Assembly: GCF_038002225.1 (NCBI RefSeq)
Contig: NZ_JBBOCA010000001.1
Location: 5,828,001 to 5,892,000 of the forward strand
DNA length: 64,000 bases
Reading direction: 5' to 3'
DNA from: Paenibacillus sp. FSL R7-0204
GTDB taxonomy: Bacteria; Bacillota; Bacilli; Paenibacillales; Paenibacillaceae
The notes below the pieces were generated by a model. It saw only the letters and a list, made by a program, of their open reading frames with translations, ran no database searches and had not been told where the DNA came from. Numbering within the stretch: the stretch's first letter is position 1; each line of letters opens with the position of its first letter. This document shows, piece by piece, positions 1-64,000 of the stretch. A program made the position numbers and the translations under genes.

Positions 1-873
1 CAGATTATCCGGCAGCTCCAGCTCCGGCTCATCTTCCTTCTTCTGGGCAATGCGCTGCAGATGAATCGTCAGATAGCTGACCTCGGCCGGATATACCGGA
101 ATGCGCACCCGCTGCTCGATCACCTTCGTGAGCTTCCAGGCAAGCATGTACATCTCGGGGTACTCCCGCTTCATTAGTCCATCCAGGGACGAGGTCTCGC
201 GCACAGTCTCTCCCCGGCGCAGACGTTCCAGAACGAACCGCAAATGGGTCACCAGCCTTGAATAATCCAGTGAATCCCGCGGAATACGGTATTCCAGATT
301 ATCCTCCACCAGCCCCACCATATCCCCGATCAGCTGGGAATGCTGCTTCACCTCGGAGATATGGCGGTTGCTAAGCGCACTGACAATATGCAGGGCCACG
401 AAGCCGATCTCATCCGGCGGCAGCGTCACCTTCATCGCCTCATTGATCCGTTCCACTGCATATTCCGCCAGACTGTATTCCTCCGGATAAATCTCCCGGG
501 TCTCGTACAGAAACGGATTATGAATAGCCATATGCTGCTCGCTTCTGCGGATCGCGAAGGAAATATGGTCGGTAAGAGCAATATGGATATGCTCATTCAG
601 CGTCTGGCGGCTGCTCTGCATAATATGCAGCACAATCTCCTGGACCACCTCAATCAGCTTCTCGTCCACCTGCGGCACCAGCTGCTTGTATTGCTCCTGC
701 TCCTCCTGGCTGCGCAGGATGAACATCTTCTCTACGGAGGACAGATTGATCCGGTCCCGCGGTTTACGGTTGAAGCCGATCCCCTTGCCGATCACCACAA
801 CCTCGGCATATTGGGGATGCTCGGCAATGATCACGTTATTATTAAGCACCTTGCCCACGGTAATGCTGCTCAC
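1..873 (-). CDS. glcT: PRD-containing transcription antiterminator, GlcT-like (3' end off window)
   Basis: RNA-binding antiterminator of the BglG/SacY family. The first 60 residues form the co-antiterminator RNA-binding domain (ITVGKVLNNNVI, then VVIGKGIGF). Two PTS-regulation domains follow, PRD1 at about 75-175 (LNEHIHIALTDHI, a conserved His region) and PRD2 at about 185-290 (HSQLIGDMVGLVEDN, later YLTIHLQRI). GlcT is preferred over LicT/SacT because of the IGKGIGF segment and the overall match I recall to B. subtilis GlcT, which controls the glucose PTS gene ptsG. In that family, PTS phosphorylation of PRD histidines sets activity. The GTG start has a GAGGTG ribosome site six bases upstream. 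The frame is open to base 1 with 291 codons, so only a few C-terminal residues should be missing. Its target would lie beyond the left edge, which cannot be checked here. Confidence 0.8.
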   Translation of the reverse strand, partial: MSSITVGKVLNNNVIIAEHPQYAEVVVIGKGIGFNRKPRDRINLSSVEKMFILRSQEEQEQYKQLVPQVDEKLIEVVQEIVLHIMQSSRQTLNEHIHIALTDHISFAIRRSEQHMAIHNPFLYETREIYPEEYSLAEYAVERINEAMKVTLPPDEIGFVALHIVSALSNRHISEVKQHSQLIGDMVGLVEDNLEYRIPRDSLDYSRLVTHLRFVLERLRRGETVRETSSLDGLMKREYPEMYMLAWKLTKVIEQRVRIPVYPAEVSYLTIHLQRIAQKKEDEPELELPDNL

Positions 874-1018
874 TTGCGACACCTCTTTTACTTCCGAATC
901 CTGATCTATTCCAGCAGCACGATGCATGGTTCAACGTGTGATTCGTTACCTTAAGCTTCTATCATAACATCAAGAATCTCAAATTAGAAGTGTGTTGCAG
1001 GCAACCCGCAGGCTCCCT

Positions 1019-2647
1019 TCATTTCACCCGAAAAGTCCGGCCCGAGAACCTGTATACCATAATCAGGGCAGCCAGCATATACACCACAGCAGAGAGCACT
1101 ACGATCATCGCAAACATTCCAAGCTCACTCTCGAACTGCATCGTGACGAATCCTACCCCCAGCACCACACTGTTCACAATCGTAAAGAACGGATTCTTCA
1201 CATTGAGCTCTGTGCTATAGGGCTGAAAGATATAGTACATGAACAGATGATGCACCGAGAAGAACAGCGACAGCGCCACAATTGTCACGCAAAAGAGTAC
1301 GGCATCCCCCGCGCCCCAGCTCTCCGCTGACAGCAGCAGCAGCAAGTTCACTGCCAGGCAGATCGCGGCAGCCGGGATCAGATTAAGCACGCTGATACGC
1401 AGCAGCCGGATGCGGAAGTTGCTTAAAATCGCCGATTGTTCACGGTAGAATCCGTAGCGCAGCAGGCTGAGATCACAGTTATAGAACATCGCCTTGCAGA
1501 GGCGTTCGCCAATGGACGTATAGTTCATAATGATCAGGAAGGTCGGCAACGCCGTAATCAGATAGTGAGTCATCTTGGTAAAAGCGGTCTGGGACAACAG
1601 CATCGTCAGCAAAGCAGCAACAAAGAGCGAGCCAATGATAACCAGCCTGCGCACTATCGGACTGGTGATCAGCCGCCGGTGGCGTGAGAAAAAGATTGCA
1701 TTCAGGTAGGCATAACCGCTTTTTCCCTCGAACTGGCCTTGATTCAGTTGTTCCGCCGAGTAGTGCTGATCTTGGGTGGCCACATCCTTCACTCTTGCTT
1801 CTTTCATCATCCGGCCCATGTCGAGCAGCGGATCATCGATTTTGGTGACGGCATCGACGGCATTCGTATAGTCCTTATAACGGGCGATATAGACCGCACT
1901 TAAGGTTCCCAGCACCAATATGCTTAGAACCACAGGCAGATTGAACAGCATTCCGCTCTCTACTACCGCAAATCCGGGGAGCAGCGGAAGATAAGCCAGC
2001 AGATAGCCAGCGCCGATGGCGGTCCAGATCCAGCTTGTTCTTTTGACGATAACAATGCCGTAGCGGTCAAACACCCACAGATGCAGCGCCTCGCAAGCCG
2101 TACGCCAGAACGTCAGCAGCAGCGTAAGAACCGCCCCATGCCACAGCGGAGCACCGAGAAGACTCCCGAAGACCAGCATCGCCGGAATAAAAGTAACCAG
2201 AAAGCTGATCCCGCGCAAAGTCAGTGTGGTCCGCATATACCGCTCAGCCGGCAGCCTCATCAGCTTCACGAATATGTATTTATCACGCTTCGGCTCCAAA
2301 ATAACCGCGCTGGAAACCCCGGACGTAAGGAAGCTTATACACAGCAGCATCTGCAAATAAAGCTGGTATTGTACAGGAAGGGTTAAGGATATATCTTGTC
2401 CTATCAGCTTCACCGGAAGAAAGATCATAATACCCAGATAAGCGAACTTCGTCACAAAGGCCATAAGGACCTTCAAGATATGCACGATAACCGATAAGGT
2501 CTGCTTCAGCGTAGTCTCCGAGTAGACCGAGCCCGGGATCAGCTTGCTCAACACCGGGAGCTTACGGGCATAGAACATCAGCCGGTTGGCGCCGGACATC
2601 CCCCGCACTTCCAGAATCGCCTTCAGCGTCCTAATCATGATCCTCAT
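1019..2647 (-). CDS. ABC transporter permease, about 540 residues, exporter type
   Basis: Integral membrane protein with roughly 10-12 hydrophobic segments, for example around residues 60-80, 95-115, 140-165, 200-250 and 330-540. It is encoded directly behind an ABC ATPase, and its start lies inside the end of that gene (17-base overlap), so the two are almost certainly translated together and form one transporter. The order and protein type recall B. subtilis YthP/YthQ, whose substrate I do not know. No substrate-binding protein is nearby, which favours export or a membrane-maintenance role. About 145 bases separate it from the downstream glcT-like gene. Family assignment rests on topology and partner, not on a catalytic motif. 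Confidence 0.75.
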   Translation of the reverse strand: MRIMIRTLKAILEVRGMSGANRLMFYARKLPVLSKLIPGSVYSETTLKQTLSVIVHILKVLMAFVTKFAYLGIMIFLPVKLIGQDISLTLPVQYQLYLQMLLCISFLTSGVSSAVILEPKRDKYIFVKLMRLPAERYMRTTLTLRGISFLVTFIPAMLVFGSLLGAPLWHGAVLTLLLTFWRTACEALHLWVFDRYGIVIVKRTSWIWTAIGAGYLLAYLPLLPGFAVVESGMLFNLPVVLSILVLGTLSAVYIARYKDYTNAVDAVTKIDDPLLDMGRMMKEARVKDVATQDQHYSAEQLNQGQFEGKSGYAYLNAIFFSRHRRLITSPIVRRLVIIGSLFVAALLTMLLSQTAFTKMTHYLITALPTFLIIMNYTSIGERLCKAMFYNCDLSLLRYGFYREQSAILSNFRIRLLRISVLNLIPAAAICLAVNLLLLLSAESWGAGDAVLFCVTIVALSLFFSVHHLFMYYIFQPYSTELNVKNPFFTIVNSVVLGVGFVTMQFESELGMFAMIVVLSAVVYMLAALIMVYRFSGRTFRVK

Positions 2648-3338
2648 CCTTCAGCAAGGCAATAATCTGCTCTTCAAATTCCGGACTGTGCAGGGTCTCC
2701 GCCGGAATCTCGCGCAGCGTGCCGTTATTCAGAATCACCAGCTCATCGCAGAGATCGGCCGCCAGCTGCAGAATATGAGTGGAGAAAATAATGATATGAT
2801 CCTGCTTCATCTCCCGCAGCAGCTTCTTGATCTCCAGCGCCACTACCACATCGAACGAGGTTAACGGCTCATCGAGCAGGATCAGCGGGGGGCGGGAAAT
2901 GATAAAGCACAACATCTGAATTTTGTTCTTCATCCCGTGGGAATAGCCCTTGATCAGACGGTGCCTGTCCGCCTCCTCGAAACGGATGATATCGAAATAT
3001 TCCTCGATGGTCCTGTCCGCTTGGATCTTCCCTTTATTGATATCCATGTAGAACTTCACAAACTCATAACCGGTCAGGAAGTCAGGCAGAATCGGCAAGG
3101 AGAATACGTAGCCGATCTCCTCCTCAAGCAGCGGAAGACTCACCTCATCTCTCCGCAGAAAAGCGCCGCCGCTATCCATTTGGATCTCCCCGCTCAGACA
3201 GTTGAACAACGAGGTTTTCCCCGCGCCGTTGCGGCCGAGCAATCCGTATATTTTGCCTTGCTCAAAGGTAAAGTCAATCCCCTTCAGCACCTCCCTGCCG
3301 TCAAAGCTCTTGCGTATATTATCCAGTATAAGCTCCAT
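2631..3338 (-). CDS. ABC transporter ATP-binding protein
   Basis: Nucleotide-binding subunit of 235 residues. Visible motifs are Walker A GRNGAGKTS near residue 37, a Q-loop region, a degenerate signature YSHGMKNK near 140, Walker B LILLDEP near 160, and the switch His in FSTH near 190. It partners the permease whose start it overlaps. The ATG has an upstream GGAGGCAGG. A copy of an intergenic double-hairpin repeat ends about ten bases before this start, and its last bases run into the ribosome site region, so transcription may begin in or pass through that repeat. Resembles YthP-type ATPases; the transported compound is unknown. Confidence 0.88.
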   Translation of the reverse strand: MELILDNIRKSFDGREVLKGIDFTFEQGKIYGLLGRNGAGKTSLFNCLSGEIQMDSGGAFLRRDEVSLPLLEEEIGYVFSLPILPDFLTGYEFVKFYMDINKGKIQADRTIEEYFDIIRFEEADRHRLIKGYSHGMKNKIQMLCFIISRPPLILLDEPLTSFDVVVALEIKKLLREMKQDHIIIFSTHILQLAADLCDELVILNNGTLREIPAETLHSPEFEEQIIALLKDEDHD

Positions 3339-3347
3339 GCCCTGCCT

Positions 3348-3413
3348 CCGTTTCAGCGAGAAATAGAAGGATAATGTATAGCGTGAAACCTATACATTCG
3401 TATATTTTTAAAA
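3348..3413 (-). repeat. Intergenic double-hairpin element, copy 1 (half copy)
   Basis: About 66 bases matching the right half of the elements at 7276-7380 and 13552-13656 (shared CCGTTTCAGCGAGAAA, AAGGATAAT, TATACATTC, TTTTTAAAA). The GTCCTTTTAAAGGAC half is missing. Read on the minus strand it begins at the T-run of the floT terminator and ends at the ribosome site of the ABC ATPase gene. Confidence 0.75.
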
Positions 3414-3450
3414 CAGGTATGGCTGGCGGTTACTGCTGCCTGCCATACCT
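3409..3450 (-). terminator. Rho-independent terminator of the yuaF-floT operon
   Basis: Arms AGGTATGGC (3415-3423) and GCCATACCT (3442-3450) pair perfectly. On the minus strand a T-rich run supplied by the neighbouring repeat follows. It lies 14 bases past the floT stop codon. Confidence 0.7.
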
Positions 3451-3463
3451 TGGTGACTTGCTC

Positions 3464-5038
3464 TTATCCTTCAGGATGTTCCGAAGGTTGTACCGGAGCG
3501 ACCGGTGCCGGTGCCGGTCTTGAGACCACAGAGGTCAGGGGTGCTGCTGTGTGTCTGACCGTATCCTTTTGTCCCGATTTGCCCGAAGTCAATCCTTTGA
3601 TCAGGGACTCGACGTCAATGCCGGACACGCTCTTCAGCATCTCAGGGGCTGTCGCCATCAGTTGGGTGACATAATTGCTGACCCGGGCGGCACCTTCGCC
3701 GTTACCGGTGTCTACAACGGTAAGCTTATCGATGGATGCCAGCGGCTCGGCAATCCGTCCAGCCAGATCCGGCAGCATTTTGACAATAATATCGAGCACA
3801 GCAGCTTCGCCGAATTTCTCGAAGGCTTCTGCCAGCTTCTCCTTAGCTTCCGCTTCCGCAAGACCGCGCAGACGGATAACTTCAGACTCTGCTTTACCTT
3901 TGGCCAGCTCTGCATCCGCAATCGCCTGACCCTCCAGACGCTTCTGCTCGGAGGTTGCCTTAGCCTGAGTCTCAATGCTGTACTGCACAGCATCGGCTTC
4001 ACGCATGCGCTTAGCCTTGTCGGCTTCCGCCGCCTGCTCTACCGCATAACGGTCTGCTTCCGCTTTCTTCTTCACTTCGGCGTCATACTGCTTCTCGCGT
4101 ACCTGAATTTCCTTGGCCTGAATATCGATTTCGCGTTCCTTGCGGACCAGCTCAACCTTCATCTGCTCTTCCACCACGGTCTGCTTGGCACGCGCCTCCT
4201 GAATGTGGTACGCCTGGTCGGCTTCCGCCTTGGCGGTATCCTGATCGCGTTTGAACGCGGCGACCTTGAGCTGATTCTCCTTCGATGCTTCGGCAATGTT
4301 GGTATCACGCAGCAGCTCTGCCTTCTGCCCCTGCTCCTCGGCGTTGGCCTTCTGAATCCGTGCGTCACGGACAGCTTCCGCTTCGGCAATCTCCGCATCC
4401 CGCTTCACTGCGGCAATCCGCGGTTTACCAAGCGCTTCCAGGTATCCGTGCTTATCACGTACATCTTTGATGGTGAATGAGACAATCTGGAGTCCCATCT
4501 TCTTGAGGTCACGGGCGGCAACACCCTGAACCTCCTGGGCGAAACGGTCACGGTTACGGTAGACCTCTTCCACGGTCATCGTACCGAGGATCGCCCGCAG
4601 ATGTCCTTCCAGCACTTCCTGCGCTTCACTCTTCAGGGATTCAATGGGCTTGCCCATGAACTGTTCTGCTGCCGTTGCCACATCTTCTGTGGAGCTGCCT
4701 ACCTTGATAATGGCGACCCCGTCAGCAATGACCGGCACGCCTTGCTCCGTATAGACCTCCGGGGTCGTCACATCGAGCTTATGGGAGAGCAGGGACATGA
4801 ACTCCGCCTTCTGGAAGACGGGTAGAATGAATGCACCACCGCCGCGGACGATTTTGATTTTGCGGCCGGAGCCGTCATCTGATATATGATTGTTGCCCAG
4901 GAAGGAACCGGTGACAATCATGCCTTCATCCGGCCCAACCGTCTTGTAACGCGCCCAGAAGGCGAGTCCGAGGACAAGCAGTACAGCGATTACTATCGCA
5001 GGTATAAATAGGGATTCTGGAATATTTTCTAGCATCAT
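3464..5038 (-). CDS. floT: Flotillin FloT
   Basis: Membrane-raft scaffold protein of 524 residues, a usual length for bacterial FloT/YuaG. One N-terminal hydrophobic hairpin (about 10-28) anchors it. An SPFH/band-7 domain follows (about 30-210), then a long Ala/Glu/Lys-rich coiled-coil region (about 215-420, repeats of the AEAEA type), and a C-terminal tail ending in a Pro-rich segment. In B. subtilis FloT organises functional membrane microdomains. The first ATG has AAGGAG seven bases upstream and overlaps the yuaF stop by four bases, so the two are coupled. This pairing with an NfeD-type protein is the standard yuaF-floT arrangement. The SigW-like promoter upstream fits envelope-stress control. 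Confidence 0.95.
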   Translation of the reverse strand: MMLENIPESLFIPAIVIAVLLVLGLAFWARYKTVGPDEGMIVTGSFLGNNHISDDGSGRKIKIVRGGGAFILPVFQKAEFMSLLSHKLDVTTPEVYTEQGVPVIADGVAIIKVGSSTEDVATAAEQFMGKPIESLKSEAQEVLEGHLRAILGTMTVEEVYRNRDRFAQEVQGVAARDLKKMGLQIVSFTIKDVRDKHGYLEALGKPRIAAVKRDAEIAEAEAVRDARIQKANAEEQGQKAELLRDTNIAEASKENQLKVAAFKRDQDTAKAEADQAYHIQEARAKQTVVEEQMKVELVRKEREIDIQAKEIQVREKQYDAEVKKKAEADRYAVEQAAEADKAKRMREADAVQYSIETQAKATSEQKRLEGQAIADAELAKGKAESEVIRLRGLAEAEAKEKLAEAFEKFGEAAVLDIIVKMLPDLAGRIAEPLASIDKLTVVDTGNGEGAARVSNYVTQLMATAPEMLKSVSGIDVESLIKGLTSGKSGQKDTVRHTAAPLTSVVSRPAPAPVAPVQPSEHPEG

Positions 5039-5571
5039 AAGTCCACTCCTTTTCTCTCTTCGAATTCAGATACAAGTGCTACACCCTCACGTACCTCAAC
5101 CACTACAACCTTGATTCCGGCCGGCAGTGCATGCTGCTCGAAGCTGGCCGCCGTATGCAGGCTGTTGCCTGCCCCGAACTTCACCATAATCTCCCCATAG
5201 CCTGAACCGGGGACCGGGACTGTAACCTCGCCGATCTTACCCGGCAGTTCACTCATGGAGAAGCCGTTCGACATTTCGCTGTTCCTCATTGGCTTCACTA
5301 CCACCAAATGCATCAATACGCCCATGAATGCCGCAACCAGCAGGGACAAGGCAAGAATCACGCCATCTTCCAGTCCGCTGTAGCGGCCCAGCAGCATGCC
5401 TGCTCCACCGAATACAGTGATCCCTCCTGCCAATAGGGTAGGATTCAGGAAATCAAAGGATACGATGTCAAAAATCCCGTCCAGAGCGCTCCCAATCAGG
5501 TCTCCTACCACTACACTGACTACAGCAAAAAGAATGCCCAGCGCCAAACAGCCCAAATACAGCGTTTGCAT
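5035..5571 (-). CDS. yuaF: NfeD-like membrane protein YuaF
   Basis: 178 residues with hydrophobic segments at about 3-25, 40-60 and 70-95, then a soluble C-terminal beta-barrel (OB-fold) of the NfeD type (about 110-170, GKIGEVTVPVPGSGYGEIMV). Proteins of this family are partners of flotillins and stomatins. Here it is first in a two-gene operon and its TGA overlaps the floT ATG. GGGAGGAG sits six bases before the ATG. No ClpP-type protease domain is present, so this is the short NfeD form. Confidence 0.9.
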   Translation of the reverse strand: MQTLYLGCLALGILFAVVSVVVGDLIGSALDGIFDIVSFDFLNPTLLAGGITVFGGAGMLLGRYSGLEDGVILALSLLVAAFMGVLMHLVVVKPMRNSEMSNGFSMSELPGKIGEVTVPVPGSGYGEIMVKFGAGNSLHTAASFEQHALPAGIKVVVVEVREGVALVSEFEERKGVDL

Positions 5572-5616
5572 GTTAGTCTCCTCCCGTCATTACTTCCGGA
5601 CTGTCATACTAGTATA

Positions 5617-5643
5617 AACGCAACTGTCATGCCCTTGGTTTCA
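5617..5643 (-). promoter_or_regulatory. Candidate SigW-type ECF promoter for yuaF-floT
   Basis: On the minus strand TGAAAC (5638-5643) is followed after 17 bases by CGTT (5617-5620), close to the SigW pattern TGAAAC - 16 or 17 - CGTA. It lies about 45 bases before the yuaF start. In B. subtilis the same operon belongs to the SigW regulon (known). Its use here is inferred. Confidence 0.6.
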
Positions 5644-5697
5644 CAAAGTTGGGTATTGCTCTCATTAATGTATGCCGGGAGCGGGGAAATTAACAAA

Positions 5698-5731
5698 CAA
5701 AAGAAGCCGCCCCCTAGATGGGGAGCGGCTT
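5698..5731 (-). terminator. Rho-independent terminator of the iron alcohol dehydrogenase gene
   Basis: Strong hairpin AAGCCGCCCCC / GGGGAGCGGCTT with a five-base loop, followed on the minus strand by TCTTTTGTTTG. It lies about 18 bases past the stop codon. Confidence 0.75.
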
Positions 5732-5748
5732 TTCTATCGATGCCTAAC

Positions 5749-6912
5749 TTACAAAGCCAGCTTATAAATTTCAACAACGTCCTGACGCTCCAGCTTGCGG
5801 AAGTTGCCGAACGGGCCGAAGCGGACCGCCTTGTCGGCCATGCTGCCGATTTCGCTGTCGTCGATATCGTAATATTCGAGCGTCTTCGGAGCGCCAATGG
5901 AATCCCAGAAGCGGCGGAGCGCTTCAATGCCTTCGAGGCCGGTCTGTTCATCGGTCTTGCCTGACGGGTCAATACCGAACACGTTCACAGCCAGCTGGCG
6001 GAAACGGGCAGGATTCGTGCTGAGGTTATATCTCATCCACTGCGGGAAGAGAATCGCCAGGCCGCCGCCGTGGGGAATATCATACACAGCGGATACGGCA
6101 TGCTCAATATTGTGCGTAGCCCAGTCACCGGCAAAGCCCATGCTGACCATTCCGTTCAGCGCCATAGTCCCGCAGTACATAATGGTCTCGCGCAGCTCGT
6201 AGTTGGTCAGATCCTCAATCAGCTTAGGAGCCGTCTCAATCACGGTGCGAAGCAGACTCTCCAAGAAGCCGTCCTGTAAAGGCGTATTGCTGTCAGTATG
6301 GAAATAATGCTCCAGCGTATGGGACATGATGTCCACCATACCGTACACCGTCTGGTCACGCGGCAAGGAGAAGGTGTTCTCCGGGTCAAGGATCGAGAAG
6401 GCCGGATAGGCATGGATGCTGCCCCAGCCCATTTTCTCCTTGGTCACTTCGTTGGTGATGACCGAGCCGTTGTTCATTTCAGAGCCGGTGGCTGCCATTG
6501 TCAGCACGGTTCCCAGCGGAAGCGCCCCTTGAGGTGCGGCCTTACGTTCTACGAAGTCCCACATATCCCCTTCATATTTCGCTCCGACAGCCACTGCCTT
6601 GGCACAATCCAGCACGCTGCCGCCGCCGACGGCAAGAATCAGGTCAATGTGATTCTCACGGCACAACGCTACACCTTTATGTACCGTCGAGAGACGCGGA
6701 TTCGGCTCCACTCCGGCAAGCTCGGTAACTACGGCACCAGCCTCAGCCAGCTCAGCAATGACGTTATCGTACAGGCCGCTGCGCTTAATGCTTCCGCCGC
6801 CGTACATCAGCAGCACATTCTTACCGTATTTCGGCACCTCGGTACGGAGTGCCTGCAATGTTCCCTGTCCGAAAATAAGCTTGGTCGGGTTATAAAATTC
6901 AAACTTGCGCAT
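5749..6912 (-). CDS. Iron-containing alcohol dehydrogenase (YugJ/BdhA-like)
   Basis: NAD(P)H-dependent group III alcohol dehydrogenase of 387 residues, the usual length for the butanol-dehydrogenase branch (B. subtilis YugJ/YugK). The nucleotide-binding half carries [13 protein letters not shown] near residue 95. The metal-binding half carries [11 protein letters not shown] near 195 and the second His region [19 protein letters not shown] near 265-285, which give the Fe ligands. The start is the ATG of MRKFEFYNP, because GGAGG lies nine bases upstream and a good promoter sits just before it. The frame stays open further upstream, but that stretch runs through intergenic repeats. It is a single-gene unit between its own promoter and terminator. 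Physiological substrate (aldehyde or alcohol) is not evident. Confidence 0.92.
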
Positions 6913-6955
6913 ATGGGTAAACCTCCATGAGTATGTGAATGTGAAGCACTTGTCT

Positions 6956-6984
6956 ATTATAGTCCTACTGCTTGGCGCATTCAA
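6956..6984 (-). promoter_or_regulatory. SigA-type promoter of the iron alcohol dehydrogenase gene
   Basis: TTGAAT (6979-6984), 17-base spacer, perfect TATAAT (6956-6961), all on the minus strand, about 45 bases before the ATG. Confidence 0.7.
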
Positions 6985-7034
6985 ATCGAGCCGGACGGAG
7001 ACAGATCCTTTACTCCTCTGCTCCTCTGCTCGTA

Positions 7035-7220
7035 AGTTGGACTGAGATTCCGTTATATTGGAAAATCCGATCAAATGACAGGATAAACGGACTGAGATTC
7101 CGTTAAGCGCCCTGATATCCGTCATTTTACGCTCAAATGAACAAGATAAGCGCTTCTCAGTCCGCTTCATCCTCAATTATTAGTTTCTGAGGGATATAAC
7201 GTCTTCTCAGTCCGTTTCAC
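7035..7220. repeat. Hairpin-repeat array A, period 50
   Basis: Two direct copies of GGACTGAGATTCCGTTA start at 7039 and 7089. Two inverted copies (CTTCTCAGTCCG) start at 7153 and 7203. The spacing is exactly 50 in both pairs. The core is a small palindrome, AACGGA-CTGAGAT-TCCGTT. Spacers differ. With the element at 7276-7380 it fills the 528-base gap between bdhA-like and galT genes, in which I see no coding region. Confidence 0.8.
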
Positions 7221-7275
7221 CCACAGGTTTCAGTAATTAACCCGCAATAGAGGCGCATATCGTCATTTCCCTGTG

Positions 7276-7380
7276 ACAAGTGGAAACGGCATTGCCGTCC
7301 TTTTAAAGGACGGTACCGTTTCAGCGAGAAAGATAAGGATAATTATAGCGCGAAGCATATACATTCTTATCTTTTAAAAA
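7276..7380 (-). repeat. Intergenic double-hairpin element, copy 2
   Basis: 105 bases, nearly identical to 13552-13656. Hairpin one has arms GAAACGG/CCGTTTC around a nested GTCCTTTTAAAGGAC palindrome. Hairpin two has arms AGATAAG/CTTATCT around TATA..TATA. The right end, TTTTAAAAA, forms the T-run of the galT terminator. Confidence 0.85.
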
Positions 7381-7406
7381 ATGCCCCCGCCGAATCCGGC
7401 AGGGAC
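7376..7406 (-). terminator. Rho-independent terminator of galKET
   Basis: Minus-strand hairpin CCCTGCCG-GATT-CGGCGGGG followed by CATTTTTT. It lies about 35 bases past the galT stop and abuts the repeat element. Confidence 0.75.
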
Positions 7407-7440
7407 AGTACATTTTGCAAACATTAAATTAAGTAAGGTC

Positions 7441-9024
7441 TCAGTTAAAGCCGCTGCTGTTCAGGAACCGGCGGAAGGCCGCCTGTCCTTCCGGCGTGCG
7501 TTTGTAGACTCCGGCATGCTCCAGAATGTGAGTGAACTTCGTCCCCACCTCATTCTGGATGGTCTTCACCGCTTCTTCGCGCTTCAGGGAGGTGCCGAAG
7601 CGGCTTACCAGCTCGGTAACCCAGGAAGTGTGCAGCGCCAGCGGATGCTCCTGGCCCTGGCTCTGGACATCTCCGAGAAGCGCAGTATCGCCCGCGAGTA
7701 TGCCAGCGATGGCGTCAAGCTCTTCCTTGAGCCGTCCCGGCAGAATCGCCAGGCCCATTACCTCAATGAGGCCGATGTTCTCCTTCTTGATATGGTGCAT
7801 CTCCCGGTGCGGGTGGAAAATCCCTTCGGGATATTCTTCGCTGGTCCGGTTGTTGCGCAGCACCAGATCCATCTCGTAGCCGCCGTCCTCTGCCCGGCGC
7901 ACGATAGGGGTAACGGTATTATGCGGAACACTCTCACCGTCCTCTTCGCTGAACGCCAGCACTTCGGCGGCCGGATCGCTGTAGGTCTTCCAGGATTCAT
8001 AGATATGGTTGCCTGCTTCCAGCAGCACCGCCGGATCTTCGGCATGCATCCGCAGCACGGACATTGGCCACTTCACTGTGCTTAAGCTGACACCGGGATA
8101 CGAGGCATGCGTGAAGGTATCCTCTTTGGGTGCCTTCTGGATCGGGAACGTATGCCGTCCGCCCTGGAAGTGGTCATGCGTCAGAATGGAGCCGCCGACA
8201 ATCGGCAGATCGGCATTCGAGCCGATGAAATAATGCGGGAAGGCTTCCACGAAGCTAAGCAGACGCTTCAGCGTATCCTTCGTCAGCTTCATCGGCACAT
8301 GATCATGGTGGAACACGATGCAATGCTCGTTATAGTAGACATAAGGCGAGTACTGGAAGAACCACTTCTCGCTGTTCATCGAGAGCGGGATCACGCGCAG
8401 GTTCTGACGCGGCGGGTGATTGACCCGGCCGGCATAGCCGACATTCTCGCGGCAGAGCTGGCACTTCGGATAGACCGGAGGCGGAAGCAGCCGGGCCATG
8501 GCGATTTCCTTCGGACTTTTCTCCGGCTTGGAGAGGTTGATCGTCATCTCAATATCCCCGTACGGCGACTCTTGAAGCCAATACACATTCTTCGCCACAC
8601 GGTCCATACGGATATAGTTGGAATCAATGCTCAGCTTATAAAAACGGTCCGTTGCCGCCTGAATGCCCTGCTCCGCCCGGATCGCGGCGAACTCCGCATT
8701 CACCTCAGACGGACGGGCCATCAGAAGGCCCATAATCTTCGCATCCAGCAGGTCGCGGTACGTATCCGTATTCTCCGGGATCAGCCCGAGACTGAACCCG
8801 TAATCAATCAGCTGGTCCAGCGGGGCCTGCGGGCTGTCCAGCGGCGCTTCAGTGAACTCACCAGGATACGGCTCGCTGAAGCCGAACTGGTCCAGGAGTT
8901 CATTGCGGCTGTAATCCACATCTGCTGGCTGGATAAGTCCTGTATGTCCGGCCAACAGAACCAGCTGTTCAATCGCATACAACGCCTTCTCAGCGGCAGC
9001 AGCCGTACTATTATCGTTCTGCAT
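7441..9024 (-). CDS. galT: UDP-glucose--hexose-1-phosphate uridylyltransferase, class II
   Basis: Leloir pathway enzyme that transfers UMP between UDP-glucose and galactose-1-phosphate. At 527 residues it belongs to the long Firmicute GalT type, not the 350-residue E. coli type. Features seen: CQLCRENVGYAGR (about 193-205), and HDHFQGGRHTFPI (about 280-292), the His-rich catalytic segment. The ATG has AAGGAG eight bases upstream. It is last in galK-galE-galT, 82 bases after galE, and ends at a strong terminator. Induction by galactose through the divergent AraC regulator is likely but inferred. Confidence 0.95.
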   Translation of the reverse strand: MQNDNSTAAAAEKALYAIEQLVLLAGHTGLIQPADVDYSRNELLDQFGFSEPYPGEFTEAPLDSPQAPLDQLIDYGFSLGLIPENTDTYRDLLDAKIMGLLMARPSEVNAEFAAIRAEQGIQAATDRFYKLSIDSNYIRMDRVAKNVYWLQESPYGDIEMTINLSKPEKSPKEIAMARLLPPPVYPKCQLCRENVGYAGRVNHPPRQNLRVIPLSMNSEKWFFQYSPYVYYNEHCIVFHHDHVPMKLTKDTLKRLLSFVEAFPHYFIGSNADLPIVGGSILTHDHFQGGRHTFPIQKAPKEDTFTHASYPGVSLSTVKWPMSVLRMHAEDPAVLLEAGNHIYESWKTYSDPAAEVLAFSEEDGESVPHNTVTPIVRRAEDGGYEMDLVLRNNRTSEEYPEGIFHPHREMHHIKKENIGLIEVMGLAILPGRLKEELDAIAGILAGDTALLGDVQSQGQEHPLALHTSWVTELVSRFGTSLKREEAVKTIQNEVGTKFTHILEHAGVYKRTPEGQAAFRRFLNSSGFN

Positions 9025-9106
9025 TTCATTTTCTCCTTCTATGGTGCCTTATGCGGCGCTTTGCATTCTGTCTATTTCACCTTCAGGCAATAATCAGACC
9101 TGCTGC

Positions 9107-10093
9107 TTACTCCCCGTAACCTTGCGGATTAGCGGAGTGCCAGCTCCAGGCGCTCTGAATAATGCCTTCCAGATCGGCATGCTGCGGGTCCCAGCCCAGA
9201 ACCTTCCGGGCTTTGTCAGAGGAAGCGACGAGCACTGCCGGATCTCCGGCGCGGCGGTCCTGAACCACAACCGGAATGTCCAGGCCGGTAACCTTCTTCG
9301 CGGTCTCAATGACCTGCTTCACAGAGAAGCCCAGGCCGTTGCCAAGGTTGAAGATATTGCTCGCACTGCCGCTGCGCAGATAAGTTACTGCACGGACATG
9401 CGCATCCGCCAGATCGCTGACATGGATGTAGTCGCGTACGCAGGTTCCGTCCTCTGTCGGATAGTCTTCCCCGAACACAGCGATATTCTCGCGCTGCTTC
9501 AGCGCAGCCTGGAGCACCAGCGGAATCAGGTGGCTCTCCGGACGGTGGTCTTCGCCGATCTTGCCGCTGGCGTGTGCGCCTGCAGCATTGAAGTAGCGCA
9601 GCGCTACGTATTTGATGCCGAGCACTTTGTCGAACCAGGCCATCATGCGTTCCATGGTCAGCTTGGTCTCGCCGTAGACATTCGCAGGCTCGGTGCGGTC
9701 GGTCTCTTCGATAGGCACCTTTTCCGGTTCGCCGTAGGTGGCGGCAGTGGAGGAGAAGACGATTTTATCCACACCGGCATGCTGCATGGCTTCGAGAAGA
9801 CACTGCGTTCCATAGACATTGTTATCGTAGTATTTAACCGGGTCCTTCATACTCTCGCCCACCAGGGAGCTGGCTGCGAAGTGAATTACCGCTTCGATCT
9901 CATTCTCGGAGAACAGCTTCGCCAGCAGCGCCTTGTCGCGCAGGTCGCCCTCGTACAGCTTGCCGCCCAGCAGCGCCTCCCGGTGCCCTGTCAGCAGATT
10001 ATCAATCACCACAACCTCTTCCCCGCGGTCCAGCAGCTCTGCTACTGTGTGTGAACCGATGTATCCTGCGCCGCCCGTTACCAGAATCGCCAT
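9107..10093 (-). CDS. galE: UDP-glucose 4-epimerase
   Basis: Interconverts UDP-galactose and UDP-glucose. It is a 328-residue short-chain dehydrogenase with the NAD-binding motif TGGAGYIGSHT at residues 6-16, the serine of FSSTAATYG near 123, and the catalytic YGETK near 148-152. Its ATG begins one base after the galK stop, and the ribosome site GGAG lies inside the galK end, so translation is coupled. It also supplies UDP-galactose for envelope polymers, so it may be needed without galactose. Confidence 0.96.
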   Translation of the reverse strand: MAILVTGGAGYIGSHTVAELLDRGEEVVVIDNLLTGHREALLGGKLYEGDLRDKALLAKLFSENEIEAVIHFAASSLVGESMKDPVKYYDNNVYGTQCLLEAMQHAGVDKIVFSSTAATYGEPEKVPIEETDRTEPANVYGETKLTMERMMAWFDKVLGIKYVALRYFNAAGAHASGKIGEDHRPESHLIPLVLQAALKQRENIAVFGEDYPTEDGTCVRDYIHVSDLADAHVRAVTYLRSGSASNIFNLGNGLGFSVKQVIETAKKVTGLDIPVVVQDRRAGDPAVLVASSDKARKVLGWDPQHADLEGIIQSAWSWHSANPQGYGE

Positions 10094-10094
10094 C

Positions 10095-11273
10095 TTATTT
10101 CACTCCTTTCAATTCTTCCACGCCATTACCGATGCCGCATACATAGAATTCGCCGGTCAGGCCGGTTCTGTTCTTGTAGGCTTCTCCAACTTCCGTTATG
10201 AACCGCTGCACATCATCCTCATGTACCAGCGATACCGTACATCCCCCGAATCCTGCGCCGGTCATCCGTGAACCCAGTGTGCCCGGAATGCGCTGCGCTT
10301 CTTCCACCATCACATCCAGCTCCTCGCAGCTGACTTCATACAGGTCGCGGAGGGAGACATGGGAGTCATTCATGTACAGGCCGAACTGCTTCAGGTCATT
10401 GTTCTTCAGCACTTCAACCGAGTCGAGCACACGCTGGTTCTCTTCCACCACATGGCGGGCGCGGCGTCTAACGGTTTCGTCCGTAATTCTGTCCTGCAGA
10501 AGCTCGAACTGCTCCGGCTTCACCTCAGCCAGATAGGACAAGGACGGAACCTCCTGCTTGAGGATAGCGAGTGCCTCTTCACATTGGCTGCGGCGCTCAT
10601 TATACTTCGAGTCCACCAGTCCGCGCTTCTTGTTCGTGTTGCCGATAACCAGCTTATAGCTGCCTGTCACGAAAGGTACGAGGGTGTATTCCAGCGTATC
10701 GCACATCAGCAGGATGGCCTGATCGCGCTTGCCGTTGGCCACAGCGAACTGATCCATGATCCCGGAGTTCACACCGACATACTGGTTCTCCGCGCGCTGG
10801 GACAAGAGAGCGATCTCCACCGTATCTGTGTCACCGCCAAGCAGCGTCAGGAAGGCGAAGCCGGTCACTACCTCGATCGAAGCGGAAGAGGACAGGCCGG
10901 AGCCGTTAGGAATCTCACCATGGAACAAAAGATCGTAGCCCCCGGATACCGGGTGACCCTTCTTAGCCAGCTCCACCATAACGCCGACCGGATAGTCCAC
11001 CCATTCGCCGGTCTTGGCTGCGCCAATGTCACTGAAGTCGATGGAAGCTTCATAAGGGAAATTCGTGGATGCGAATTGAACCTTGCCGTCTGTACGCGGC
11101 CGCACGATCAGGGTGGTTCCGAAGTCCAGGGCTGCCGGAAAAACATAACCTCCGTTGTAATCCAGATGCTCTCCGATCAGATTCACGCGGCCCGGTGCAT
11201 AGAATACCCGCGCGGCTTCCCCGCTCTCCCCGTACTTCTTGATAAATGTACTGTTAAGTTCCTGTATACTCAT
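10095..11273 (-). CDS. galK: Galactokinase
   Basis: Phosphorylates galactose to galactose-1-phosphate. The 392-residue protein has the galactokinase signature GRVNLIGEHLDYNGGYV near residue 28, the GHMP ATP motif GEIPNGSGLSSSASIE near 120, and motif 3 GSRMTGAGFGGC near 340. The start is the ATG of MSIQELN because GGAG lies eight bases upstream. The frame runs further upstream but without a ribosome site. It is the first gene of the galKET operon, transcribed away from the AraC-type regulator. Confidence 0.95.
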   Translation of the reverse strand: MSIQELNSTFIKKYGESGEAARVFYAPGRVNLIGEHLDYNGGYVFPAALDFGTTLIVRPRTDGKVQFASTNFPYEASIDFSDIGAAKTGEWVDYPVGVMVELAKKGHPVSGGYDLLFHGEIPNGSGLSSSASIEVVTGFAFLTLLGGDTDTVEIALLSQRAENQYVGVNSGIMDQFAVANGKRDQAILLMCDTLEYTLVPFVTGSYKLVIGNTNKKRGLVDSKYNERRSQCEEALAILKQEVPSLSYLAEVKPEQFELLQDRITDETVRRRARHVVEENQRVLDSVEVLKNNDLKQFGLYMNDSHVSLRDLYEVSCEELDVMVEEAQRIPGTLGSRMTGAGFGGCTVSLVHEDDVQRFITEVGEAYKNRTGLTGEFYVCGIGNGVEELKGVK

Positions 11274-11342
11274 TATTGACACTCCATCCTTTCGCTGCTT
11301 GTGCTGGGACTGTGGATTATAGCTTGCGTCCTTCATGCTTAC

Positions 11343-11390
11343 ATTATAATAAAATCAGACTTGCCCTGATAATGCAATCATGTGTGCAAT
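11343..11390 (-). promoter_or_regulatory. galK promoter with direct-repeat activator site
   Basis: Minus strand: perfect TATAAT at 11343-11348 with a poor -35 (TATCAG at 11366-11371). Directly upstream of that -35 are two direct repeats of ATTGCA (11373-11378 and 11385-11390) spaced 12 bases. A weak -35 next to direct half-sites is the usual layout for an AraC-type activator. Binding by the divergent regulator is inferred. Confidence 0.45.
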
Positions 11391-11508
11391 ATATGGACAA
11401 ATGTGACTTTCGTCTCTGAAGAGACTATACTCGGTAAGAAGAAAAGTGAACGGGCGCTCCCTATACACTTAGCTATGGAAGCGTTCTGCTCAGGAAAGGC
11501 GGCTTGCA

Positions 11509-12366
11509 GTGCAACATACCTATTCAGTAGGATCAAATCCTGTGTATTACGATAAGCATCTGCTGCATGTACTCTTTGCGGGAGAGAGCCAGACCCTTCC
11601 GCTGCATCAGGCGGGTCCCAAGATCTACGATTACTATCTGCTCCATTATATTGAATCAGGCTCCGGGGTCTTCCGGACAGAGGAGCATACGTACGAGCTG
11701 GGGGCCGGGGACTGCTTCCTGATCCACCCGGGCCAGCTGGTCAGCTACATCTCTGATCAGCAGGAGCCCTGGCGATACCGCTGGGCTGCCTTCACCGGCA
11801 GCGATGCAGGACAGCTTGCGCAGCAGGCGGGCTTCGCGCCGCTCGCCCCGGTGCTGTCTACCGCAGGCGGCAGTGTAATTCCCGGAGCGCTTGCCGGGAT
11901 GATGTCCGCCTTCTATGCCAATAAGGAGAGCGCCGCCCTGACCTCTCTGGGGTATCTGTACCTCATCGCAGGGGAAGCGGCGGAGCTGCTGGTCTCCTCC
12001 TCGCGGCTGCCGGGTGCGGAATCACAGATCAAGCGGACGGTGAAGCAAATGATTCACTACATGGCTTCTCAGTATGCCCATCCGGTCTCGATTGAACAGA
12101 TGTGCGACAGTCTGGGGTATAACCGCGCTTATCTCTCCCGCATTTTCAAGCAGGAGACGGGGCTTTCTCCAGTCACTTACCTGCTCAAGCTGCGGGTAGA
12201 GAAGTCGCGCCAGCTGCTGCGTGAACGCCCTGAGCTGTCCGTGGAGCAGGTAGCAGCATCGGTCGGACTGACCGATGCCCTGTATTTCTCCCGGCAGTTC
12301 AAGCGCTTCTACCGCCAGCCCCCCACCGCTTACCGCCAAGCTACAGTGAACCCTGGGGAGAAATAG
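11509..12366 (+). CDS. AraC-family transcriptional regulator next to galKET
   Basis: 285 residues. An N-terminal cupin-type sugar-sensing domain (about 15-160; HQAGPKIYDYYLLHYIESG, then GDCFLIHPGQLVSYI) is joined to a C-terminal pair of helix-turn-helices (about 185-280; MCDSLGYNRAYLSRIFKQET and VAASVGLTDALYFSRQFKRF). The start is GTG with AGGAAAGG upstream. It is divergent from galK and shares its intergenic region, so it probably activates the galactose genes. A site with direct repeats lies in that region. Similar regulators (MsmR type) often respond to alpha-galactosides, which remains an alternative. Confidence 0.88.
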   Translation: MQHTYSVGSNPVYYDKHLLHVLFAGESQTLPLHQAGPKIYDYYLLHYIESGSGVFRTEEHTYELGAGDCFLIHPGQLVSYISDQQEPWRYRWAAFTGSDAGQLAQQAGFAPLAPVLSTAGGSVIPGALAGMMSAFYANKESAALTSLGYLYLIAGEAAELLVSSSRLPGAESQIKRTVKQMIHYMASQYAHPVSIEQMCDSLGYNRAYLSRIFKQETGLSPVTYLLKLRVEKSRQLLRERPELSVEQVAASVGLTDALYFSRQFKRFYRQPPTAYRQATVNPGEK

Positions 12367-12385
12367 CCCTATCACCTAGAGCAAT

Positions 12386-12422
12386 AGCCCGTCTCCTGAA
12401 CAGGAAGCGGGCTGCTTGCGTT
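12386..12422 (+). terminator. Probable terminator of the AraC-type gene
   Basis: Hairpin AGCCCG..CCTG-AACA-GG..CGGGCT at 12386-12413, followed by a mixed T-rich stretch. The T-run is imperfect. Confidence 0.45.
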
Positions 12423-12476
12423 GTTATTTATGGAAGCCGGACCTTAAGGCAACTCTTAGGCTAAGTGCCTTAGGCT

Positions 12477-13475
12477 TCACTCCTCTGTCTTAAGGATCGT
12501 CTCGATCCGGTCCAGCTCTTCCTGCGTGAAGTCACTATGAGACAGAGCGGCGATATTCTCCTCGATCTGGCTGACCCGGCTGGCGCCGATCAGCGCCGAG
12601 GTGACCCGGCCGCCCCGCAGCGTCCAGAGCAGGGCAAACTGGGCCAGACTCTGGCCGCGCGCTACCGCCATCTGGTTCAGCGCGTGGATTCTGCGCAGCA
12701 CCTCCGGCGTAATCCGGCTCTCATTCAGCGCAGCCGAAGGTCCGGCTGCCCGGGAATCTCCAGGGATGCCGTTCAGATATTTATTCGTCAGCAGACCCTG
12801 CGCCAGCGGAGTGAAGGCAATACTGCCCACCCCATGCTCCTCCAGCACCTCCTGAAGCCCGCCTTCAATCCAGCGGTCCAGCATGGAATACCTCGGCTGG
12901 TGAATCAGCAGCGGAGTGCCCAGCTCCTTCAGAATCGCAATAGCCTGCCGGGTCTGCTCCGCCGAGTAGTTAGATAAGCCAATGTACAGCGCCTTGCCTG
13001 AGCGAACAGCATGATCCAGCGCTCCCATCGTTTCTTCCATAGGTGTCTCCGGGTCCGGGCGGTGGGAGTAGAAGATATCCACATAATCCAGTCCCAGCCG
13101 CTTCAAGCTCTGGTCCAGACTGGACAGGATATATTTACGTGAACCCCAGTCGCCGTAAGGGCCGGGCCACATCGTATATCCCGCCTTGGTCGAGATCACC
13201 AGCTCGTCACGGTACGGCGCGAGATCCCGGGCCAGCACCTTGCCGAACAGCTCTTCCGCCGATCCGGCCGGAGGCCCGTAGTTATTCGCCAGGTCGAAGT
13301 GGGTAATCCCGAGATCAAAAGCGCGGATAATCATCTCACGGCCATTCTCATAAGCATCAATGCCGCCGAAATTATGCCACAGGCCCAGTGAGATGGCTGG
13401 AAGCTTGAGACCTGACCTGCCGGTGCGGTTGTAACGCATTCCTTCATACCGTTCATCACTAGCCACATATACCAT
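12477..13475 (-). CDS. Aldo/keto reductase, YghZ/Gpr-like
   Basis: NADPH-dependent aldo/keto reductase of 332 residues (AKR14-like). The N-terminus (VASDERYEGMRYNRTGRSG) and blocks such as ISLGLWHNFGG, FDLANNYGPPAGSAEE, ISTKAGYTMWPGPYG and VDIFYSHRPDPETPMEET closely follow E. coli YghZ, the L-glyceraldehyde-3-phosphate reductase. The family tetrad Asp-Tyr-Lys-His is covered by FDLANNYG, STKAG and YSHR. The start is the ATG of MVYVASD with GGCAGGG upstream; a longer in-frame extension looks unlike the family. In related bacteria such enzymes detoxify methylglyoxal and other aldehydes. It stands alone in its transcription unit. Confidence 0.9.
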   Translation of the reverse strand: MVYVASDERYEGMRYNRTGRSGLKLPAISLGLWHNFGGIDAYENGREMIIRAFDLGITHFDLANNYGPPAGSAEELFGKVLARDLAPYRDELVISTKAGYTMWPGPYGDWGSRKYILSSLDQSLKRLGLDYVDIFYSHRPDPETPMEETMGALDHAVRSGKALYIGLSNYSAEQTRQAIAILKELGTPLLIHQPRYSMLDRWIEGGLQEVLEEHGVGSIAFTPLAQGLLTNKYLNGIPGDSRAAGPSAALNESRITPEVLRRIHALNQMAVARGQSLAQFALLWTLRGGRVTSALIGASRVSQIEENIAALSHSDFTQEELDRIETILKTEE

Positions 13476-13551
13476 GTTATATCCCTGCCTCTCGTATCTC
13501 TTTTGTGAATACCCTTCTTTAAACACACGGCCTCATAAGTAATCTTGTTCT

Positions 13552-13656
13552 ACAAGTGGAAACGGCATTTCCGTCCTTTTAAAGGACGGTACCGTTTCAG
13601 CGAGAAAGATAAGGATAATTATCGCGCGAAGCATATACATTCTTATCTTTTAAAAA
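13552..13656 (-). repeat. Intergenic double-hairpin element, copy 3
   Basis: 105 bases differing from 7276-7380 at only a few positions (for example ATTATCGCG for ATTATAGCG). On the minus strand it starts in the T-run at the end of the sirtuin gene and ends about 75 bases before the aldo/keto reductase start. Same orientation and context as copies 1 and 2. Confidence 0.85.
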
Positions 13657-13680
13657 AAGACTGGGCGTTAGTCCAGCAGT
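13651..13680 (-). terminator. Weak terminator at the end of the sirtuin gene
   Basis: Short CTGG..CCAG hairpin overlapping the stop codon, followed on the minus strand by TCTTTTTTTAAAAG, whose T-run is the end of the repeat element. The stem is only 4-5 base pairs. Confidence 0.4.
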
Positions 13681-14408
13681 CCCTGCACTCTACCCAGCAC
13701 CTCTCCGATCCGCTCTGTTATAATCAGATCTGCCTGATCGTCATACGGGGTAGGCTCGCCATTAAGCAGTACTGTATGCTGTCCCCTGAAGTAAGTGACC
13801 AGGCTTGCAGCCGGCTGAACGGTAAGCGAGGTACCGCCGATGATCAGCAGATCGGCTGCTGCAATGGCATCCACAGCTTCAACCAGCACTTCATGATCGA
13901 GCGCTTCCTCATAGAGCACCACATCCGGCTTGATGATGCCCCCGCAGTCCTCACAACGCGGTACAGAGCCATCCTGCTCCAGCCATTCCTCCAGGCCGTA
14001 ATAGCGCTGGCAGCCCATGCAGTGATTGCGGTGGATAGAGCCGTGCAGCTCCAGAACCCGGCGGCTGCCGGCAATCTGATGAAGACCGTCGATATTTTGC
14101 GTAATGACCGCCTTCAGCCTGCCGCTCTCCTCCAGCTCCGCAAGCAGCCGGTGGGCCCCGTTCGGCTTCGCTCCGGGATGAATCATCTTGCTGCGGTAGA
14201 AATCAAAAAAAATGTCCGGCGAGGACATAAAAAAGCTGCGGCTAAGCATCACCTCAGGCGGATAGGGAGAGTTGTGCTGTGTCTGGTACAGACCGGCTGC
14301 CGAACGGAAGTCCGGGATGCCGCTCTCCGTCGATGTTCCGGCACCGCCGAAAAAGACGATATTATTGCTTTTTTGAATCCAGGAAGCCAGTAGCTGTAAT
14401 TGTTCCAT
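13668..14408 (-). CDS. Sir2-family NAD-dependent protein deacylase
   Basis: 246 residues, typical bacterial CobB/SrtN length. NAD-binding GAGTSTESGIPDFRS is near residues 21-35, TQNIDGLH is near 103 with the catalytic His in LELHGSIHR, and a zinc module is formed by CMGCQRY and CEDCGG (about 127-155). Removes acyl groups from lysines, for instance on acetyl-CoA synthetase in other bacteria. It is last of a three-gene minus-strand group with a HAD phosphatase (39-base gap) and an alpha/beta hydrolase. Neither neighbour points to a particular substrate. Confidence 0.93.
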   Translation of the reverse strand: MEQLQLLASWIQKSNNIVFFGGAGTSTESGIPDFRSAAGLYQTQHNSPYPPEVMLSRSFFMSSPDIFFDFYRSKMIHPGAKPNGAHRLLAELEESGRLKAVITQNIDGLHQIAGSRRVLELHGSIHRNHCMGCQRYYGLEEWLEQDGSVPRCEDCGGIIKPDVVLYEEALDHEVLVEAVDAIAAADLLIIGGTSLTVQPAASLVTYFRGQHTVLLNGEPTPYDDQADLIITERIGEVLGRVQGLLD

Positions 14409-14447
14409 GATCTACACCTGTCCTCTCTGTACCTATTCGTAATGCAT

Positions 14448-15218
14448 TCAGATCGTTAAGCGGAGCGCCGGATAGCCGGATACCACAATATCCGCATCCA
14501 GCAGATGGTCTGCCCTTCCGTCCGGTGAGATTCCGACTGCAAGCCGCAGTCCAGCCCCCCGGCCCAGCTGCATATCCGCATTGCTGTCACCGATAATAAC
14601 CGCCTCTTCGGGCAGCAACTCCAGCTCCCGGCAGGCCTTCTCGGCCATCTCCGGTGCAGGCTTGCCGCTCTTTACCCGGTCGCGGGTAACCACCGCCCCG
14701 AAGTATTCTGAGATGCCAAGCCATTCCAGATGCTCGCGGGTGGTGGAGAGATTGTCAGAGGTTACAACGCCAAGCTTCAGGGAAGCGGCGGCACACTGCT
14801 CCAGGAATGGTATTAATCCCGGCATAGGTACAGCGGTACGGCGGCGGCGAAGCTCATTCATGGCCTCCTTGGAGATGGCATTCACACGCGTCACCGCTTC
14901 ATTCCAGGGGACACCCGTTGTATAGAGCTGCCAGGCCAGAATCCCGGTGGATTCCTCAGCCGTTGCCATGGAGAGCGGACCGGCGGGATCATATCCGGTG
15001 ATTCGTCCGGAAGAATCATGCGTCGTCCCCAGCACCCGGGCCAGATCAGCTCCCGTTACGGTTCTGCTGCCAATCAGGGTCAACTGGCTGCCCAGCCCTT
15101 CAAGCACCAGTTCGGCCCAGCTGCCCCAGGTGGCCAGAAGATCAAGCAGCGTGCCGTCCTTATCGAACAGGATGCCGCTTACGGGAACGGAGAGTTCATT
15201 GATGTGAAGTACAGGCAT
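14448..15218 (-). CDS. HAD-superfamily hydrolase, phosphoglycolate-phosphatase-like
   Basis: 256 residues. HAD motif I is DKDGTLLD (about 20-27) with the nucleophile Asp and the acid/base Asp. Motif II is the Ser/Thr of VVTSDN near 154. Motif III is the Lys in RDRVKSGKPAPE near 180. Motif IV is IIGDSNADMQLG near 212-223. A helical C1-type cap lies between motifs I and II. The first start has AAGGAG seven bases upstream. It probably dephosphorylates a small sugar or glycolate phosphate; the exact substrate cannot be read from sequence. Same strand as and close to the sirtuin gene. Confidence 0.88.
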   Translation of the reverse strand: MPVLHINELSVPVSGILFDKDGTLLDLLATWGSWAELVLEGLGSQLTLIGSRTVTGADLARVLGTTHDSSGRITGYDPAGPLSMATAEESTGILAWQLYTTGVPWNEAVTRVNAISKEAMNELRRRRTAVPMPGLIPFLEQCAAASLKLGVVTSDNLSTTREHLEWLGISEYFGAVVTRDRVKSGKPAPEMAEKACRELELLPEEAVIIGDSNADMQLGRGAGLRLAVGISPDGRADHLLDADIVVSGYPALRLTI

Positions 15219-15265
15219 TCCAGCGCTCCTTCCGCATACGATATATTACTTCAGGTATTCGTTGT

Positions 15266-16015
15266 TCATTTGCTCTGGCGCAGATTCCCCAGCCAATCCA
15301 GCATCGCCCGGACAGTCCGTGTCTGCTGTTCTTCTTCGGTAATCGTAGCGGTCCCGTCACCCTTTTGCACCCCGTAGCTGCCGAATTGGGCATGGTTACC
15401 GCCGTCAACCGATACATATACGGTATTGCCCGGCAAATAGGAGCGCCCTTTGTTATAGCTCTTCTGGTCTACGACTTCATCCTGCGTGCCAAGCACAGAC
15501 AAGACGGACAACGTGGTGTCCTTCAGACTGCCTTTCTCATCGGGATAAGAGGCCAGAAAAAAAACGCCTTCCAGTTGGCTGGCATGATCCGCAGCGAAGC
15601 GTGCAGCCATTACGCCGCCGAGCGAATGTCCGCCCAGGACGAAGGACTGCTTCGGATGCACGCGGATAATCTCTTCGGCGGCATCCCCTTTGATTACAGC
15701 CAGATTAAGCGGCATTCTGGCAATGTAGAACGGGTGACCGGCAGCGGCAACTTTACGGGCCAGCGGCGCATATGCTTCCGCCTTGACCAGTGCTCCCGGA
15801 TAGAAGATTACTGCGGTGCCGAGCACCACTGAAGGGTCGAACGAGATCCAGTTGTCATTCTGCTCGACAGTCACGCCCCCGGCAGAGATCAGTGCGGTTT
15901 CAGCCCGTGCCTCCGGCTTATACGGGGTCAGATACCTCCATATAAACACCCCCGCCACCAGTAGAACCAACACCACTCCAATAAGCACACGGCGTCTGAT
16001 TATATTCTTTTTCAT
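15266..16015 (-). CDS. Membrane-anchored alpha/beta hydrolase
   Basis: 249 residues with an N-terminal hydrophobic anchor or uncleaved signal (about 8-27), so the catalytic part is probably outside the membrane. The hydrolase core has the nucleophile elbow GGHSLGGVMAA near residue 132, an Asp in GTQDEVVD near 185, and the His in DGGNHAQFGSYG near 215, completing a Ser-Asp-His triad. The pattern fits the abhydrolase-5 (dienelactone-hydrolase-like) group. The start has GGGAGTG upstream. It is first in the group with HAD and sirtuin genes. Substrate unknown. Confidence 0.85.
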   Translation of the reverse strand: MKKNIIRRRVLIGVVLVLLVAGVFIWRYLTPYKPEARAETALISAGGVTVEQNDNWISFDPSVVLGTAVIFYPGALVKAEAYAPLARKVAAAGHPFYIARMPLNLAVIKGDAAEEIIRVHPKQSFVLGGHSLGGVMAARFAADHASQLEGVFFLASYPDEKGSLKDTTLSVLSVLGTQDEVVDQKSYNKGRSYLPGNTVYVSVDGGNHAQFGSYGVQKGDGTATITEEEQQTRTVRAMLDWLGNLRQSK

Positions 16016-16130
16016 TAGTGTTCACTCCCGATTCCTGCATACTGAAAATTATAAGGGAATCAGTGAATTCAAACAACCTTCAAGACTTCGCCACATCTGG
16101 CCCCAGACATTTCCAATAATAGCGCATACT

Positions 16131-16150
16131 ATTGTGATGTATTTCACAAT
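16131..16150. promoter_or_regulatory. CRP/FNR-type palindrome between divergent genes
   Basis: Perfect TGTGA-N6-TCACA inside a longer inverted repeat (arms ATTGTGA/TCACAAT). Its centre at 16140.5 would be at -41.5 for a plus-strand start near 16182, if TATTTT at 16170-16175 is the -10. No regulator of this family is encoded in the window. Confidence 0.55.
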
Positions 16151-16225
16151 TTACTGTCCGGAAATCATGTATTTTAAAATTAAAGTATTAACCCCCGCAA
16201 ACCTAATTTCATTGGAGGTTACGTC

Positions 16226-17266
16226 ATGACCCGCGAAAGCCCGCTTAACACGCGCGGAGAGACCTTTTTTCTTAATCTGCGCTTCATGCTTATTGTAACT
16301 GTCTTTGTGGCCAATGCGATCGAACCCCTGATTCAAGAAATGAGCGGACTTCACACGCTTTACCAGTGGATCTTCAGTTTTCATATGCCGCTGTTTGTGC
16401 TGGTGACCGGATACTTTGCCCGTTCAAGCTTACATGGATCGCCTGGACGCAAGGTGCTCCTGCAGATTGCCCTGCAATATGTTATTTTTCAGAGCCTCTA
16501 CTCCCTACTTGACGCCTCCCTGTTTCATGTCAATAATATACAGCATTCGTTCTTCGCTCCTTATCTGCTGCTCTGGTTCCTGGCCAGCCATATCTGCTGG
16601 CGCCTGCTGATGCTGGGCATGAGCCGCTGGACCCGCAGCGCCCAACTGGCCTTCGCTGTTACCGCAGGGGTGGTCGTAGGTTATCTGCAACTGGACGGGA
16701 TCTGGTTCAGCATCAGCCGCACCTTTGTCTATCTGCCCTTTTTTGTGATCGGGTACCATTTCTCCTTCGGAACTTTCATGAAGCTGTATCAGCGGTATCT
16801 CAAGAGCATTGCCGCCGCCGCTTCGCTCCTGCTGCTCCTTGCTTTCGGCCTGTTTGGCGGTAATCTCCCCATAGGCTGGCTATACGGCAGTATGACTTAT
16901 ATCCAGCTTGGCGCCCATGAATGGTACGCGGGTCTATTCCGGCTGGCGGTTTATGGTCTGCAATTCATCGCTTCCCTGACATTTTTGGGCCTGGTGCCTT
17001 ACGGGTTAAGCCGCATGACCGGCCTCGGACGCCGGACCCTCTATGTTTTTCTGCTGCATGGCTTTGTGGTCCGCACGGCGGTGATTTCCGGCCTGTATGC
17101 CTATATCGGCAACCCTGCAGGAGCAGCATTGCTGCTCGCCGGTGCAATAGGATGCACGGTGCTGCTTGCCCAGCCTGCGGTCAGACGTCTGCTGAACCCG
17201 CTCGTGGAGCCGTCCGTAGACTGGATGATTTCCCTGCAGCGTGCCGCCATCCGGCGCTCTCTATAG
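16226..17266 (+). CDS. Membrane acyltransferase, acyltransferase-3 type
   Basis: 346 residues with about ten transmembrane helices. The start resembles the acyltransferase-3 family used for O-acetylation of surface sugars (LNLRFMLIVTVFVANAIEPL, then IFSFHMPLFVLVTGYFAR near residue 50, matching the family's F.MP.F...SGY block). Fucose-4-O-acetylase/YkrP-like relatives have this compact form without an extracellular SGNH domain. GGAGG lies seven bases before the ATG. It stands alone, divergent from the alpha/beta hydrolase, with a CRP/FNR-like box upstream. The acceptor is unknown. Confidence 0.85.
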   Translation: MTRESPLNTRGETFFLNLRFMLIVTVFVANAIEPLIQEMSGLHTLYQWIFSFHMPLFVLVTGYFARSSLHGSPGRKVLLQIALQYVIFQSLYSLLDASLFHVNNIQHSFFAPYLLLWFLASHICWRLLMLGMSRWTRSAQLAFAVTAGVVVGYLQLDGIWFSISRTFVYLPFFVIGYHFSFGTFMKLYQRYLKSIAAAASLLLLLAFGLFGGNLPIGWLYGSMTYIQLGAHEWYAGLFRLAVYGLQFIASLTFLGLVPYGLSRMTGLGRRTLYVFLLHGFVVRTAVISGLYAYIGNPAGAALLLAGAIGCTVLLAQPAVRRLLNPLVEPSVDWMISLQRAAIRRSL

Positions 17267-17295
17267 AATGAAGCTGCCATGCTATATCAATTTGC

Positions 17296-17330
17296 TGAAG
17301 TCTATCCTAATACGGAATAGGCTTCTTTCT
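17296..17330 (+). terminator. Possible terminator of the acyltransferase gene
   Basis: Imperfect hairpin AGTCTATCC-TAATAC-GGAATAGGCT followed by TCTTTCT. Weak stem. Confidence 0.4.
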
Positions 17331-17464
17331 GTATATTAGCCCAGACTTTACATGCGTGACTCCCCGACAAACTTCACACTGCCCGGTAGAAAAAACAGGC
17401 TTTTTGTGATAGACTCTCTATTAACGTTCGTAACCAATCACCGCAGGGTACGTATATTTCGGGA

Positions 17465-17492
17465 TTGCAATGCGTTAATGCGGCACTATATT
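17465..17492 (+). promoter_or_regulatory. SigA-type promoter of ilvD
   Basis: TTGCAA (17465-17470), 16-base spacer, TATATT (17487-17492), 35 bases before the ATG. No T-box or leader peptide is recognisable upstream. Confidence 0.55.
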
Positions 17493-17526
17493 CGCTTCAC
17501 CATTACTGTTAGGGGGAAAAGTCATC

Positions 17527-19212
17527 ATGGCAAACAAGAAAATGCGATCAGATATGATCAAAAAAGGCTTCGACCGCGCTCCTCACCGCAGCCTTCTGCG
17601 GGCAGCAGGCGTTAAAGAAGAGGATTTCGGCAAACCGTTCATCGCGGTCTGCAATTCCTATATCGATATTGTTCCGGGTCATGTGCATCTGCAGGAATTC
17701 GGCAAGATCGTAAAAGAAGCCATCCGTGAAGCCGGCGGGGTTCCGTTTGAATTCAATACGATCGGCGTAGATGACGGTATTGCCATGGGTCATATCGGTA
17801 TGCGTTATTCGCTGCCAAGCCGCGAGATCATTGCCGACTCTCTGGAAACGGTAGTATCCGCGCACTGGTTCGACGGTATGGTGTGCATTCCCAACTGTGA
17901 TAAAATCACCCCGGGCATGATGATGGGCGCGCTGCGCGTCAACATCCCGACGATCTTCGTCAGCGGCGGGCCGATGAAGGCCGGCGTAGACAGCAAAGGC
18001 AAGAAGCTCTCCCTTACTTCCGTATTTGAAGGCGTAGGCGCGCATCAGGTCGGCAAGATCAACGATGCTGAACTGCTTGAACTCGAACAATACGGCTGTC
18101 CTACCTGCGGATCATGCTCCGGTATGTTCACCGCGAACTCCATGAACTGTCTGGCCGAAGCTATGGGTCTTGCGCTTCCGGGCAACGGTACCATCCTGGC
18201 CGTAGCCGAAGAACGCAGAGACTTCGTCCGCAAATCAGCAACCCAGCTCATGGAGCTGATCAAGCTGGACCTGAAGCCGCGTGATATCGTAACCCAGGAA
18301 TCGCTGGACAATGCCTTCGCGCTGGATATGGCGATGGGCGGCTCCACCAACACCGTGCTGCATACGCTGGCACTGGCTCAAGAAGCCGAAATCGATTATC
18401 CGCTGGAACGCATCAACGAAGTAGCTAACCGGGTTCCTTACTTGGCCAAGCTGGCTCCGGCTTCCGATATCTTCATCGAAGATGTGGACCGGGCGGGCGG
18501 CGTAAGCGCCGTGCTGAACGAATTACTGAAGAAGCCGGGCGCTATCTTCGGAGATTGTATGACGGTTACCGGCAAGACACTGGCCGAGAATGTAACCGGC
18601 CATGAGATCCAGGATACATCTGTTATTCATACCATCGATAATCCCTATTCCCAAGTTGGCGGATTGGCCGTACTCTACGGCAACCTGGCTCCGGAAGGCT
18701 CCATCATCAAGGTGGGTGCCGTGGATGCTTCCGTTGGCGGCTATCACAAAGGACCGGCTATCTGCTTCGACTCCCAGGAGGAAGCACTTGAAGGTATCGC
18801 GAACGGCAAAGTCAAAGAAGGCCATGTAGTCGTTATCCGTTATGAAGGTCCGAAGGGCGGACCGGGCATGCCGGAAATGCTGGCTCCGACTTCGCAAATC
18901 GTCGGTATGGGCCTGGGCGCCAAGGTCGGCTTGATCACGGACGGACGCTTCTCCGGTGCCTCCCGCGGGATCAGCATCGGTCACATCTCGCCGGAAGCGG
19001 CTGAAGGCGGCCCGATCGCTTTTGTAGAGGATGGCGATATCATCGAGCTAGACCTCAATAACCGCAAGATCGAGCTGCTGGTTGACGAGGAAGTGCTGGC
19101 GGTCCGCCGCCAGGGCTGGAAAGAATTCGAGCCGAAGGTGAAGACTGGTTATCTGGCCCGCTACTCCAAGCTGGTTACCAATGCAAGCAAAGGCGGCGTG
19201 CTGAAGATTTAA
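17527..19212 (+). CDS. ilvD: Dihydroxy-acid dehydratase
   Basis: Iron-sulfur dehydratase of the branched-chain amino acid pathway (dihydroxy-isovalerate and -methylvalerate to the 2-keto acids). 561 residues is standard. Cluster cysteines are in CNSYIDI (about 50), [12 protein letters not shown] (about 122) and [19 protein letters not shown] (about 192-210). The C-terminal block [25 protein letters not shown] is near 465-490. GGGGG lies ten bases before the ATG. It is monocistronic between its promoter and a strong terminator, with no other ilv or leu gene in the window. Confidence 0.97.
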
Positions 19213-19268
19213 TCGTTAGAGCCGCTGCTTCAGCCCGCGCCTAAGCGGGAGAGATAAGTAATGAGGAT

Positions 19269-19313
19269 AACAGCAGGTCCAGCCGCGAATGCGGCCGGGG
19301 CTGCTGTTTTTTG
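19269..19313 (+). terminator. Rho-independent terminator of ilvD
   Basis: Hairpin AACAGCAG..GCCGC-GAAT-GCGGC..CTGCTGTT followed by TTTTTTG. The rest of the 301-base gap up to the deacetylase gene (19213-19513) holds no convincing gene. Confidence 0.85.
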
Positions 19314-19437
19314 TTGCAGGAATTACAACCTTGGGCTCAAGTGGACCAGTGATTTGGAGGAATTGTTGTATGAACTACAGCAATGGTGAGTGGGGTACCC
19401 TTTTAAGAAGGAGAATGTTGCATAAGGTGCAGGAACT

Positions 19438-19468
19438 AAAAAACCGCCAGCCCAAAATAGGCCAGCGG
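19438..19468 (-). terminator. Terminator of the polysaccharide deacetylase gene
   Basis: Minus-strand CCGCTGGCC-TATTTT-GGGCTGGCGG followed by TTTTTTAG, about 45 bases past the stop codon. Confidence 0.8.
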
Positions 19469-19513
19469 AGATGGTAATCAATATAAGTGCATTAAACTGC
19501 GTATGCTTCGTCT

Positions 19514-20890
19514 TCAATGAACTACCGTTGCTGCGGGAAGCTCAGCTTCAAGCGTCAGTTCCTCTTCGTGTACCCGCTCCACATGCTTGTGCGGAAGCTG
19601 ACGGTTCATCTGGTCCAGAAGCTGCGATACCGGCATCAGGATCATCTTGGGCACCAGTTGGTCACTGCGTTCCTTAAGTCTTGCGCCGCCTGACGGATGA
19701 ATCACACTCATGAGAATACTAAGGTAGAACTTGGTGCTGCTGGCGAACAGTCCGCTGGGCAGATCCAGTACGATGAAGCCGAACTTCTCCGGCCCGCGGT
19801 TGATCATGCTGACTCCGTAGAGCGCTTTGGCTTCAGCTAGCTCCACATCACCGCAAATCCGCTCGGCCAGCACCGGCAGATCCTTCTCCATCCGGCGGAT
19901 CAGGCGGATCGCCAGCTGGGCAGTGGAACGGGAATGAACTCCCAGCTCGAATAGCTGCCTGTTATCGAAATGCAGCTCGATCACCTTGTCGCCCTTGCTT
20001 AAGGTCTCGCCATTATCCATGTGGACCGTTCTGCCCTGGTACTTGCGCAGCCGGTAATGCAGGAACGGATCTTCCTGCGAAATTGTCTTGATCTGGAACA
20101 GCAGCTGAAAGAGCTTCTCCCAGCCCAGCCATAAACCGACAAGCAGCCGCTTGCCGAAGGACAAATGCGTGATCGGGGAGCGCTGCACCGCCTTGATCAT
20201 CTCGTCAATCCGGACGCTGTGCAGTCCGCGCCGCTCGGCCTCGGCTAACATCCGCTCCAGCGCAATCAGCATATGCTCCGGTGCATTCGGATCAGCGCCG
20301 ATCGTCGTACCGCAGTCATGCAGCAGCAGCACCTCCCCCGGGCCGAGCTTCGCAATGAGCTTCTCGGTCAGCTTCTCCGCTCCAAGCTTCTCCTTCCAGT
20401 CGCCGAACATCGCCGACCACAGCACAATCTGCACCTGACGGCGTTTGGAGAAGTCGAACAGGTTCACGATTCCCCAAGGAGGACGGTAATAAGTGCTGCG
20501 CTCGCCGGTAATGGAGAAGATGATCTCGTCCGTCCGGTCAATCTGCTTCCTCACCGTGGCGGGACGCATCAGCCAGTTCGTCTTGTGCACATAGTTATGA
20601 ATTCCGATCAAATGCCCTTCGTCATGCATTCGCTTGATGATCTCGGGGTGCTGCTCCGCGTGCGAGCCAACGACAAAAAAGGTCGCCTTCGCATCGTAGC
20701 GTTTAAGCAGATCGAGCAGCAACGGTGTATAATGCGGGTCTGGCCCGTCATCAAAGGTCAGGCCGTAATCCGTACGCCCAATTCCTTTACGGAAGACACG
20801 ATAACCAAATAAACGGCTGATCATACCGGGAATAAAAGCATAAAAGGTTGAGATATAAAATAGCCAGAGCAGCAAAGTCTGCATGTACAA
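19514..20890 (-). CDS. Polysaccharide deacetylase with C-terminal YkoP-like domain
   Basis: 458 residues. An N-terminal hydrophobic segment (about 3-22) is followed by a NodB-homology domain (about 38-235). Seen there are GLTFDDGPDPHYT (metal and catalytic Asp pair), HLIGIHNYVHKT (H-x3-5-H metal ligands), the RPPWG motif and LLLHDCG. This is a complete CE4 set, so hydrolysis of N- or O-acetyl groups on cell-wall or exopolymer sugar is likely. The second half (about 260-458; VIELHFDNRQLFELGVHSR) has no catalytic motif I recognise and resembles B. subtilis YkoP, which lies near a deacetylase gene there. This fusion is inferred from memory. GCGGTGA precedes the ATG. Confidence 0.88.
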   Translation of the reverse strand: MYMQTLLLWLFYISTFYAFIPGMISRLFGYRVFRKGIGRTDYGLTFDDGPDPHYTPLLLDLLKRYDAKATFFVVGSHAEQHPEIIKRMHDEGHLIGIHNYVHKTNWLMRPATVRKQIDRTDEIIFSITGERSTYYRPPWGIVNLFDFSKRRQVQIVLWSAMFGDWKEKLGAEKLTEKLIAKLGPGEVLLLHDCGTTIGADPNAPEHMLIALERMLAEAERRGLHSVRIDEMIKAVQRSPITHLSFGKRLLVGLWLGWEKLFQLLFQIKTISQEDPFLHYRLRKYQGRTVHMDNGETLSKGDKVIELHFDNRQLFELGVHSRSTAQLAIRLIRRMEKDLPVLAERICGDVELAEAKALYGVSMINRGPEKFGFIVLDLPSGLFASSTKFYLSILMSVIHPSGGARLKERSDQLVPKMILMPVSQLLDQMNRQLPHKHVERVHEEELTLEAELPAATVVH

Positions 20891-21108
20891 TCACCGCTTT
20901 TCCAGAGTTGACTTTGGCTCGCCTTACGTCTGTTAGAAGATAGATGTCATACGGCCAAGTAGAGTAAGTAGAAGCGACAGCTTTAAAAAAACATCACCTC
21001 CTAGTTTAACACAGCTGTCAAAGAAATAGACGTTTTTTATTAAAATCGTGTACAATGAGTTGAAGTGCCGGATACAAATTTTTCTTCACAAAGGGGTCGT
21101 TTAAATCT

Positions 21109-22356
21109 ATGCTGCCGCTGTACAAAAAATATTGGCGCACCTTTTTCGACATTGGACTGCTTATTCTAACTGTATATTTAGTGATGCTCAGCTTCAGCAA
21201 ATTGTACCAGCTGGCTGCGCCGGTGTTCCTGTCCTTTTTTGTATTTCTGCTGATTGAGCCGCTGGCCCGCTTCCTGAACCGCAAGGGAATGGCCAAGCCC
21301 TTCGCCTCCGCGATCTCCGTGGTCCTCTTCCTGGTCATTCTGCTGGGCGTACTGTTCGGTGCCGGACTGCTGATTACGACCCAGGCGATTCACCTCCAGA
21401 ATAATCTGCCCAAATATACATACGTGGTCCAGCAGCATTTCGCAGAGACTACGACCTATCTTCAGCACAAAATCGATTCGCTTCCATCCGATGTGACGGA
21501 TAAGCTGAACGGCTATTTCACAGATGCCACCAATATTCTCTCGAAGTGGATGGTCGCTTTCTTCAAGTATATGGTCGGAGTGCTTGGCTCTTTCTCTTCC
21601 TTTATGGCTAACTTCGGGATTGCGATCATTCTCGCCTTTTTCCTCAGTATGGAGATTAAGGACTGGCGCCGAATTGCCCACGAGAAGCTGCCGAAGACGT
21701 TCAAGACCGCCTACGCCTTCCTGCAGGGGAATGTGTTCAAGGCTATCGGTTCTTATATCAAAGCACAGATGATCCTGATCAGCATCACCTTCGTCATTAT
21801 TCTGGCTGGTCTGCTGATCCTCCAGACGGGCAATGTACTCACCATAGCGCTGATCTGCGCCGTAGTCGATCTGCTGCCGCTACTGGGCGTACCTGCGGTG
21901 CTGATCCCTTGGATCATCTATCTGTTCATTGTCGGCAATACGTCGCTGGCTATCGGGCTCATCGTTCTGCTGGCGGTGGTAATGGTGGTTAGACAGCTGC
22001 TGGAGCCCAAAATCACAGGGAATTCGATCGGTGTCTCCTCTGCCTTCCTGATGCTCTCCTTCGTAATTCTGTCCTCCTCCCTGTTCGGGATAGCAGGACT
22101 CATTCTATCGCCGATTCTGCTGATTCTGCTCAAGGAGCTGCTCCAGCAGGGATATCTCCAGCAGTGGATCTATCTGCCGCAGGAGGAGTTCGTCGTCTCG
22201 CCCTTCGCGGCCTCGGGGACCTCTACGGCAGGCGGTCCCGTCAGCGGCGGAGATGGTCCGGCCGGGAATGCCGCCCCTAATGCAGAGCCTGTCGGTCCAA
22301 GATCTCAAGCCCCGGTTGATCCGCCTTCCAGACCCGACAACAGCTCGAATACCTGA
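21109..22356 (+). CDS. AI-2E/PerM-family membrane protein, YtvI-like
   Basis: 415 residues with about eight transmembrane helices in the PerM/AI-2E layout: two N-terminal helices, a soluble stretch (about 100-150), then the conserved block (VDLLPLLGVPAVLIPWIIY near 255, VVRQLLEPKITGNSIGVSS near 295). Paenibacillus and Bacillus members are often named YtvI and linked to sporulation; others act as antiporters, so the role stays open. The C-terminal tail after about 365 is Gly/Pro/Ser/Ala-rich and low-complexity. Its last 52 bases overlap the end of the convergent penicillin-binding-protein gene. Confidence 0.85.
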   Translation: MLPLYKKYWRTFFDIGLLILTVYLVMLSFSKLYQLAAPVFLSFFVFLLIEPLARFLNRKGMAKPFASAISVVLFLVILLGVLFGAGLLITTQAIHLQNNLPKYTYVVQQHFAETTTYLQHKIDSLPSDVTDKLNGYFTDATNILSKWMVAFFKYMVGVLGSFSSFMANFGIAIILAFFLSMEIKDWRRIAHEKLPKTFKTAYAFLQGNVFKAIGSYIKAQMILISITFVIILAGLLILQTGNVLTIALICAVVDLLPLLGVPAVLIPWIIYLFIVGNTSLAIGLIVLLAVVMVVRQLLEPKITGNSIGVSSAFLMLSFVILSSSLFGIAGLILSPILLILLKELLQQGYLQQWIYLPQEEFVVSPFAASGTSTAGGPVSGGDGPAGNAAPNAEPVGPRSQAPVDPPSRPDNSSNT

Positions 22357-24122
22357 CCAAACAGGCGGGTGGCGGCCTGCGGACTGTCTGGAGCTACATT
22401 CTCGATCGCCACAGACACCGCATATTTCGGCTGGTCCACCGGACCATAGCCGATGAACCATTGATTATTGCGCGGCGTTCCATGTACCAGTGTCTGAGCC
22501 GTGCCTGATTTGCCGGCGAGCGGCCAAGCGGAAGGCTTCAGCATGCGGCCTGTGCCCTCTGTGACTACGCTGCGCATCATGCCCAGCAGCACACGGGCAG
22601 TGGCCGGAGAGATCCGGCCCTCCGGTGCTGGCGCCAGATGTCCCGGAAGCTCCTTAAGCGTCTGTCCATTGGCAAAAGCAACCCGCTCCAGAATCCGCGG
22701 CGCTCTCACCTCACCGCCATGCAGCAGCGTGACGACCAGATTCGCCGCCTGCAGCGGAGTGATCCGCACATCGCGCTGGCCGATCGCCGTCTGGACTCTC
22801 GCCCCGCCGTCATCCGGCAGGAGCGTGGTGAAGATGGTTCCCGGCTGTTCCCCGGCCAGCGGCCGGAGCAACGGCAGACCGAGTGTATTCTCCGCCTCCC
22901 ACCCGATGCTCCGGCCCAGTCCAAGGGCAAGCGCGGTAGCTTGGAGCTTCACACCGCTCAACCGCTCGGCCAGCGTAGCAAATACAGTATTACAGGACAC
23001 GGCGAACCCTTGCTTGAGCGTAAGGGCGCCGTGTTCTTTGCCGTGCGGACAAGACAATCCGTATTTTCCATACGCTCCTGCACAGAAGAAGGGCTCCTCC
23101 GGTGCGGTCAGCCCGGCTTCAAGTGCGGCAGCAGCCGTAACAATTTTGAAGATAGAGCCTGGAGCTGCCGCTTGTAGTGCACGGTTATTCCATTCTCCTC
23201 CTTGCGGAGAGACCTGCTGCGGATTGTAGAACGGTAAGGAGACCATCGCTGCGATATCCCCGCTCCGGCTGTCCATTACCACAATCGCCCCTTCCTTCAC
23301 CCCTGCTTCCGCCGCCAACTGCTCAATGCTCTCCTGAAGCTTCAGATCAATTGTGGTATATAGAGACAGCGGGTAATAGGGGTTGCCCGGCGCTTTGATT
23401 GTGATCGGGCTGCCAGGAACCCGTTTGCCGCGTGCATCAACCTGGGCGGCGGCTTCCGTATGCCCCACACCCTGCAAGAGCGGCTCCAGCGTCTTCTCCA
23501 GCCCGTCTGTGCCGGTTCTTGGAATTCTCAGCCCTGTGGGGGATTGGGCGATAGCTTCCCCCGAAGCTTCAGACAGATAACCGAGCCACTGGCGGCCGGA
23601 TGCAGACCCGTTATATCTGCGGGCAAAAGGCAGCACCTTGACGCCTTCGATCGCAAGCGCCTCAACTTCTCTGGCCTGCGGCAGAGTCAGGGCCAGCGGA
23701 CCAGTGCCTTGGCCGGAAGGCCAGAGCAGCGGCTCCTTCAGCCCTAGCCGTCTTGCTTGCAGCTGACTGTAGCTGACGCCAAGAATCTCCGCCAGCCGGT
23801 GAAGCTGCTGGTCATCGTTATATTCACCGGCACCATGAGGCCGGTGAAGCTCCTCCTCCGGCGGGAACAGTGCAGCGGTCCAGACCGTCTCTCCGGCCAG
23901 CGCCTCCCCGTTCTTCGCATACAGCCGCCCTCTTCCGCTATCCAGCACGGTCTCCCGCTCACTTTGCAGCTCGGCCATCTGAGCTACCGTATACCGGGTG
24001 CCGCTTACTACACTATCCTTGAGCAGTAGTTGTACCCAGGCCAGCCTGATCATCAGACCCGCCAGCAGCATACACAGGATCAGGCATCCCCAAAATATAC
24101 GTTTATGAATCAGCTTGTGCAA
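22305..24122 (-). CDS. Class B penicillin-binding protein (transpeptidase), PbpI/SpoVD-like
   Basis: 605 residues. One N-terminal membrane anchor (about 8-30), a dimerisation/pedestal region (about 50-260), then a D,D-transpeptidase with SxxK as Ser323-IFK, SxN in SCNT near 385, and KSGTA near 555. It cross-links peptidoglycan outside the membrane. Size and sequence resemble B. subtilis PbpI (YrrR), and a sporulation-related role is possible. The start is TTG with GGAGG eight bases upstream. The 3' end overlaps the YtvI-like gene on the opposite strand by 52 bases, so the two transcripts are complementary there. Confidence 0.9.
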   Translation of the reverse strand: MHKLIHKRIFWGCLILCMLLAGLMIRLAWVQLLLKDSVVSGTRYTVAQMAELQSERETVLDSGRGRLYAKNGEALAGETVWTAALFPPEEELHRPHGAGEYNDDQQLHRLAEILGVSYSQLQARRLGLKEPLLWPSGQGTGPLALTLPQAREVEALAIEGVKVLPFARRYNGSASGRQWLGYLSEASGEAIAQSPTGLRIPRTGTDGLEKTLEPLLQGVGHTEAAAQVDARGKRVPGSPITIKAPGNPYYPLSLYTTIDLKLQESIEQLAAEAGVKEGAIVVMDSRSGDIAAMVSLPFYNPQQVSPQGGEWNNRALQAAAPGSIFKIVTAAAALEAGLTAPEEPFFCAGAYGKYGLSCPHGKEHGALTLKQGFAVSCNTVFATLAERLSGVKLQATALALGLGRSIGWEAENTLGLPLLRPLAGEQPGTIFTTLLPDDGGARVQTAIGQRDVRITPLQAANLVVTLLHGGEVRAPRILERVAFANGQTLKELPGHLAPAPEGRISPATARVLLGMMRSVVTEGTGRMLKPSAWPLAGKSGTAQTLVHGTPRNNQWFIGYGPVDQPKYAVSVAIENVAPDSPQAATRLFGQVFELLSGLEGGSTGA

Positions 24123-24185
24123 TTGCTATTCCTCCATCAAGTGGGCTGCAGAACCATGGCTAATATTATACCCACCTGATACAGC

Positions 24186-24217
24186 AAAATAACCGCCTTC
24201 CCTCTAGGGAAAGGCGG
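24186..24217 (-). terminator. Terminator of the left chemoreceptor gene
   Basis: Minus-strand CCGCCTTTCCC-TAGA-GGGAAGGCGG followed by TTATTTTG, 15 bases past the stop. Confidence 0.75.
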
Positions 24218-24231
24218 CGCTGATGAACAGA

Positions 24232-26301
24232 TCACACGTTGAACTTGGATAATCGCTCCCGCAGTCTGGAGGAAGCATTCTCCAGCTTACCGGAGAGGGT
24301 AACCAGATATTCGCTTACATTCTCCTGTTCTCCGGTCAGGGAAGCTACCTCTTCGGAGGCGGCCGAGGATTCTTCGGAAAATGAGCTGACATTGCCTATA
24401 GTCTCTGACAAGACTTGCTGCGAGTGGTTCAGGCCGTCAATCGAAGAGGAGACCGAATCCAGCCTGGTGATCAGCTGATGCATCTGCCCCTGCACACTAA
24501 TGAAGATCTCGCTGGTGTTCTGAACATAATCCATCTGCTCCCCGAACAGCGGCGCAACCTCGGACAAGGCGTCTACCGTCTCATGCATATCCCGCATGAT
24601 CCGGTCTGTAATCTCGCCCACAACGGCAATGGAACGCTTGGACTGCTCCGCCAGCTGGCGGATTTCATCGGCGACAACCGTAAAGCCCTTGCCCGCTTCG
24701 CCTGCCCGCGCCGCTTCAATAGTAGCGTTCAGCGACAGGATATTGGTCTGCTGGGTGATGCTCTGCATGACCTCCAGCACCTGAATGACCGATGAGGCGG
24801 TATCCTTAAGTTCATTCACCTTAAGAACCAGCTTGCCTGTCCTGTCGCCAGTCTCTTGTGTTCTGCCCAGCAGCTCCTGCAGCTTGACCACCCCTTCTGC
24901 ACTGGCTTGCTCCACGCTATGCGCAGTTCCGCCAATCTCATGGGCCACTGCAATGACGGCTTCCATTTTCTCCGAAATCTGAGCCGTCATCTCATTGCCC
25001 CGGTCCGCCTCCAGTGAGAGACTGCCGGCACCGCCGGCAATCTCTTCCGTGGCTGCGGCAATATCCTTCGCTGCCACCGCTGTGTCCCGGGAGGCATTGC
25101 CAAGGGCTTCCGCTGCTTCCGTAACTTCACACGCGGTCTCATTGGTGTGGACGACCAGCTCTGTAATCTGCTCCATCATCAGGTTGAAGGAGCCGGACAG
25201 CTGGCCTATCTCATCACGGGTGACGACATCAGTGCGTACGCGCAGATCCCCGTCTGCCCCCTTGACCATCAGATCCCGCAGCCGTGACAGCGGACGCGAG
25301 ACCATCCGTACCATCCAGAGTCCAATCAGCACGGCAACGGCGGCTGCGGCGGCCACCGCTATGTAGGTCGTGTTAAGAATCCGTCCCGCATCCTTGGTCA
25401 GGTTGCCCGAAGGCACCACACCGAGCAGTCTCCAGCCGGAGGTATGCAGCGTGCCGTAGACTGCGAGAATGGATTTGCCCTTCTCATCCTTGGTCGGGAG
25501 AGAGCCGGAGGTATCACTTAAGCCCTTGAACAGAGTGCCGCCCAGACGCAGATAGGTATCAGTCTCCTCTTGCTGGGAAGAGGCGATCAGCTCATCTGTG
25601 GACGTCAGCAGCTGAATGTAGGACCCCGGGCCAAGATCAACCATTTTCAACTGGCTGTCAAGCTCGGTAGTCTTAATATCGCAGACTGCCAGATAACCGG
25701 AGTGACCCGCTTCCGCCGCCACAGACTTAGCGAAACGCACGACTCCTGCCGCTTCTCCCTGCTTCAACGCTTCGGTAATCCACTGGCTCTGAGGCTTCTC
25801 CTGTAATTGCTTGTACCATGCTGTATCACGGATAGCCGCCAGGAAATCATTATCCACTTCACCGGCCCCGGCTGCGGGCAACACTTCATTCAGCGGAACC
25901 AGATACACTGCCTGCACCCCGGGTACCGCCGACAGCCATTGATTGAGCTCCCCGTTAATCGTTTTGGACAGCTCAGTGCGCTTTGCTGAATCTGCAGCAG
26001 CAAGACCTTCCAAGACATTAGCCTGTTGAATATCATCATTGTAGAACAGCTGACTCAGATTATCTTCATAACGCAGCAGGATCACATCCAGCTTCTCTGC
26101 CGTCTGCTCCACGGTCTGCTGATTAGCGGACAATGCATTGTTCTCAATCGTATGTCTGGCCACAGAGTAGGAAATATACCCCAGAGACAGCACAATTCCC
26201 ATCGTCGCGATGAAAAACACCAGAAAGAGCCGCATCCCCAGCGACTTGGAGGGATGCAGCCGAGTAAGAATAGATGAACTGCGAACTGTTGACTTGCTCA
26301 A
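24232..26301 (-). CDS. Methyl-accepting chemotaxis protein
   Basis: 689 residues. Transmembrane helices at about 22-44 and 300-320 flank a large extracellular double-Cache-type sensor. A HAMP domain (about 322-375) and a signalling domain follow, with the hairpin tip block [20 protein letters not shown] near 555. It would relay ligand signals to CheA/CheW, which are not in the window. The start is TTG with GGCGGTGA upstream. It is paralogous to the receptor at 40150-42405; both start with a K-S-x-G-x-x-LFL segment before the first helix. It lies at the 3' end of the oligomannoside importer cluster, 45 bases after the broken esterase, and may sense the same sugars or their binding protein. Confidence 0.9.
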
Positions 26302-26346
26302 AAAATCACCGCCAGATTCTATGTATTCTTGAACGGAAGGAGCCCG

Positions 26347-27037
26347 TTACAAGGTCATGAACATCTGAAGCGTCCGATCAGAAAGATAGGGAAGATATTC
26401 ATGACCATATTCATGATATACCAACAGATCTTTTACGGCTGTGATTTTGTTGTATGCGGCGAATTGTGTCGATGGCGGACAGATCGTATCAGCAAGACCC
26501 GTTACCCATAATACCCTGCCCTGTATACGTCCGGCTAAATTCTGGATGTCAATATAACCGAGCCGGTTAAAAATCTCTTCCTCCCGCAGATGATGCGGGT
26601 CGAAGAATCGGAAGTAGTAATTGATCATGGCCGCGGACAGTCGTTCCCCGGACGGTCAGATTATCCTCGGACAAGCCGCCCTGCCCCCGGCAATCCATGG
26701 CCAGCACGCTGATTCCGTGAGCAGCGTAAGCCACCTTCTCCATCCAGTCCCCGCTGTCGCAGGAATAGCCGTGGAACATTACAACTCCCGCACCTTGGCC
26801 TGCTCCTGCCTTCTTCGGTCTTACATATTTACAGTGCACTCTGGCACCGCCTACTCCGGTAAAATACAAATGAAAACACTCAGCCAGCTCACTGGTAAAT
26901 TCAGCGGGTACAAGTTCATAAGCCAGTGTCTGTTCATCCAGCTCTTGAAGCGCACGCTCCCAATAAGCATCGAAGTCACCGGGCTTCGGGCTGCTGCCCT
27001 GATAATCCAGCAATTGCGGTATAGATCTTTGGTTCAT
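26347..27037 (-). pseudogene. Broken acetyl-xylan/mannan esterase (AXE1 family), internal deletion
   Basis: Two pieces of one AXE1-type carbohydrate acetylesterase are present in different frames. The upstream piece (27037 to about 26630) has the family N-terminus, VMFHGYSCDSGDWM, and the oxyanion region AMDCRGQGG..TVRGTTVRGH. The downstream piece (about 26628 to 26347) resumes near FRFFDPHHLREEE and keeps the acid Asp region GLADTICPPSTQFAAYN and the His of YHEYGHEYLP. Between them about 90 residues of the usual 320-residue protein, including the GxSxG nucleophile, are missing and the frame shifts. The product should be inactive. The ribosome site GGAGAGGAG and the operon position behind the GH130 gene are intact, so the loss looks recent. 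Confidence 0.85.
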
Positions 27038-27064
27038 CTGAGTGTCTCCTCTCCGGTTGTCACC

Positions 27065-28090
27065 CTAGATTCTGCCGGGACCGGCATCATCACCAACCTC
27101 TTCATGAGTCTCAATGACGTAAGTAACGATTTCATCAACGGTGGTGTAGGCAACACCAACATAGGTGTCCGCAGCCCCGTAATAGATGGCAATCCGGCCG
27201 GTATCCGCGTCACTCAGCGCAGCACAAGGGAAGAGTACATTGTTGACAAAGCCTCTTTCTTCATACCATTCTTCCGGTGTCAGCACGAAGTTCCGGGAGC
27301 GGTATTTCACTCTCGAAGGCTCATCCGCATCGAGAATAACAGCTCCCATGCTGTAGACAAGGCCGTTACAGGTTCCTGTAACCCCATGGTAGAACATCAG
27401 CCAGCCTTCCGAGGTCTCAATGGGCGCAGGTCCGCCGCCGATCTTGGTACTCTGCCACCAGCCTTGCCCACCCTTGGTCATGACATGGCGGTGCTTGCCC
27501 CAGTACACGAAGTCAGGGCTCTCGCTGAGGAAGACATCACCGAACGGGGTATGTCCGCTGTCGCTTGGACGGGAGAGCATAACGAAATTGCCGCCTATTT
27601 TCTTCGGGAACAGCACGCCGTTGCGGTTGAACGGCAGGAACGGATTCTCCAGACTGACGAAGTTCTTGAAATCCTGTGTCTTGGCAACGCCGATTGCCGC
27701 ACCGTAGAAATCCGTGCACCAGATGATGTAATAGGTATCCTCCACCTTCACCAGACGGGGATCATACGCGTAACGCGGCATGTACGGCTGGCCTGCTTCG
27801 TCTATGAATTGGATCGGAAGCTCATCAATGACCCAATCCAGCCCGTCCGCGCTGCGGCCTATCCGCAGATGGGGACGGGTCGTGTGATCTTCCACGCGGA
27901 AGACTCCCAGGAAGCTGCCCTCGTAAGCGATCACCGCGCTGTTGAAGATACGGGCGACCCCTTTGGCCGGATTGCGCTTAATTACCGGGTTATCGCTATG
28001 TCTCCAGACCGGATTGTCATTCCCGGCAGGTCTGTCCTGCCAAGGCATATTCGGCAGACTCTGGCTGCCAGTCAGTTTAACTTCTCTCAT
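27065..28090 (-). CDS. GH130 subfamily 2 beta-1,4-mannooligosaccharide phosphorylase
   Basis: 341 residues with a five-bladed propeller layout. GH130 marks: NPAKGVARIFNSAVI near residue 40, the general-acid Asp in RYAYDPRL near 110, PFNRNGVLFPKKIGGNFVMLSRPSD near 155-180, and phosphate-binding-type residues in GGGPAPIETSEGWLMFYHGV near 225. The short form without an N-terminal helix extension puts it with GH130_2 enzymes such as RaMP2, which remove mannose from oligomannosides with phosphate, giving mannose-1-phosphate. GH130_2 also contains beta-1,2-mannobiose phosphorylases, so linkage is inferred from neighbours. GGAGGG precedes the ATG. It follows the importer permeases in one operon. Confidence 0.88.
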   Translation of the reverse strand: MREVKLTGSQSLPNMPWQDRPAGNDNPVWRHSDNPVIKRNPAKGVARIFNSAVIAYEGSFLGVFRVEDHTTRPHLRIGRSADGLDWVIDELPIQFIDEAGQPYMPRYAYDPRLVKVEDTYYIIWCTDFYGAAIGVAKTQDFKNFVSLENPFLPFNRNGVLFPKKIGGNFVMLSRPSDSGHTPFGDVFLSESPDFVYWGKHRHVMTKGGQGWWQSTKIGGGPAPIETSEGWLMFYHGVTGTCNGLVYSMGAVILDADEPSRVKYRSRNFVLTPEEWYEERGFVNNVLFPCAALSDADTGRIAIYYGAADTYVGVAYTTVDEIVTYVIETHEEVGDDAGPGRI

Positions 28091-28157
28091 AATAGAATCC
28101 CTCCAATAATAGTTGCAGCAGCCGCTGCGATGGTGTGTTGCTCCCCGGCTTGCCGCT

Positions 28158-28991
28158 TTATTTGACCGACCCTTGGGCGAAGCCGTTATAGATGTATTTC
28201 TGCAGCGCTACGAACGCGATCAGCGTCGGAATGATGGCGATCATAATCGCGGCACAGATGACCTCCCACTGCGAGCCGTAGGGTCCTTTAAATTTGAACA
28301 GCGCGGTAGATACGACCTGCAGGCTGCTTTTTGGCATATACAGGAACGGGGTGTAGAAGTCATTGTAGATATTAACGACCTTCACGATAATCACCGTCAC
28401 AATGGCCGGACTCAGCAGCGGAAAAATAATCCTCCAGTAGATCGTCCAGTAGGAGGCCCCATCCAGCATTGCCGATTCGTCAAGCGATTCAGAGATCGAG
28501 TCCAGGAACTGCATGAAGATATAGACAGCGATAATATCGGTCCCCAGATACATCAGAATCGGCGCCCAGCGGGTATTGAACAAGTCCAGGGCATTGATGA
28601 TCTGAAAAGTTGCTACTTGCGTCGTTACTCCGGGAATCAGCGTAGCCAGCAGAAAAGCCCCCATCAGCGCCTTGCTGCCTCTGAATTTGAACCGGGCCAG
28701 AATGTAAGCCATCATCGAGCCGGTAAGCGTAGCGCCCGCAATGGAAATAATGACGATAATGATCGTGTTCATGAAGCCGAGCAGCATATTCCCGTCTACG
28801 AAGGCCTTAGAATAGTTGGCGAAATTCAGCCAGTTCTCCGGCAGGGTCAGCGGACCGGTTGAGGCATACTCAGCATTGGTTTTCAGGGAAGCGAAAAAGA
28901 CCACCACAATTGGTATCAATGCCATCAGTGCGCCCAGCACCAGGGAGACATATTTGAACACAGCGGCCAGGTTGTATTTGAAGGTATGCAT
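28158..28991 (-). CDS. Carbohydrate ABC transporter permease, MalG type
   Basis: 277 residues, six transmembrane helices. The EAA loop that contacts the ATPase is seen as ESLDESAMLDGASYWTIYWR near residue 165. The C-terminus GFAQGSVK is typical of CUT1 MalG/LacG proteins. It starts four bases after the stop of the MalF-type gene, with AAGGAGG in the end of that gene. No ATPase is encoded here, so a shared ATPase such as MsmX/MsmK probably powers it (known for Firmicute CUT1 importers, inferred here). Confidence 0.92.
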   Translation of the reverse strand: MHTFKYNLAAVFKYVSLVLGALMALIPIVVVFFASLKTNAEYASTGPLTLPENWLNFANYSKAFVDGNMLLGFMNTIIIVIISIAGATLTGSMMAYILARFKFRGSKALMGAFLLATLIPGVTTQVATFQIINALDLFNTRWAPILMYLGTDIIAVYIFMQFLDSISESLDESAMLDGASYWTIYWRIIFPLLSPAIVTVIIVKVVNIYNDFYTPFLYMPKSSLQVVSTALFKFKGPYGSQWEVICAAIMIAIIPTLIAFVALQKYIYNGFAQGSVK

Positions 28992-28995
28992 CGCT

Positions 28996-29877
28996 CTATT
29001 TCTCCTCCTTGATCAGAATGCGCTGCAGGATAGTGACCAGCACCACAATACCAAGCAAGACCACAGCCATTGCCGAAGCCAGCCCCAGCTTGCTGTATTT
29101 GAAGGCTACATCGACGGTCTGGATGACAAAAGTACCGCTGCCGTTGGAGCCGCCGGTCATCACGTACGGAATCTCAAACACACCGATCGCCCCGCTGACC
29201 GCGAGGATCAGATTGAGCTGCAGGATGCGTTTGATGCTTGGAATGATGATATGCCGGAACTGATGCCAGCGGTTAGCCCCGTCTATCTCAGAGGCTTCAT
29301 AGATATCGCTGCCGATCGAGGAGATTGCGCCAAGGAAGATAATAAAGTTCATCCCCATGTAACGCCATACCGAGGCAAAAGCGAGAGAGATGTTAATCAG
29401 CTGCGGATTCAGCAACCATTTTTGTTGCAGCGCCCCGAGTCCCAGCAGATCAAGAATGGTATTAAGGGTGCCTTCCGGCTTGAAGAAGAACAGGAAGATG
29501 AACCCGATCGCCACACCGTTCAGCAAGGTCGGAAAGAACAGAATCCCCTTAAACCAGTTCTTCATCCGGACATTAAAGCTCAAAATCGTGGCAAAATAAA
29601 GCGCCAGCACCATCTGGACAAATGTGGCAAAAAAGTAGTACAGACTGACCTTGAACACGGCGAAGTACTCCGGCTTGGTAAAGATCGTCTTGTAGTTGTC
29701 AAAGCCGATGTACTCCATATTTTTGCTTAGCCCGTTCCAGCTGGTGAAGCTGTACTGAAACATTTTGAACACAGGTAAATAGGAGAACGTCAGCAGCAGC
29801 ACTACGGGTACTAGCGAAAATAAAAAGATGATCAGAATCCGTTGATTTTTATAGCTCATGTTAGACAATTTGGGCAC
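28996..29877 (-). CDS. Carbohydrate ABC transporter permease, MalF type
   Basis: 293 residues, six transmembrane helices (first at about 16-38). The ATPase-contact loop is DIYEASEIDGANRWHQFRH near residue 195. The GTG start (VPKLSNMSYKN) is chosen because AGGAGG lies eight bases upstream; the next ATG has no site at a good distance. It heterodimerises with the MalG-type protein and takes sugar from the lipoprotein encoded 107 bases upstream. Substrate predicted from context: beta-mannooligosaccharides. Confidence 0.92.
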   Translation of the reverse strand: MPKLSNMSYKNQRILIIFLFSLVPVVLLLTFSYLPVFKMFQYSFTSWNGLSKNMEYIGFDNYKTIFTKPEYFAVFKVSLYYFFATFVQMVLALYFATILSFNVRMKNWFKGILFFPTLLNGVAIGFIFLFFFKPEGTLNTILDLLGLGALQQKWLLNPQLINISLAFASVWRYMGMNFIIFLGAISSIGSDIYEASEIDGANRWHQFRHIIIPSIKRILQLNLILAVSGAIGVFEIPYVMTGGSNGSGTFVIQTVDVAFKYSKLGLASAMAVVLLGIVVLVTILQRILIKEEK

Positions 29878-29984
29878 TCTCCACACCTCCTGAAAACTTA
29901 CTGCTCTTCCTTGCGCTTCTATCCCTGCAAAAGTGAAGGGGACCATGCCGTTACCGGCATCTCCCCTTTCTTTTGATCTTTAAT

Positions 29985-31364
29985 CTACTTGGCAGTCACA
30001 ATTTTGGCTCTGGCTGCTTTCCATTTATCATTCAGTTCTTTCATAATGTCATCATAGGACTCTTTCCGGTTGCCAATCGCTGCTTCGATGATTACCTTCT
30101 TGAAGTCAGGCTGCCACAGGCCGATTTCAGCCTCTTTATCAATGGCATCCACCCAGCCTTCCTCACCGGCTTTGGCTGGAGCAAGCGTATCGAAGGTGAT
30201 GTCTGTACCTGCAAATTGCTTGAGGATTTCAGGCAGCTCGGCTCCCTTTACCGGGCTCATGCCTCCGCCTTCTGTAGTCGGATAACCGGATTCATTAATG
30301 AACCAGTCCACCCATGCTCTGGCGGCTTCTTTATTTTTGCTGTGAATGCTAACCCCCAGATTATAGTCGTCAGACAGCGGAACCAGGATCTTGTCGGCAT
30401 TGGTCGGGAATGGCATGAAGCCTACATCATCCGGGCTGGCCGCCAGCCCTTTAATCTGCCCGATGGCCCAGGAGCCAAGCATCATCGTACCGATTTTGCC
30501 GTTCGCCAGATCCGCCTTGGAGGATTCCCAGTCGGTTGTAGTCGGGTCTTCTTCAATCAGACCTTCTTTGGCTGCATCGTACATCACTTTGTAGAGCTCA
30601 TAGTGCGGCTGGCCTGGAACGAAGTTATCATCGGAGGCTACCTGGCCGATGTTGACATATTCACGGTCTCCGGCAACGGTAGCCAGATCTGCCTCCCACT
30701 GGGTCAGCGTCCAGCCTGCAGCATAGTTCGTGTAGAGAGGAACGGCATCCGTCTTCTCCTTGATGCTCTTCAGTGTGGCGGAGAACTGATCGAAGGTTCT
30801 TGGAACCTCGGTCACTCCGGCATCCTTGAAGACCTGCTTGTTATAGATCACGCCGGAGAAGTTAACCGTAATTGGAATGCCGTATGAAATCCCGCCTACC
30901 GTCCGCTCTTCGAGGCCTGTATATTGCTGCTCCAGATCAGACTTTTTACCCAATGGCTCGAAGAAATCCGGCAGGTCTTTGATCGCTACGCTGGTAGGCA
31001 GGAGCAGTACATCTCCGTAATCACTGGTGCTCATGCGGATTTTGATCTGATCCTCATAGTTCGATAAGGCTTCAAAATTCACTTTGACATTTGGATATTT
31101 CTCATTGAATTTGGCGGCGTAGTCTTTGAACACGGTATCCACAATATCCGTCCGCTGTGTAATAACCGTAATATCACCCTTGATATCCTTGGCGGCATCT
31201 CCCTCTGGAGCGGCTGTTGCCTCCGCTGCGGTGCCTGTGTTCCCGCCTGCATCGATTGCTGCCGCATTAGTGGCATTATTGTTGTCAGATGCACAACCGG
31301 AGAACAGCCCGGCCATCAGTGTCAGCGCTGTCAACCCGGTAACTGCTTTGGTTTTTTTCATCAT
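29985..31364 (-). CDS. Solute-binding lipoprotein of the oligosaccharide importer
   Basis: 459 residues. The signal peptide ends in a lipobox LFSGC near residue 22, followed by an Asn/Ala/Thr/Glu-rich linker (about 25-60) and a family-1 extracellular binding fold (about 65-455). Blocks seen include VVITQRTDIVDTV-like start, STSDYGDVLLLPTS near 120 and a Trp-rich cleft segment GWTLTQWEADL near 215. The start has GAGGGG eight bases upstream. It heads the operon SBP-MalF-MalG-GH130_2. It is clearly paralogous to the binding protein at 36524-37828. A cre-like site and an 18-base palindrome mark its promoter. Confidence 0.92.
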   Translation of the reverse strand: MMKKTKAVTGLTALTLMAGLFSGCASDNNNATNAAAIDAGGNTGTAAEATAAPEGDAAKDIKGDITVITQRTDIVDTVFKDYAAKFNEKYPNVKVNFEALSNYEDQIKIRMSTSDYGDVLLLPTSVAIKDLPDFFEPLGKKSDLEQQYTGLEERTVGGISYGIPITVNFSGVIYNKQVFKDAGVTEVPRTFDQFSATLKSIKEKTDAVPLYTNYAAGWTLTQWEADLATVAGDREYVNIGQVASDDNFVPGQPHYELYKVMYDAAKEGLIEEDPTTTDWESSKADLANGKIGTMMLGSWAIGQIKGLAASPDDVGFMPFPTNADKILVPLSDDYNLGVSIHSKNKEAARAWVDWFINESGYPTTEGGGMSPVKGAELPEILKQFAGTDITFDTLAPAKAGEEGWVDAIDKEAEIGLWQPDFKKVIIEAAIGNRKESYDDIMKELNDKWKAARAKIVTAK

Positions 31365-31482
31365 ATTTCTGACCCCTCTCTTCATTTGGAACGGAATAGT
31401 ATAATAACAAAAAAATAACAACATAACTCATCATCCTACTAAACTGAACTCAAATCGTCCTGAATTCATCTTAAATTCTTGT

Positions 31483-31539
31483 TGTTATCGCTTTCATTGC
31501 AATTATAGACCTTAATATCCCTTTAAACGATGGTTTAAA
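31483..31539 (-). promoter_or_regulatory. Promoter, cre/LacI-like operator and palindrome of the importer operon
   Basis: Minus strand: TATAAT (31502-31507). Five bases downstream is TGAAAGCGATAACA (31483-31496), a full match to the cre pattern TGWNANCGNTNWCA. Over the -35 position lies a perfect palindrome, TTTAAAC-GATG-GTTTAAA (31522-31539), a candidate site for the YesN-type or LacI-type regulator. The -35 is poor, suggesting activation. Confidence 0.6.
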
Positions 31540-31654
31540 TTGCTTTTTCTGGTCTTCCATTTGTTATTTTTGTTATATAAAATATAGCTTACAAGAAAAA
31601 TACACCCTGCGGGTGACAGATGCTGTACTCCGGCTCATGTCCCCTTGCGGCTGC

Positions 31655-31731
31655 GTTGTATTCGGTTTTCCGAATACAATAGCCCATATGCCTGTGACGT
31701 TGCCCAATGTATTCGGTTTTACGCATACATC
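31655..31731. repeat. Hairpin-repeat array B, period 51 (two units)
   Basis: Cores TGTATTCGG-TTTT-CCGAATACA (31657-31678) and TGTATTCGG-TTTT-ACGCATACA (31708-31729), starts exactly 51 bases apart. It lies in the 518-base gap between the response regulator and the binding-protein gene, which otherwise holds only regulatory sequence. Confidence 0.7.
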
Positions 31732-31822
31732 AGTCTGTGTCCTGTAAAATCCGGTCCACTCTTCCTCCTGGTTCTCCTTGAGCAGACGCTTGTTCAGCAA
31801 TAAAGTCACCTTCACCACAAGG

Positions 31823-31866
31823 AAAAACACTACCCTATCACTCCTTGAAGAAGTGAACAGGTAGTG
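31823..31866 (-). terminator. Terminator of the response-regulator gene
   Basis: Minus strand: CACTACC..CACT-loop-AGTG..GGTAGTG followed by TTTTT, starting about 17 bases past the stop. Confidence 0.7.
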
Positions 31867-31882
31867 CCAGTGTGTAGTATCG

Positions 31883-32662
31883 TTAAAATAACTCATATCT
31901 TGATCTGTACCGGCTTTTATATTCCTTGGGAGTCATGCCGCACATCTTCTTGAACAGCTTATTGAAGTACACCGGATCGCTGTAGCCGACTTTGTCAGCA
32001 ATCTCATAATTCTTCAGGTCCGGATGATGGAGAAGCATCTTCTTGGCCTCCGCAATGCGGATGCCGATCAAGTAGTCGGTAATGGTCTGCCCTGTCTTAT
32101 GCTTGAACAGCCTGCTGATATAACTTGCATTCATTCCCACGGCCTCAGCCAGCCGCTCAAGCTCGAAATTAAGACCGTAATCCTGCTCAAGAATGCTCTT
32201 CATCTGCTCTACTACATAATGCTCCCCGCCTTCGGAAGGCTGATGCGGCACTTCATCGGAGGGAGCAGCCGCAAGCGTCTGCCGGGTCGCTTCTACACTT
32301 TTAAGCAAATCATATAATTGTGCCTTATCAATGGGCTTCAGCAGATAATCAAGTACACCGAAGCGCATGGCCTTACGGGCGTAGTCGAATTCACTGAAGC
32401 CGCTCAGCACTGCTATAGGCAGCTGCTTGAGATGTCCTCTCGCCTCTTCAATCAGCTGGAATCCATCCATTCTCGGCATCTTGATATCTGTAATAAGAAG
32501 ATCAATCTCCTCCAGGCTCAGCTCCTGCAGATGGTTCCAGGCCTCAAGCCCATTGCCGTACGAGCCGATTACCCTGACCTCCACATCCATTCTGGAAGCG
32601 ATCTTCTCCAGCCCGCGGCGGATCACTTCCTCATCATCCGCAATCATGATCCGGATTACCAC
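31883..32662 (-). CDS. Response regulator, YesN-type (receiver + AraC helix-turn-helix)
   Basis: 259 residues. The receiver domain (about 3-120) has the acidic pair IADDEE near 8-13, phospho-acceptor Asp in LLITDIKMPRMDG near 58, and the Lys of YLLKPID near 108. A C-terminal AraC-type double helix-turn-helix (about 155-255) has LAEAVGMNASYISRLFKHKT and ADKVGYSDPVYFNKLFKKM. No YesM-type kinase is adjacent; the only one in the window is 5 kb away at 37841-39727. The start is GTG with GGGGG upstream; an ATG five codons in is possible. It probably activates the importer operon and the phosphorylase genes. Confidence 0.9.
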   Translation of the reverse strand: MVIRIMIADDEEVIRRGLEKIASRMDVEVRVIGSYGNGLEAWNHLQELSLEEIDLLITDIKMPRMDGFQLIEEARGHLKQLPIAVLSGFSEFDYARKAMRFGVLDYLLKPIDKAQLYDLLKSVEATRQTLAAAPSDEVPHQPSEGGEHYVVEQMKSILEQDYGLNFELERLAEAVGMNASYISRLFKHKTGQTITDYLIGIRIAEAKKMLLHHPDLKNYEIADKVGYSDPVYFNKLFKKMCGMTPKEYKSRYRSRYELF

Positions 32663-32690
32663 CCTATCGCCCCCGTCGTTTCATCTCTGA

Positions 32691-32715
32691 TGATAGCGCT
32701 ATCAATACAATTATA
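32691..32715 (-). promoter_or_regulatory. Promoter and cre/LacI-like operator of the response-regulator gene
   Basis: Minus strand TATAAT (32710-32715), five bases, then TGATAGCGCTATCA (32691-32704), a perfect 14-base palindrome that also fits the cre pattern. The layout equals that of the importer promoter, and both boxes begin GTCTATAATTG. Confidence 0.6.
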
Positions 32716-32789
32716 GACTCTGCATAACCATTAGAAAATGTGCCCCTATCCACTTTTATAGTCTTCAATTGACTTCATCCAATTCCCGC

Positions 32790-32838
32790 TTGAATTCCCG
32801 GCTGAAAAGGGTTATAACATGGTTATATATCGTTATCA
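32790..32838 (+). promoter_or_regulatory. Promoter of the epimerase-GH130_1 operon with operator-like half-site
   Basis: TTGAAT (32790-32795), 17-base spacer, TATAAC (32813-32818). Six bases later comes ATATATCGTTATCA (32825-32838), which keeps the right half and most of the centre of the cre/LacI pattern but lacks the leading TG. Confidence 0.5.
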
Positions 32839-32920
32839 TTATATACTAATATAATAATAACAATTATAAAATAATAACTCCAACACCCGCAAGCACTATT
32901 AAGGAGTGAACAGTACAAAT

Positions 32921-34153
32921 ATGAACAATGCAACCGAAGTATGGCGCACCCGGCTGGAAGCAGAGCTGAAAGACAATATTCTGGGCTTCTGGATGAAGCA
33001 TACCCTGGATGATACTCATGGCGGCTTCATCGGTGAAATGGACAATCAGCTGCAGGTGATGCCCGGTGCGGACAAAAGCCTTGTACTGAATGCACGGATT
33101 CTCTGGACATTTGCAAGTGCTTACAGCGTGTACGGAACCGCAGATTATCTGGCTATGGCTGACCGTGCCTATGATTACCTCATTCAGAATTTCACAGATT
33201 CCGAATTCGGCGGCTTCTTCTGGATGGTAAATGAACACGGATCTGCTTCCCAGCCCAAGAAACAAATCTATGGACTCGCTTTTGTCATCTATGCCTTGGC
33301 TGAGTACCATCATGCCACCGGCCGGGACGGCGTCCTGCGCCAAGCAACCCAATTGTTCCATTGGATTGAGAAGTACGGTTATGACCCTCTTCACAAGGGG
33401 TATATTGAAGCCTTATCGCGGGAGTGGGAGATGACCGATTCCCTAAGTCTCAGCGCGAAGGATATGAATGAGAAAAAATCCATGAATACACATCTGCATG
33501 TACTCGAAGGATACACCGGCTTGTACCGGGTATGGAAGTCAGAGACACTCAGAAGCAAGCTCGCTGAGCTGATCGAAACCATGCTGGAGCATATCCTGGA
33601 TTCGGACGGCAGGCACTTCCATTTGTTCATGGATGAAAAGTGGCAGGTGAAGTCAGAGCATATCTCCTTCGGCCATGACATAGAGGGAAGCTGGCTGCTC
33701 TATGAAGCTGCGGAAGTACTTGGAGACGAAGCCCTGCTTGAACGCGTGCGCAAGGCATCCCTGTCGATGGCCGAAGCTGCACTGACTGAGGGGGTGGCGC
33801 CGGACGGCGGAATCTGGAATGAGGCAGATCTAAGCGGCTTCATTGACAAAGCCCGCGAATCCAGAGACTGGTGGCCGCAGGCTGAAGCTATGGTCGGATT
33901 CTACAATGCGTATCAGTTAACCGGAGATTTGCGTTTCCTGGTAGCCGCTGAGAACTCATGGAGCTTCACAGAGAAATATATTATTGATCATAAGCTGGGC
34001 GAATGGCACTGGGGGGTGGATGAATCCCTGCAGCCGCTGGCCCATGCACCGAAGGTCAGCGCCTGGAAATGCCCCTATCACAACAGCCGGGCCTGCTTCG
34101 AGATGATTAGACGGCTTGGCGAAACCTCAGAGATAAAGGAGACTATTCAATGA
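32921..34153 (+). CDS. Cellobiose/mannobiose 2-epimerase (AGE superfamily)
   Basis: 410 residues, an (alpha/alpha)6-barrel epimerase. Conserved His-containing blocks are [18 protein letters not shown] near residue 190, [15 protein letters not shown] near 250 and [15 protein letters not shown] near 390, matching the catalytic histidines of cellobiose 2-epimerases. Next to a GH130_1 gene the likely reaction is beta-1,4-mannobiose to 4-O-beta-mannosyl-glucose, as in the Bacteroides fragilis and Ruminococcus albus pathway. The ATG at 32921 is chosen over a GTG at 32906 because that GTG lies inside the AAGGAG site. It overlaps the next gene by four bases. Confidence 0.92.
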
Positions 34154-35325
34154 GTACCATTTTTGAACAACGCAAGCAGGCCTTAACTGAACGTTATGAA
34201 GCCCTGATTGGCCGCACCAATGAGAAGCTGCCTTACGGCAACGGTATTTATGACCGCTATAAGTACCCCCTGCTCACTGCGGAGCACGCCCCCCTGATCT
34301 GGCGTTACGACTTCAATGAGGAGAGCAACCCGTATTTCGCAGAGAGAATCGGAGTGAACGGCGTATTCAATCCAGGAGCGATTGAACTGAACGGCAAATT
34401 CTACATCGTTGCCCGGGTGGAAGGCAATGACCGCAAATCCTTCTTCGCCGTTGCCGAGAGCAGCAGCGGTGTGGACGGCTTCCGCTTCTGGGATCACCCC
34501 GTAGTGCTTCCTGAGACCGCAGACCCGGATATCAACGTCTATGATATGCGCCTGGTAGAGCATGAGGATGGCTGGATCTACGGCCTGTTCTGCACCGAAC
34601 GCAAGGACCCGGACGCTGCCCCTGGCGATTTGTCCAGCGCCGTTGCGCAGTGCGGCATTGCCCGTACCAAGGATCTCAAGACCTGGGAGCGTCTCGCCGA
34701 TCTTAAGACCGGCTCCGCCCAGCAGCGCAACGTGGTCCTGCATCCAGAGTTCGTTGACGGCAAGTACGCCTTCTACACGCGCCCGCAGGACGGGTTCATC
34801 GACGCCGGTTCCGGCGGCGGCATCGGCTGGGGCTTATCAGAGCAGATTGAGAATGCTGTTATCACCCGTGAGACAATTATAGACCAGCGCTACTACCATA
34901 CCATCAAAGAAGTGAAGAACGGTCAAGGGCCGGCCCCGATCAAAACACCGCTCGGCTGGCTGCACATCGCTCATGGCGTCCGCAATACGGCTGCCGGCCT
35001 GCGCTATGTGCTGTATGCCTTCTTGTCTGACCTTGCGGAGCCTAACCGTGTGACTCATGCCCCAGGGGGACATTTCCTTGCTCCAGACGGCGAGGAACGC
35101 GTCGGCGATGTATCCAATGTTGTCTTCTGCAATGGTATAATCGCCTGTGACAACGGAGAGGTATTCATCTACTACGCCTCCTCCGATACCCGTATCCATG
35201 TAGCTACCACCACCGTAGACCAACTGCTCGATTATGTCATGCATACTCCTGAAGATCCGCTTCGTTCCTATGCTTGCGTACAGCAGCGCATCGCTTTGAT
35301 CGACCGGAATTTGCAGGTGAAATAA
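34150..35325 (+). CDS. GH130 subfamily 1 4-O-beta-D-mannosyl-D-glucose phosphorylase
   Basis: 391 residues, nearly the length of B. fragilis MGP. It has the GH130_1 N-terminal helical arm ([27 protein letters not shown]), then the propeller with [22 protein letters not shown] near 75, the general-acid Asp in [18 protein letters not shown] near 130, and [20 protein letters not shown] near 260. It splits mannosylglucose with phosphate to mannose-1-phosphate and glucose. Start overlaps the epimerase stop as ATGA, so the two are co-translated. Subfamily call rests on the arm, length and partner. Confidence 0.92.
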
Positions 35326-35413
35326 CACACACAAGCGGTACAACTCTTTATTGCGTAGTGGAATCAACCTGAGGGGTGTCCGAACCGGCCATTTCTTGGC
35401 TTTTGGGTCAGCT

Positions 35414-36475
35414 TCAACCCCGCGGCTTCCCCACAGAGTCCCGGTGGACGATATCAGCGGAGATCAGAATTTTCTCCAGCGGTGCAGCGGAATTCTGGAT
35501 ACGGTTCAGCAGCTTCTCGACAGCAGCACGGCCCATAGCTTCCTTAGGCACATGAACGGTTGTAAGCGGCGTAACCCCCCGCAGGGAATCCTCGATATTG
35601 TCAAAGCCAGTGACCGAAATATCAGCGGGAATACCAAGCCCGGCTTCCCGCAGTACTTCACTGACATCGAGGGCTGTGAAGTCGTTCGCACACACAATTG
35701 CCGTAGGCAGGGTATCCGATTCTTTCCGGGTGGCTACCCAGCGTCTGAATTCGTCGCGGAGCATTTGGTCATCCATTCCCTCCAGCAGCAGTTCGTCACC
35801 TATGGCCGGGACCATCAGATGATTCTCCTCCAGGGCGCGGCGGAACCCGATCCAGCGGTCACGGAAGCTGCGGGAGTAACGGATATTGCCGATAAAGTGA
35901 AATAGAGTATGTCCGGTGCCTATCAGATGATTGACGAGCCGGGTCATGGAATCGATGTTATTCGCAAATATAGTATCACATGGAATTAAAGCATCCTCAT
36001 GATCGATCATGATCAGGGGAAGCCCGATCCGGTGCACTTCGAGCAGCAGTGAGGTGGAAATCTGCCCTACTCCGATCAGACCGAGCAGGCCGTCAGGATT
36101 GAGGACATTAACGAAATTATCAGCCCGGTGCTCTGAAATGATCACCATGCCCAGCCCCTCCTGATCCAGCGCCAGCGCAATGCCATCGACGATTTTGCCC
36201 CAATATAGTGAATCTTGGGTCTGAGAACGGATATTGGGCATCAGCACCAGCACGGATTGCTTATTGCGGTCTTGCTCTCCCGTCAAGGAACGGCGCTTCG
36301 GACTTTGTACATAGGCGTTTTTTTGGGTGAAATATCCCAGCTGAGAAGCAGCTTGAATCACCCGCTCCCGGGTGGTCTCATTGACCCCCTCCTTGCCGGA
36401 GAGCGATTTGGATACGACGAACTTGGAGACCCCAAGATGATCGGCTATTTTTTGCATCGTTACTTTTTTGGCCAC
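35414..36475 (-). CDS. LacI-family transcriptional regulator
   Basis: 353 residues. N-terminal LacI helix-turn-helix and hinge (about 4-60: VTMQKIADHLGVSKFVVSKSLSGKEGVNETTRERV). The recognition helix reads FVVSKSLSG where TVSRALNG is usual, so its operator may deviate from standard. A periplasmic-binding-protein-like sensor domain follows (about 75-350). The GTG start has GGAGG seven bases upstream. It is last in kinase-SBP-LacI, 48 bases after the binding protein. The palindrome TGATAGCGCTATCA at 32691 and its relatives are candidate operators, though CcpA could use the same sites. Confidence 0.92.
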   Translation of the reverse strand: MAKKVTMQKIADHLGVSKFVVSKSLSGKEGVNETTRERVIQAASQLGYFTQKNAYVQSPKRRSLTGEQDRNKQSVLVLMPNIRSQTQDSLYWGKIVDGIALALDQEGLGMVIISEHRADNFVNVLNPDGLLGLIGVGQISTSLLLEVHRIGLPLIMIDHEDALIPCDTIFANNIDSMTRLVNHLIGTGHTLFHFIGNIRYSRSFRDRWIGFRRALEENHLMVPAIGDELLLEGMDDQMLRDEFRRWVATRKESDTLPTAIVCANDFTALDVSEVLREAGLGIPADISVTGFDNIEDSLRGVTPLTTVHVPKEAMGRAAVEKLLNRIQNSAAPLEKILISADIVHRDSVGKPRG

Positions 36476-36523
36476 AACAATACCTCCAGAATTTGATCTT
36501 GCTTAGTGTACAGAGTCCGGTGG

Positions 36524-37828
36524 TTACGGAGCAGACTGCTGACTCATACGCACTTCCTTCCATTTCGCATTCAACTGGTCAAAGGACTTCTGCAGATCCG
36601 GTGCGGCGAGCACATCCTGAATATAATCGCCCGACCAGAAGCTCAGCTTCGTCCGGTTCGCCAGATCAATGAACGCATCCGTCTGCACCGTAGCCTCAAT
36701 CAGCTTCGGGTGGTAAGAGAGGAACTCACTATATTGCTGTAAAGCGGGTTCATCCGAACCCTTCACCGGAAGAAACCCCCAATCTTTGGCATACGAAGTT
36801 TCTGTGATGAAATACTGAAGCCATGCCATCGCAAGCTCTTTATGACGGCTGAATCTGCTAACCCCCATGAACCAGTCGGGATTGAGTGCCGCATAATGAG
36901 CCTTACCGTTGTCATATGGAAAAGGGAAGAAGCCTATATCCTCCGGCGAAGCGCCGGCATCCATAATCTGCCGGATGGTCCAGTTCCCCTGCAGATACAT
37001 GCCGGCCTCTCCTTTGGCAAGCCTGGATTTGGAGATCTCCCAGCTGTTGGAGAATAACTGCTCCTCAACATAACCCTTGGCCATCATCGTTCTGGCAATC
37101 CCCAGAGCCCGCCCCCATTCGTTACCGATCTGCCAGGGGCTGTCCTCATGAACCATATCATTCAAATAATCGGGGTTCCCCGTCATATAATTAACCAGAT
37201 TATTGCCCCACTCCCGCAGCGGCCAGACAGCCCCGTAATTCATATACAGCGGGATGATGCCCGCCTGCTTCAGCTTGGCACAGGCCGCGTAGAATTCATC
37301 AAGCGTCTGCGGCACCTGTTCAATTCCCGCCCGCTCAAAAGCCTTCTTGTTGTATACTATCCCGCTCGTGGTGTTGCCTGTAGACAGCCCGTATCGCTTG
37401 CCGTCAAAGGTTGCAAAGGTCGTGAACCGCTCCTGCGCCGCCAATTCCCCACTCAGCGGCTCGAAGAAAAGCTCCAGCTCCTTCGCAGGCAGATTGACCG
37501 GAAGCAACAGGACATCCCCAGTATCCTTGGTGGACAAGCGGACCAGGATATCCGTCGCATAGCTGGACAGCCCCTCAAATTCCACATGAGCTTCAGGATA
37601 CCGCTTCCTGAATTCCTCCGCATAGCCCTTAAATGTTCCATTCTCAATCAGGTCAATCCGGTTCGTCAGCATCACGATCGTACCGGACAGCTCAGAAGGC
37701 GCTTCCTCTCCGGCAGAGGCTGCCGGGGCCGGGGCCAGCCCCCTGCCGCTCCGGCTGTCACAGCCGGTTGACAGCAGCAAGAGCAGCAGCACAGCATACA
37801 CCGGAAAGCGTACAATCATCCGTTTCAA
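36524..37828 (-). CDS. Second solute-binding lipoprotein, coupled to the sensor kinase
   Basis: About 434 residues. Signal peptide with lipobox LSTGC near residue 20, a short Ala/Pro linker, then a family-1 solute-binding fold paralogous to the importer lipoprotein (compare LSTKDTGDVLLLP here with MSTSDYGDVLLLP there). No permease genes accompany it. It lies a few bases after the YesM-type kinase stop and before the LacI gene, so it may present sugar to the kinase and not to a transporter; that is inference. Start: AGGAGG is one base from the first ATG (37834), too close, so the TTG two codons later with seven-base spacing is preferred. Confidence 0.88.
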   Translation of the reverse strand: MKRMIVRFPVYAVLLLLLLSTGCDSRSGRGLAPAPAASAGEEAPSELSGTIVMLTNRIDLIENGTFKGYAEEFRKRYPEAHVEFEGLSSYATDILVRLSTKDTGDVLLLPVNLPAKELELFFEPLSGELAAQERFTTFATFDGKRYGLSTGNTTSGIVYNKKAFERAGIEQVPQTLDEFYAACAKLKQAGIIPLYMNYGAVWPLREWGNNLVNYMTGNPDYLNDMVHEDSPWQIGNEWGRALGIARTMMAKGYVEEQLFSNSWEISKSRLAKGEAGMYLQGNWTIRQIMDAGASPEDIGFFPFPYDNGKAHYAALNPDWFMGVSRFSRHKELAMAWLQYFITETSYAKDWGFLPVKGSDEPALQQYSEFLSYHPKLIEATVQTDAFIDLANRTKLSFWSGDYIQDVLAAPDLQKSFDQLNAKWKEVRMSQQSAP

Positions 37829-37840
37829 GCCCATTCCTCC

Positions 37841-39727
37841 TCAAGGGGTCTCCCCTTCAATTACGGGAGTAATTCCCGGCAGCGGCAATGACAAGATTAC
37901 ATCCGTACCCTCGCCAGGCTTACTGAACACCTCAATCCCATAGGCCGGCCCGTAATGAAGCTGAAGGCGCTGGTGTACATTTGCCATGCCAATCCCTCCA
38001 TTAATGCTCTTCTTCGGAGGGGCTTCATGCCGAAGTCTCTCCCTCAGCTTATCCAGCGTAACCTGATTCATTCCGCAGCCGTCATCACGGATATGGAACA
38101 GAAGCCTCTGCCCTATATACTCACACTTGATGCTCAGATGCATCCGGGTCTTGGTATCATCCAGCCCGTGATATGCAGCATTCTCAATAATCGGCTGAAA
38201 AACCAGCTTAATCATGGAATAGTTGTCAAGCGCCTCGGGAACATCAATCGTCAGCTCAAATCTGCCGGGATACCGGCTGCCCAGCAGCTCCACATAGTTG
38301 CGCACATACAGCAGCTCCTGCTTCATCGTCGCCCAGCTGGTCAAGTCACTGGTGCTGTAGCGGAGCAGCTTCCCCAGGATGGAGATCATGTCAGCGGCCT
38401 CCACATCATCATTAATCTCTGCGGTCATCCGGATAGTCTCAAGCGTATTGTAGATAAAATGCGGATTAATCTGGCTCTGAAGCGCCTGTAGCTCCGCCTC
38501 CTTCTTCTGTTCCTCAATCTGGTAAATATCCTGAATCAGTTGACGAATGCGGGCCAGCATACGGTTGAATTGATGCCCCAGGAGACCAATCTCGTCACGG
38601 CGTTTAATGCGGAAGGTCACATCGAGATCGCCGCCCTGCACTTTTTTCATCAGCTGGATCATTTGGGTCAGCGGCTTGGTCAGGGCAAACGACAGAAGGA
38701 GCGAGATGATCAGGGCCAGCACAATGATGATTAGAGTAGCGCCTATAGTCGCATTACGGGTCAGCTTCACTCCACGGGTCAATTCGTCCACCGGTATGGA
38801 TATAATCACCTTCCAGTTCGTCTTGGTTGAGCTTGAATAGATATTAAGCCGGTCCTTGCCGGATACGGTATCATAAAAGCTCCCCGAGCTCCCTTCCGCA
38901 GCACGGAATAAGGAGGAGCGGGAAATATCCGCAGTCAGCAGCTTCTGCTCACTGTCGTAGATGACTTTGCCCGACTGATCCACAAGGATCGATTTCCCCC
39001 GGGTCACCTTGTCCAGCTCCGCCACCTGATTCTCCAGATTACTGAAGTTAGCCTCCACTGCAATCAGGCCGGCTGGCTTCCATAGCCCGTCCAGAATGGG
39101 ACGCACCACCGTAAAGGCATAACGGGTACTCTGCAAATTGCTTGTATACGCCTGCGTTCCAAGCAGGGTCGCTTCTCCGCCGGAGCCTTTTACCTGCTCG
39201 CTCCAGAACCTGTAGCTCTGCTGCAGATCCAGCCGGATGCCCCCGTCCTTGGCAGAATAATAACCATTCCCGTAGGCATCAAAAATATAGACCGAGTTGG
39301 TTCCCCGCTTAATATTGTTAATAAATGAAATATTCTCTTCGATGCCCCGCTGAATGGACAGCAGGAGATCCAAATCGCCGGGAGCCACCTGAGCTGGGTC
39401 CTGCTTGCCTTCCATCATCTGCTTTTGCTCATAATAGCGGTTCGAGCGGATCAGGTTCTGCTTAATTTCATTGACGTAGGCAGGCATTGAAGAGATCCGT
39501 TTCATATCTTCTATATAATCATCGATGGAATCCATCATTTGATCAATCAGCTTCTCGGAATAGGCGATTGTATTCGCCTGGATGGATTCCGAATAGCTCT
39601 TGAAGCTGATCACACTGATGAATGACAGCGGGAGCGTAATAATGACCAGAAATACCAGGAACAGCTTGCGTTCCATGGACATATCCACGATATAAGACCA
39701 CCAGTTGGAATTGCGTGCTGCTCTCAT
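37841..39727 (-). CDS. YesM-type sensor histidine kinase
   Basis: 628 residues. Transmembrane helices at about 23-43 and 300-325 enclose an extracellular double-Cache-type sensor. HAMP is at about 325-378. The His-kinase domain has the phospho-acceptor His in QSQINPHFIYNTLETIR near 415, and the ATPase domain has VFQPIIENAAYHG (N box) near 505, DDGCGM and GGIGMANVHQRL (G boxes). The ATG of MRAARNSNWW is chosen because AGGGAG is eight bases upstream. It is first in the operon with the lipoprotein and LacI genes. Its likely partner is the YesN-type regulator at 31883-32662. Confidence 0.93.
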   Translation of the reverse strand: MRAARNSNWWSYIVDMSMERKLFLVFLVIITLPLSFISVISFKSYSESIQANTIAYSEKLIDQMMDSIDDYIEDMKRISSMPAYVNEIKQNLIRSNRYYEQKQMMEGKQDPAQVAPGDLDLLLSIQRGIEENISFINNIKRGTNSVYIFDAYGNGYYSAKDGGIRLDLQQSYRFWSEQVKGSGGEATLLGTQAYTSNLQSTRYAFTVVRPILDGLWKPAGLIAVEANFSNLENQVAELDKVTRGKSILVDQSGKVIYDSEQKLLTADISRSSLFRAAEGSSGSFYDTVSGKDRLNIYSSSTKTNWKVIISIPVDELTRGVKLTRNATIGATLIIIVLALIISLLLSFALTKPLTQMIQLMKKVQGGDLDVTFRIKRRDEIGLLGHQFNRMLARIRQLIQDIYQIEEQKKEAELQALQSQINPHFIYNTLETIRMTAEINDDVEAADMISILGKLLRYSTSDLTSWATMKQELLYVRNYVELLGSRYPGRFELTIDVPEALDNYSMIKLVFQPIIENAAYHGLDDTKTRMHLSIKCEYIGQRLLFHIRDDGCGMNQVTLDKLRERLRHEAPPKKSINGGIGMANVHQRLQLHYGPAYGIEVFSKPGEGTDVILSLPLPGITPVIEGETP

Positions 39728-39797
39728 TCGGCCTTCTCCCTGATTCAAATTACATAACTAATCCAGCAAACAACAATAACAAAACCCTAACAAAAAT

Positions 39798-39826
39798 ATT
39801 ATACGCATTTGCTTAAGGATGTTCAA
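39798..39826 (-). promoter_or_regulatory. SigA-type promoter of the kinase-SBP-LacI operon
   Basis: Minus strand TTGAAC (39821-39826), 17-base spacer, perfect TATAAT (39798-39803), about 70 bases before the ATG. No cre-like site lies beside it, unlike the other mannan-locus promoters. Confidence 0.65.
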
Positions 39827-40076
39827 GGAAGGAGGTACTGTCAGAAGAAAATAAGTTTCTATTTCTATTATATTTTCAAGTTCAATCTATTGAGACAGAC
39901 CATCTAATGGATAAAATCACCCTGCGACTGAAGGAATCTGTTGCCTTCTCTCACCGGTCGCTTGTAAGGAGTAGTATTGTTGCACTTTTTACAGGATTCC
40001 TTAAAAAATGGTACTGGCTAAGCCAGCTGTGAAGCATGGGGCCCATCTCTCGGTGCAGCAATCCTAAACATCAACT

Positions 40077-40122
40077 AAAAAAGGGCGTCACGCAGCCAAA
40101 TATCGGCTTGCGTGACGCCCTT
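40077..40122 (-). terminator. Terminator of the right chemoreceptor gene
   Basis: Long stem AAGGGCGTCACGC..GCGTGACGCCCTT with a T-run on the minus strand (TTTTTTAG), about 28 bases past the stop. Confidence 0.9.
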
Positions 40123-40149
40123 GCTTCAGAGCCGGAACGATTCTGATGT

Positions 40150-42405
40150 TTATTTGATCGTAAACAGCGACAATTTGCTCTCCAGTTGTGTAGAAGCCCC
40201 TTGCAGCTTGTTCGACAAGGCTACGAGATGGTCACTGACATTCTGCTGCTCACTGCTGAGGGAGGCAACCTCTTCCGAGGTTGCCGAGGATTGCTGCGCT
40301 ACCGCACTCACATTCCCCATAGCATCGGATAGCACGCCCTGTGAATGGTTCAGACTGTCGATGGCCCCTGTTACAGACTCCAGACTCGTAATGAAGTCCT
40401 CCATTTGACCCTTAACGGACACGAAGATCTCACTGGTACTCTTCACGGATACCATCTGCTCCTTGAACAGCGGAGCCACTTCAGACAGGACAGCAACCGT
40501 CTCATCCATCTCAGCTACGATCTTATCTGTAATTCCGGCGACCAGAGCAATGGATTGTTTGGATTGATCGGCAAGCTGCCGGACCTCCCCTGCGACTACC
40601 ATGAAGCCACGTCCGGCTTCGCCTGCTCTCGCTGCTTCAATCGTTGCATTCAGAGACAAAATGTTCGTCTGCTGGGTAATATTCTTCATCACATCCAGCA
40701 CCTTGATTACGGAATATACCGTTTCCTTGAGGTTATTGACTCTATCCACCAGGGCAGAGGTCATTTCACCTGTACGTCCGGTCTGATCCAGCAGCGCCTC
40801 CAGCTGTACAGCACCCTGTCCGCTGGCTTCCCCAACTCCACGCGCTGCCTGATCCATCTCAGAGTTAGCTGCAATGACACTCTGCATCTGCGTAGCAATC
40901 AGGTCTGTCAGCTCATTGCCGCGCTCGGCTTCCTGGGCCAGACTTCCGGCACCGCCGGCAATCTCTTCCGTGGCCGCAGCGATCTCCTTGGCGGAGATCG
41001 CCGTCTTGCGCGAGGCATCCCCCAGCTCACCCGCAGTCTCAAGGACTTCGCGGGCTGTATCTGTAGTCTGGGCTACCAGCTCAGTAATCTTACCCATCAT
41101 CATATTAAAGGAAGCCGACAGCTGGCCGATCTCATCCTTCGAGACATACTGGGTACGGACACTCAGGTTACCTTCGGCTCCCTCCAGCATCAGGTCCTTC
41201 AAGCGTGCCAGCGGCTTGGCGATCATCTGAACCATCCAGAAGCCGACCACCATGGCAAGCAGGGCTGCTGCTCCGGCAGCAAGGAAGGTGGTAACCAGAA
41301 TCGGCGTGGCAGCTTCAACCAGTTGTCCGGTAGGAACTACACCGGCAAGCTTCCAGTCTGCCTTCTGCATCGGGTTGTACACAGCAAGGATATTCTTGCC
41401 GTTCTCATCCTTCGCTTCCGTGCTGTCATTGTTCACCTTGCTGTCCTTGATGAAATTCAGTACGGTGGCTTTGCCGTCCTCTTCAGGCTGCGAGGATGCC
41501 ACTACGATTCCATCCGGAGCAACCAGTTGAATCCGCGAGCCATCCCCAAGCTGCACACTCTTGAAGGCTTCTTCCAGGAGGGTGCTCTTAAGCTCCAGCA
41601 TGACTACATAAGAGGCATTGGAGCCCAGATTCTTAAGCGTTCTGACCATGGCCAGGTTCTTGCCGCCGCTGCCTTCAACGGCTGTAGGGAACCAGTAGTT
41701 CTGGGCGGATTTGGCTTCTGACGTATAATAAGGCTCATAAGAGCTTGAATTCTTGACCACGGTCTTGTACCATTCCTTTGCTCTCACATCATCACCTGCA
41801 AGACCGGTGCTTCCGCTGGAGACGATCCCCATCTCAGGGTCCTCCGGAATGAGTGATATGGCGACGATATTAGCATCTGTTGTAGTCTGGCTGGACAGCT
41901 TCTTGCTGATTGCATCCGTAGCCACGAACTTGTCATAGCTGCTCTTCGCTGAGGACAGCTCTGTCAGATTCGCCTGCATCTGTGTATCAAAATATAACTG
42001 AAGCGCGAGACTCTCATACTGCTTCAAGGTAATATCCAGCTTCTCCGAGGTCTGAATAATCGTCTGCCGGTTGGCTTCAGACACATTCTCTTTAATTGTA
42101 TTCTTCGCTTTGTTGTAAGACAGAAGTCCTAAGAACAGGACCACCACCACGATAGAAGATAAGAAGATAAGGAACAGCTTCACCCCCACGGATTTGGTCG
42201 GGTTCACCCTTTTCACCTGGCGTAGCGAGCCGTTCAATACTGTCTTGTAATTTCTCTTCTCTGCCGTAGTACTTGTTGTCTGTGAAGCTTCTGTCTTCTG
42301 GGCCTTAGCCTTTTGTGTGCTCTTTGGCTTTTTACTGTTTTTCGCCACTTTTACCCTACTCTCCTTCGTTTTATCTGTCTTGTTGTCCGGATTGGGAGCT
42401 CCCAT
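40150..42405 (-). CDS. Methyl-accepting chemotaxis protein with Lys-rich N-terminal extension
   Basis: About 751 residues. The first 75 residues are cytoplasmic, rich in Lys, Thr, Ser and Ala and probably disordered, which is unusual for a chemoreceptor. Then come a transmembrane helix (about 80-100), a double-Cache-type sensor, a second helix (about 370-392), HAMP, and a signalling domain with [20 protein letters not shown] near 620. It is a paralog of the receptor at 24232-26301; together they bracket the oligomannoside locus. The ATG at 42405 is preferred because the AGG-type site is eight bases upstream; earlier GTG and ATG codons overlap that site. Confidence 0.88.
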
Positions 42406-42562
42406 AACCATCACCTGCCTATCGCCTAGAATGGAAGATATATGTAAGCGTTACCTGCCCTATATATCGGCACAAAGTCTCATTTTTCTTAGCATTATTT
42501 GCAAATTGCTTCAATACTCATATATTTTTGTCGAATTGCATAGGCAATTTGATACAAAACAA

Positions 42563-42613
42563 CCCCGCAAAGTGGAGCTTTAGCTTCGATGTTTACTCAG
42601 ATACTTTACGGGG
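42563..42613. repeat. Isolated long-loop palindrome
   Basis: CCCCGCAAAGT (42563-42573) pairs with ACTTTACGGGG (42603-42613) with one mismatch around a 29-base loop, followed at once by GGGGGCCCC. It lies between the chemoreceptor promoter region and the downstream U32 gene's terminator. Function unknown. Confidence 0.5.
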
Positions 42614-42642
42614 GCCCCAAAATATCTCCTTTTTTAGCATGC

Positions 42643-42680
42643 AAAAAAAAGAAATGCCCTTGTGTAAACGGGCATTCCTT
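42643..42680 (-). terminator. Terminator of the YrrO-like gene
   Basis: Minus strand GGAATGCCC-loop-GGGCATTTC followed by TTTTTTTTGC. Confidence 0.85.
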
Positions 42681-42694
42681 AGTTTGTAAAGCTA

Positions 42695-44017
42695 TTATTT
42701 TCGCTTGCGCATCATATCGAAATAAGCAACAGGCTGATCTACCTTCATCCGCACACGCTGAAGCGGGTGACGGGCCACATCCAGCGGATTGCCGGCCTCG
42801 TCCCACAGCTCTCCAACGGTCTGCTTGAAGAAGGTGTCATCCGGGCCGAAGAACTCCACTTCCTGTCCCGGCTTGAAGTTATTGCGCTGCTGAACGAGCG
42901 CCATTCCGCTCTCTGCATCATACTCCAGCACCAGTCCCGCGAAATCATACGGAGCCGCCTTCTCTTCCGGTTCATAGATGTGGTCCTCATGGTCCGGTGT
43001 GTCGTAGAAGAAGCCCGTATTCAGCGGACGGTTAGCCGCCTTCTGCAGCTCCTCCAGCCATTCAGGCTTCAGCACATACCCTTCCGGGTCAGCCATGTAA
43101 GCATCAATGGCTTTACGGTAGGCATTCACTACGGTTGCCACATAGTGAATCGATTTCATCCGGCCCTCGATCTTGAAGCTGTCAATTCCGGCTTCGATCA
43201 GGTCGGGAATACTCTCCAGCATACACAGGTCTTTCGATCCCATTGTGAACGGGTTATCCTCGGGCTGATGCAGCGGCAGCTGGGTGATTCCGGGCTGTAA
43301 GGCCTGAGGTGCCTCAGCTTGCTCCTCTTCGGATACCCAGTTCCCTTCGGGACGGGCATCTTCGAACAGATCATACTTCCAGCGGCAGGATTGGCAGCAG
43401 CCTCCGCGGTTGGAGTCACGGTCGGTGAAGTGGTTGGATAACACACAACGTCCGGAGTACGAGGAGCACATCGCACCATGGATGAAGCTCTCGATCTCAA
43501 TATCCACATGCTGCTTGATCTCGGCGATCTCCTCCAGGCTAGTCTCCCGGCCCAATACTACGCGCGGCAGACCTTCCTCCTTCCAATAAGACACTGCCTG
43601 CCAGTTGAGCGTGGACTGCTGAGTGCTTAGGTGCACCTCAAGACCCGGCACCAGGCGCAGGGCAGTATCGACAATCACCGGATCGGCTACGATAATCGCT
43701 GCAATTCCGGCCTCATATAAATTACGCAGGTATTCTTCAATCCCCGCGACATCTTCATTGTGAGCATAGATATTGGTGGCTACGAATACTTTGGCACCAT
43801 ATTTCTTGGCAAATTCAACACCCTCGCGCATTTCCTCGAAGGTAAAGTTATCCGCACCTGAGCGCAGGCCGTACTTTTGTCCTCCGATATAGACTGCATC
43901 CGCGCCATAATGCACGGCGAATTTTAATTTCTCTAAGTTTCCTGCCGGAGCCAGGAGCTCCGGTCTGTCCAGACGGTAACGCTTGCCCTTGAACTGGGGC
44001 TTGGTCATGGTTCCCAT
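42695..44017 (-). CDS. U32-family tRNA hydroxylation protein, YrrO/TrhP2-like
   Basis: 440 residues. The N-terminal U32 barrel has PELLAPAGNLEKLKFAVHYGADAVYIGG (18-45). The cysteine set includes GAMCSSYSGRC, then GGCCQSC near 200-230, and a C-terminal OB-type domain. Once called collagenase-like proteases, these proteins make 5-hydroxyuridine at tRNA position 34 with prephenate-linked chemistry (B. subtilis YrrO/YrrN, E. coli TrhP). AAGGAG is seven bases before the ATG. Its usual partner YrrN lies upstream but is separated by a 254-base gap containing a large palindrome. Confidence 0.9.
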   Translation of the reverse strand: MGTMTKPQFKGKRYRLDRPELLAPAGNLEKLKFAVHYGADAVYIGGQKYGLRSGADNFTFEEMREGVEFAKKYGAKVFVATNIYAHNEDVAGIEEYLRNLYEAGIAAIIVADPVIVDTALRLVPGLEVHLSTQQSTLNWQAVSYWKEEGLPRVVLGRETSLEEIAEIKQHVDIEIESFIHGAMCSSYSGRCVLSNHFTDRDSNRGGCCQSCRWKYDLFEDARPEGNWVSEEEQAEAPQALQPGITQLPLHQPEDNPFTMGSKDLCMLESIPDLIEAGIDSFKIEGRMKSIHYVATVVNAYRKAIDAYMADPEGYVLKPEWLEELQKAANRPLNTGFFYDTPDHEDHIYEPEEKAAPYDFAGLVLEYDAESGMALVQQRNNFKPGQEVEFFGPDDTFFKQTVGELWDEAGNPLDVARHPLQRVRMKVDQPVAYFDMMRKRK

Positions 44018-44083
44018 TCCTGTTCTCCTTTCTGTGTCTCATCTTCTGCAAGATTTTAAAGCTGACATCGGGTGGTACACGCC

Positions 44084-44210
44084 GCTGCGGTGAATTTGGA
44101 CTTTCGGCCGCTGTTGTCTCCAGATGTTTAGAATTATTCCGCTTAGCGGATAACATCCGGAGACAAAGGCGGACGCTTCGCTCCTGCAGTTCCAAATTCC
44201 CCTCCGCTGC
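44084..44210. repeat. Nested palindromic element between the two U32 genes
   Basis: Three nested inverted repeats. Outer arms: GCTGCGG..GAATTTGGAC (44084-44101) and GTTCCAAATTC..CCGCTGC (44189-44210). Middle arms: TTGTCTCCAGATGTT (44114-44128) and TAACATCCGGAGACAA (44151-44166). Inner: ATTCCGC-TTA-GCGGAT. It would fold into a long cruciform or RNA hairpin. The size and structure suggest a mobile-type or REP-like intergenic element; no coding region. Confidence 0.7.
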
Positions 44211-44271
44211 TGAACCCAATGATGATGGGATCAACCTTACAAGAGCTGAGACAAAACCTTTTATTTATATA

Positions 44272-45204
44272 TTAATATACCTGCTCTTTGTAGAAGAAGC
44301 CGAACGACAGTTCACGCTCAGGGTCCTGCAAAGCCCGGACCTCCTCCAGCCAAGATTCCTCGAATGCATATTCAGCGGGATCAGCGGCGTAGACGTCCAT
44401 AGCATGACGGTAAGCTTTAACGACAGCCACATTATAAGCCACCGGCTTCAGCAGTCCCTCGATCTTCAGGCTTTGTACGCCAGCTTTTAACAAGAAATGA
44501 AGATCCTCCAGAATGCAAATATCATCCGAGCTCATAATATGCGTGCCGTTCTCGTCTTCATAGATCGGGAACTTCTCATTCGGTCGCTCCGCTTCAATCA
44601 GGAACAGCCCGCGCTCCTTACCCAGGCTTCCGCCATCGCTTGGACGGCCCTGGTGGGACATATAGCTTGCAACCAGCTTGCGCTTGGAATGATAGATATT
44701 CGTCATGCCATGCACCTGGACCTGGGCTTCCACCTCAAGGTTAGGAACCATTTCGGTCATCTCATCCATATTGAGCTCACGGGCCAGAACGACCCGCGTG
44801 GCTCCCTTGCGGCCCCAGTAATTCGCTGTAGCATAGTTGGTCGAGGTCATTTCCGCATTCCAGTGCAGCTTCATTCCCGGCGCTTCGGCTTTGACGGCCG
44901 CCAGTACGGCGGGATCACCGAACTCTACCCCATCCACACCCAGCCCGCCGATCGCCTTCACATAAGCCGGAAGCTCCTCCAGCATCGTATTGGGAATCAA
45001 TCCATTAATGCTAACATATACCTTACCGCCCCGGGCATGTGCCAGCTGAACTACTGCGGCGGTATCTTCAAGTGTAAAATGTCCGGCAAGACGCATACCA
45101 AAGCGGTCATCGCCGACCAGCAGCGCACTCGCTCCTGCATCCAGCAGCGCTGCCGCTTCTTCCAGAGAAGCCGCTGTCGCCAGCAGCTCCGGTGTGTTAT
45201 TCAT
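44272..45204 (-). CDS. U32-family tRNA hydroxylation protein, YrrN/TrhP1-like
   Basis: 310 residues, the short U32 form. The barrel start is ELLATAASLEEAAALLDAGASALLVG. Later blocks are HGMTNIYHSKRKLVASYM (about 165) and MSSDDICILEDLHFLLKAGVQSLKIEGL near 225-250, which parallels SKDLCMLESIPDLIEAGIDSFKIEGR in the next gene. It lacks the CysCysxxCys cluster of the longer partner. Probably works with it in making 5-hydroxyuridine in tRNA. AGGAGG precedes the ATG. It follows mltG by 47 bases, so may be co-transcribed with it. Confidence 0.9.
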   Translation of the reverse strand: MNNTPELLATAASLEEAAALLDAGASALLVGDDRFGMRLAGHFTLEDTAAVVQLAHARGGKVYVSINGLIPNTMLEELPAYVKAIGGLGVDGVEFGDPAVLAAVKAEAPGMKLHWNAEMTSTNYATANYWGRKGATRVVLARELNMDEMTEMVPNLEVEAQVQVHGMTNIYHSKRKLVASYMSHQGRPSDGGSLGKERGLFLIEAERPNEKFPIYEDENGTHIMSSDDICILEDLHFLLKAGVQSLKIEGLLKPVAYNVAVVKAYRHAMDVYAADPAEYAFEESWLEEVRALQDPERELSFGFFYKEQVY

Positions 45205-45251
45205 TGTGTTACCTCCTGTGCATTGCTCATCCTTACTATTGTAGCGGGTTC

Positions 45252-46298
45252 TTACGGATTTTGTTTGCTTTTTTGAATATTGGCTAAATGTTCCTTGTAG
45301 GTTCTGGCAAATAAATGTCCCTGTGAGCCGTCCTTCTTAGTCACATAGAAGAAATAATCGGAGATTTCCGGCGTCATAGCTGCTTCAATCGACGCCAGCC
45401 CGGGGCTGCTGATCGGTCCAGGCGGCAAGCCTGCCTGCTTATACGTATTATAAGGACTGTCTACCTTCAGATCCTTCTCATACAACCGCTCCTTCTGCTT
45501 GTCCAGCAAGTACTGCACGGTAGCGTCGATCTCCAGCTTCTGCCCCTTATCCAGCCGGTTATAGATAATACCGGCCACCAGCGGACGCTCCTTGTCTACT
45601 ACCACCTCACGCTCCACCAGTGAAGCTACGGTCAGCAGCTCATGCAGGGAGAGCCCGCGGTTCGCCAGCTTCGCCTTCCACTCAGGAATCGTATCCAGCT
45701 TCTTCACCAGCTGCTCCAGCATCGCCCCGATGACTTCCTGCGGGGTGCTGTCCTTAGACAGTTCATAGGTTTCCGGGAAAAGATACCCCTCCAGCCGGTG
45801 GCGCAGCAGCGGATTGTCCGGAATCTCCAGCTTGCTTACGGCTTCCATGCCCTTACCGGAATCAATCAGCGCAAGGAAGACCTCCGGCTTCTGATTCCAT
45901 GCAGCGGCCAGCTTCTGTGCCACCTGGACCGCAGTATACCCTTCAGGAATTGTAAAAGTAACGGTAGCTTCCTTCACCACATCTCCGGCATTCAACCGGC
46001 TGATCAGCGTATCGTAGGAGTCGCCGGGGCTTACCTGATACGTGCCGGCCTTGAAGCTGGAGCCTTCCTGGACCCATTTCAGATAGCCTTTGAAGAACAG
46101 GCTGTGCTTGATAATGCCCTCTTGCTCAAGCAGGTCGGCGATTTGCGAGCTTCCCATACCCTTCTCTATCGTAACCGTTACGGCCGGCCCTGCGGGCTTG
46201 ACCGGCTGCATTCCATTCCAGATGTACCATGCTCCTCCTCCTGCAGCAGCTGCCAGGACCAGAATTAAGATAAGCACAGTGCGGATCACGGCTTTCAA
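45252..46298 (-). CDS. mltG: Endolytic murein transglycosylase
   Basis: 348 residues. One N-terminal transmembrane helix (about 6-26), a LysM-like region (about 40-120), then the YceG catalytic domain with ELLTVASLVEREV near 215-227, whose Glu is the catalytic residue in E. coli MltG, and YNRLDKGQKLEIDATVQY near 250. It cuts nascent glycan strands outside the membrane. The start is TTG with GTGAGG eight bases upstream. The position between ruvX/DUF1292 and U32 genes matches B. subtilis yrrL. Confidence 0.94.
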   Translation of the reverse strand: MKAVIRTVLILILVLAAAAGGGAWYIWNGMQPVKPAGPAVTVTIEKGMGSSQIADLLEQEGIIKHSLFFKGYLKWVQEGSSFKAGTYQVSPGDSYDTLISRLNAGDVVKEATVTFTIPEGYTAVQVAQKLAAAWNQKPEVFLALIDSGKGMEAVSKLEIPDNPLLRHRLEGYLFPETYELSKDSTPQEVIGAMLEQLVKKLDTIPEWKAKLANRGLSLHELLTVASLVEREVVVDKERPLVAGIIYNRLDKGQKLEIDATVQYLLDKQKERLYEKDLKVDSPYNTYKQAGLPPGPISSPGLASIEAAMTPEISDYFFYVTKKDGSQGHLFARTYKEHLANIQKSKQNP

Positions 46299-46414
46299 AT
46301 GTTACGCCTCACTTTCCGACTATAAAGTATAAAATTGTATTGTCCAAAATTCAACCTATTTTTATAGCATAAGCTTTTTTCAGGCAAACGGAAAGATTAT
46401 TTCGCTGCTCATAA

Positions 46415-46447
46415 GCAAAAAGAGCGCGGAAAAATTCCGCCCTCTTC
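46415..46447 (-). terminator. Terminator after the DUF1292 pair
   Basis: Minus strand AGAGGGCGGAA-TTTT-TCCGCGCTCT followed by TTTTGC. It separates the ireB-ruvX-DUF1292 unit from mltG. Confidence 0.75.
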
Positions 46448-46480
46448 CGTATCTGCCATACATGAAGATGCTACAGACGC

Positions 46481-46786
46481 TTACTCGCTATCCGCAGGGA
46501 AGGTGAGCTCATCGTACAGCTCGGAAATATCCTCCCACTCTTCATCGTCCATAATGCTCTCCAGTTCCGGGAGTCCGTCCGGAGAAACTACGATGCGCAG
46601 AATTTCCTGCTCCGCAGCTCTTCCCGATCCGGCCAGAACGGCATAAGCACGGTCACCCACAGCAAATTCTGCAATAATATCGTAAACGGAAGACTTGCCC
46701 TGCTCATCCTCCAGTTCTACTGTTTCTCCATATACTTCCTTGAGCTTAGAAGTCCATACCGCTTGATCAGCGGAAAACTCAGTCAT
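46481..46786 (-). CDS. DUF1292 protein (second of two)
   Basis: 101 residues, acidic, soluble. The DUF1292 fold appears as GETVELEDEQGKSSVYDIIAEF near residue 20 and YAVLAGS near 50, with an acidic tail. It overlaps the end of the upstream DUF1292 gene by eight bases. The ATG of MTEFSADQ has GGGGGAG six bases upstream; a longer reading starts inside the neighbour. Function of the family is unknown. B. subtilis has one such gene (yrzB) here, so this looks like an old tandem duplication, now strongly diverged. Confidence 0.82.
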   Translation of the reverse strand: MTEFSADQAVWTSKLKEVYGETVELEDEQGKSSVYDIIAEFAVGDRAYAVLAGSGRAAEQEILRIVVSPDGLPELESIMDDEEWEDISELYDELTFPADSE

Positions 46787-47087
46787 TCTCTGCTCCCCCA
46801 TCCAGCTCGTCAACCAAAGTATTGAAGGTCTCCTCTACGATGGCCCACTCCTCGTCGTTCTCAATCATGAAGAGCTGCAGATCGTCGCCGTCTTCCTCGT
46901 AACGGAACGCGTAGACCTCATCTGTCTCCTCATCCTCGGAATCGAGCGGAACCACCATCATATACTTGGCATCCGATCCGTCCACTTCAAACTTCATGAT
47001 GACCTCGAATTCCTCTTCATTACCTTCCTCATCGGGAATATAGATAATTTCCGGTTCCTCTTCTTGGCCGATCTGTTCGTTTGTCAT
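46779..47087 (-). CDS. yrzB: DUF1292 protein, YrzB-like
   Basis: 102 residues, very acidic. DUF1292 blocks are EEEFEVIMKFEVDGSDAKYMMVVPL (about 25-50) and VYAFRYEEDGDDLQLFMIENDEEW (about 58-80). The ATG of MTNEQIGQ has AGGGG nine bases upstream. It starts 13 bases after ruvX, as yrzB does in B. subtilis. Role unknown. Confidence 0.87.
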   Translation of the reverse strand: MTNEQIGQEEEPEIIYIPDEEGNEEEFEVIMKFEVDGSDAKYMMVVPLDSEDEETDEVYAFRYEEDGDDLQLFMIENDEEWAIVEETFNTLVDELDGGAEND

Positions 47088-47100
47088 ATCCGCGCACCCC

Positions 47101-47520
47101 TCACCTTTTACTGTTAGCATCCAAAAAATTTTGCAAAATCAGCGCTGCGGCCATTTTGTCCACCAGCCCCTTGCGTTTCTTCCGGCTGACGTCCCCGTCT
47201 ATCAGCACCCGCTCAGCAGATACCGTCGTCAGACGCTCATCCCAAAGGTGTACGGGTAAATCGAGTTGCTCCCGCAGCTTATCTGCGAATTCGATGCAAA
47301 TTTCACCACGGGGTCCTACGGAGCCGTTCATGTTCTTCGGCAGCCCGACAACTATCTCGCCGATTTCGTGCTCCTTGACCAGTTCACGGATGCGGTCGAA
47401 TTCATTGCCGTTGCCGCGCCGCTCAATGGTCTCCAGAGACTGTGCTGTCCATCCGAAAATATCGCTTGTGGCGACACCGATTCTGCGGTCGCCGTAATCC
47501 AGTCCCAGCTTCTTCATCAT
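47101..47520 (-). CDS. ruvX: RuvX/YqgF-type nuclease
   Basis: 139 residues, RNase H-like fold. The metal-binding acids lie in [12 protein letters not shown] (first Asp), [12 protein letters not shown] (middle) and [10 protein letters not shown] (near 96), with the last Asp in [12 protein letters not shown]. Family roles include Holliday-junction resolution and 16S rRNA 5'-end maturation. It overlaps the ireB stop by four bases (ATGA). The order ireB-ruvX-yrzB matches B. subtilis yrzL-yrrK-yrzB. Confidence 0.93.
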
Positions 47521-47792
47521 TTGGGCTGGTCCACCCGATGATTGGCCAGATAGAAACGAACCAGTTCTTCGATCAGCTCATCACGCTCTTTCCTCCGGAC
47601 CAAACTTCTCGCATTGTTGTGGCGCGGAATGTAAGCCGGATCTCCTGAAAGAAGATACCCTACGATCTGATTGATCGGATGATATTCTTTCTCCACCAGC
47701 GCGTCGTACACGGCGAGCAGTATTTCCTGGGGAGAGGCTTCCTTTTCGTCGCCCTTCACATTGAATTTGACCGTTTTGTCCATGGAGTCCAT
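47517..47792 (-). CDS. ireB: IreB family regulatory phosphoprotein (YrzL)
   Basis: 91 residues. Matches the IreB/YrzL (DUF965) family through [12 protein letters not shown] at the start, [35 protein letters not shown] in the middle and [16 protein letters not shown] at the end. In Enterococcus IreB is a substrate of the kinase IreK and affects cephalosporin resistance. The start MDSMDKT is chosen because GAAGGAAGGTG lies seven bases upstream. First gene of the ireB-ruvX-DUF1292 unit. Confidence 0.93.
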
Positions 47793-48129
47793 GTGGTGAC
47801 ACCTTCCTTCTGCAAAATCACCCCTATTCGGGCGGCTTCGCAAAGTTGCTGCTGTACAGCTCACTTGCTGCCCTCATCATAACATATTCATGCCCCAACG
47901 AGGAAATCCTGCCATGGTTAAAGCGCTTTTTTTGGCATTTTGTCTACAAAAATAGATGTTTTTTTGGGTTTTAAGCTATTGCAAGCCATGGGTCAATAAT
48001 GAATAACCCCAAAAAATATACATTGTGTGAATAAAGCAGCGGCACCGAGGAATTGCCCTCAGCACCGCTGCTTCCCAACCCTTGATAGAAATCCACAGTT
48101 TCTTACAGACAGGAATTACTGCATACTGC
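47793..48129. other. Intergenic region between alaS and ireB
   Basis: 337 bases without a gene. It contains the alaS terminator (48031-48073) and, near 47875-47880, a TATGAT that could be the ireB -10 but has no good -35. An AT-rich stretch at 47925-48020 shows no further signal I can name. Confidence 0.5.
48031..48073 (-). terminator. Terminator of alaS
   Basis: Minus strand AAGCAGCGGTGC..GAGG-loop-CCTC..GTGCCGCTGCTT, then TATTC. The stem is long; the T-run is poor. Confidence 0.6.
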
Positions 48130-50766
48130 TTAAGCCAGTGCGGCTACCAGTTCCTCGGCCTTCTTCAGGGCTTCGCCCAGCTTGGAAGCGTCCTTGCCTC
48201 CGGCCTGCGCCATATCCGGACGTCCGCCGCCGCCGCCGCCGCAGACTGCTGCGATCTCCTTCACCAGCTTGCCGGCATGGAAGCCCTTCTTCACCAGCTC
48301 CTGAGGCACGGCTACCACGAAGTTCACCTTGTCATCCATTGCAGCACCGAGCACCAGGATGGCTTCTGGGAGCTTGGATTTCAGTTCGTCCGCTGTCGAG
48401 CGCAAAGCATCGATATTGCCGGCTTGCACAGAGACCGCAAGAAGCTGCGTTCCTCCGCCTACTGTGATTACACTGCTGGTCAGCTCTGCTGCGAAGGTTG
48501 CGCTCAGCTTGGACTGGAGCGATTCATTCTCACGGCCCAGCTCGCGTACCTGGGCATGCAGGGCTTCAATCCGCTTCGGCACATCGGTCAGCGAAGATTT
48601 GAGCAGGGCTGCCGATTGCTTCAGCAGGTCCAGCTGACTCTCCGTGAACTGATAGGCGTAACGGCCAGTCACAGCTTCAATCCGGCGCACCCCGGAACCG
48701 ATGCCGCTCTCGCTGAGCAGCTTGAAGATTCCGATCTGCGCTGTATTAGACACATGGCATCCGCCGCACAACTCCAGGCTGTAATCGCCGACTTGAACGA
48801 CACGGACAACATTGCCGTATTTCTCTCCGAAGAGGGCCATCGCTCCCATCGCTTTGGCTTCATCTATCGGCTTATTCTCAATGACTACAGGAAGGCTGCG
48901 CCAGATCTGGGCGTTTACCCGCTGCTCGATATCGCTGAGCTCCTCAGGAGTGATGGCTCCAAAATGCGAAAAGTCAAACCGCAGGCGTGAGCCTTCTACT
49001 AAAGAGCCTGCCTGATTCACATGACTGCCTAGCACTTCCTTCAGCGCCTTGTGCAGCAAGTGAGTGGCCGTATGGTTCTTCACGATATCCTCGCGCTCCG
49101 CCCGGTTCACTTCGGCACGGACGGTATCGCCGACCTTCAAATCGCCTGCTTCCACCGTAACCAGATGAACATGCTGGCCGTGCGGTGCTTTGAAGAGGCC
49201 GTTCACCTTAGCGGTCACCGATCCGCCGGTCAGAACGCCGGTATCGCTGACTTGGCCGCCGCTCTCCGCATAGAACGGTGTTGACTCTAGGATCACCTGG
49301 CACTCGGCGCCTTCGCTTACTGTATCCTGAAGCGCACCGTCTACCACAATCGCCAGGACCTTGGACTCTGTTACCGTGTCATTATATCCAACAAATTCAC
49401 TTTTAACCGTCAGCTCGGCGAGCGCACCGCCCTGAATCTTCATGCTGGAGCTGTCCTGACGGGCAGCTCTCGCCCGGTCACGCTGCTCCTGCATCGCGGC
49501 ATCGAAGCCGGCACGGTCTACGGCAAGCCCCTGCTCGGACGCGAAGTCCTCGGTCAGGTCAAACGGGAAGCCATACGTGTCATAGAGCTTGAATGCATCG
49601 GCACCGGCAATGGTGCTCAGGCCGTCTGCTTTGGCTTTGGCGCTGATCTCCCCGAGGATCGCCAGACCATCGGACAGCGTCTCGTGGAAGCGTTCCTCTT
49701 CCAGTCGGATGATTTTGGCGATATATTCACGGTTCTCGACCACGGAAGGATAATATACTCCCATAATCTCTCCAACCGTCTCAGTCAGCTCATGCAGGAA
49801 CGGACGATCCAGTCCCAGCGTCTTGCCGTAGCGTACAGCACGGCGGAGCAGACGGCGGATAATATAGCCGCGTCCTTCATTGGAAGGAAGCACGCCGTCA
49901 CCCACCGCAAATGTAACGGTACGTACATGGTCGGCAATGACTTTTAGCGCAATATCCTGTTCAACATTATCCTTGTAGGTTACCCCGGCAAGCCCGGCAG
50001 TCTTCTGGATAATCGGCTGGAACAGATCGGTATCGAAGTTGGAATCCACATCCTGGAGAATGGAAGCAAAGCGCTCCAGGCCTGCGCCGGTATCAATATT
50101 CTTATTGGGAAGCGGCGTATAGCTGCCATCCTTATTATGGTTGAACTGCGAGAATACGAGGTTCCAGACCTCCAGCCAGCGCTCATTCTCACCGCCCGGA
50201 TACATCTCCGGATCACTCATATCACTGCCGTACGCTTCACCGCGGTCATAGAAAATCTCCGAGCACGGGCCGCACGGGCCTTCGCCGATATCCCAGAAGT
50301 TCTCGTCGCCCAGCTTGATGATGCGTTCTGCGGGCAGGCCGACCTTCTCATTCCACAGCTTGAACGCTTCTTCGTCCTCAGCATACACGGTCACGGAAAT
50401 CCGGTCGCCGTCGAAGCCGATCCACTCCTTACCGGTCAGGAATTCCCAAGCCCAGGTGATGGCCTCTTCCTTAAAGTAATCGCCGATGGAGAAGTTGCCC
50501 AGCATCTCAAAGAATGTATGGTGGCGGCGCGTCTTGCCCACGTTCTCAATATCATTGGTGCGGATACATTTCTGCGAGTTGGTCAGGCGGGGATTCTCCG
50601 GAATCTCCCGTCCGTCGAAGTAGGCCTTCAGTGGCGCCATACCTGCGTTAATCCACAGCAGCGAGGGGTCATTGTGGGGGACGAGCGAGGCGCTCGGCTC
50701 AATACGGTGGTTCTTGCTCTCAAAAAACTGCAGCCATTTGGAACGGATTTCACTTGCTTTCATCAT
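48130..50766 (-). CDS. alaS: Alanyl-tRNA synthetase
   Basis: 878 residues. Class II catalytic core (about 1-240) with the start region [23 protein letters not shown] and [23 protein letters not shown]. The anticodon-side helical domain follows, then the editing domain with [11 protein letters not shown] (about 568-578) and [13 protein letters not shown] (about 668), and a C-terminal domain with a Gly-rich [16 protein letters not shown] segment near 845. Charges tRNA-Ala and clears misacylated Ser/Gly. MMKASEI is the start, with GGGAG six bases upstream. Expression should depend on the T-box leader. Confidence 0.97.
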
Positions 50767-50851
50767 GTACAGCTCCCGTCTCTTCATTAAAATGCGGCAC
50801 GCTGGCCGGAAAACACAATCTTGCCGTAACCGTTACACGAAAAATCAAAAA

Positions 50852-51137
50852 CAAAAAACGCCCCTGAATATATATTCAGGGACGATGATTATCGCGGTAC
50901 CACCCTGGTTATCGCCTTGATCCGTGAACCACGGACAACTGCAGACGATCGCCTTGTGCGGCTGTTAACGGGTGCCCCCGGCGGGATTGTCCCCGCACTC
51001 CGAAATTAGCTTTCGGCCGGTCTATCTCCCAGGTTCTCACACCCGATGCGGACCATCCGCAAAGGAACCTGTTCTCTGATGAAGCATTCTCCGGCGTACT
51101 TGTTTTCATCAACGCTTTGTCCGATTTGCTTTTTAAC
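50852..51137 (-). ncRNA. T-box riboswitch leader of alaS
   Basis: The T-box sequence AGGGTGGTACCGCG is exact on the minus strand at 50893-50906 and is followed by a terminator hairpin (50859-50884, CGTCCCTGAATA..TATTCAGGGGCG) with TTTTTTG. Upstream lie the AGAGA and stem-I features. A GCT triplet at 51008-51010, in AAAGCTAATTTCGGAGTG, sits where the specifier is expected and is an alanine codon. Uncharged tRNA-Ala would favour the antiterminator and let alaS be read. The specifier assignment is less sure than the element itself. Confidence 0.93.
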
Positions 51138-51143
51138 ATTTCA

Positions 51144-51172
51144 AGTATAGCCAGCGGGTGGATATCTGTCAA
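51144..51172 (-). promoter_or_regulatory. SigA promoter of the alaS T-box leader
   Basis: Minus strand: perfect TTGACA (51167-51172), 17-base spacer, TATACT (51144-51149). Confidence 0.85.
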
Positions 51173-51225
51173 TCAAGTACCGGGAAATTGATGGACAAGG
51201 CGGATAGCCTGTGCGAAAAAGTATA

Positions 51226-51254
51226 TTTACAGCGCTTACAGACAGGCGTATAAT
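51226..51254 (+). promoter_or_regulatory. Promoter of the tRNA-Pro gene
   Basis: TTTACA (51226-51231), 17-base spacer, perfect TATAAT (51249-51254), 19 bases before the mature tRNA. It is back to back with the alaS promoter. Confidence 0.75.
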
Positions 51255-51272
51255 TTACATTATTCACAGCGT

Positions 51273-51349
51273 CGAGACGTAGCTCAGCTTGGTAGAGCGC
51301 TTGCTTCGGGAGTAAGAGGCCGCAGGTTCGAATCCTGTCGTCTCGACCA
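51273..51349 (+). tRNA. tRNA-Pro (anticodon CGG)
   Basis: 77 nucleotides. The acceptor arms CGAGACG and CGTCTCG pair fully, with discriminator A and an encoded CCA. D-arm region is GCTCAGCTTGGTAGAGC. The anticodon stem CTTGC/GTAAG carries loop TTCGGGA, so the anticodon is CGG (51307-51309), reading CCG. The T-arm is GCAGG-TTCGAAT-CCTGT. It is a single tRNA gene with its own promoter and terminator. Confidence 0.95.
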
Positions 51350-51361
51350 TATTTAATTAAG

Positions 51362-51389
51362 ATTCGCGGCATTGGGGCCGCGATTTTTT
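51362..51389 (+). terminator. Terminator of the tRNA-Pro gene
   Basis: TCGCGGC-ATTGGG-GCCGCGA followed by TTTTTT, 15 bases past the tRNA. Confidence 0.85.
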
Positions 51390-51484
51390 GGCGTTGGGAG
51401 ATATTGCGTTGAGGGGCTAACGTAATTTATAAATGCTTGAAGCTTCTTGCGCACCTTCGCCAATCACCCGCTCTGATCAGACGA

Positions 51485-52039
51485 TTACCTCCGCCCTGCC
51501 CATAGCCGTCTTCTCAGCTCCATCTCCTCATAGATACGCTCCAGCGGCAATTGCATGGACTGGCCTGTAATGTTCACAGGTGTGCCGGCGAGACGGAGGT
51601 TGATGGCCATCAGCCACCGCTTTAGTCCGCGTTGCCGGGACAAGTAGGCTTTGGGATCAGCGAGGAAGATGCAGATGTTCAGTTGTCCATAGTAACGGAT
51701 AAGGCGGATGTCTGAAATGTCCTCCCACATCAATCGTCCTCCGGGAATCGCCGAAGACTGGTCATCAATGCCCTGGGCATCCACCACTAGCAGCGGGGAG
51801 CGGCGCAGCAGCATGATAAGATAGACGATGGCCGCCAGGCCAAACAGCACAGTGCAGGTAATTCCCAGCGTCTGCAGAAGAATAGAAACATCCGTCTTAA
51901 CCTCCCCCGATATCTTAAGCAGCCAGATTCCCAATATTACAAAGAGCAATGATCCCGCTAACAGGAAAAAGATCTTGAACCAGAACGGCTTCACCACGAG
52001 CGGCTGGTAACCTCCATCGTTATACGGCTGATCGTCCAT
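51485..52039 (-). CDS. Small membrane protein, STM3941-like
   Basis: 184 residues. Two transmembrane helices (about 22-42 and 58-78) are followed by a cytoplasmic PH-like region with PLLVVDAQGIDDQSSAIPGGRLMWEDISDIRL (about 83-115) and a basic C-terminal helix ELRRRLWAGRR. This layout fits the uncharacterised STM3941 group. No function is known. A decayed copy of its last 35 codons lies at 54469-54583, so the gene or its end was once duplicated. No obvious operon partner. Confidence 0.75.
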   Translation of the reverse strand: MDDQPYNDGGYQPLVVKPFWFKIFFLLAGSLLFVILGIWLLKISGEVKTDVSILLQTLGITCTVLFGLAAIVYLIMLLRRSPLLVVDAQGIDDQSSAIPGGRLMWEDISDIRLIRYYGQLNICIFLADPKAYLSRQRGLKRWLMAINLRLAGTPVNITGQSMQLPLERIYEEMELRRRLWAGRR

Positions 52040-52196
52040 TTCGTTGTCCTCCTTCAGGGCCTGCCATTGAACCGCAGCAGAAGAGGCTTCCCCTCTTGTT
52101 TTGGATTATAACTATAAATCCTACCCGATCACTCTACCCTTCGCAACAATGGATCTCAGGGAAATGAGATATAATTACACTTGCGCGCCAGCCGCG

Positions 52197-53615
52197 CTAT
52201 TTTCGTATTTTTGGCAGGAATGCCGCCGGGATTAATGCCAGCATCGAGAAGGCAATCGTCCACATAAACGAATGATCGAAGGCATTGGCCACTGCGGCCG
52301 GGTCAGGAGTCAGGACGGAATTCAGCTTATTTTGTAAAATAATTGCGATAACTGATACGCCGAAGGCGCCGCCAATCTGCTGCATAATACGGGTGGTGCT
52401 GCTGGCGTGCGGGATTTGCTTCGAGGACAGACCGATATAGGCAGAAGCCATAACCGGCAGAAAAACAGCCCCTAATCCAGCCCCCCTCACGATAAGAACC
52501 GCACTCAGAAAATAATAACTCGTATCCCCGCCAAGCTGTGTCAGCGGCCAAGTGCCAAGGATGGTAAGGACCGTTCCGGCAAGAACCACGGGTCTCGATC
52601 CGATCTGATCTGTCAGTTTGCCGGCCAGCGATCTGGTCAGCAGCATCCCGATGCCTTGGGGGACGAGCAGCAGGCCGGAGATCAGCACAGATTCACCGCG
52701 AACTTGCTGGAGATAGAGCGGCAGCAGCAGCATCGCCCCATAGGTCGTCAATCCGGATAGAAACAGCAGCGATGAGGACACGGTTAAAGAGCGTACCCGG
52801 AACAGCGTGACATCAATCAGCGCTTCATCTCCCTTGCGGAAGGCATGGATCACGAATACTGCCAAAAGCGCCACACCTGCTATAACGGGAGCAAGAACCG
52901 CAGTATGGCCAAACCCGTGGCGGGAGCTGACTTCTCCAAGACCGTACAGGGTAAGCACGATAGCCGGAGACAGTATCAGCAGTCCAGGCACATCCAGCCG
53001 CAGCGTCCGGGAATAGTGCTCTTCTTTGGGGAGCCCCTTCCACGCAACAATTATGGCAGCTAGGCAGAGCGGAATATTGACCCAGAAGATCCATCGCCAG
53101 CTCAGATGATTGACGATTAATCCTCCCAGCACCGGTCCCAGAATAGGCCCAAGCAGTGCTGGCATAGCTATGGTCGCCATTCTTTTGCCCATATTCTGGC
53201 CTCCATAGGCACGTACGGCCAAGGTCTGCATAATCGGCATCAGCAACCCCCCGCCGATCCCCTGAAGGGTACGAAAAATAATCAGGCTCTCCACGTTCCA
53301 CGCCATGCTGCACAGCACAGAGCCGAGCAAAAACAGACTCAGCGAAAATAGCCACATCTTCCTTCCCCCAAACCGTTCCACAGCCCAGCCTGTTATCGGA
53401 ATAACCATCGCAAACGACAGCAGATATCCGGTCATCACCCACTGAACAATGGATACCGAGGTGTTAAGTTCCCGAACCAGTGTATCAATCGCCACATTGG
53501 TTATCGTCGTATCGAATATCGGGGCCAGAATACCAAGCATAAGAATCCACATCAAATTCCTGGCTGCTGCCTGCTGTTCAGCTGGTTCAAGTGCTGGTTT
53601 AGCTTGCTTTTGCAA
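52197..53615 (-). CDS. DHA2-family (14-helix) MFS multidrug exporter
   Basis: About 472 residues, 14 transmembrane helices. MFS motif A appears as GWAVERFGGRKMW near residue 75, and motif C-like GPILGPVLGGLIV near 155 is typical of proton-driven drug exporters of the EmrB/LmrB type. Start: GGGAG directly abuts the first ATG (53624), leaving no spacing, whereas a TTG three codons later lies nine bases from it, so TTG is preferred. It is divergent from a TetR repressor gene, with a perfect palindrome between them just upstream of this start. Exported compound unknown. Confidence 0.9.
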   Translation of the reverse strand: MQKQAKPALEPAEQQAAARNLMWILMLGILAPIFDTTITNVAIDTLVRELNTSVSIVQWVMTGYLLSFAMVIPITGWAVERFGGRKMWLFSLSLFLLGSVLCSMAWNVESLIIFRTLQGIGGGLLMPIMQTLAVRAYGGQNMGKRMATIAMPALLGPILGPVLGGLIVNHLSWRWIFWVNIPLCLAAIIVAWKGLPKEEHYSRTLRLDVPGLLILSPAIVLTLYGLGEVSSRHGFGHTAVLAPVIAGVALLAVFVIHAFRKGDEALIDVTLFRVRSLTVSSSLLFLSGLTTYGAMLLLPLYLQQVRGESVLISGLLLVPQGIGMLLTRSLAGKLTDQIGSRPVVLAGTVLTILGTWPLTQLGGDTSYYFLSAVLIVRGAGLGAVFLPVMASAYIGLSSKQIPHASSTTRIMQQIGGAFGVSVIAIILQNKLNSVLTPDPAAVANAFDHSFMWTIAFSMLALIPAAFLPKIRK

Positions 53616-53640
53616 GTTGATCATCTCCCTTTGGTCGCTA

Positions 53641-53665
53641 AATAAGAAACTTTAAGTTTCTTATT
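53641..53665. promoter_or_regulatory. TetR-type operator
   Basis: Perfect 25-base palindrome: 12-base arms AATAAGAAACTT and AAGTTTCTTATT around a single central T. It lies between the divergent exporter and regulator genes, where a bound repressor would block both. Confidence 0.8.
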
Positions 53666-53731
53666 CGAGCCTATGATATACTATCCTCATAAGAAACACA
53701 ACGAAATTCTCCAAAGGTGGTTGAGACCGGT

Positions 53732-54325
53732 ATGTCCACTTCTCAAGAACAGGATAAATTGAAGAACAGACGCAGAGGCAAGGAGCTCGAAGCCGCTATA
53801 CTCCAGGCCGTACGGGAAGAGTTGACTGAGCGGGGGTATTCCAATCTTACGATGGACAGTGTGGCCGAGCGGGCGGGAACTAGCAAAGCCGTACTCTACC
53901 GCCGGTGGGCGAACCGCGCTGAGCTTGTCCTTGGCGCCATCCGGGAACGTGTGCCCCTGCCGCTGGAGGAAGTGCCTGATTACGGGAATCTGAGGGACGA
54001 TGTATGCGGGGTGCTTCGGGCCATGAATCAGAATAATATACAAGCAATGTTGAATGCTTTCTACGGGCTTGTAGCAGAAATGGGCGATATGCCGCTTGCC
54101 TCCTATATTTTCCCCCATGGGCGTCAAAACAGGACCATGTCGATTTTGCTGGAGCGGGCTGTGGAGCGGGGAGAAGTATCTGCCGAAGCCGTGACTCCCC
54201 GAATGCTCACTTTGCCGTCCGATCTGGCCCGCCATGAGCTGATGCTGTATAACGCACCTATGTCGGAGGAGACGATTGCCAATATTGTGGACGAGGTGTA
54301 CCTGCCGCTGGTGTTGAAACGGTAA
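53732..54325 (+). CDS. TetR-family repressor of the DHA2 exporter
   Basis: 197 residues. N-terminal TetR helix-turn-helix (about 12-60: ILQAVREELTERGYSNLTMDSVAERAGTSKAVLYRRWANR), then a ligand-binding C-terminal domain of the TetR_C type (about 75-195). The ATG MSTSQEQ is chosen; an upstream GTG overlaps the AAAGGTGG ribosome site. Divergent position and the shared operator support control of the exporter and itself. Inducer unknown. Confidence 0.92.
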   Translation: MSTSQEQDKLKNRRRGKELEAAILQAVREELTERGYSNLTMDSVAERAGTSKAVLYRRWANRAELVLGAIRERVPLPLEEVPDYGNLRDDVCGVLRAMNQNNIQAMLNAFYGLVAEMGDMPLASYIFPHGRQNRTMSILLERAVERGEVSAEAVTPRMLTLPSDLARHELMLYNAPMSEETIANIVDEVYLPLVLKR

Positions 54326-54380
54326 TTCTTCATTCCCGGCTCTCAGCTGGACAAGCCACACACAGCTTAGAATAAATAGA

Positions 54381-54425
54381 AAGCCCAGAGTCTGCAAGGA
54401 GGTTCCACCTTGATGCTCTGGGCTT
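54381..54425 (+). terminator. Terminator of the TetR gene, possibly bidirectional
   Basis: Outer arms AAGCCCAGAG and CTCTGGGCTT pair perfectly, with an inner AAGG..CCTT stem. The flanking T-run is short. Confidence 0.6.
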
Positions 54426-54468
54426 GATTATGTTCCTGCTATCCTCCCAAGTGCTCCGGCCAGACATT

Positions 54469-54583
54469 TTAGCTCTGCCCAGCCCACAGCCGTCTTCTCA
54501 GCTCCAGCTCTTCATATACCCGCTCCAGCGGCAGCCGCATGGCCTGACTCGCAATATTCACGGGAGTGCGGCGAGACGGAGGT
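54469..54583 (-). pseudogene. Remnant of a second STM3941-like gene (3' end only)
   Basis: About 115 bases match the end of the gene at 51485-52039 at DNA level. Minus-strand reading after a one-base deletion gives TPVNIASQAMRLPLERVYEE then LELRRRLWAGQS and a stop. Compare TPVNITGQSMQLPLERIYEE and MELRRRLWAGRR in the intact gene. Similarity stops at about 54583, where hairpin array C begins. The rest of the gene is absent. Confidence 0.8.
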
Positions 54584-54909
54584 TTCGGTTTTTCGATTAC
54601 ATTGGACCTACGTACCACACTCTGTCCCAATGTGATCGGTTTTTCGATTACATTGGGATCACGCTCCGCCCTCGATCCCTATGTGATCGGTTTTTCGATT
54701 ACATTTGGCCTACGCGCCGCCCTCGGTCCCATTGTGATCGGTTTTTCGATTACATTTGGCCTACGCGCCGCCCTCGGTCCCATTGTGATCGGTTTTTCGA
54801 TTACATTCGGCTCACGCTCCGCCCTCGATCCCAATGTGATCGGTTTTTCGATTACATTCGGCTCACGCTCCGCCCTCGATCCCAATGTGATCGGTTTTTC
54901 GATTACATT
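54580..54909. repeat. Hairpin-repeat array C, period 51, seven units
   Basis: Six full cores start at 54631, 54682, 54733, 54784, 54835 and 54886, plus a first unit missing its left end at about 54580. Each core has arms TGTGATCG and CGATTACA around GTTTTT, so it forms a hairpin with one G.T pair. The 27-base spacers are alike and adjacent units are near identical, which points to tandem growth. With the gene remnant and terminators, this accounts for the 677-base gap 54326-55002. Confidence 0.92.
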
Positions 54910-54930
54910 CGGCGCTGGGCGTAATGCGAA

Positions 54931-54962
54931 ACAGCGGTGCCCCCGTAGTGGGTGCACCGCTG
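54931..54962 (-). terminator. Hairpin after the xylanase gene
   Basis: ACAGCGGTGC..GCACCGCTGT, a 10-base perfect stem, about 40 bases past the stop. Only TTTCGC follows, so termination may be partial. Confidence 0.5.
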
Positions 54963-55002
54963 TCCAGTTACTTTCTTCAAAAATTTCAGCCTCTCACTCA
55001 GG

Positions 55003-58000
55003 CTACAGCTTCCAGATCCGGTACAGAATCACCGCTGCTTCCGCGCGGGAGAGGGTGTCCCCCGGAGCAAGCTTATTGTTCTTACCGTTCACTACGCCGT
55101 ACTTCAGCAGGGCGGTCACGCTGTCCTTGGCATAGGCGGAGATTTGACCGGCATCGGTGTAAGATGCTATCGATCCGCTGCCTTCCGCCGTGATTCCGGC
55201 CGCCTTCAGGGCACGCGCCGCAATTACCATCATCTCCTGGCGGGTGATGACGCCCGCTGGCTTGAAGGTATTGCCCGCATAGCCTGTGACGATACCAAGC
55301 TGCTTCGCGGCCGCAAGCTCCTTGCTGTATGCTGCGTTATTCTGTACATCGCTGAAGCCTGCAACTGCTTCAGCAGCAGCTTTAAGCTCCAGCACCTTCA
55401 CCAACGAGGCGGTGAAGTCTGCTCTGTTCATAGGTGCCGCAGGCATGAAGCTATTGCCTCCCGGAAGGATATCGCGCGCCGCCATGGCAAAAGCTGCCTG
55501 CCTCGCCCATGACAGGCTGCCGAGATCTGTATAGGACGGCGGAGCGAAGGCTGCGGCAAATGTACCTAACTCCGGAGTACGGAACAACAGCGCTTCCTTC
55601 GCTGCATCGTAACGGCTGTTCACCACAGCAGACCACGTGCCGTTGCCGGTGAGCGAACGGACCAGAATGGACTCCAGGCTGCCAAGCTCTGCTGCTGACG
55701 CTGTGTAAGGAATAGAGACGGTCATCGCGCTGCTGCCAGACAAGGCTACCTTCTGCCCGCCTGCAAGCAGGCTCAGTTCCACCACTGGACGGCTGCCGGT
55801 CTGCTGGAGAGCAGCGGCATTCAGGCCTTCGGCTGTGGACTGCTTGACCCGGATGCTAACATATTCAGTCGTTGCTGTAATTCCTGCGAGCTGCTCACTT
55901 GGAATAGACAGCGTAGCAAGGCCGTTCTGGAGGACAAGCAGGTACTTCTCCTGCGTCTTCAGGCCTTGAAGCGGCAACTGGGCTTCATAGGAGGCCACGC
56001 CGGTCAGGTTCGCCAGATCGATGATGATCTGCTTCCGTCCGTCTGCTGCCGGGGCCGCCTGCTTCAGGGCCTGCTGCCACAGCTCAGCCGTAACTACGGC
56101 CTTCGCCTCTGTGCCTTCGGTCTTCACGACAGGTCTGAGCGTCACTACGCCATCCTTGCTGTCCATCTGCGCAGGCTTAGGCGCAGGAGTGCTGGTGCTA
56201 TAGCTGGTTCCGCCAGAGACTGGTGCAGGTGTGGCTGTTGGTGTTGCTTCCGGTGCCGGTGTTGGCGTCGGCTTCGTCGGCGGCTCAGCGCCGTCTTTGG
56301 CCTTAAGCGTCAGCACGCCGAAGACGGAGGTGTCCTGATAGCCGTTGCCAGTGGTATCATTCCAGGCGGCCACACTTTGCCGGACGCCGCTCTTGGCATC
56401 GTTGATCTGAGTGTCGAAGCCGACCTTGGTGCCGCCGGCTGGCATGATTGTTTTGAACGGAATCTTCATTTCAAGCGTATAGTTCGTTCCGGTTACCTTG
56501 GTTGCCGACTCGAAGCCTGCACCAATGGCTGCCGGACTGAAGGAGGCTTCATTGTCGTAATTGACCCGGTATTGTCCGTCATCGCTCTCATAGAAGGTCG
56601 TGCGGCCGAAATTCTCATCCAGGAAAATCTCGACAGAGTCCTGCTCCCATGGATTCACATTGCTCTTGTCCAATTGAGCGTCATTCACTTGGACCAGCAC
56701 ATACAGATTCTGGTCATCCCACAGGGTACGCGTGGTTCCGCTTGCGCCCTGCCAGGCCATCTGATAACGGTTCACAGCCATCTCAGGCGCAGAGGCCCAA
56801 ATTCCATCCGCTGTTCCGTCAATAACCGGCGTGCCGTACACCGCCTCTGACACGTTGGCTTCCGCCGTATTCGGCTCATGCTCAGCCATGAATTTGGCCG
56901 GATCAATGACCGCGTAGTAGGCTGGTTTGGCCTGCAAATCCCTGTCGAACAGCAGCGGGCTTGACTCCGCTCTCCAGCTTGTGCGGTCGTCCATACCCCA
57001 GAAGGTTACCCGCGCGATATGGTCAGCATGGGCCTTGTAAATATCCATTAATTTGGCATACAGATAGCCTTGGGCAATCTGTTCCTTCTCCGTCTGCTTA
57101 TTCCCGCTGCCGGCCTGAATATCCAGCTCGGTAATGCTGACTTCTACGCCAAGGGAAATGAACTTCTCCAACGACAGCTTGACATTATCAGGATTCGTAT
57201 TGATATTGTAGTGCGCCTGCATCCCCACACCATCAATCAGCAGCTTGCCGGGATGGGTTAGTGCGTACTTCTCATTCAGTTCCTTGACCATACTGTAGAT
57301 GGCCTGGGCCTTGTTCTGGTTATCGTCATTGTAATCATTGTAATACAGCTTGATATCCCACTCCGGATGCTGGTCCAGTACTTCTCTGGCCGCCAGGAAC
57401 GCCTGCTCCAGATAGTCCGGACCGATGGCATCATACCACGGAGCCTTGCGCAGCGCCGCTTGCCAGTCGGAGGGATTGGACGGGTTATCATTCATCGCCT
57501 CGTTGACCACATCCCAGGAGATCACCCGGTCTCCGAAATGCTCCATGACTCCCTTGATGTGCGCCCTCAGGTTAGCGAGTGCTTCGTCACGCCCCAGGGG
57601 AACGCTTTTACCCGCTGCATCCGTGGTCAGGTTCATCCAGTCAGGCGACTGCTGATACCAAACCAGCACATGCCCGTGCATCTTCATGCCTTCGGCAAGC
57701 ACCTTGTTCACCATCGCATCCGCCGCTGTAAAAGTGAAATTACCCTTAGTCGGCTGCAGCGCATCCGGCTTCATCGCATTGCCTGCGGTAGCAACGTTGT
57801 GATGCATTTTCAGCAGGTCCAGCCGCACACCTTCCAGATCCTCGGCGGATAGCGCGTTGCCGATCAGGAAGTCATTTTGATAGGTTGTTTTTAGCGGAAT
57901 CAGATCTCTCTGAATATCCACCGGAGCGGTACCGGTATGTTTGAAATTAATATCATCGATATAAAAGGAAGCGGTTGCATTGTTGGAGCTTTCAATGTAA

Positions 58001-58995
58001 AGGGTCAGATGTTCGCCGCCTACGCTGTTATAGCGGTAGCTGCCCTCATATTTCACCCAGCCGTCAGCCGTACTGATTGTCTTGGGAGACAGCGCCACAT
58101 AACTCGCTCCTGAATCATTGCCCACCTGCGTGGACAGCTGGAGCTGTGCGCTCGCCGGTTCGATCAGCTTCACCCAGGCAGACAGGGTATATTCGCTGCC
58201 CTTGTCCACATACTTCTCCACACGCAGGGAAGGCCCGTGCCAGGTATTGCTTCTGCCCTCGACCTTCAGGGAATATGAACCGCCCTCGGTATGATTCGCT
58301 TCATTCGTTACGGTAAGCGTCTCGGTTCCGGCTCTGCCGGTAAAGCCGCCTAATTCCTGATCTTCAAAAGTAACCTTACTGAACGGCAAGGCCGGTTCAC
58401 GCACAGGCTCTTCCCCGCCGCCCGGAGCGGACTCTGTCGTTATCAGAAGATCACCAAGGTAGAAGGGTACTGTGGCTCCCTTGTCATTGGAATTGATGCG
58501 CAAGGAGTGGTCCCGCTTGTCAAGGTCCGTGGCACTGGTGTCCACCGTGAATGTCTTCGTCAGTGTGACCGATTGCCCTGCCACATAAGGTGTTGCTGCA
58601 TAATTCCCGTAGCTGTTCACTGTCTGCAGCGCCGCTTCTGCTCCCTCCGGGAGTGTCACCTTCGCGTCAACGTAGACAACAGCCGTTACGGTGTAAGTTT
58701 GTCCATGCTTAAGGCCGAGATCGGTGAACTTGAAATCCACCCCGTCCCAGTTATCCTTCCGGTTGCTTACGTATAAGGCTGCACCATCGGCATTCCCTGC
58801 AAAAGGAACCTCATTCACCGCACTCAGGCTGGCTCCCCCGGAATGGCTCGTCTTGCCTGTGCCATTCGCAAAGGTCTCGTGATATACCGTGGTCTTAGCC
58901 TCGGCTGCCTCCGCCACCGGAAGATACCCGCCTGCCGGAAGAAGCAGAAGGGCTGCCAGCAGCACCAGAGAGACTTGCTTGATTATTCTCTTCAT
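55003..58995 (-). CDS. Modular cell-surface endo-1,4-beta-xylanase (CBM22-CBM22-GH10-CBM9-SLH3)
   Basis: 1330 residues. Signal peptide (about 1-31, ending AEA), two CBM22-type modules (about 35-180 and 205-350), a GH10 catalytic domain (about 355-695) with acid/base Glu499 in WDVVNEAMN and nucleophile Glu623 in SITELDIQ, and a CBM9-type module (about 705-900). A Pro/Thr linker ([17 protein letters not shown]) and an unassigned beta-rich region (about 935-1140) follow, then three SLH repeats (about 1145-1330) that bind the pyruvylated wall polymer. It cuts xylan while fixed to the surface. The ATG of MKRIIKQ has GAGGAG eight bases upstream. A near-cre palindrome lies at 59033-59046. Confidence 0.95.
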
Positions 58996-59032
58996 GCATT
59001 GCACTCCTCTGTAAGAATTTGGGTTTCAATGA

Positions 59033-59046
59033 GTTAAGCGCTTACA
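59033..59046. promoter_or_regulatory. Near-cre palindrome upstream of the xylanase gene
   Basis: GTTAAGCGCTTACA keeps the AAGCGCTT core and the right end of the cre pattern but not the leading TG. It is about 40 bases before the start codon, so it would act as a roadblock or overlap the promoter. Confidence 0.4.
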
Positions 59047-59173
59047 GCTAATGTGGAAGCCTCCCCCTTCACCACCCAAATCGTAGCATACGGACCCAAG
59101 TGCGTCTTACCTGAAATTAAAGGTTGTACCGTGCTTTTTATAGTCTTTTTCGCCGGAGGGTAAGATTGAGCTA

Positions 59174-59203
59174 AAATAAAGAAGACCCCTGTATCAGGGA
59201 TCT
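59174..59203 (-). terminator. Terminator of the MATE exporter gene
   Basis: Minus strand GATCCCTG-ATA-CAGGGGTC followed by TTCTTTATTTT. Confidence 0.6.
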
Positions 59204-59221
59204 CCTCGTTATCATCCTATG

Positions 59222-60607
59222 CTAGATCAGCTTGTGCGCATACCACTTCTTGCCCCGGAAGCGCCACAGGAATACTGCTCCGCGGACCGCCCACTCGCAG
59301 TTCATCGCCAGCCATACCCCCAGCACCCCGTAGCCCAGTACAATCCCGAGAATATAGCCGAACACCACCCGGAACAGCCACATGGTCAGCATTGAAGCAA
59401 TTGAGGTGAAGCGGGAATCTCCCGCTGCCCGCAGCGCGGACGGCAGAATGAAGCTGAAGGCCCAGAGCGGAATCTGGGCAATTGCATTGACCAGCAGCAC
59501 CACGAACAGATCATCGATAATCTCCACAGGCGGGGAGAAAATAGACACCAGCGGGTGGAACAGCGGCATCAGGATCAAGGCCACCAAAGCGTAAGAGGCG
59601 GAACCGATCCACAGGAAGGACTTGATGAACTTCCGGGCATCCTTCACATCCCCCCGTCCGATACACTGGCCGACCACGGTCACAATCGTCAGCGACAGCG
59701 CACTGGCCGGAATCTGAAAGACCATCGCCAGTGAGCCGGCAATGGCATTAGTAGCAATGGCATACGTGCCCAGACTGACAATGAAGATCTGCGTCAGCAG
59801 CTTGCCGCCGTTGAAGAACATCTGCTCTGCGGCGAACGGTACGCCGATGAACATGATTTTGCGCAGCATCGTAAGCGGAACATGGAACAGGTCGCGGAAA
59901 CGCACACGCAGCACCGAATCGAACTTAAACAGATAGATCAAGGCACAGGCCATCCCCACATAACGCGCAATATTGACCGCAAGTGTCATGCCCAGCACAC
60001 CCATATCCAGCAGGTTAATAAAGACGACGTTAAGGATAACGTACAGCACGTTCATAATCAGCGACAGCATCAGCGAAGCCCGTGTCCGGCCCACGCCCCG
60101 CAGCGCACCGCATACCGCCTGAACCACGGCAATCCCCAGATACGACATGCTGCTGCCGATCATATAGACCCGGGCATTGTCCAGCACATCGGCGGAGGCC
60201 GTCCCGAACAGCAGATTCAGAATGGGCGTATGGAAGGACATCAGCAGCAGACCGATTCCCACCGCAAGCAGCGAGACCGAGGTTACCGAGCCGGCTGTAG
60301 CCTGGGAGACCATGCGGTCATTCCCGCTTCCTTTATACTGCGCAACCACCACCGTCCCCCCGGTCGCAATCGCCACAAATACATTGATCAGAAAAATATT
60401 CAGGGAATCCACCATATTCACCGCACTGACCGCCGCCATCCCCGACGAGCTGATCATTGCGGTGTTGACCAGGTTCAGCCCGATAATGAAGGCCTGGTCA
60501 ATGAGAATAGGCAGAAACAAGGCGATAATTTGCCGGTAATCCATGCTGTCTCCGGACAGATATTTTTCCAGCCATTTCTTGGCCGGTTGAGGAGCTTGAA
60601 GCTGCAT
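59222..60607 (-). CDS. MATE-family efflux transporter
   Basis: 461 residues, about 12 transmembrane helices in two related halves. The first half begins PILIDQAFIIGLNLVNTAMISSSG (about 33-56), typical of the DinF/NorM-like MatE family; the paired block MLRKIMFIGVPFAAEQMFFNGGK lies near 245. Exports cationic compounds with Na+ or H+; substrate not predictable. No regulator is adjacent. The upstream region holds no clear promoter. Confidence 0.92.
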   Translation of the reverse strand: MQLQAPQPAKKWLEKYLSGDSMDYRQIIALFLPILIDQAFIIGLNLVNTAMISSSGMAAVSAVNMVDSLNIFLINVFVAIATGGTVVVAQYKGSGNDRMVSQATAGSVTSVSLLAVGIGLLLMSFHTPILNLLFGTASADVLDNARVYMIGSSMSYLGIAVVQAVCGALRGVGRTRASLMLSLIMNVLYVILNVVFINLLDMGVLGMTLAVNIARYVGMACALIYLFKFDSVLRVRFRDLFHVPLTMLRKIMFIGVPFAAEQMFFNGGKLLTQIFIVSLGTYAIATNAIAGSLAMVFQIPASALSLTIVTVVGQCIGRGDVKDARKFIKSFLWIGSASYALVALILMPLFHPLVSIFSPPVEIIDDLFVVLLVNAIAQIPLWAFSFILPSALRAAGDSRFTSIASMLTMWLFRVVFGYILGIVLGYGVLGVWLAMNCEWAVRGAVFLWRFRGKKWYAHKLI

Positions 60608-60809
60608 ACATTGATCACATTCTTTTCTGTAGAATAATTGCAGGCGTACAATACATTCCTTCCAGTTTACTACAGATTCCGCTCCAAGTCTGTGTTATAT
60701 ATGGATTTCGTTCAGATTACCGGATAACATTCCCTGCCCCCTAAGTAAATTCCTGGGTCCGGCCGAAATATAAAATGAGAGTATTTACTTACGGAAGGAG
60801 GAGCCTATT

Positions 60810-60989
60810 ATGAATAACGAGATCGTCAAAAGTCTGATCCAGCAGGTGACGGAAGATGTGTTATCCGAGAACCAAGCTGCCTTGGAGCAGAGTGGAAACA
60901 GCCAGGCCAGCATTCAACTAGCTGTGCAATTGTCCGCTGTTACCACCCTTAAGATCCTTGAAAAGCTGGAGCTGATCGATAAAGATTAA
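60810..60989 (+). CDS. Small hypothetical protein (59 residues)
   Basis: MNNEIVKSLIQQ start, then two predicted amphipathic helices (about 3-28 and 33-57), no Cys, no membrane segment, and an acidic end ELIDKD. The ribosome site AAGGAGG, eight bases before the ATG, is one of the best in the window, and a strong terminator follows at 61032, so it is very likely a real gene. I recognise no family. It is on the plus strand between minus-strand neighbours and therefore its own unit. Confidence 0.75.
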   Translation: MNNEIVKSLIQQVTEDVLSENQAALEQSGNSQASIQLAVQLSAVTTLKILEKLELIDKD

Positions 60990-61031
60990 CCGCACAGCCT
61001 GCCTGTGCTACATACCCGTAGGGCACTCCAC

Positions 61032-61074
61032 GCAAAAAACCGCAGGAAGCAAATTTCGCCTGCGGGTTTTTTGC
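61032..61074. terminator. Strong bidirectional terminator
   Basis: GCAAAAAACCGCAGG..CCTGCGGGTTTTTTGC: perfect arms with A and T runs on both sides. Serves the 59-residue gene on the plus strand and could stop readthrough from the minus strand. Confidence 0.85.
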
Positions 61075-61084
61075 ATGCCTATGG

Positions 61085-61398
61085 GGATTCAGGTGCACTA
61101 GTGCTCCACGTTTACGCTCCAGACCTGTTTTTGGCAAATCCAGGTGCAGTAATGCACTTCATTTACGCTGCGTGCCCACTTTCGGCTAATTCAGGTGCAC
61201 TGATGCACCTCATTCGCTCGCTCAGCCAACTATTTACGAATTCAGGTGCACTTGTGCTCTTCATTTACGTTCTCCTCCCGTTTTCGGCAAATTCAGGTGC
61301 AATTCTGCTCTTCATTCTGACGGCTCAGAGGGATTTATCCCCCTCATTTTCGCTCACCGCCCATTTTCAGCTGAATCAATGGGATTTTTCCCTTTCAT
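61085..61398. repeat. Hairpin-repeat array D, period 51
   Basis: Units starting CAGGTGCA at 61090, 61141, 61192, 61243 and 61294, each exactly 51 apart. Cores are small palindromes that vary in sequence while staying paired: GTGCA-GTAA-TGCAC, GGTGCA-CTGA-TGCACC. Two further cores, GGGATTTATCCC at 61330 and GGGATTTTTCCC at 61381, are again 51 apart, after one 34-base step. It fills the 471-base gap 60990-61460 with the terminator. Confidence 0.85.
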
Positions 61399-61460
61399 AG
61401 CCTCTAATTGACTCTGATTGACAAATTACTCTTTTCGGCAGCAATTCCACAATACAACTC

Positions 61461-63845
61461 TTATATACGCTGCGCCTCCAGCTCCCGCCTAAGCTCAAGC
61501 GCTTCAATACCCGCCAACAGTACTATTCCGATTCCGTGGGTATCGTTGAGCTGCCAGGTGAGCTGTTCTTTGTAATATAGTTTGTTGAAGGAATAACCCG
61601 AGCCCCGGCAGACGCCATAGACATTCCCCTGATGGTCGATGCAGTATTCGGCCAGCGCCATCCAGCCGCGTAACGCTGCATCGGCATATGGATACGGCTC
61701 TGTCAGCCAACCTCTACGAACGCCGTGCGCAAAAGCATATACGAACATCGAGGAACAGGATGCCTCCGCATAAGATTCGGGATCGGTCAGAACCTGATGC
61801 CATAATCCTGCGGCGTCCTGCAGCCGTAAATATCCTTCGCACAGCAGCCGGTAATACTCCAGCAGTTCTTCCCGCTGCGGATGCTGCTCCGGCAGTACCT
61901 CCAGCAGCTCAGTCAGCGAGAACAGCACCCAGCCGTTGCCTCTCCCCCAGGCTACACCGTTCGGCTTGCTGAATTTGTAGTCATACACATGATGCATAAT
62001 GCCAAGCTCCGGCTGGAACAGCCGATTACGGTAATGGAGAAACTGCGACACCGCATCATCCAGATAAGCGGGATCGCCCGTCAGCAGATAATACCGGCTC
62101 AGGAACGGAGTGCTCATATACAGATCATCGCACCACATTGTTCCCTGCATGAAGTCAGTAGTGCCCCGTGTACGGTAGAGCGCCCCCTCCTCATCGCGGG
62201 ACTGCGTATCTTGAATATACCGGGCGATATACGCAGCTGTATCAGGCGCTCCATGCAGCGGCTGTTCTACATGAGCGGCGAGCATCGTAGCACCGAAGGA
62301 ACCGCAGTCATCCAGTGAGTCCATGAGCGCCAGCTGCTGGTTGATACCCGGAGCACCATAGCGGCTGCGGTCCCAGAGCGAATAAGTATGAAGCCGGGTA
62401 CATTGCTCAATATGTCCTCTGGCATAAGCAGAATAATGAGGATCGCCCAGCGCCTGACCGGTACGCAGCAGACCATATAGGGTTACCCCGAGCGGATAAT
62501 TCCACCGGCCGTACAGCGTACTCTCCAGATAGGGCCTGACTGCGCCGCCAGGACGGTCTACCCGCCAAAAGCATTCCTCCGCCCCTTCGCCGAAGGGAGC
62601 ATCCATAGCTGCCGCTTCCATAGGCTGAGGTACCGCCGATTCCAGAAAAGGGCCCAGGTACAGCCATGGCCCGGTCTGCCCTTCCACCGGATAGGGACTC
62701 ACCAGCTTCACTGTGCTGCAGTCTCCACTGGCACCGGCTCCCTTGTTCCTGCTTCCCTGCAGATAGGAGTGTGGTAAAGCTTCCGCAATCCCCCGGCTAT
62801 ACTCCGTCTCCACCTGCACCTCTGCTGTGTTCCCAGCCGCAGCAGCTTCCAGCTCGAAGCCCCAGCCGTCGCCGCCGCACACGGCCTCGACCAGCAGGTC
62901 ATGGCTGCCGAAGCTCAGCGGCAGCATGCACTCAAGGCCGGCACTCGCTTCGGGCTGGATGGCGGCAAGCCTGCCATCCACGTAGACCTTGAGTGCCGCT
63001 ACATCCCGGCTGCGGAGGGCCAGCCGGACGTTCATTCCGCCCGGCGCACTCACCGCCGGCCTGCTCCAGGCCAGCGCCTTCGCGCCAGGCTTCGCACCGA
63101 GCACGCGCGCGAGATTCCCGCGCTGCGCCTCGTCATCCGGCCAGCCGGCCACCGGATACCAGGCACAGCGGGCCGCCAGCGCAGCTTCGGCGGCCTCCGC
63201 GGCTTCGCCGCAGCGGACGCGCTGCGAAGGCTCCGCGCGGTGCGCCGCAGCCTCTCCCTCTGGAGCGCCACCACCCTCCGGCTGCAGCGTCCATCTGCTC
63301 TGCTGCGGCGCGCTGTAGATCCAGCCCTCACAGCCGCTGCGCTCCGCAGTCGGGGCCAGAAAATGCAGCGGCGCGCCCTTCACGCTCCCGGTGCCAAAAA
63401 TCCCGCCGCAGCCGGTACCGGCTGCGGTACACTCCAGCAGGAAGTTATTCCAGCCTGAAGTCAGCCCGGTACGAAAGAACGCCTTACGGTCCGGGAACAC
63501 ATCATCGTTCAGATTGGAAGCGAAAACGGCCACGCCGCCAACATAGACTGTCACCGGACCGAAACAGCTGAGAGCGAGCGGAATATCGCTGTCTGTATCG
63601 CTCCACAGCTTCCCCCAGACATAGACAAATTCCCCGTCCCGCAGCTCAGGCAGCCGTTCTTTCAGGTTCATCTCATACCGGCAATCCGGCAGGCGCGGGA
63701 AGCTGTTCTCCAGATGAACGCGGTAGACCGGAGGCTGCGGCGGATTTGCACCAATATAGCGGTTCGCTATGATGGCAAGCATCGCTTCCGTATCCTCTCC
63801 GGCTGTACGGACGATGGAATGACGGGGATGAAAGTAGGCCCCCAT
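61461..63845 (-). CDS. GH88/GH105-family glycosidase with N-terminal beta-sandwich region
   Basis: 794 residues. The C-terminal half (about 430-790) is an (alpha/alpha)6-barrel of the GH88/105 unsaturated uronyl hydrolase group: WNYPLGVTLYGLL near 450, GTMWCDDLYMSTPFLSRYY near 575, VAWGRGNGWVLFSLTELLE near 640, HQVLTDPESYAEASCSSMF near 690. These enzymes open the 4,5-unsaturated uronic acid left by lyases on rhamnogalacturonan or similar polymers. The N-terminal 400 residues are beta-rich without a recognised catalytic motif. Residues about 200-240 are Ala/Glu-rich and encoded by unusually GC-rich DNA. No signal peptide, so cytoplasmic. ATG has GAGGTG eight bases upstream and shares one base with the preceding stop. 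Confidence 0.85.
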   Translation of the reverse strand: MGAYFHPRHSIVRTAGEDTEAMLAIIANRYIGANPPQPPVYRVHLENSFPRLPDCRYEMNLKERLPELRDGEFVYVWGKLWSDTDSDIPLALSCFGPVTVYVGGVAVFASNLNDDVFPDRKAFFRTGLTSGWNNFLLECTAAGTGCGGIFGTGSVKGAPLHFLAPTAERSGCEGWIYSAPQQSRWTLQPEGGGAPEGEAAAHRAEPSQRVRCGEAAEAAEAALAARCAWYPVAGWPDDEAQRGNLARVLGAKPGAKALAWSRPAVSAPGGMNVRLALRSRDVAALKVYVDGRLAAIQPEASAGLECMLPLSFGSHDLLVEAVCGGDGWGFELEAAAAGNTAEVQVETEYSRGIAEALPHSYLQGSRNKGAGASGDCSTVKLVSPYPVEGQTGPWLYLGPFLESAVPQPMEAAAMDAPFGEGAEECFWRVDRPGGAVRPYLESTLYGRWNYPLGVTLYGLLRTGQALGDPHYSAYARGHIEQCTRLHTYSLWDRSRYGAPGINQQLALMDSLDDCGSFGATMLAAHVEQPLHGAPDTAAYIARYIQDTQSRDEEGALYRTRGTTDFMQGTMWCDDLYMSTPFLSRYYLLTGDPAYLDDAVSQFLHYRNRLFQPELGIMHHVYDYKFSKPNGVAWGRGNGWVLFSLTELLEVLPEQHPQREELLEYYRLLCEGYLRLQDAAGLWHQVLTDPESYAEASCSSMFVYAFAHGVRRGWLTEPYPYADAALRGWMALAEYCIDHQGNVYGVCRGSGYSFNKLYYKEQLTWQLNDTHGIGIVLLAGIEALELRRELEAQRI

Positions 63846-64000
63846 CACAACATCACCTCACCGCCGGGGTACAGGGTGGAGCTGTACAGCCGTTTGGGCT
63901 GGGGTAGCGGCTGCCCGGGGTGTACTGCTTGCAGCGGCAGTGCTTCACCGGCATAGACGGCGGCCAGTTCATCCGTATAAATAATAACCTGCTCAGTTCC
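63845..64000 (-). CDS. C-terminal end of an unidentified gene upstream of GH88/105
   Basis: The frame is open from the right edge to a TGA that shares one base with the ATG of the GH88/105 gene (TGATG), so the two are translationally coupled. 51 residues are visible, ending LYSSTLYPGGEVML. They are too few to name a family; a polysaccharide-active enzyme is plausible from the coupling only. Confidence 0.6.
   Translation of the reverse strand, partial: GTEQVIIYTDELAAVYAGEALPLQAVHPGQPLPQPKRLYSSTLYPGGEVML

Follow-up and report, generated by a model that had tools for sequence, protein, structure and literature searches.

The BOX elements of Streptococcus pneumoniae (boxA-(boxB)n-boxC) combine end modules with tandem stem-loop units whose number differs between strains (PMC3049150). 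They mirror the coding bias, with 60.8% of copies on the leading strand, and are slightly over-represented between divergent genes (PMC3049150). REP, BIME and REPIN sequences are portrayed as short palindromes with alternative complementary stems that occur as singletons and in clusters, each palindrome being flanked by a brief conserved motif (PMC3733652). Elements of the IS200/IS605 type recognise hairpins and insert into the lagging-strand template (PMC6006769), and the polar octamers KOPS and AIMS are described as strand-biased relative to replication, with both abundance and bias increasing towards the terminus (PMC5993296).

The repeats reported here, families A to D, lie in the window, the whole 64-kb stretch of Paenibacillus DNA that was analysed, and at many other intergenic sites; no paper describing them was found in the open-licence PMC literature. 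Like BOX they are Firmicute interspersed repeats with tandem hairpin units in variable number, and one A subfamily has shared ends around one to six units; the likeness is one of architecture, and unlike BOX the Paenibacillus places follow the replication fork in 42 of 43 cases and lie between divergent genes in only 1 of 44. They are palindromic, with stems that differ yet stay complementary, single or clustered, and bear a conserved motif beside the palindrome, as REP, BIME and REPIN do, but are head-to-tail as a rule rather than mainly inverted dimers, with a consensus AATG or AAT in place of the GTAG/CGTC tag of REP/RAYT systems and no RAYT above cut-off in 16 genomes. Their orientation follows the lagging-strand template (42/43 chromosomal places), as with IS200/IS605, whereas no dedicated TnpA was found for them. 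They share whole-unit copy-number variation at orthologous loci with minisatellites (VNTR loci), but are scattered over many loci under a single period and a single polarity; they share strand bias relative to replication with KOPS and AIMS, but are 51-bp hairpin modules with no density gradient to the terminus. Unlike those of a CRISPR array, their spacers are related from unit to unit and not unique.

Unit anatomy and the 51-base period

The following features were located in the window:

54585..54913, minus strand: array of family A with 6.5 copies of a 51-bp unit (TRF, HMM, palindrome-centre spacing)
61083..61317, minus strand: five family D units of a mixed D/C array (HMM, TRF)
61321..61398, minus strand: two family C units spaced by about 36 in the mixed D/C array (HMM, orthologous arrays)
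31636..31730, minus strand: two family B units 51 apart (HMM, palindrome-centre spacing)
7036..7220, no strand: E tetrad of two forward and two inverted units of about 20 nt (sequence)
54931..54963, minus strand: terminator-like hairpin of the upstream minus-strand gene, its centre 50.5 from the first A hairpin, a spacing that does not hold generally

The arrays at 31.6, 54.6 and 61.1 kb are head-to-tail. HMM units of family A span 54607-54913 on the minus strand, which is both the sense strand of that array and the fork direction in its chromosome arm; at 61.1 kb TRF places a 51-bp tandem array at 61129-61316 and the HMMs resolve two hairpin families (five D and two C units) with one short step of about 36; and 31656-31730 holds a palindrome pair with centres 51.0 apart. 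The initial annotation had ascribed a shared 50-51-base architecture to these arrays and to the one at 7.0 kb. For the three head-to-tail arrays the common 51-bp step stands, far from chance, but the 7.0-kb array is an inverted tetrad with steps of 50/70/50 (GGACT at 7039 and 7089, AGTCC at 7159 and 7209) that has no polarity because it is symmetric. Such E tetrads form an inverted class of their own, stepping by 50 and distinct from A-D. A nested inverted-repeat scan proved too strict for them (10 regions with any nested pair, four at 48-54, two of those being A arrays), and motif spacing, used instead, gave 18 candidates with further copies among them; at least three of the 18 (L079, L113 and L125) are not E elements by eye.

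Each A-D unit is 51 nt long. Its first 26 nt consist of AAT, a palindrome of about 20 nt and a closing trinucleotide (ATT in A/B, A(A/T)T in C/D); the remaining 25 nt are a G-rich spacer. The four sequences had been taken as unrelated, which does not hold: families A and B match each other's HMM, and C and D have a common spacer in register (column similarity, computed without the anchoring columns, 0.50 at offset 0 vs 0.20-0.32 at offsets 1 to 6) and differ in the hairpin core. The shared period is in part due to common descent, of A with B and of C with D, and the similar frame makes a single ancestor of A/B and C/D likely. At L182 the core is exchanged inside one 51-bp array, 14 D units giving way to 4 C units. 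One A subfamily has a common left end at three places and a common right end at four, around 1, 2, 5 or 6 units; no shared end modules were seen for arrays outside it.

The C/D hairpin is paired in 84.9% of cells over 44 units (70 were drawn from the 263 distinct anchored C/D units and 44 of them used, with one row left out of register by MAFFT), and its covariation score is 0.328, vs 0.180 in shuffled and at most 0.181 in slid alignments. Pairs with both sides changed (5 vs 4.3) are not above the shuffles, which ignore relatedness.

Across 968 intergenic regions of at least 60 bp, taken with home-made gene calls from 2.04 Mb (the window together with 99 tiles of 20 kb each), the best self-similarity lag was 51 in 29 of the 66 regions with any repeat, and the next lag, 50, had 3; three shuffled repeats of the scan gave 4 matches in total. 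The periods thus show the sharp 51-base peak predicted for a repeat class, not the broad spread that the initial annotation had set against it. With A-D units masked, 51 was still the top exact 9-mer lag (13 regions); lag 30 had 9 and lags 33 and 50 had 8 each, where the average lag had 2.0 regions.

Same-family neighbours step by 51 in 68 of 76 cases in this genome, and the period recurs elsewhere, in 203/220 and 59/63 steps; departures are mostly 52, then 53, 50 and 47. Spacers of A/B units from different arrays are 0.52 identical (0.35 when shuffled), a value computed by construction on unit pairs at 51-bp spacing only. Among 39 listed BLAST places of a D/C array (15 genomes, 66-85% identity), 32 match the query stretch exactly in length, while the difference is 1 in six others and 22 in the last; local alignments favour gap-free stretches. 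The earlier suggestion of a fixed length with drifting sequence is borne out by these steps and spacer identities, and that unit length is kept better than unit sequence is supported.

Orientation relative to the replication fork

Array orientation agrees with fork movement at 42 of 43 chromosomal places, among them all 21 between convergent genes, and 1223 of 1601 genes run with the fork, so the fork bias of the arrays exceeds the coding bias. Where both neighbouring genes run against the fork the arrays still follow it (2/2), and the 15 single-unit chromosomal places all do so. These counts, the convergent ones included, indicate that replication, not transcription, sets orientation. Filtering by E value (at most 0.01) and length (at least 28 bp) reduced the units from 155 to 140, contig C2 (L129) was excluded from the 42/43 and contig C3 was dropped. 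With the arms divided at 0 and 3.8 Mb and dnaA located at 0.202 Mb, the first tiles were assigned to the wrong arm; no unit lies in them, though their genes are counted in the 1223/1601. Strand mixing among the 44 places occurs only at L045, where an A block is inverted; all other A-D neighbours are head-to-tail.

Exact A sites number 257 in total, and among the 100 listed (0.25-2.86 Mb) 94 follow the fork and 6 are exceptions, sites within one array not being independent. In five relatives, with dnaA located and the terminus assumed to lie across from it, agreement with the fork holds for 77 of 78 listed C sites (G103 39/40, G115 18/18, G123 6/6, G119 3/3, G042 11/11). In G042, 3 of 33 listed A sites are exceptions, and of six further A sites at 0.32-0.55 Mb five would run against the fork if the terminus were exactly opposite dnaA. 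From origin to terminus, by fifths of the chromosome arm, array density is 2.5, 2.0, 2.03, 2.89 and 1.25 places per 100 kb, with no rise towards the terminus.

Distribution and candidate transposases

Among 198 genomes of the order, C/D arrays turned up in 15, every one of them in the genus Paenibacillus, where the exact C pattern is patchy (19 of 100 genomes). Array length differs between relatives: at the 61-kb locus five relatives have 5 to 9 units, counted by eye, where this genome has seven, and in a second comparison G135 has one unit where this genome has seven, the last one cut. No clean empty site was seen among the orthologous loci, so that the insertion point and any duplication are unseen.

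Profile searches for RAYT and Y1 transposases returned no mobilising enzyme for the A-D repeats. None of 16 genomes had a match to the RAYT model NF047646 above cut-off, and 7 had weaker ones. Matches to PF01797 (Y1 transposase) number 10, 5 and 4 in the array-rich G000, G042 and G059, and 12 and 11 in G028 and G034, where neither the exact A nor the exact C pattern occurs; the number of Y1 transposases does not track arrays. At 18 distinct Y1 loci, units lie within about 0.6 kb at two and 1.6-2.5 kb away at two (L170 and L177), and none were present at the other 14 within the roughly 2 to 10 kb of sequence examined, five of these 14 lying at contig ends or belonging to genomes that have neither exact pattern. 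At L152 and L154, which are non-orthologous, an A array sits just upstream of an IS605-type element with TnpA and TnpB. With 14/18 Y1 loci free of nearby units and RAYT at 0/16, linkage of the repeats to either enzyme was rejected.

Proposed mode of spread and its alternatives

The reading that we favour, at a probability of roughly 0.45, is that A-D are BOX- or REP-like non-autonomous modular interspersed repeats that entered the single-stranded lagging-strand template and then changed by whole units. Units or whole composite elements occupy many scattered intergenic sites and share one orientation with respect to the fork; by analogy with IS200/IS605-type elements they may have spread as hairpin-bearing single strands into the lagging-strand template at the fork, a route that would give fork polarity. 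Arrays in place gain or lose whole units, as seen between species, perhaps via slippage or unequal recombination. The arms stay complementary despite sequence change, which may reflect selection or template-switch correction of imperfect palindromes, and the 51-bp length would be inherited within each superfamily and maintained by some constraint on hairpin-to-hairpin distance.

A stronger version of the same idea, in which a fixed 26+25-nt module with exchangeable cores is copied only into the lagging-strand template without a known HUH/RAYT transposase, a new enzyme or the fork machinery itself recognising the hairpin and copying a set length beside it, is conceivable but doubtful. It had been suggested from the constant period that a replication or recombination process copies by length; the tie to replication is supported, since orientation follows the fork, and a length-measuring process would be conjectural. 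Small repeats of pneumococcus are only mildly strand-biased, while hundreds of units in this one Paenibacillus genome, 257 exact A sites alone, report fork direction nearly free of error. As hairpin sequence changes and length does not, both spread without a transposase and the ordering and sizing of tandem repeats by fork asymmetry become testable, and the arrays are candidate variable-number markers for Paenibacillus strains.

Alternatively, the repeats might be a selected polar DNA signal for replication, fork restart or segregation, like KOPS or Chi, with the opposite orientation purged. Fork polarity, retention at orthologous sites and fixed spacing would all be expected of such a signal, which we nevertheless consider unlikely given that density does not rise to the terminus as reported for KOPS and AIMS (PMC5993296), that occurrence in the genus is patchy and that the hairpin sequence is exchanged.

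Polarity could also arise by mutational persistence, if both orientations land and the hairpin strand decides expansion or survival under lagging-strand slippage. Slippage of palindromes and of tandem arrays depends on the strand, and copy number here varies by whole units, yet single-unit places also follow the fork (15/15) and a near-perfect palindrome folds similarly on either strand, which makes this reading rather improbable.

Arrays lie mostly near gene 3' ends, with an excess in convergent gaps (21/44 places vs 142/960 intergenic regions) and a deficit in divergent ones (1/44 vs 187/960), and it might be expected that they are transcribed 3' hairpin arrays acting in termination, mRNA stability or regulation. 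The paired stems and the preponderance of A.C over G.T mismatches on the sense strand (248 vs 89; A.C is G.U on the antisense) fit such a role, but antisense folding is clearly better only for A (16/21 hairpins; C 41 vs 35, D 38 vs 34), and the orientation of the convergent cases ignores transcription. No fixed distance from terminator to first unit emerged, the finder placing terminators 4 to 199 bp before the first unit at 14 of the 40 places whose upstream gene is co-directional; it was strict and missed visible ones, including that of the 54-kb array. At gathering score Rfam matched one tRNA in the window and nothing else, no array included. We hold an RNA function to be improbable.

Less probable still is that the arrays bind a DNA-architectural protein at sites about five helical turns apart. 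The 51-bp step is indeed constant across families with different cores, and about five turns per unit had been proposed on that ground; five turns of B-DNA take about 52.5 bp in textbook geometry, and as each 51-bp unit would fall 1.5 bp short, the error would accumulate along the array, which leaves the proposal weak, and the cores are too different for one obvious binding site. Protein-coding repeats (51 being 17 codons) can be practically dismissed, for although some frames are open through arrays (66 antisense vs 21 sense frames in the 42 arrays of at least five units), a mean of 2.1 of six frames per array is open vs 3.1 in shuffled perfect units, and the most frequent departures from the 51-bp step are not multiples of 3.

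Arrays with a 51-bp period

The window spans 5828001-5892000 on contig C1 of a 7.71-Mb genome (G000). The initial annotation proposed four intergenic arrays, unlike in sequence, that all repeat a small palindrome and spacer every 50–51 bases; the 51-bp spacing was borne out near 54, 61 and 31 kb, but the 7.0-kb array is not a direct repeat.

54585-54913: 51-bp tandem array (TRF)
61129-61316: 51-bp tandem array (TRF)
31.67 kb: palindrome pair, spacing 51.0
7.0 kb: inverted tetrad, steps 50/70/50, with GGACT at 7039 and 7089 and AGTCC at 7159 and 7209

The period was surveyed in 2.04 Mb of the same genome (the window and 99 further 20-kb tiles), where a home-made hexamer model called 1613 genes and 968 intergenic regions were scanned. 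Lag 51 was the best in 29 of the 66 regions with any match, the runner-up lag in 3, and shuffled controls gave 4 matches in total over three repeats. A broad spread of periods with 51 no commoner than others, which the annotation had named as evidence against itself, was not seen in this sample. With units of families A–D masked, lag 51 remained on top with 13 regions (9 for lag 30, 8 each for lags 50 and 33; mean 2.0).

Iterated HMMs recovered 155 units (A 66, B 31, C 30, D 28), with 1 match in reversed-sequence controls. A and B recognize each other, while C units, which start AATGAAAGGGATAAATCCCTCTGAATCC..., and D units, which start AATGAGGAGCA.AAGTGCCCCTGAATTC..., have a common spacer in register (similarity 0.50 versus 0.20–0.32 when shifted) and different palindromes. 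All four families start with AAT; 26 nt further on, the end is ATT in A/B and A(A/T)T in C/D (with A at the variable position in 97/148 C and 101/115 D units), and the next unit follows after 25 nt more. Judged by this common frame, A/B are probably kin to C/D. One locus of a relative (L182, genome G103) carries 14 D units and then 4 C units in a single 51-bp array, and the register is kept in 3 of 8 C-to-D neighbour pairs of the own genome (HMM offsets read by eye). In own-genome mixed arrays, read in the sense direction, B precedes A or D, and C precedes D, in 14 neighbour pairs versus 3; L182 and L183 of G103, with D before C, are counter-examples.

The tetrad belongs to a separate class, E, of inverted F-F-R-R elements of ∼190 bp with steps near 50/71/50, found at these and other places:

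window 7036-7220: inverted tetrad
L061:7794-8423: inverted tetrad
L129:18030-18253: inverted tetrad

Among intergenic CGGACT motifs, the step was 50 in 5/7 forward-forward and 6/9 inverted-inverted pairs, and from forward to inverted it was 71 in 8/17 and 121–122 in 7 more. At least 3 of the 18 E candidates are false. Direct steps of 50–52, in some cases with inverted partners, are also found in further sequence families of the own genome and of G103, G001 and G039 (L208, L258, L259). A palindromic stretch (GGAAACGG..CCGTCCTT..AAAGGACGG..CCGTTTC) resembling another miniature repeat recurs close to E-type elements, and also in a relative (window ∼7280-7370; L119:6491-7286; L190 of G059).

Unit length, sequence and folding

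Between same-family neighbours less than 130 bp apart, the step was 51 in 68/76 cases in the own genome, in 203/220 at named Paenibacillus loci (many from P. tritici) and in 59/63 in five other genomes, of which one is probably P. tritici too, sampled at different places. A/B unit pairs (n=14, picked at 51-bp spacing) had identities of 0.52 in spacers (0.35 shuffled) and 0.83 in hairpins. A search with a 951-bp D/C array as query found relatives of it in 15 out of 198 genomes from the order, every one Paenibacillus. Among the 39 places listed (66–85% identity, longest stretch 943 bp), length equalled that of the query in 32, was off by 1 in 6 and by 22 in 1, and such equal lengths fit selected and inherited length alike; BLAST also prefers alignments without gaps. 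An exact C 20-mer occurred in 31 stretches from five named Paenibacillus species and in none outside the genus in that collection, which may omit records close to the window's genome.

Protein-coding repeats were considered and rejected, as non-51 steps were mostly 52 and open frames were not enriched (mean 2.1/6 over 42 arrays versus 3.1 for shuffled units); the antisense share of these open frames was 66/87. A coding-looking repeat of collagen-like units on contig C2 (L129:1-423; TRF periods 42, 51, 60 and 93 bp) has a 51 unrelated to the hairpin arrays.

The units contain a hairpin: in an alignment of 44 C/D units, 84.9% of cells form the 8-bp stem and the covariation score is 0.328 (0.180 shuffled, at most 0.181 slid), and pairs with both sides changed were not above shuffles (5 versus 4.3). 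Sense-strand mismatches were mostly A.C, equivalent to G.T or G.U on the other strand (248 versus 89), an excess behind which there may be few founder events. Antisense folding was clearly better only for A (16/21).

Orientation relative to the replication fork

The main new result is fork polarity. Of 44 intergenic places with A–D units, the one on contig C2 was set aside, and in 42 of the 43 chromosomal places the sense strand of the units runs with the fork; at the one remaining place (L045), an inverted A block is flanked by B units that run with the fork. Gene orientation could mimic this polarity because genes mostly run with the fork (1223/1601). Between convergent genes, however, units ran with the fork at 21/21 places (chance 2^-21 if either gene set orientation with equal odds), and at two places where both neighbour genes are head-on the units still did so, as did all 15 single-unit chromosomal places.

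Sites inside one array are not independent, and with that proviso 94 of the 100 exact A sites listed in the own genome agreed with the fork, as did 77 of the 78 C sites listed in five relatives (G103, G115, G123, G119, G042), where dnaA was located and the terminus assumed opposite. By our own count, 24 of the 33 A sites listed in G042 agreed, 3 disagreed and 6 lay at 0.32–0.55 Mb, of which 5 disagree too with a terminus placed exactly opposite dnaA (0.33 Mb).

That even single units have this polarity suggests that they were inserted into the single-stranded template of the lagging strand or were templated from it. Units would enter, or be templated, in the manner of IS200/IS605-type elements, whose insertion into such template is described in PMC6006769, and would then expand unit by unit. 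We infer this single-strand route and its enzyme, against which it counts that no RAYT scored over the cut-off in 16 genomes, that Y1 gene numbers do not track arrays and that no clean empty site was found. The chief rival is selection for a polar signal, with which the same orientation would be compatible; its KOPS/AIMS form (PMC5993296) is disfavored by the absence of a terminus gradient.

The closest known systems are pneumococcal BOX elements and REP elements (PMC3733652). According to PMC3049150, 60.8% of BOX elements lie on the leading strand, a share that mirrors coding bias. Three REP traits, namely the tag, the enzyme and the arrangement as inverted dimers, were looked for in the A–D repeats and not found. 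The open-licence literature searched (PMC) yielded no published description of these repeats.

Turnover at fixed loci and neighbouring elements

Units are dispersed, and have been gained and lost at given loci. In the relative G135 the 54-kb locus holds a single unit, which follows the same terminator, against seven in the own genome, the last one cut; DNA 3' of the own array matches G135 several hundred bases further on, and thus the intervening stretch has apparently been lost from the own genome. No unit was found there in G136 or G118, and downstream sequence differs in G042, G059, G137 and G051. Five relatives have, by eye count, 5 to 9 units at the 61-kb locus, where the C and D parts vary independently of each other; in G137 the copy is interrupted by other sequence, and no array was seen in G051 or G103. 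A composite A subfamily of 1, 2, 5 or 6 units has a common left end at three places and a common right end at four.

Single A units at two different loci (L086:3985-4034, L107:4403-4439) are preceded by a near-identical ∼60-bp terminator-bearing flank, which suggests a larger mobile element with the unit at its end. At non-orthologous places in two genomes (L152:1456-2957 and L154), TnpA of an IS605-type element (TnpA + TnpB) starts ∼0.2–0.25 kb downstream of A arrays. A 183-bp dispersed element (L095:11830-12012, sense minus; L265:2794-2976) bears B-like half hairpins at both ends with ∼130 bp of other sequence between them; it occurs at many places in G042 and G136 and is fork-polar in 11/11 of the G042 copies listed.
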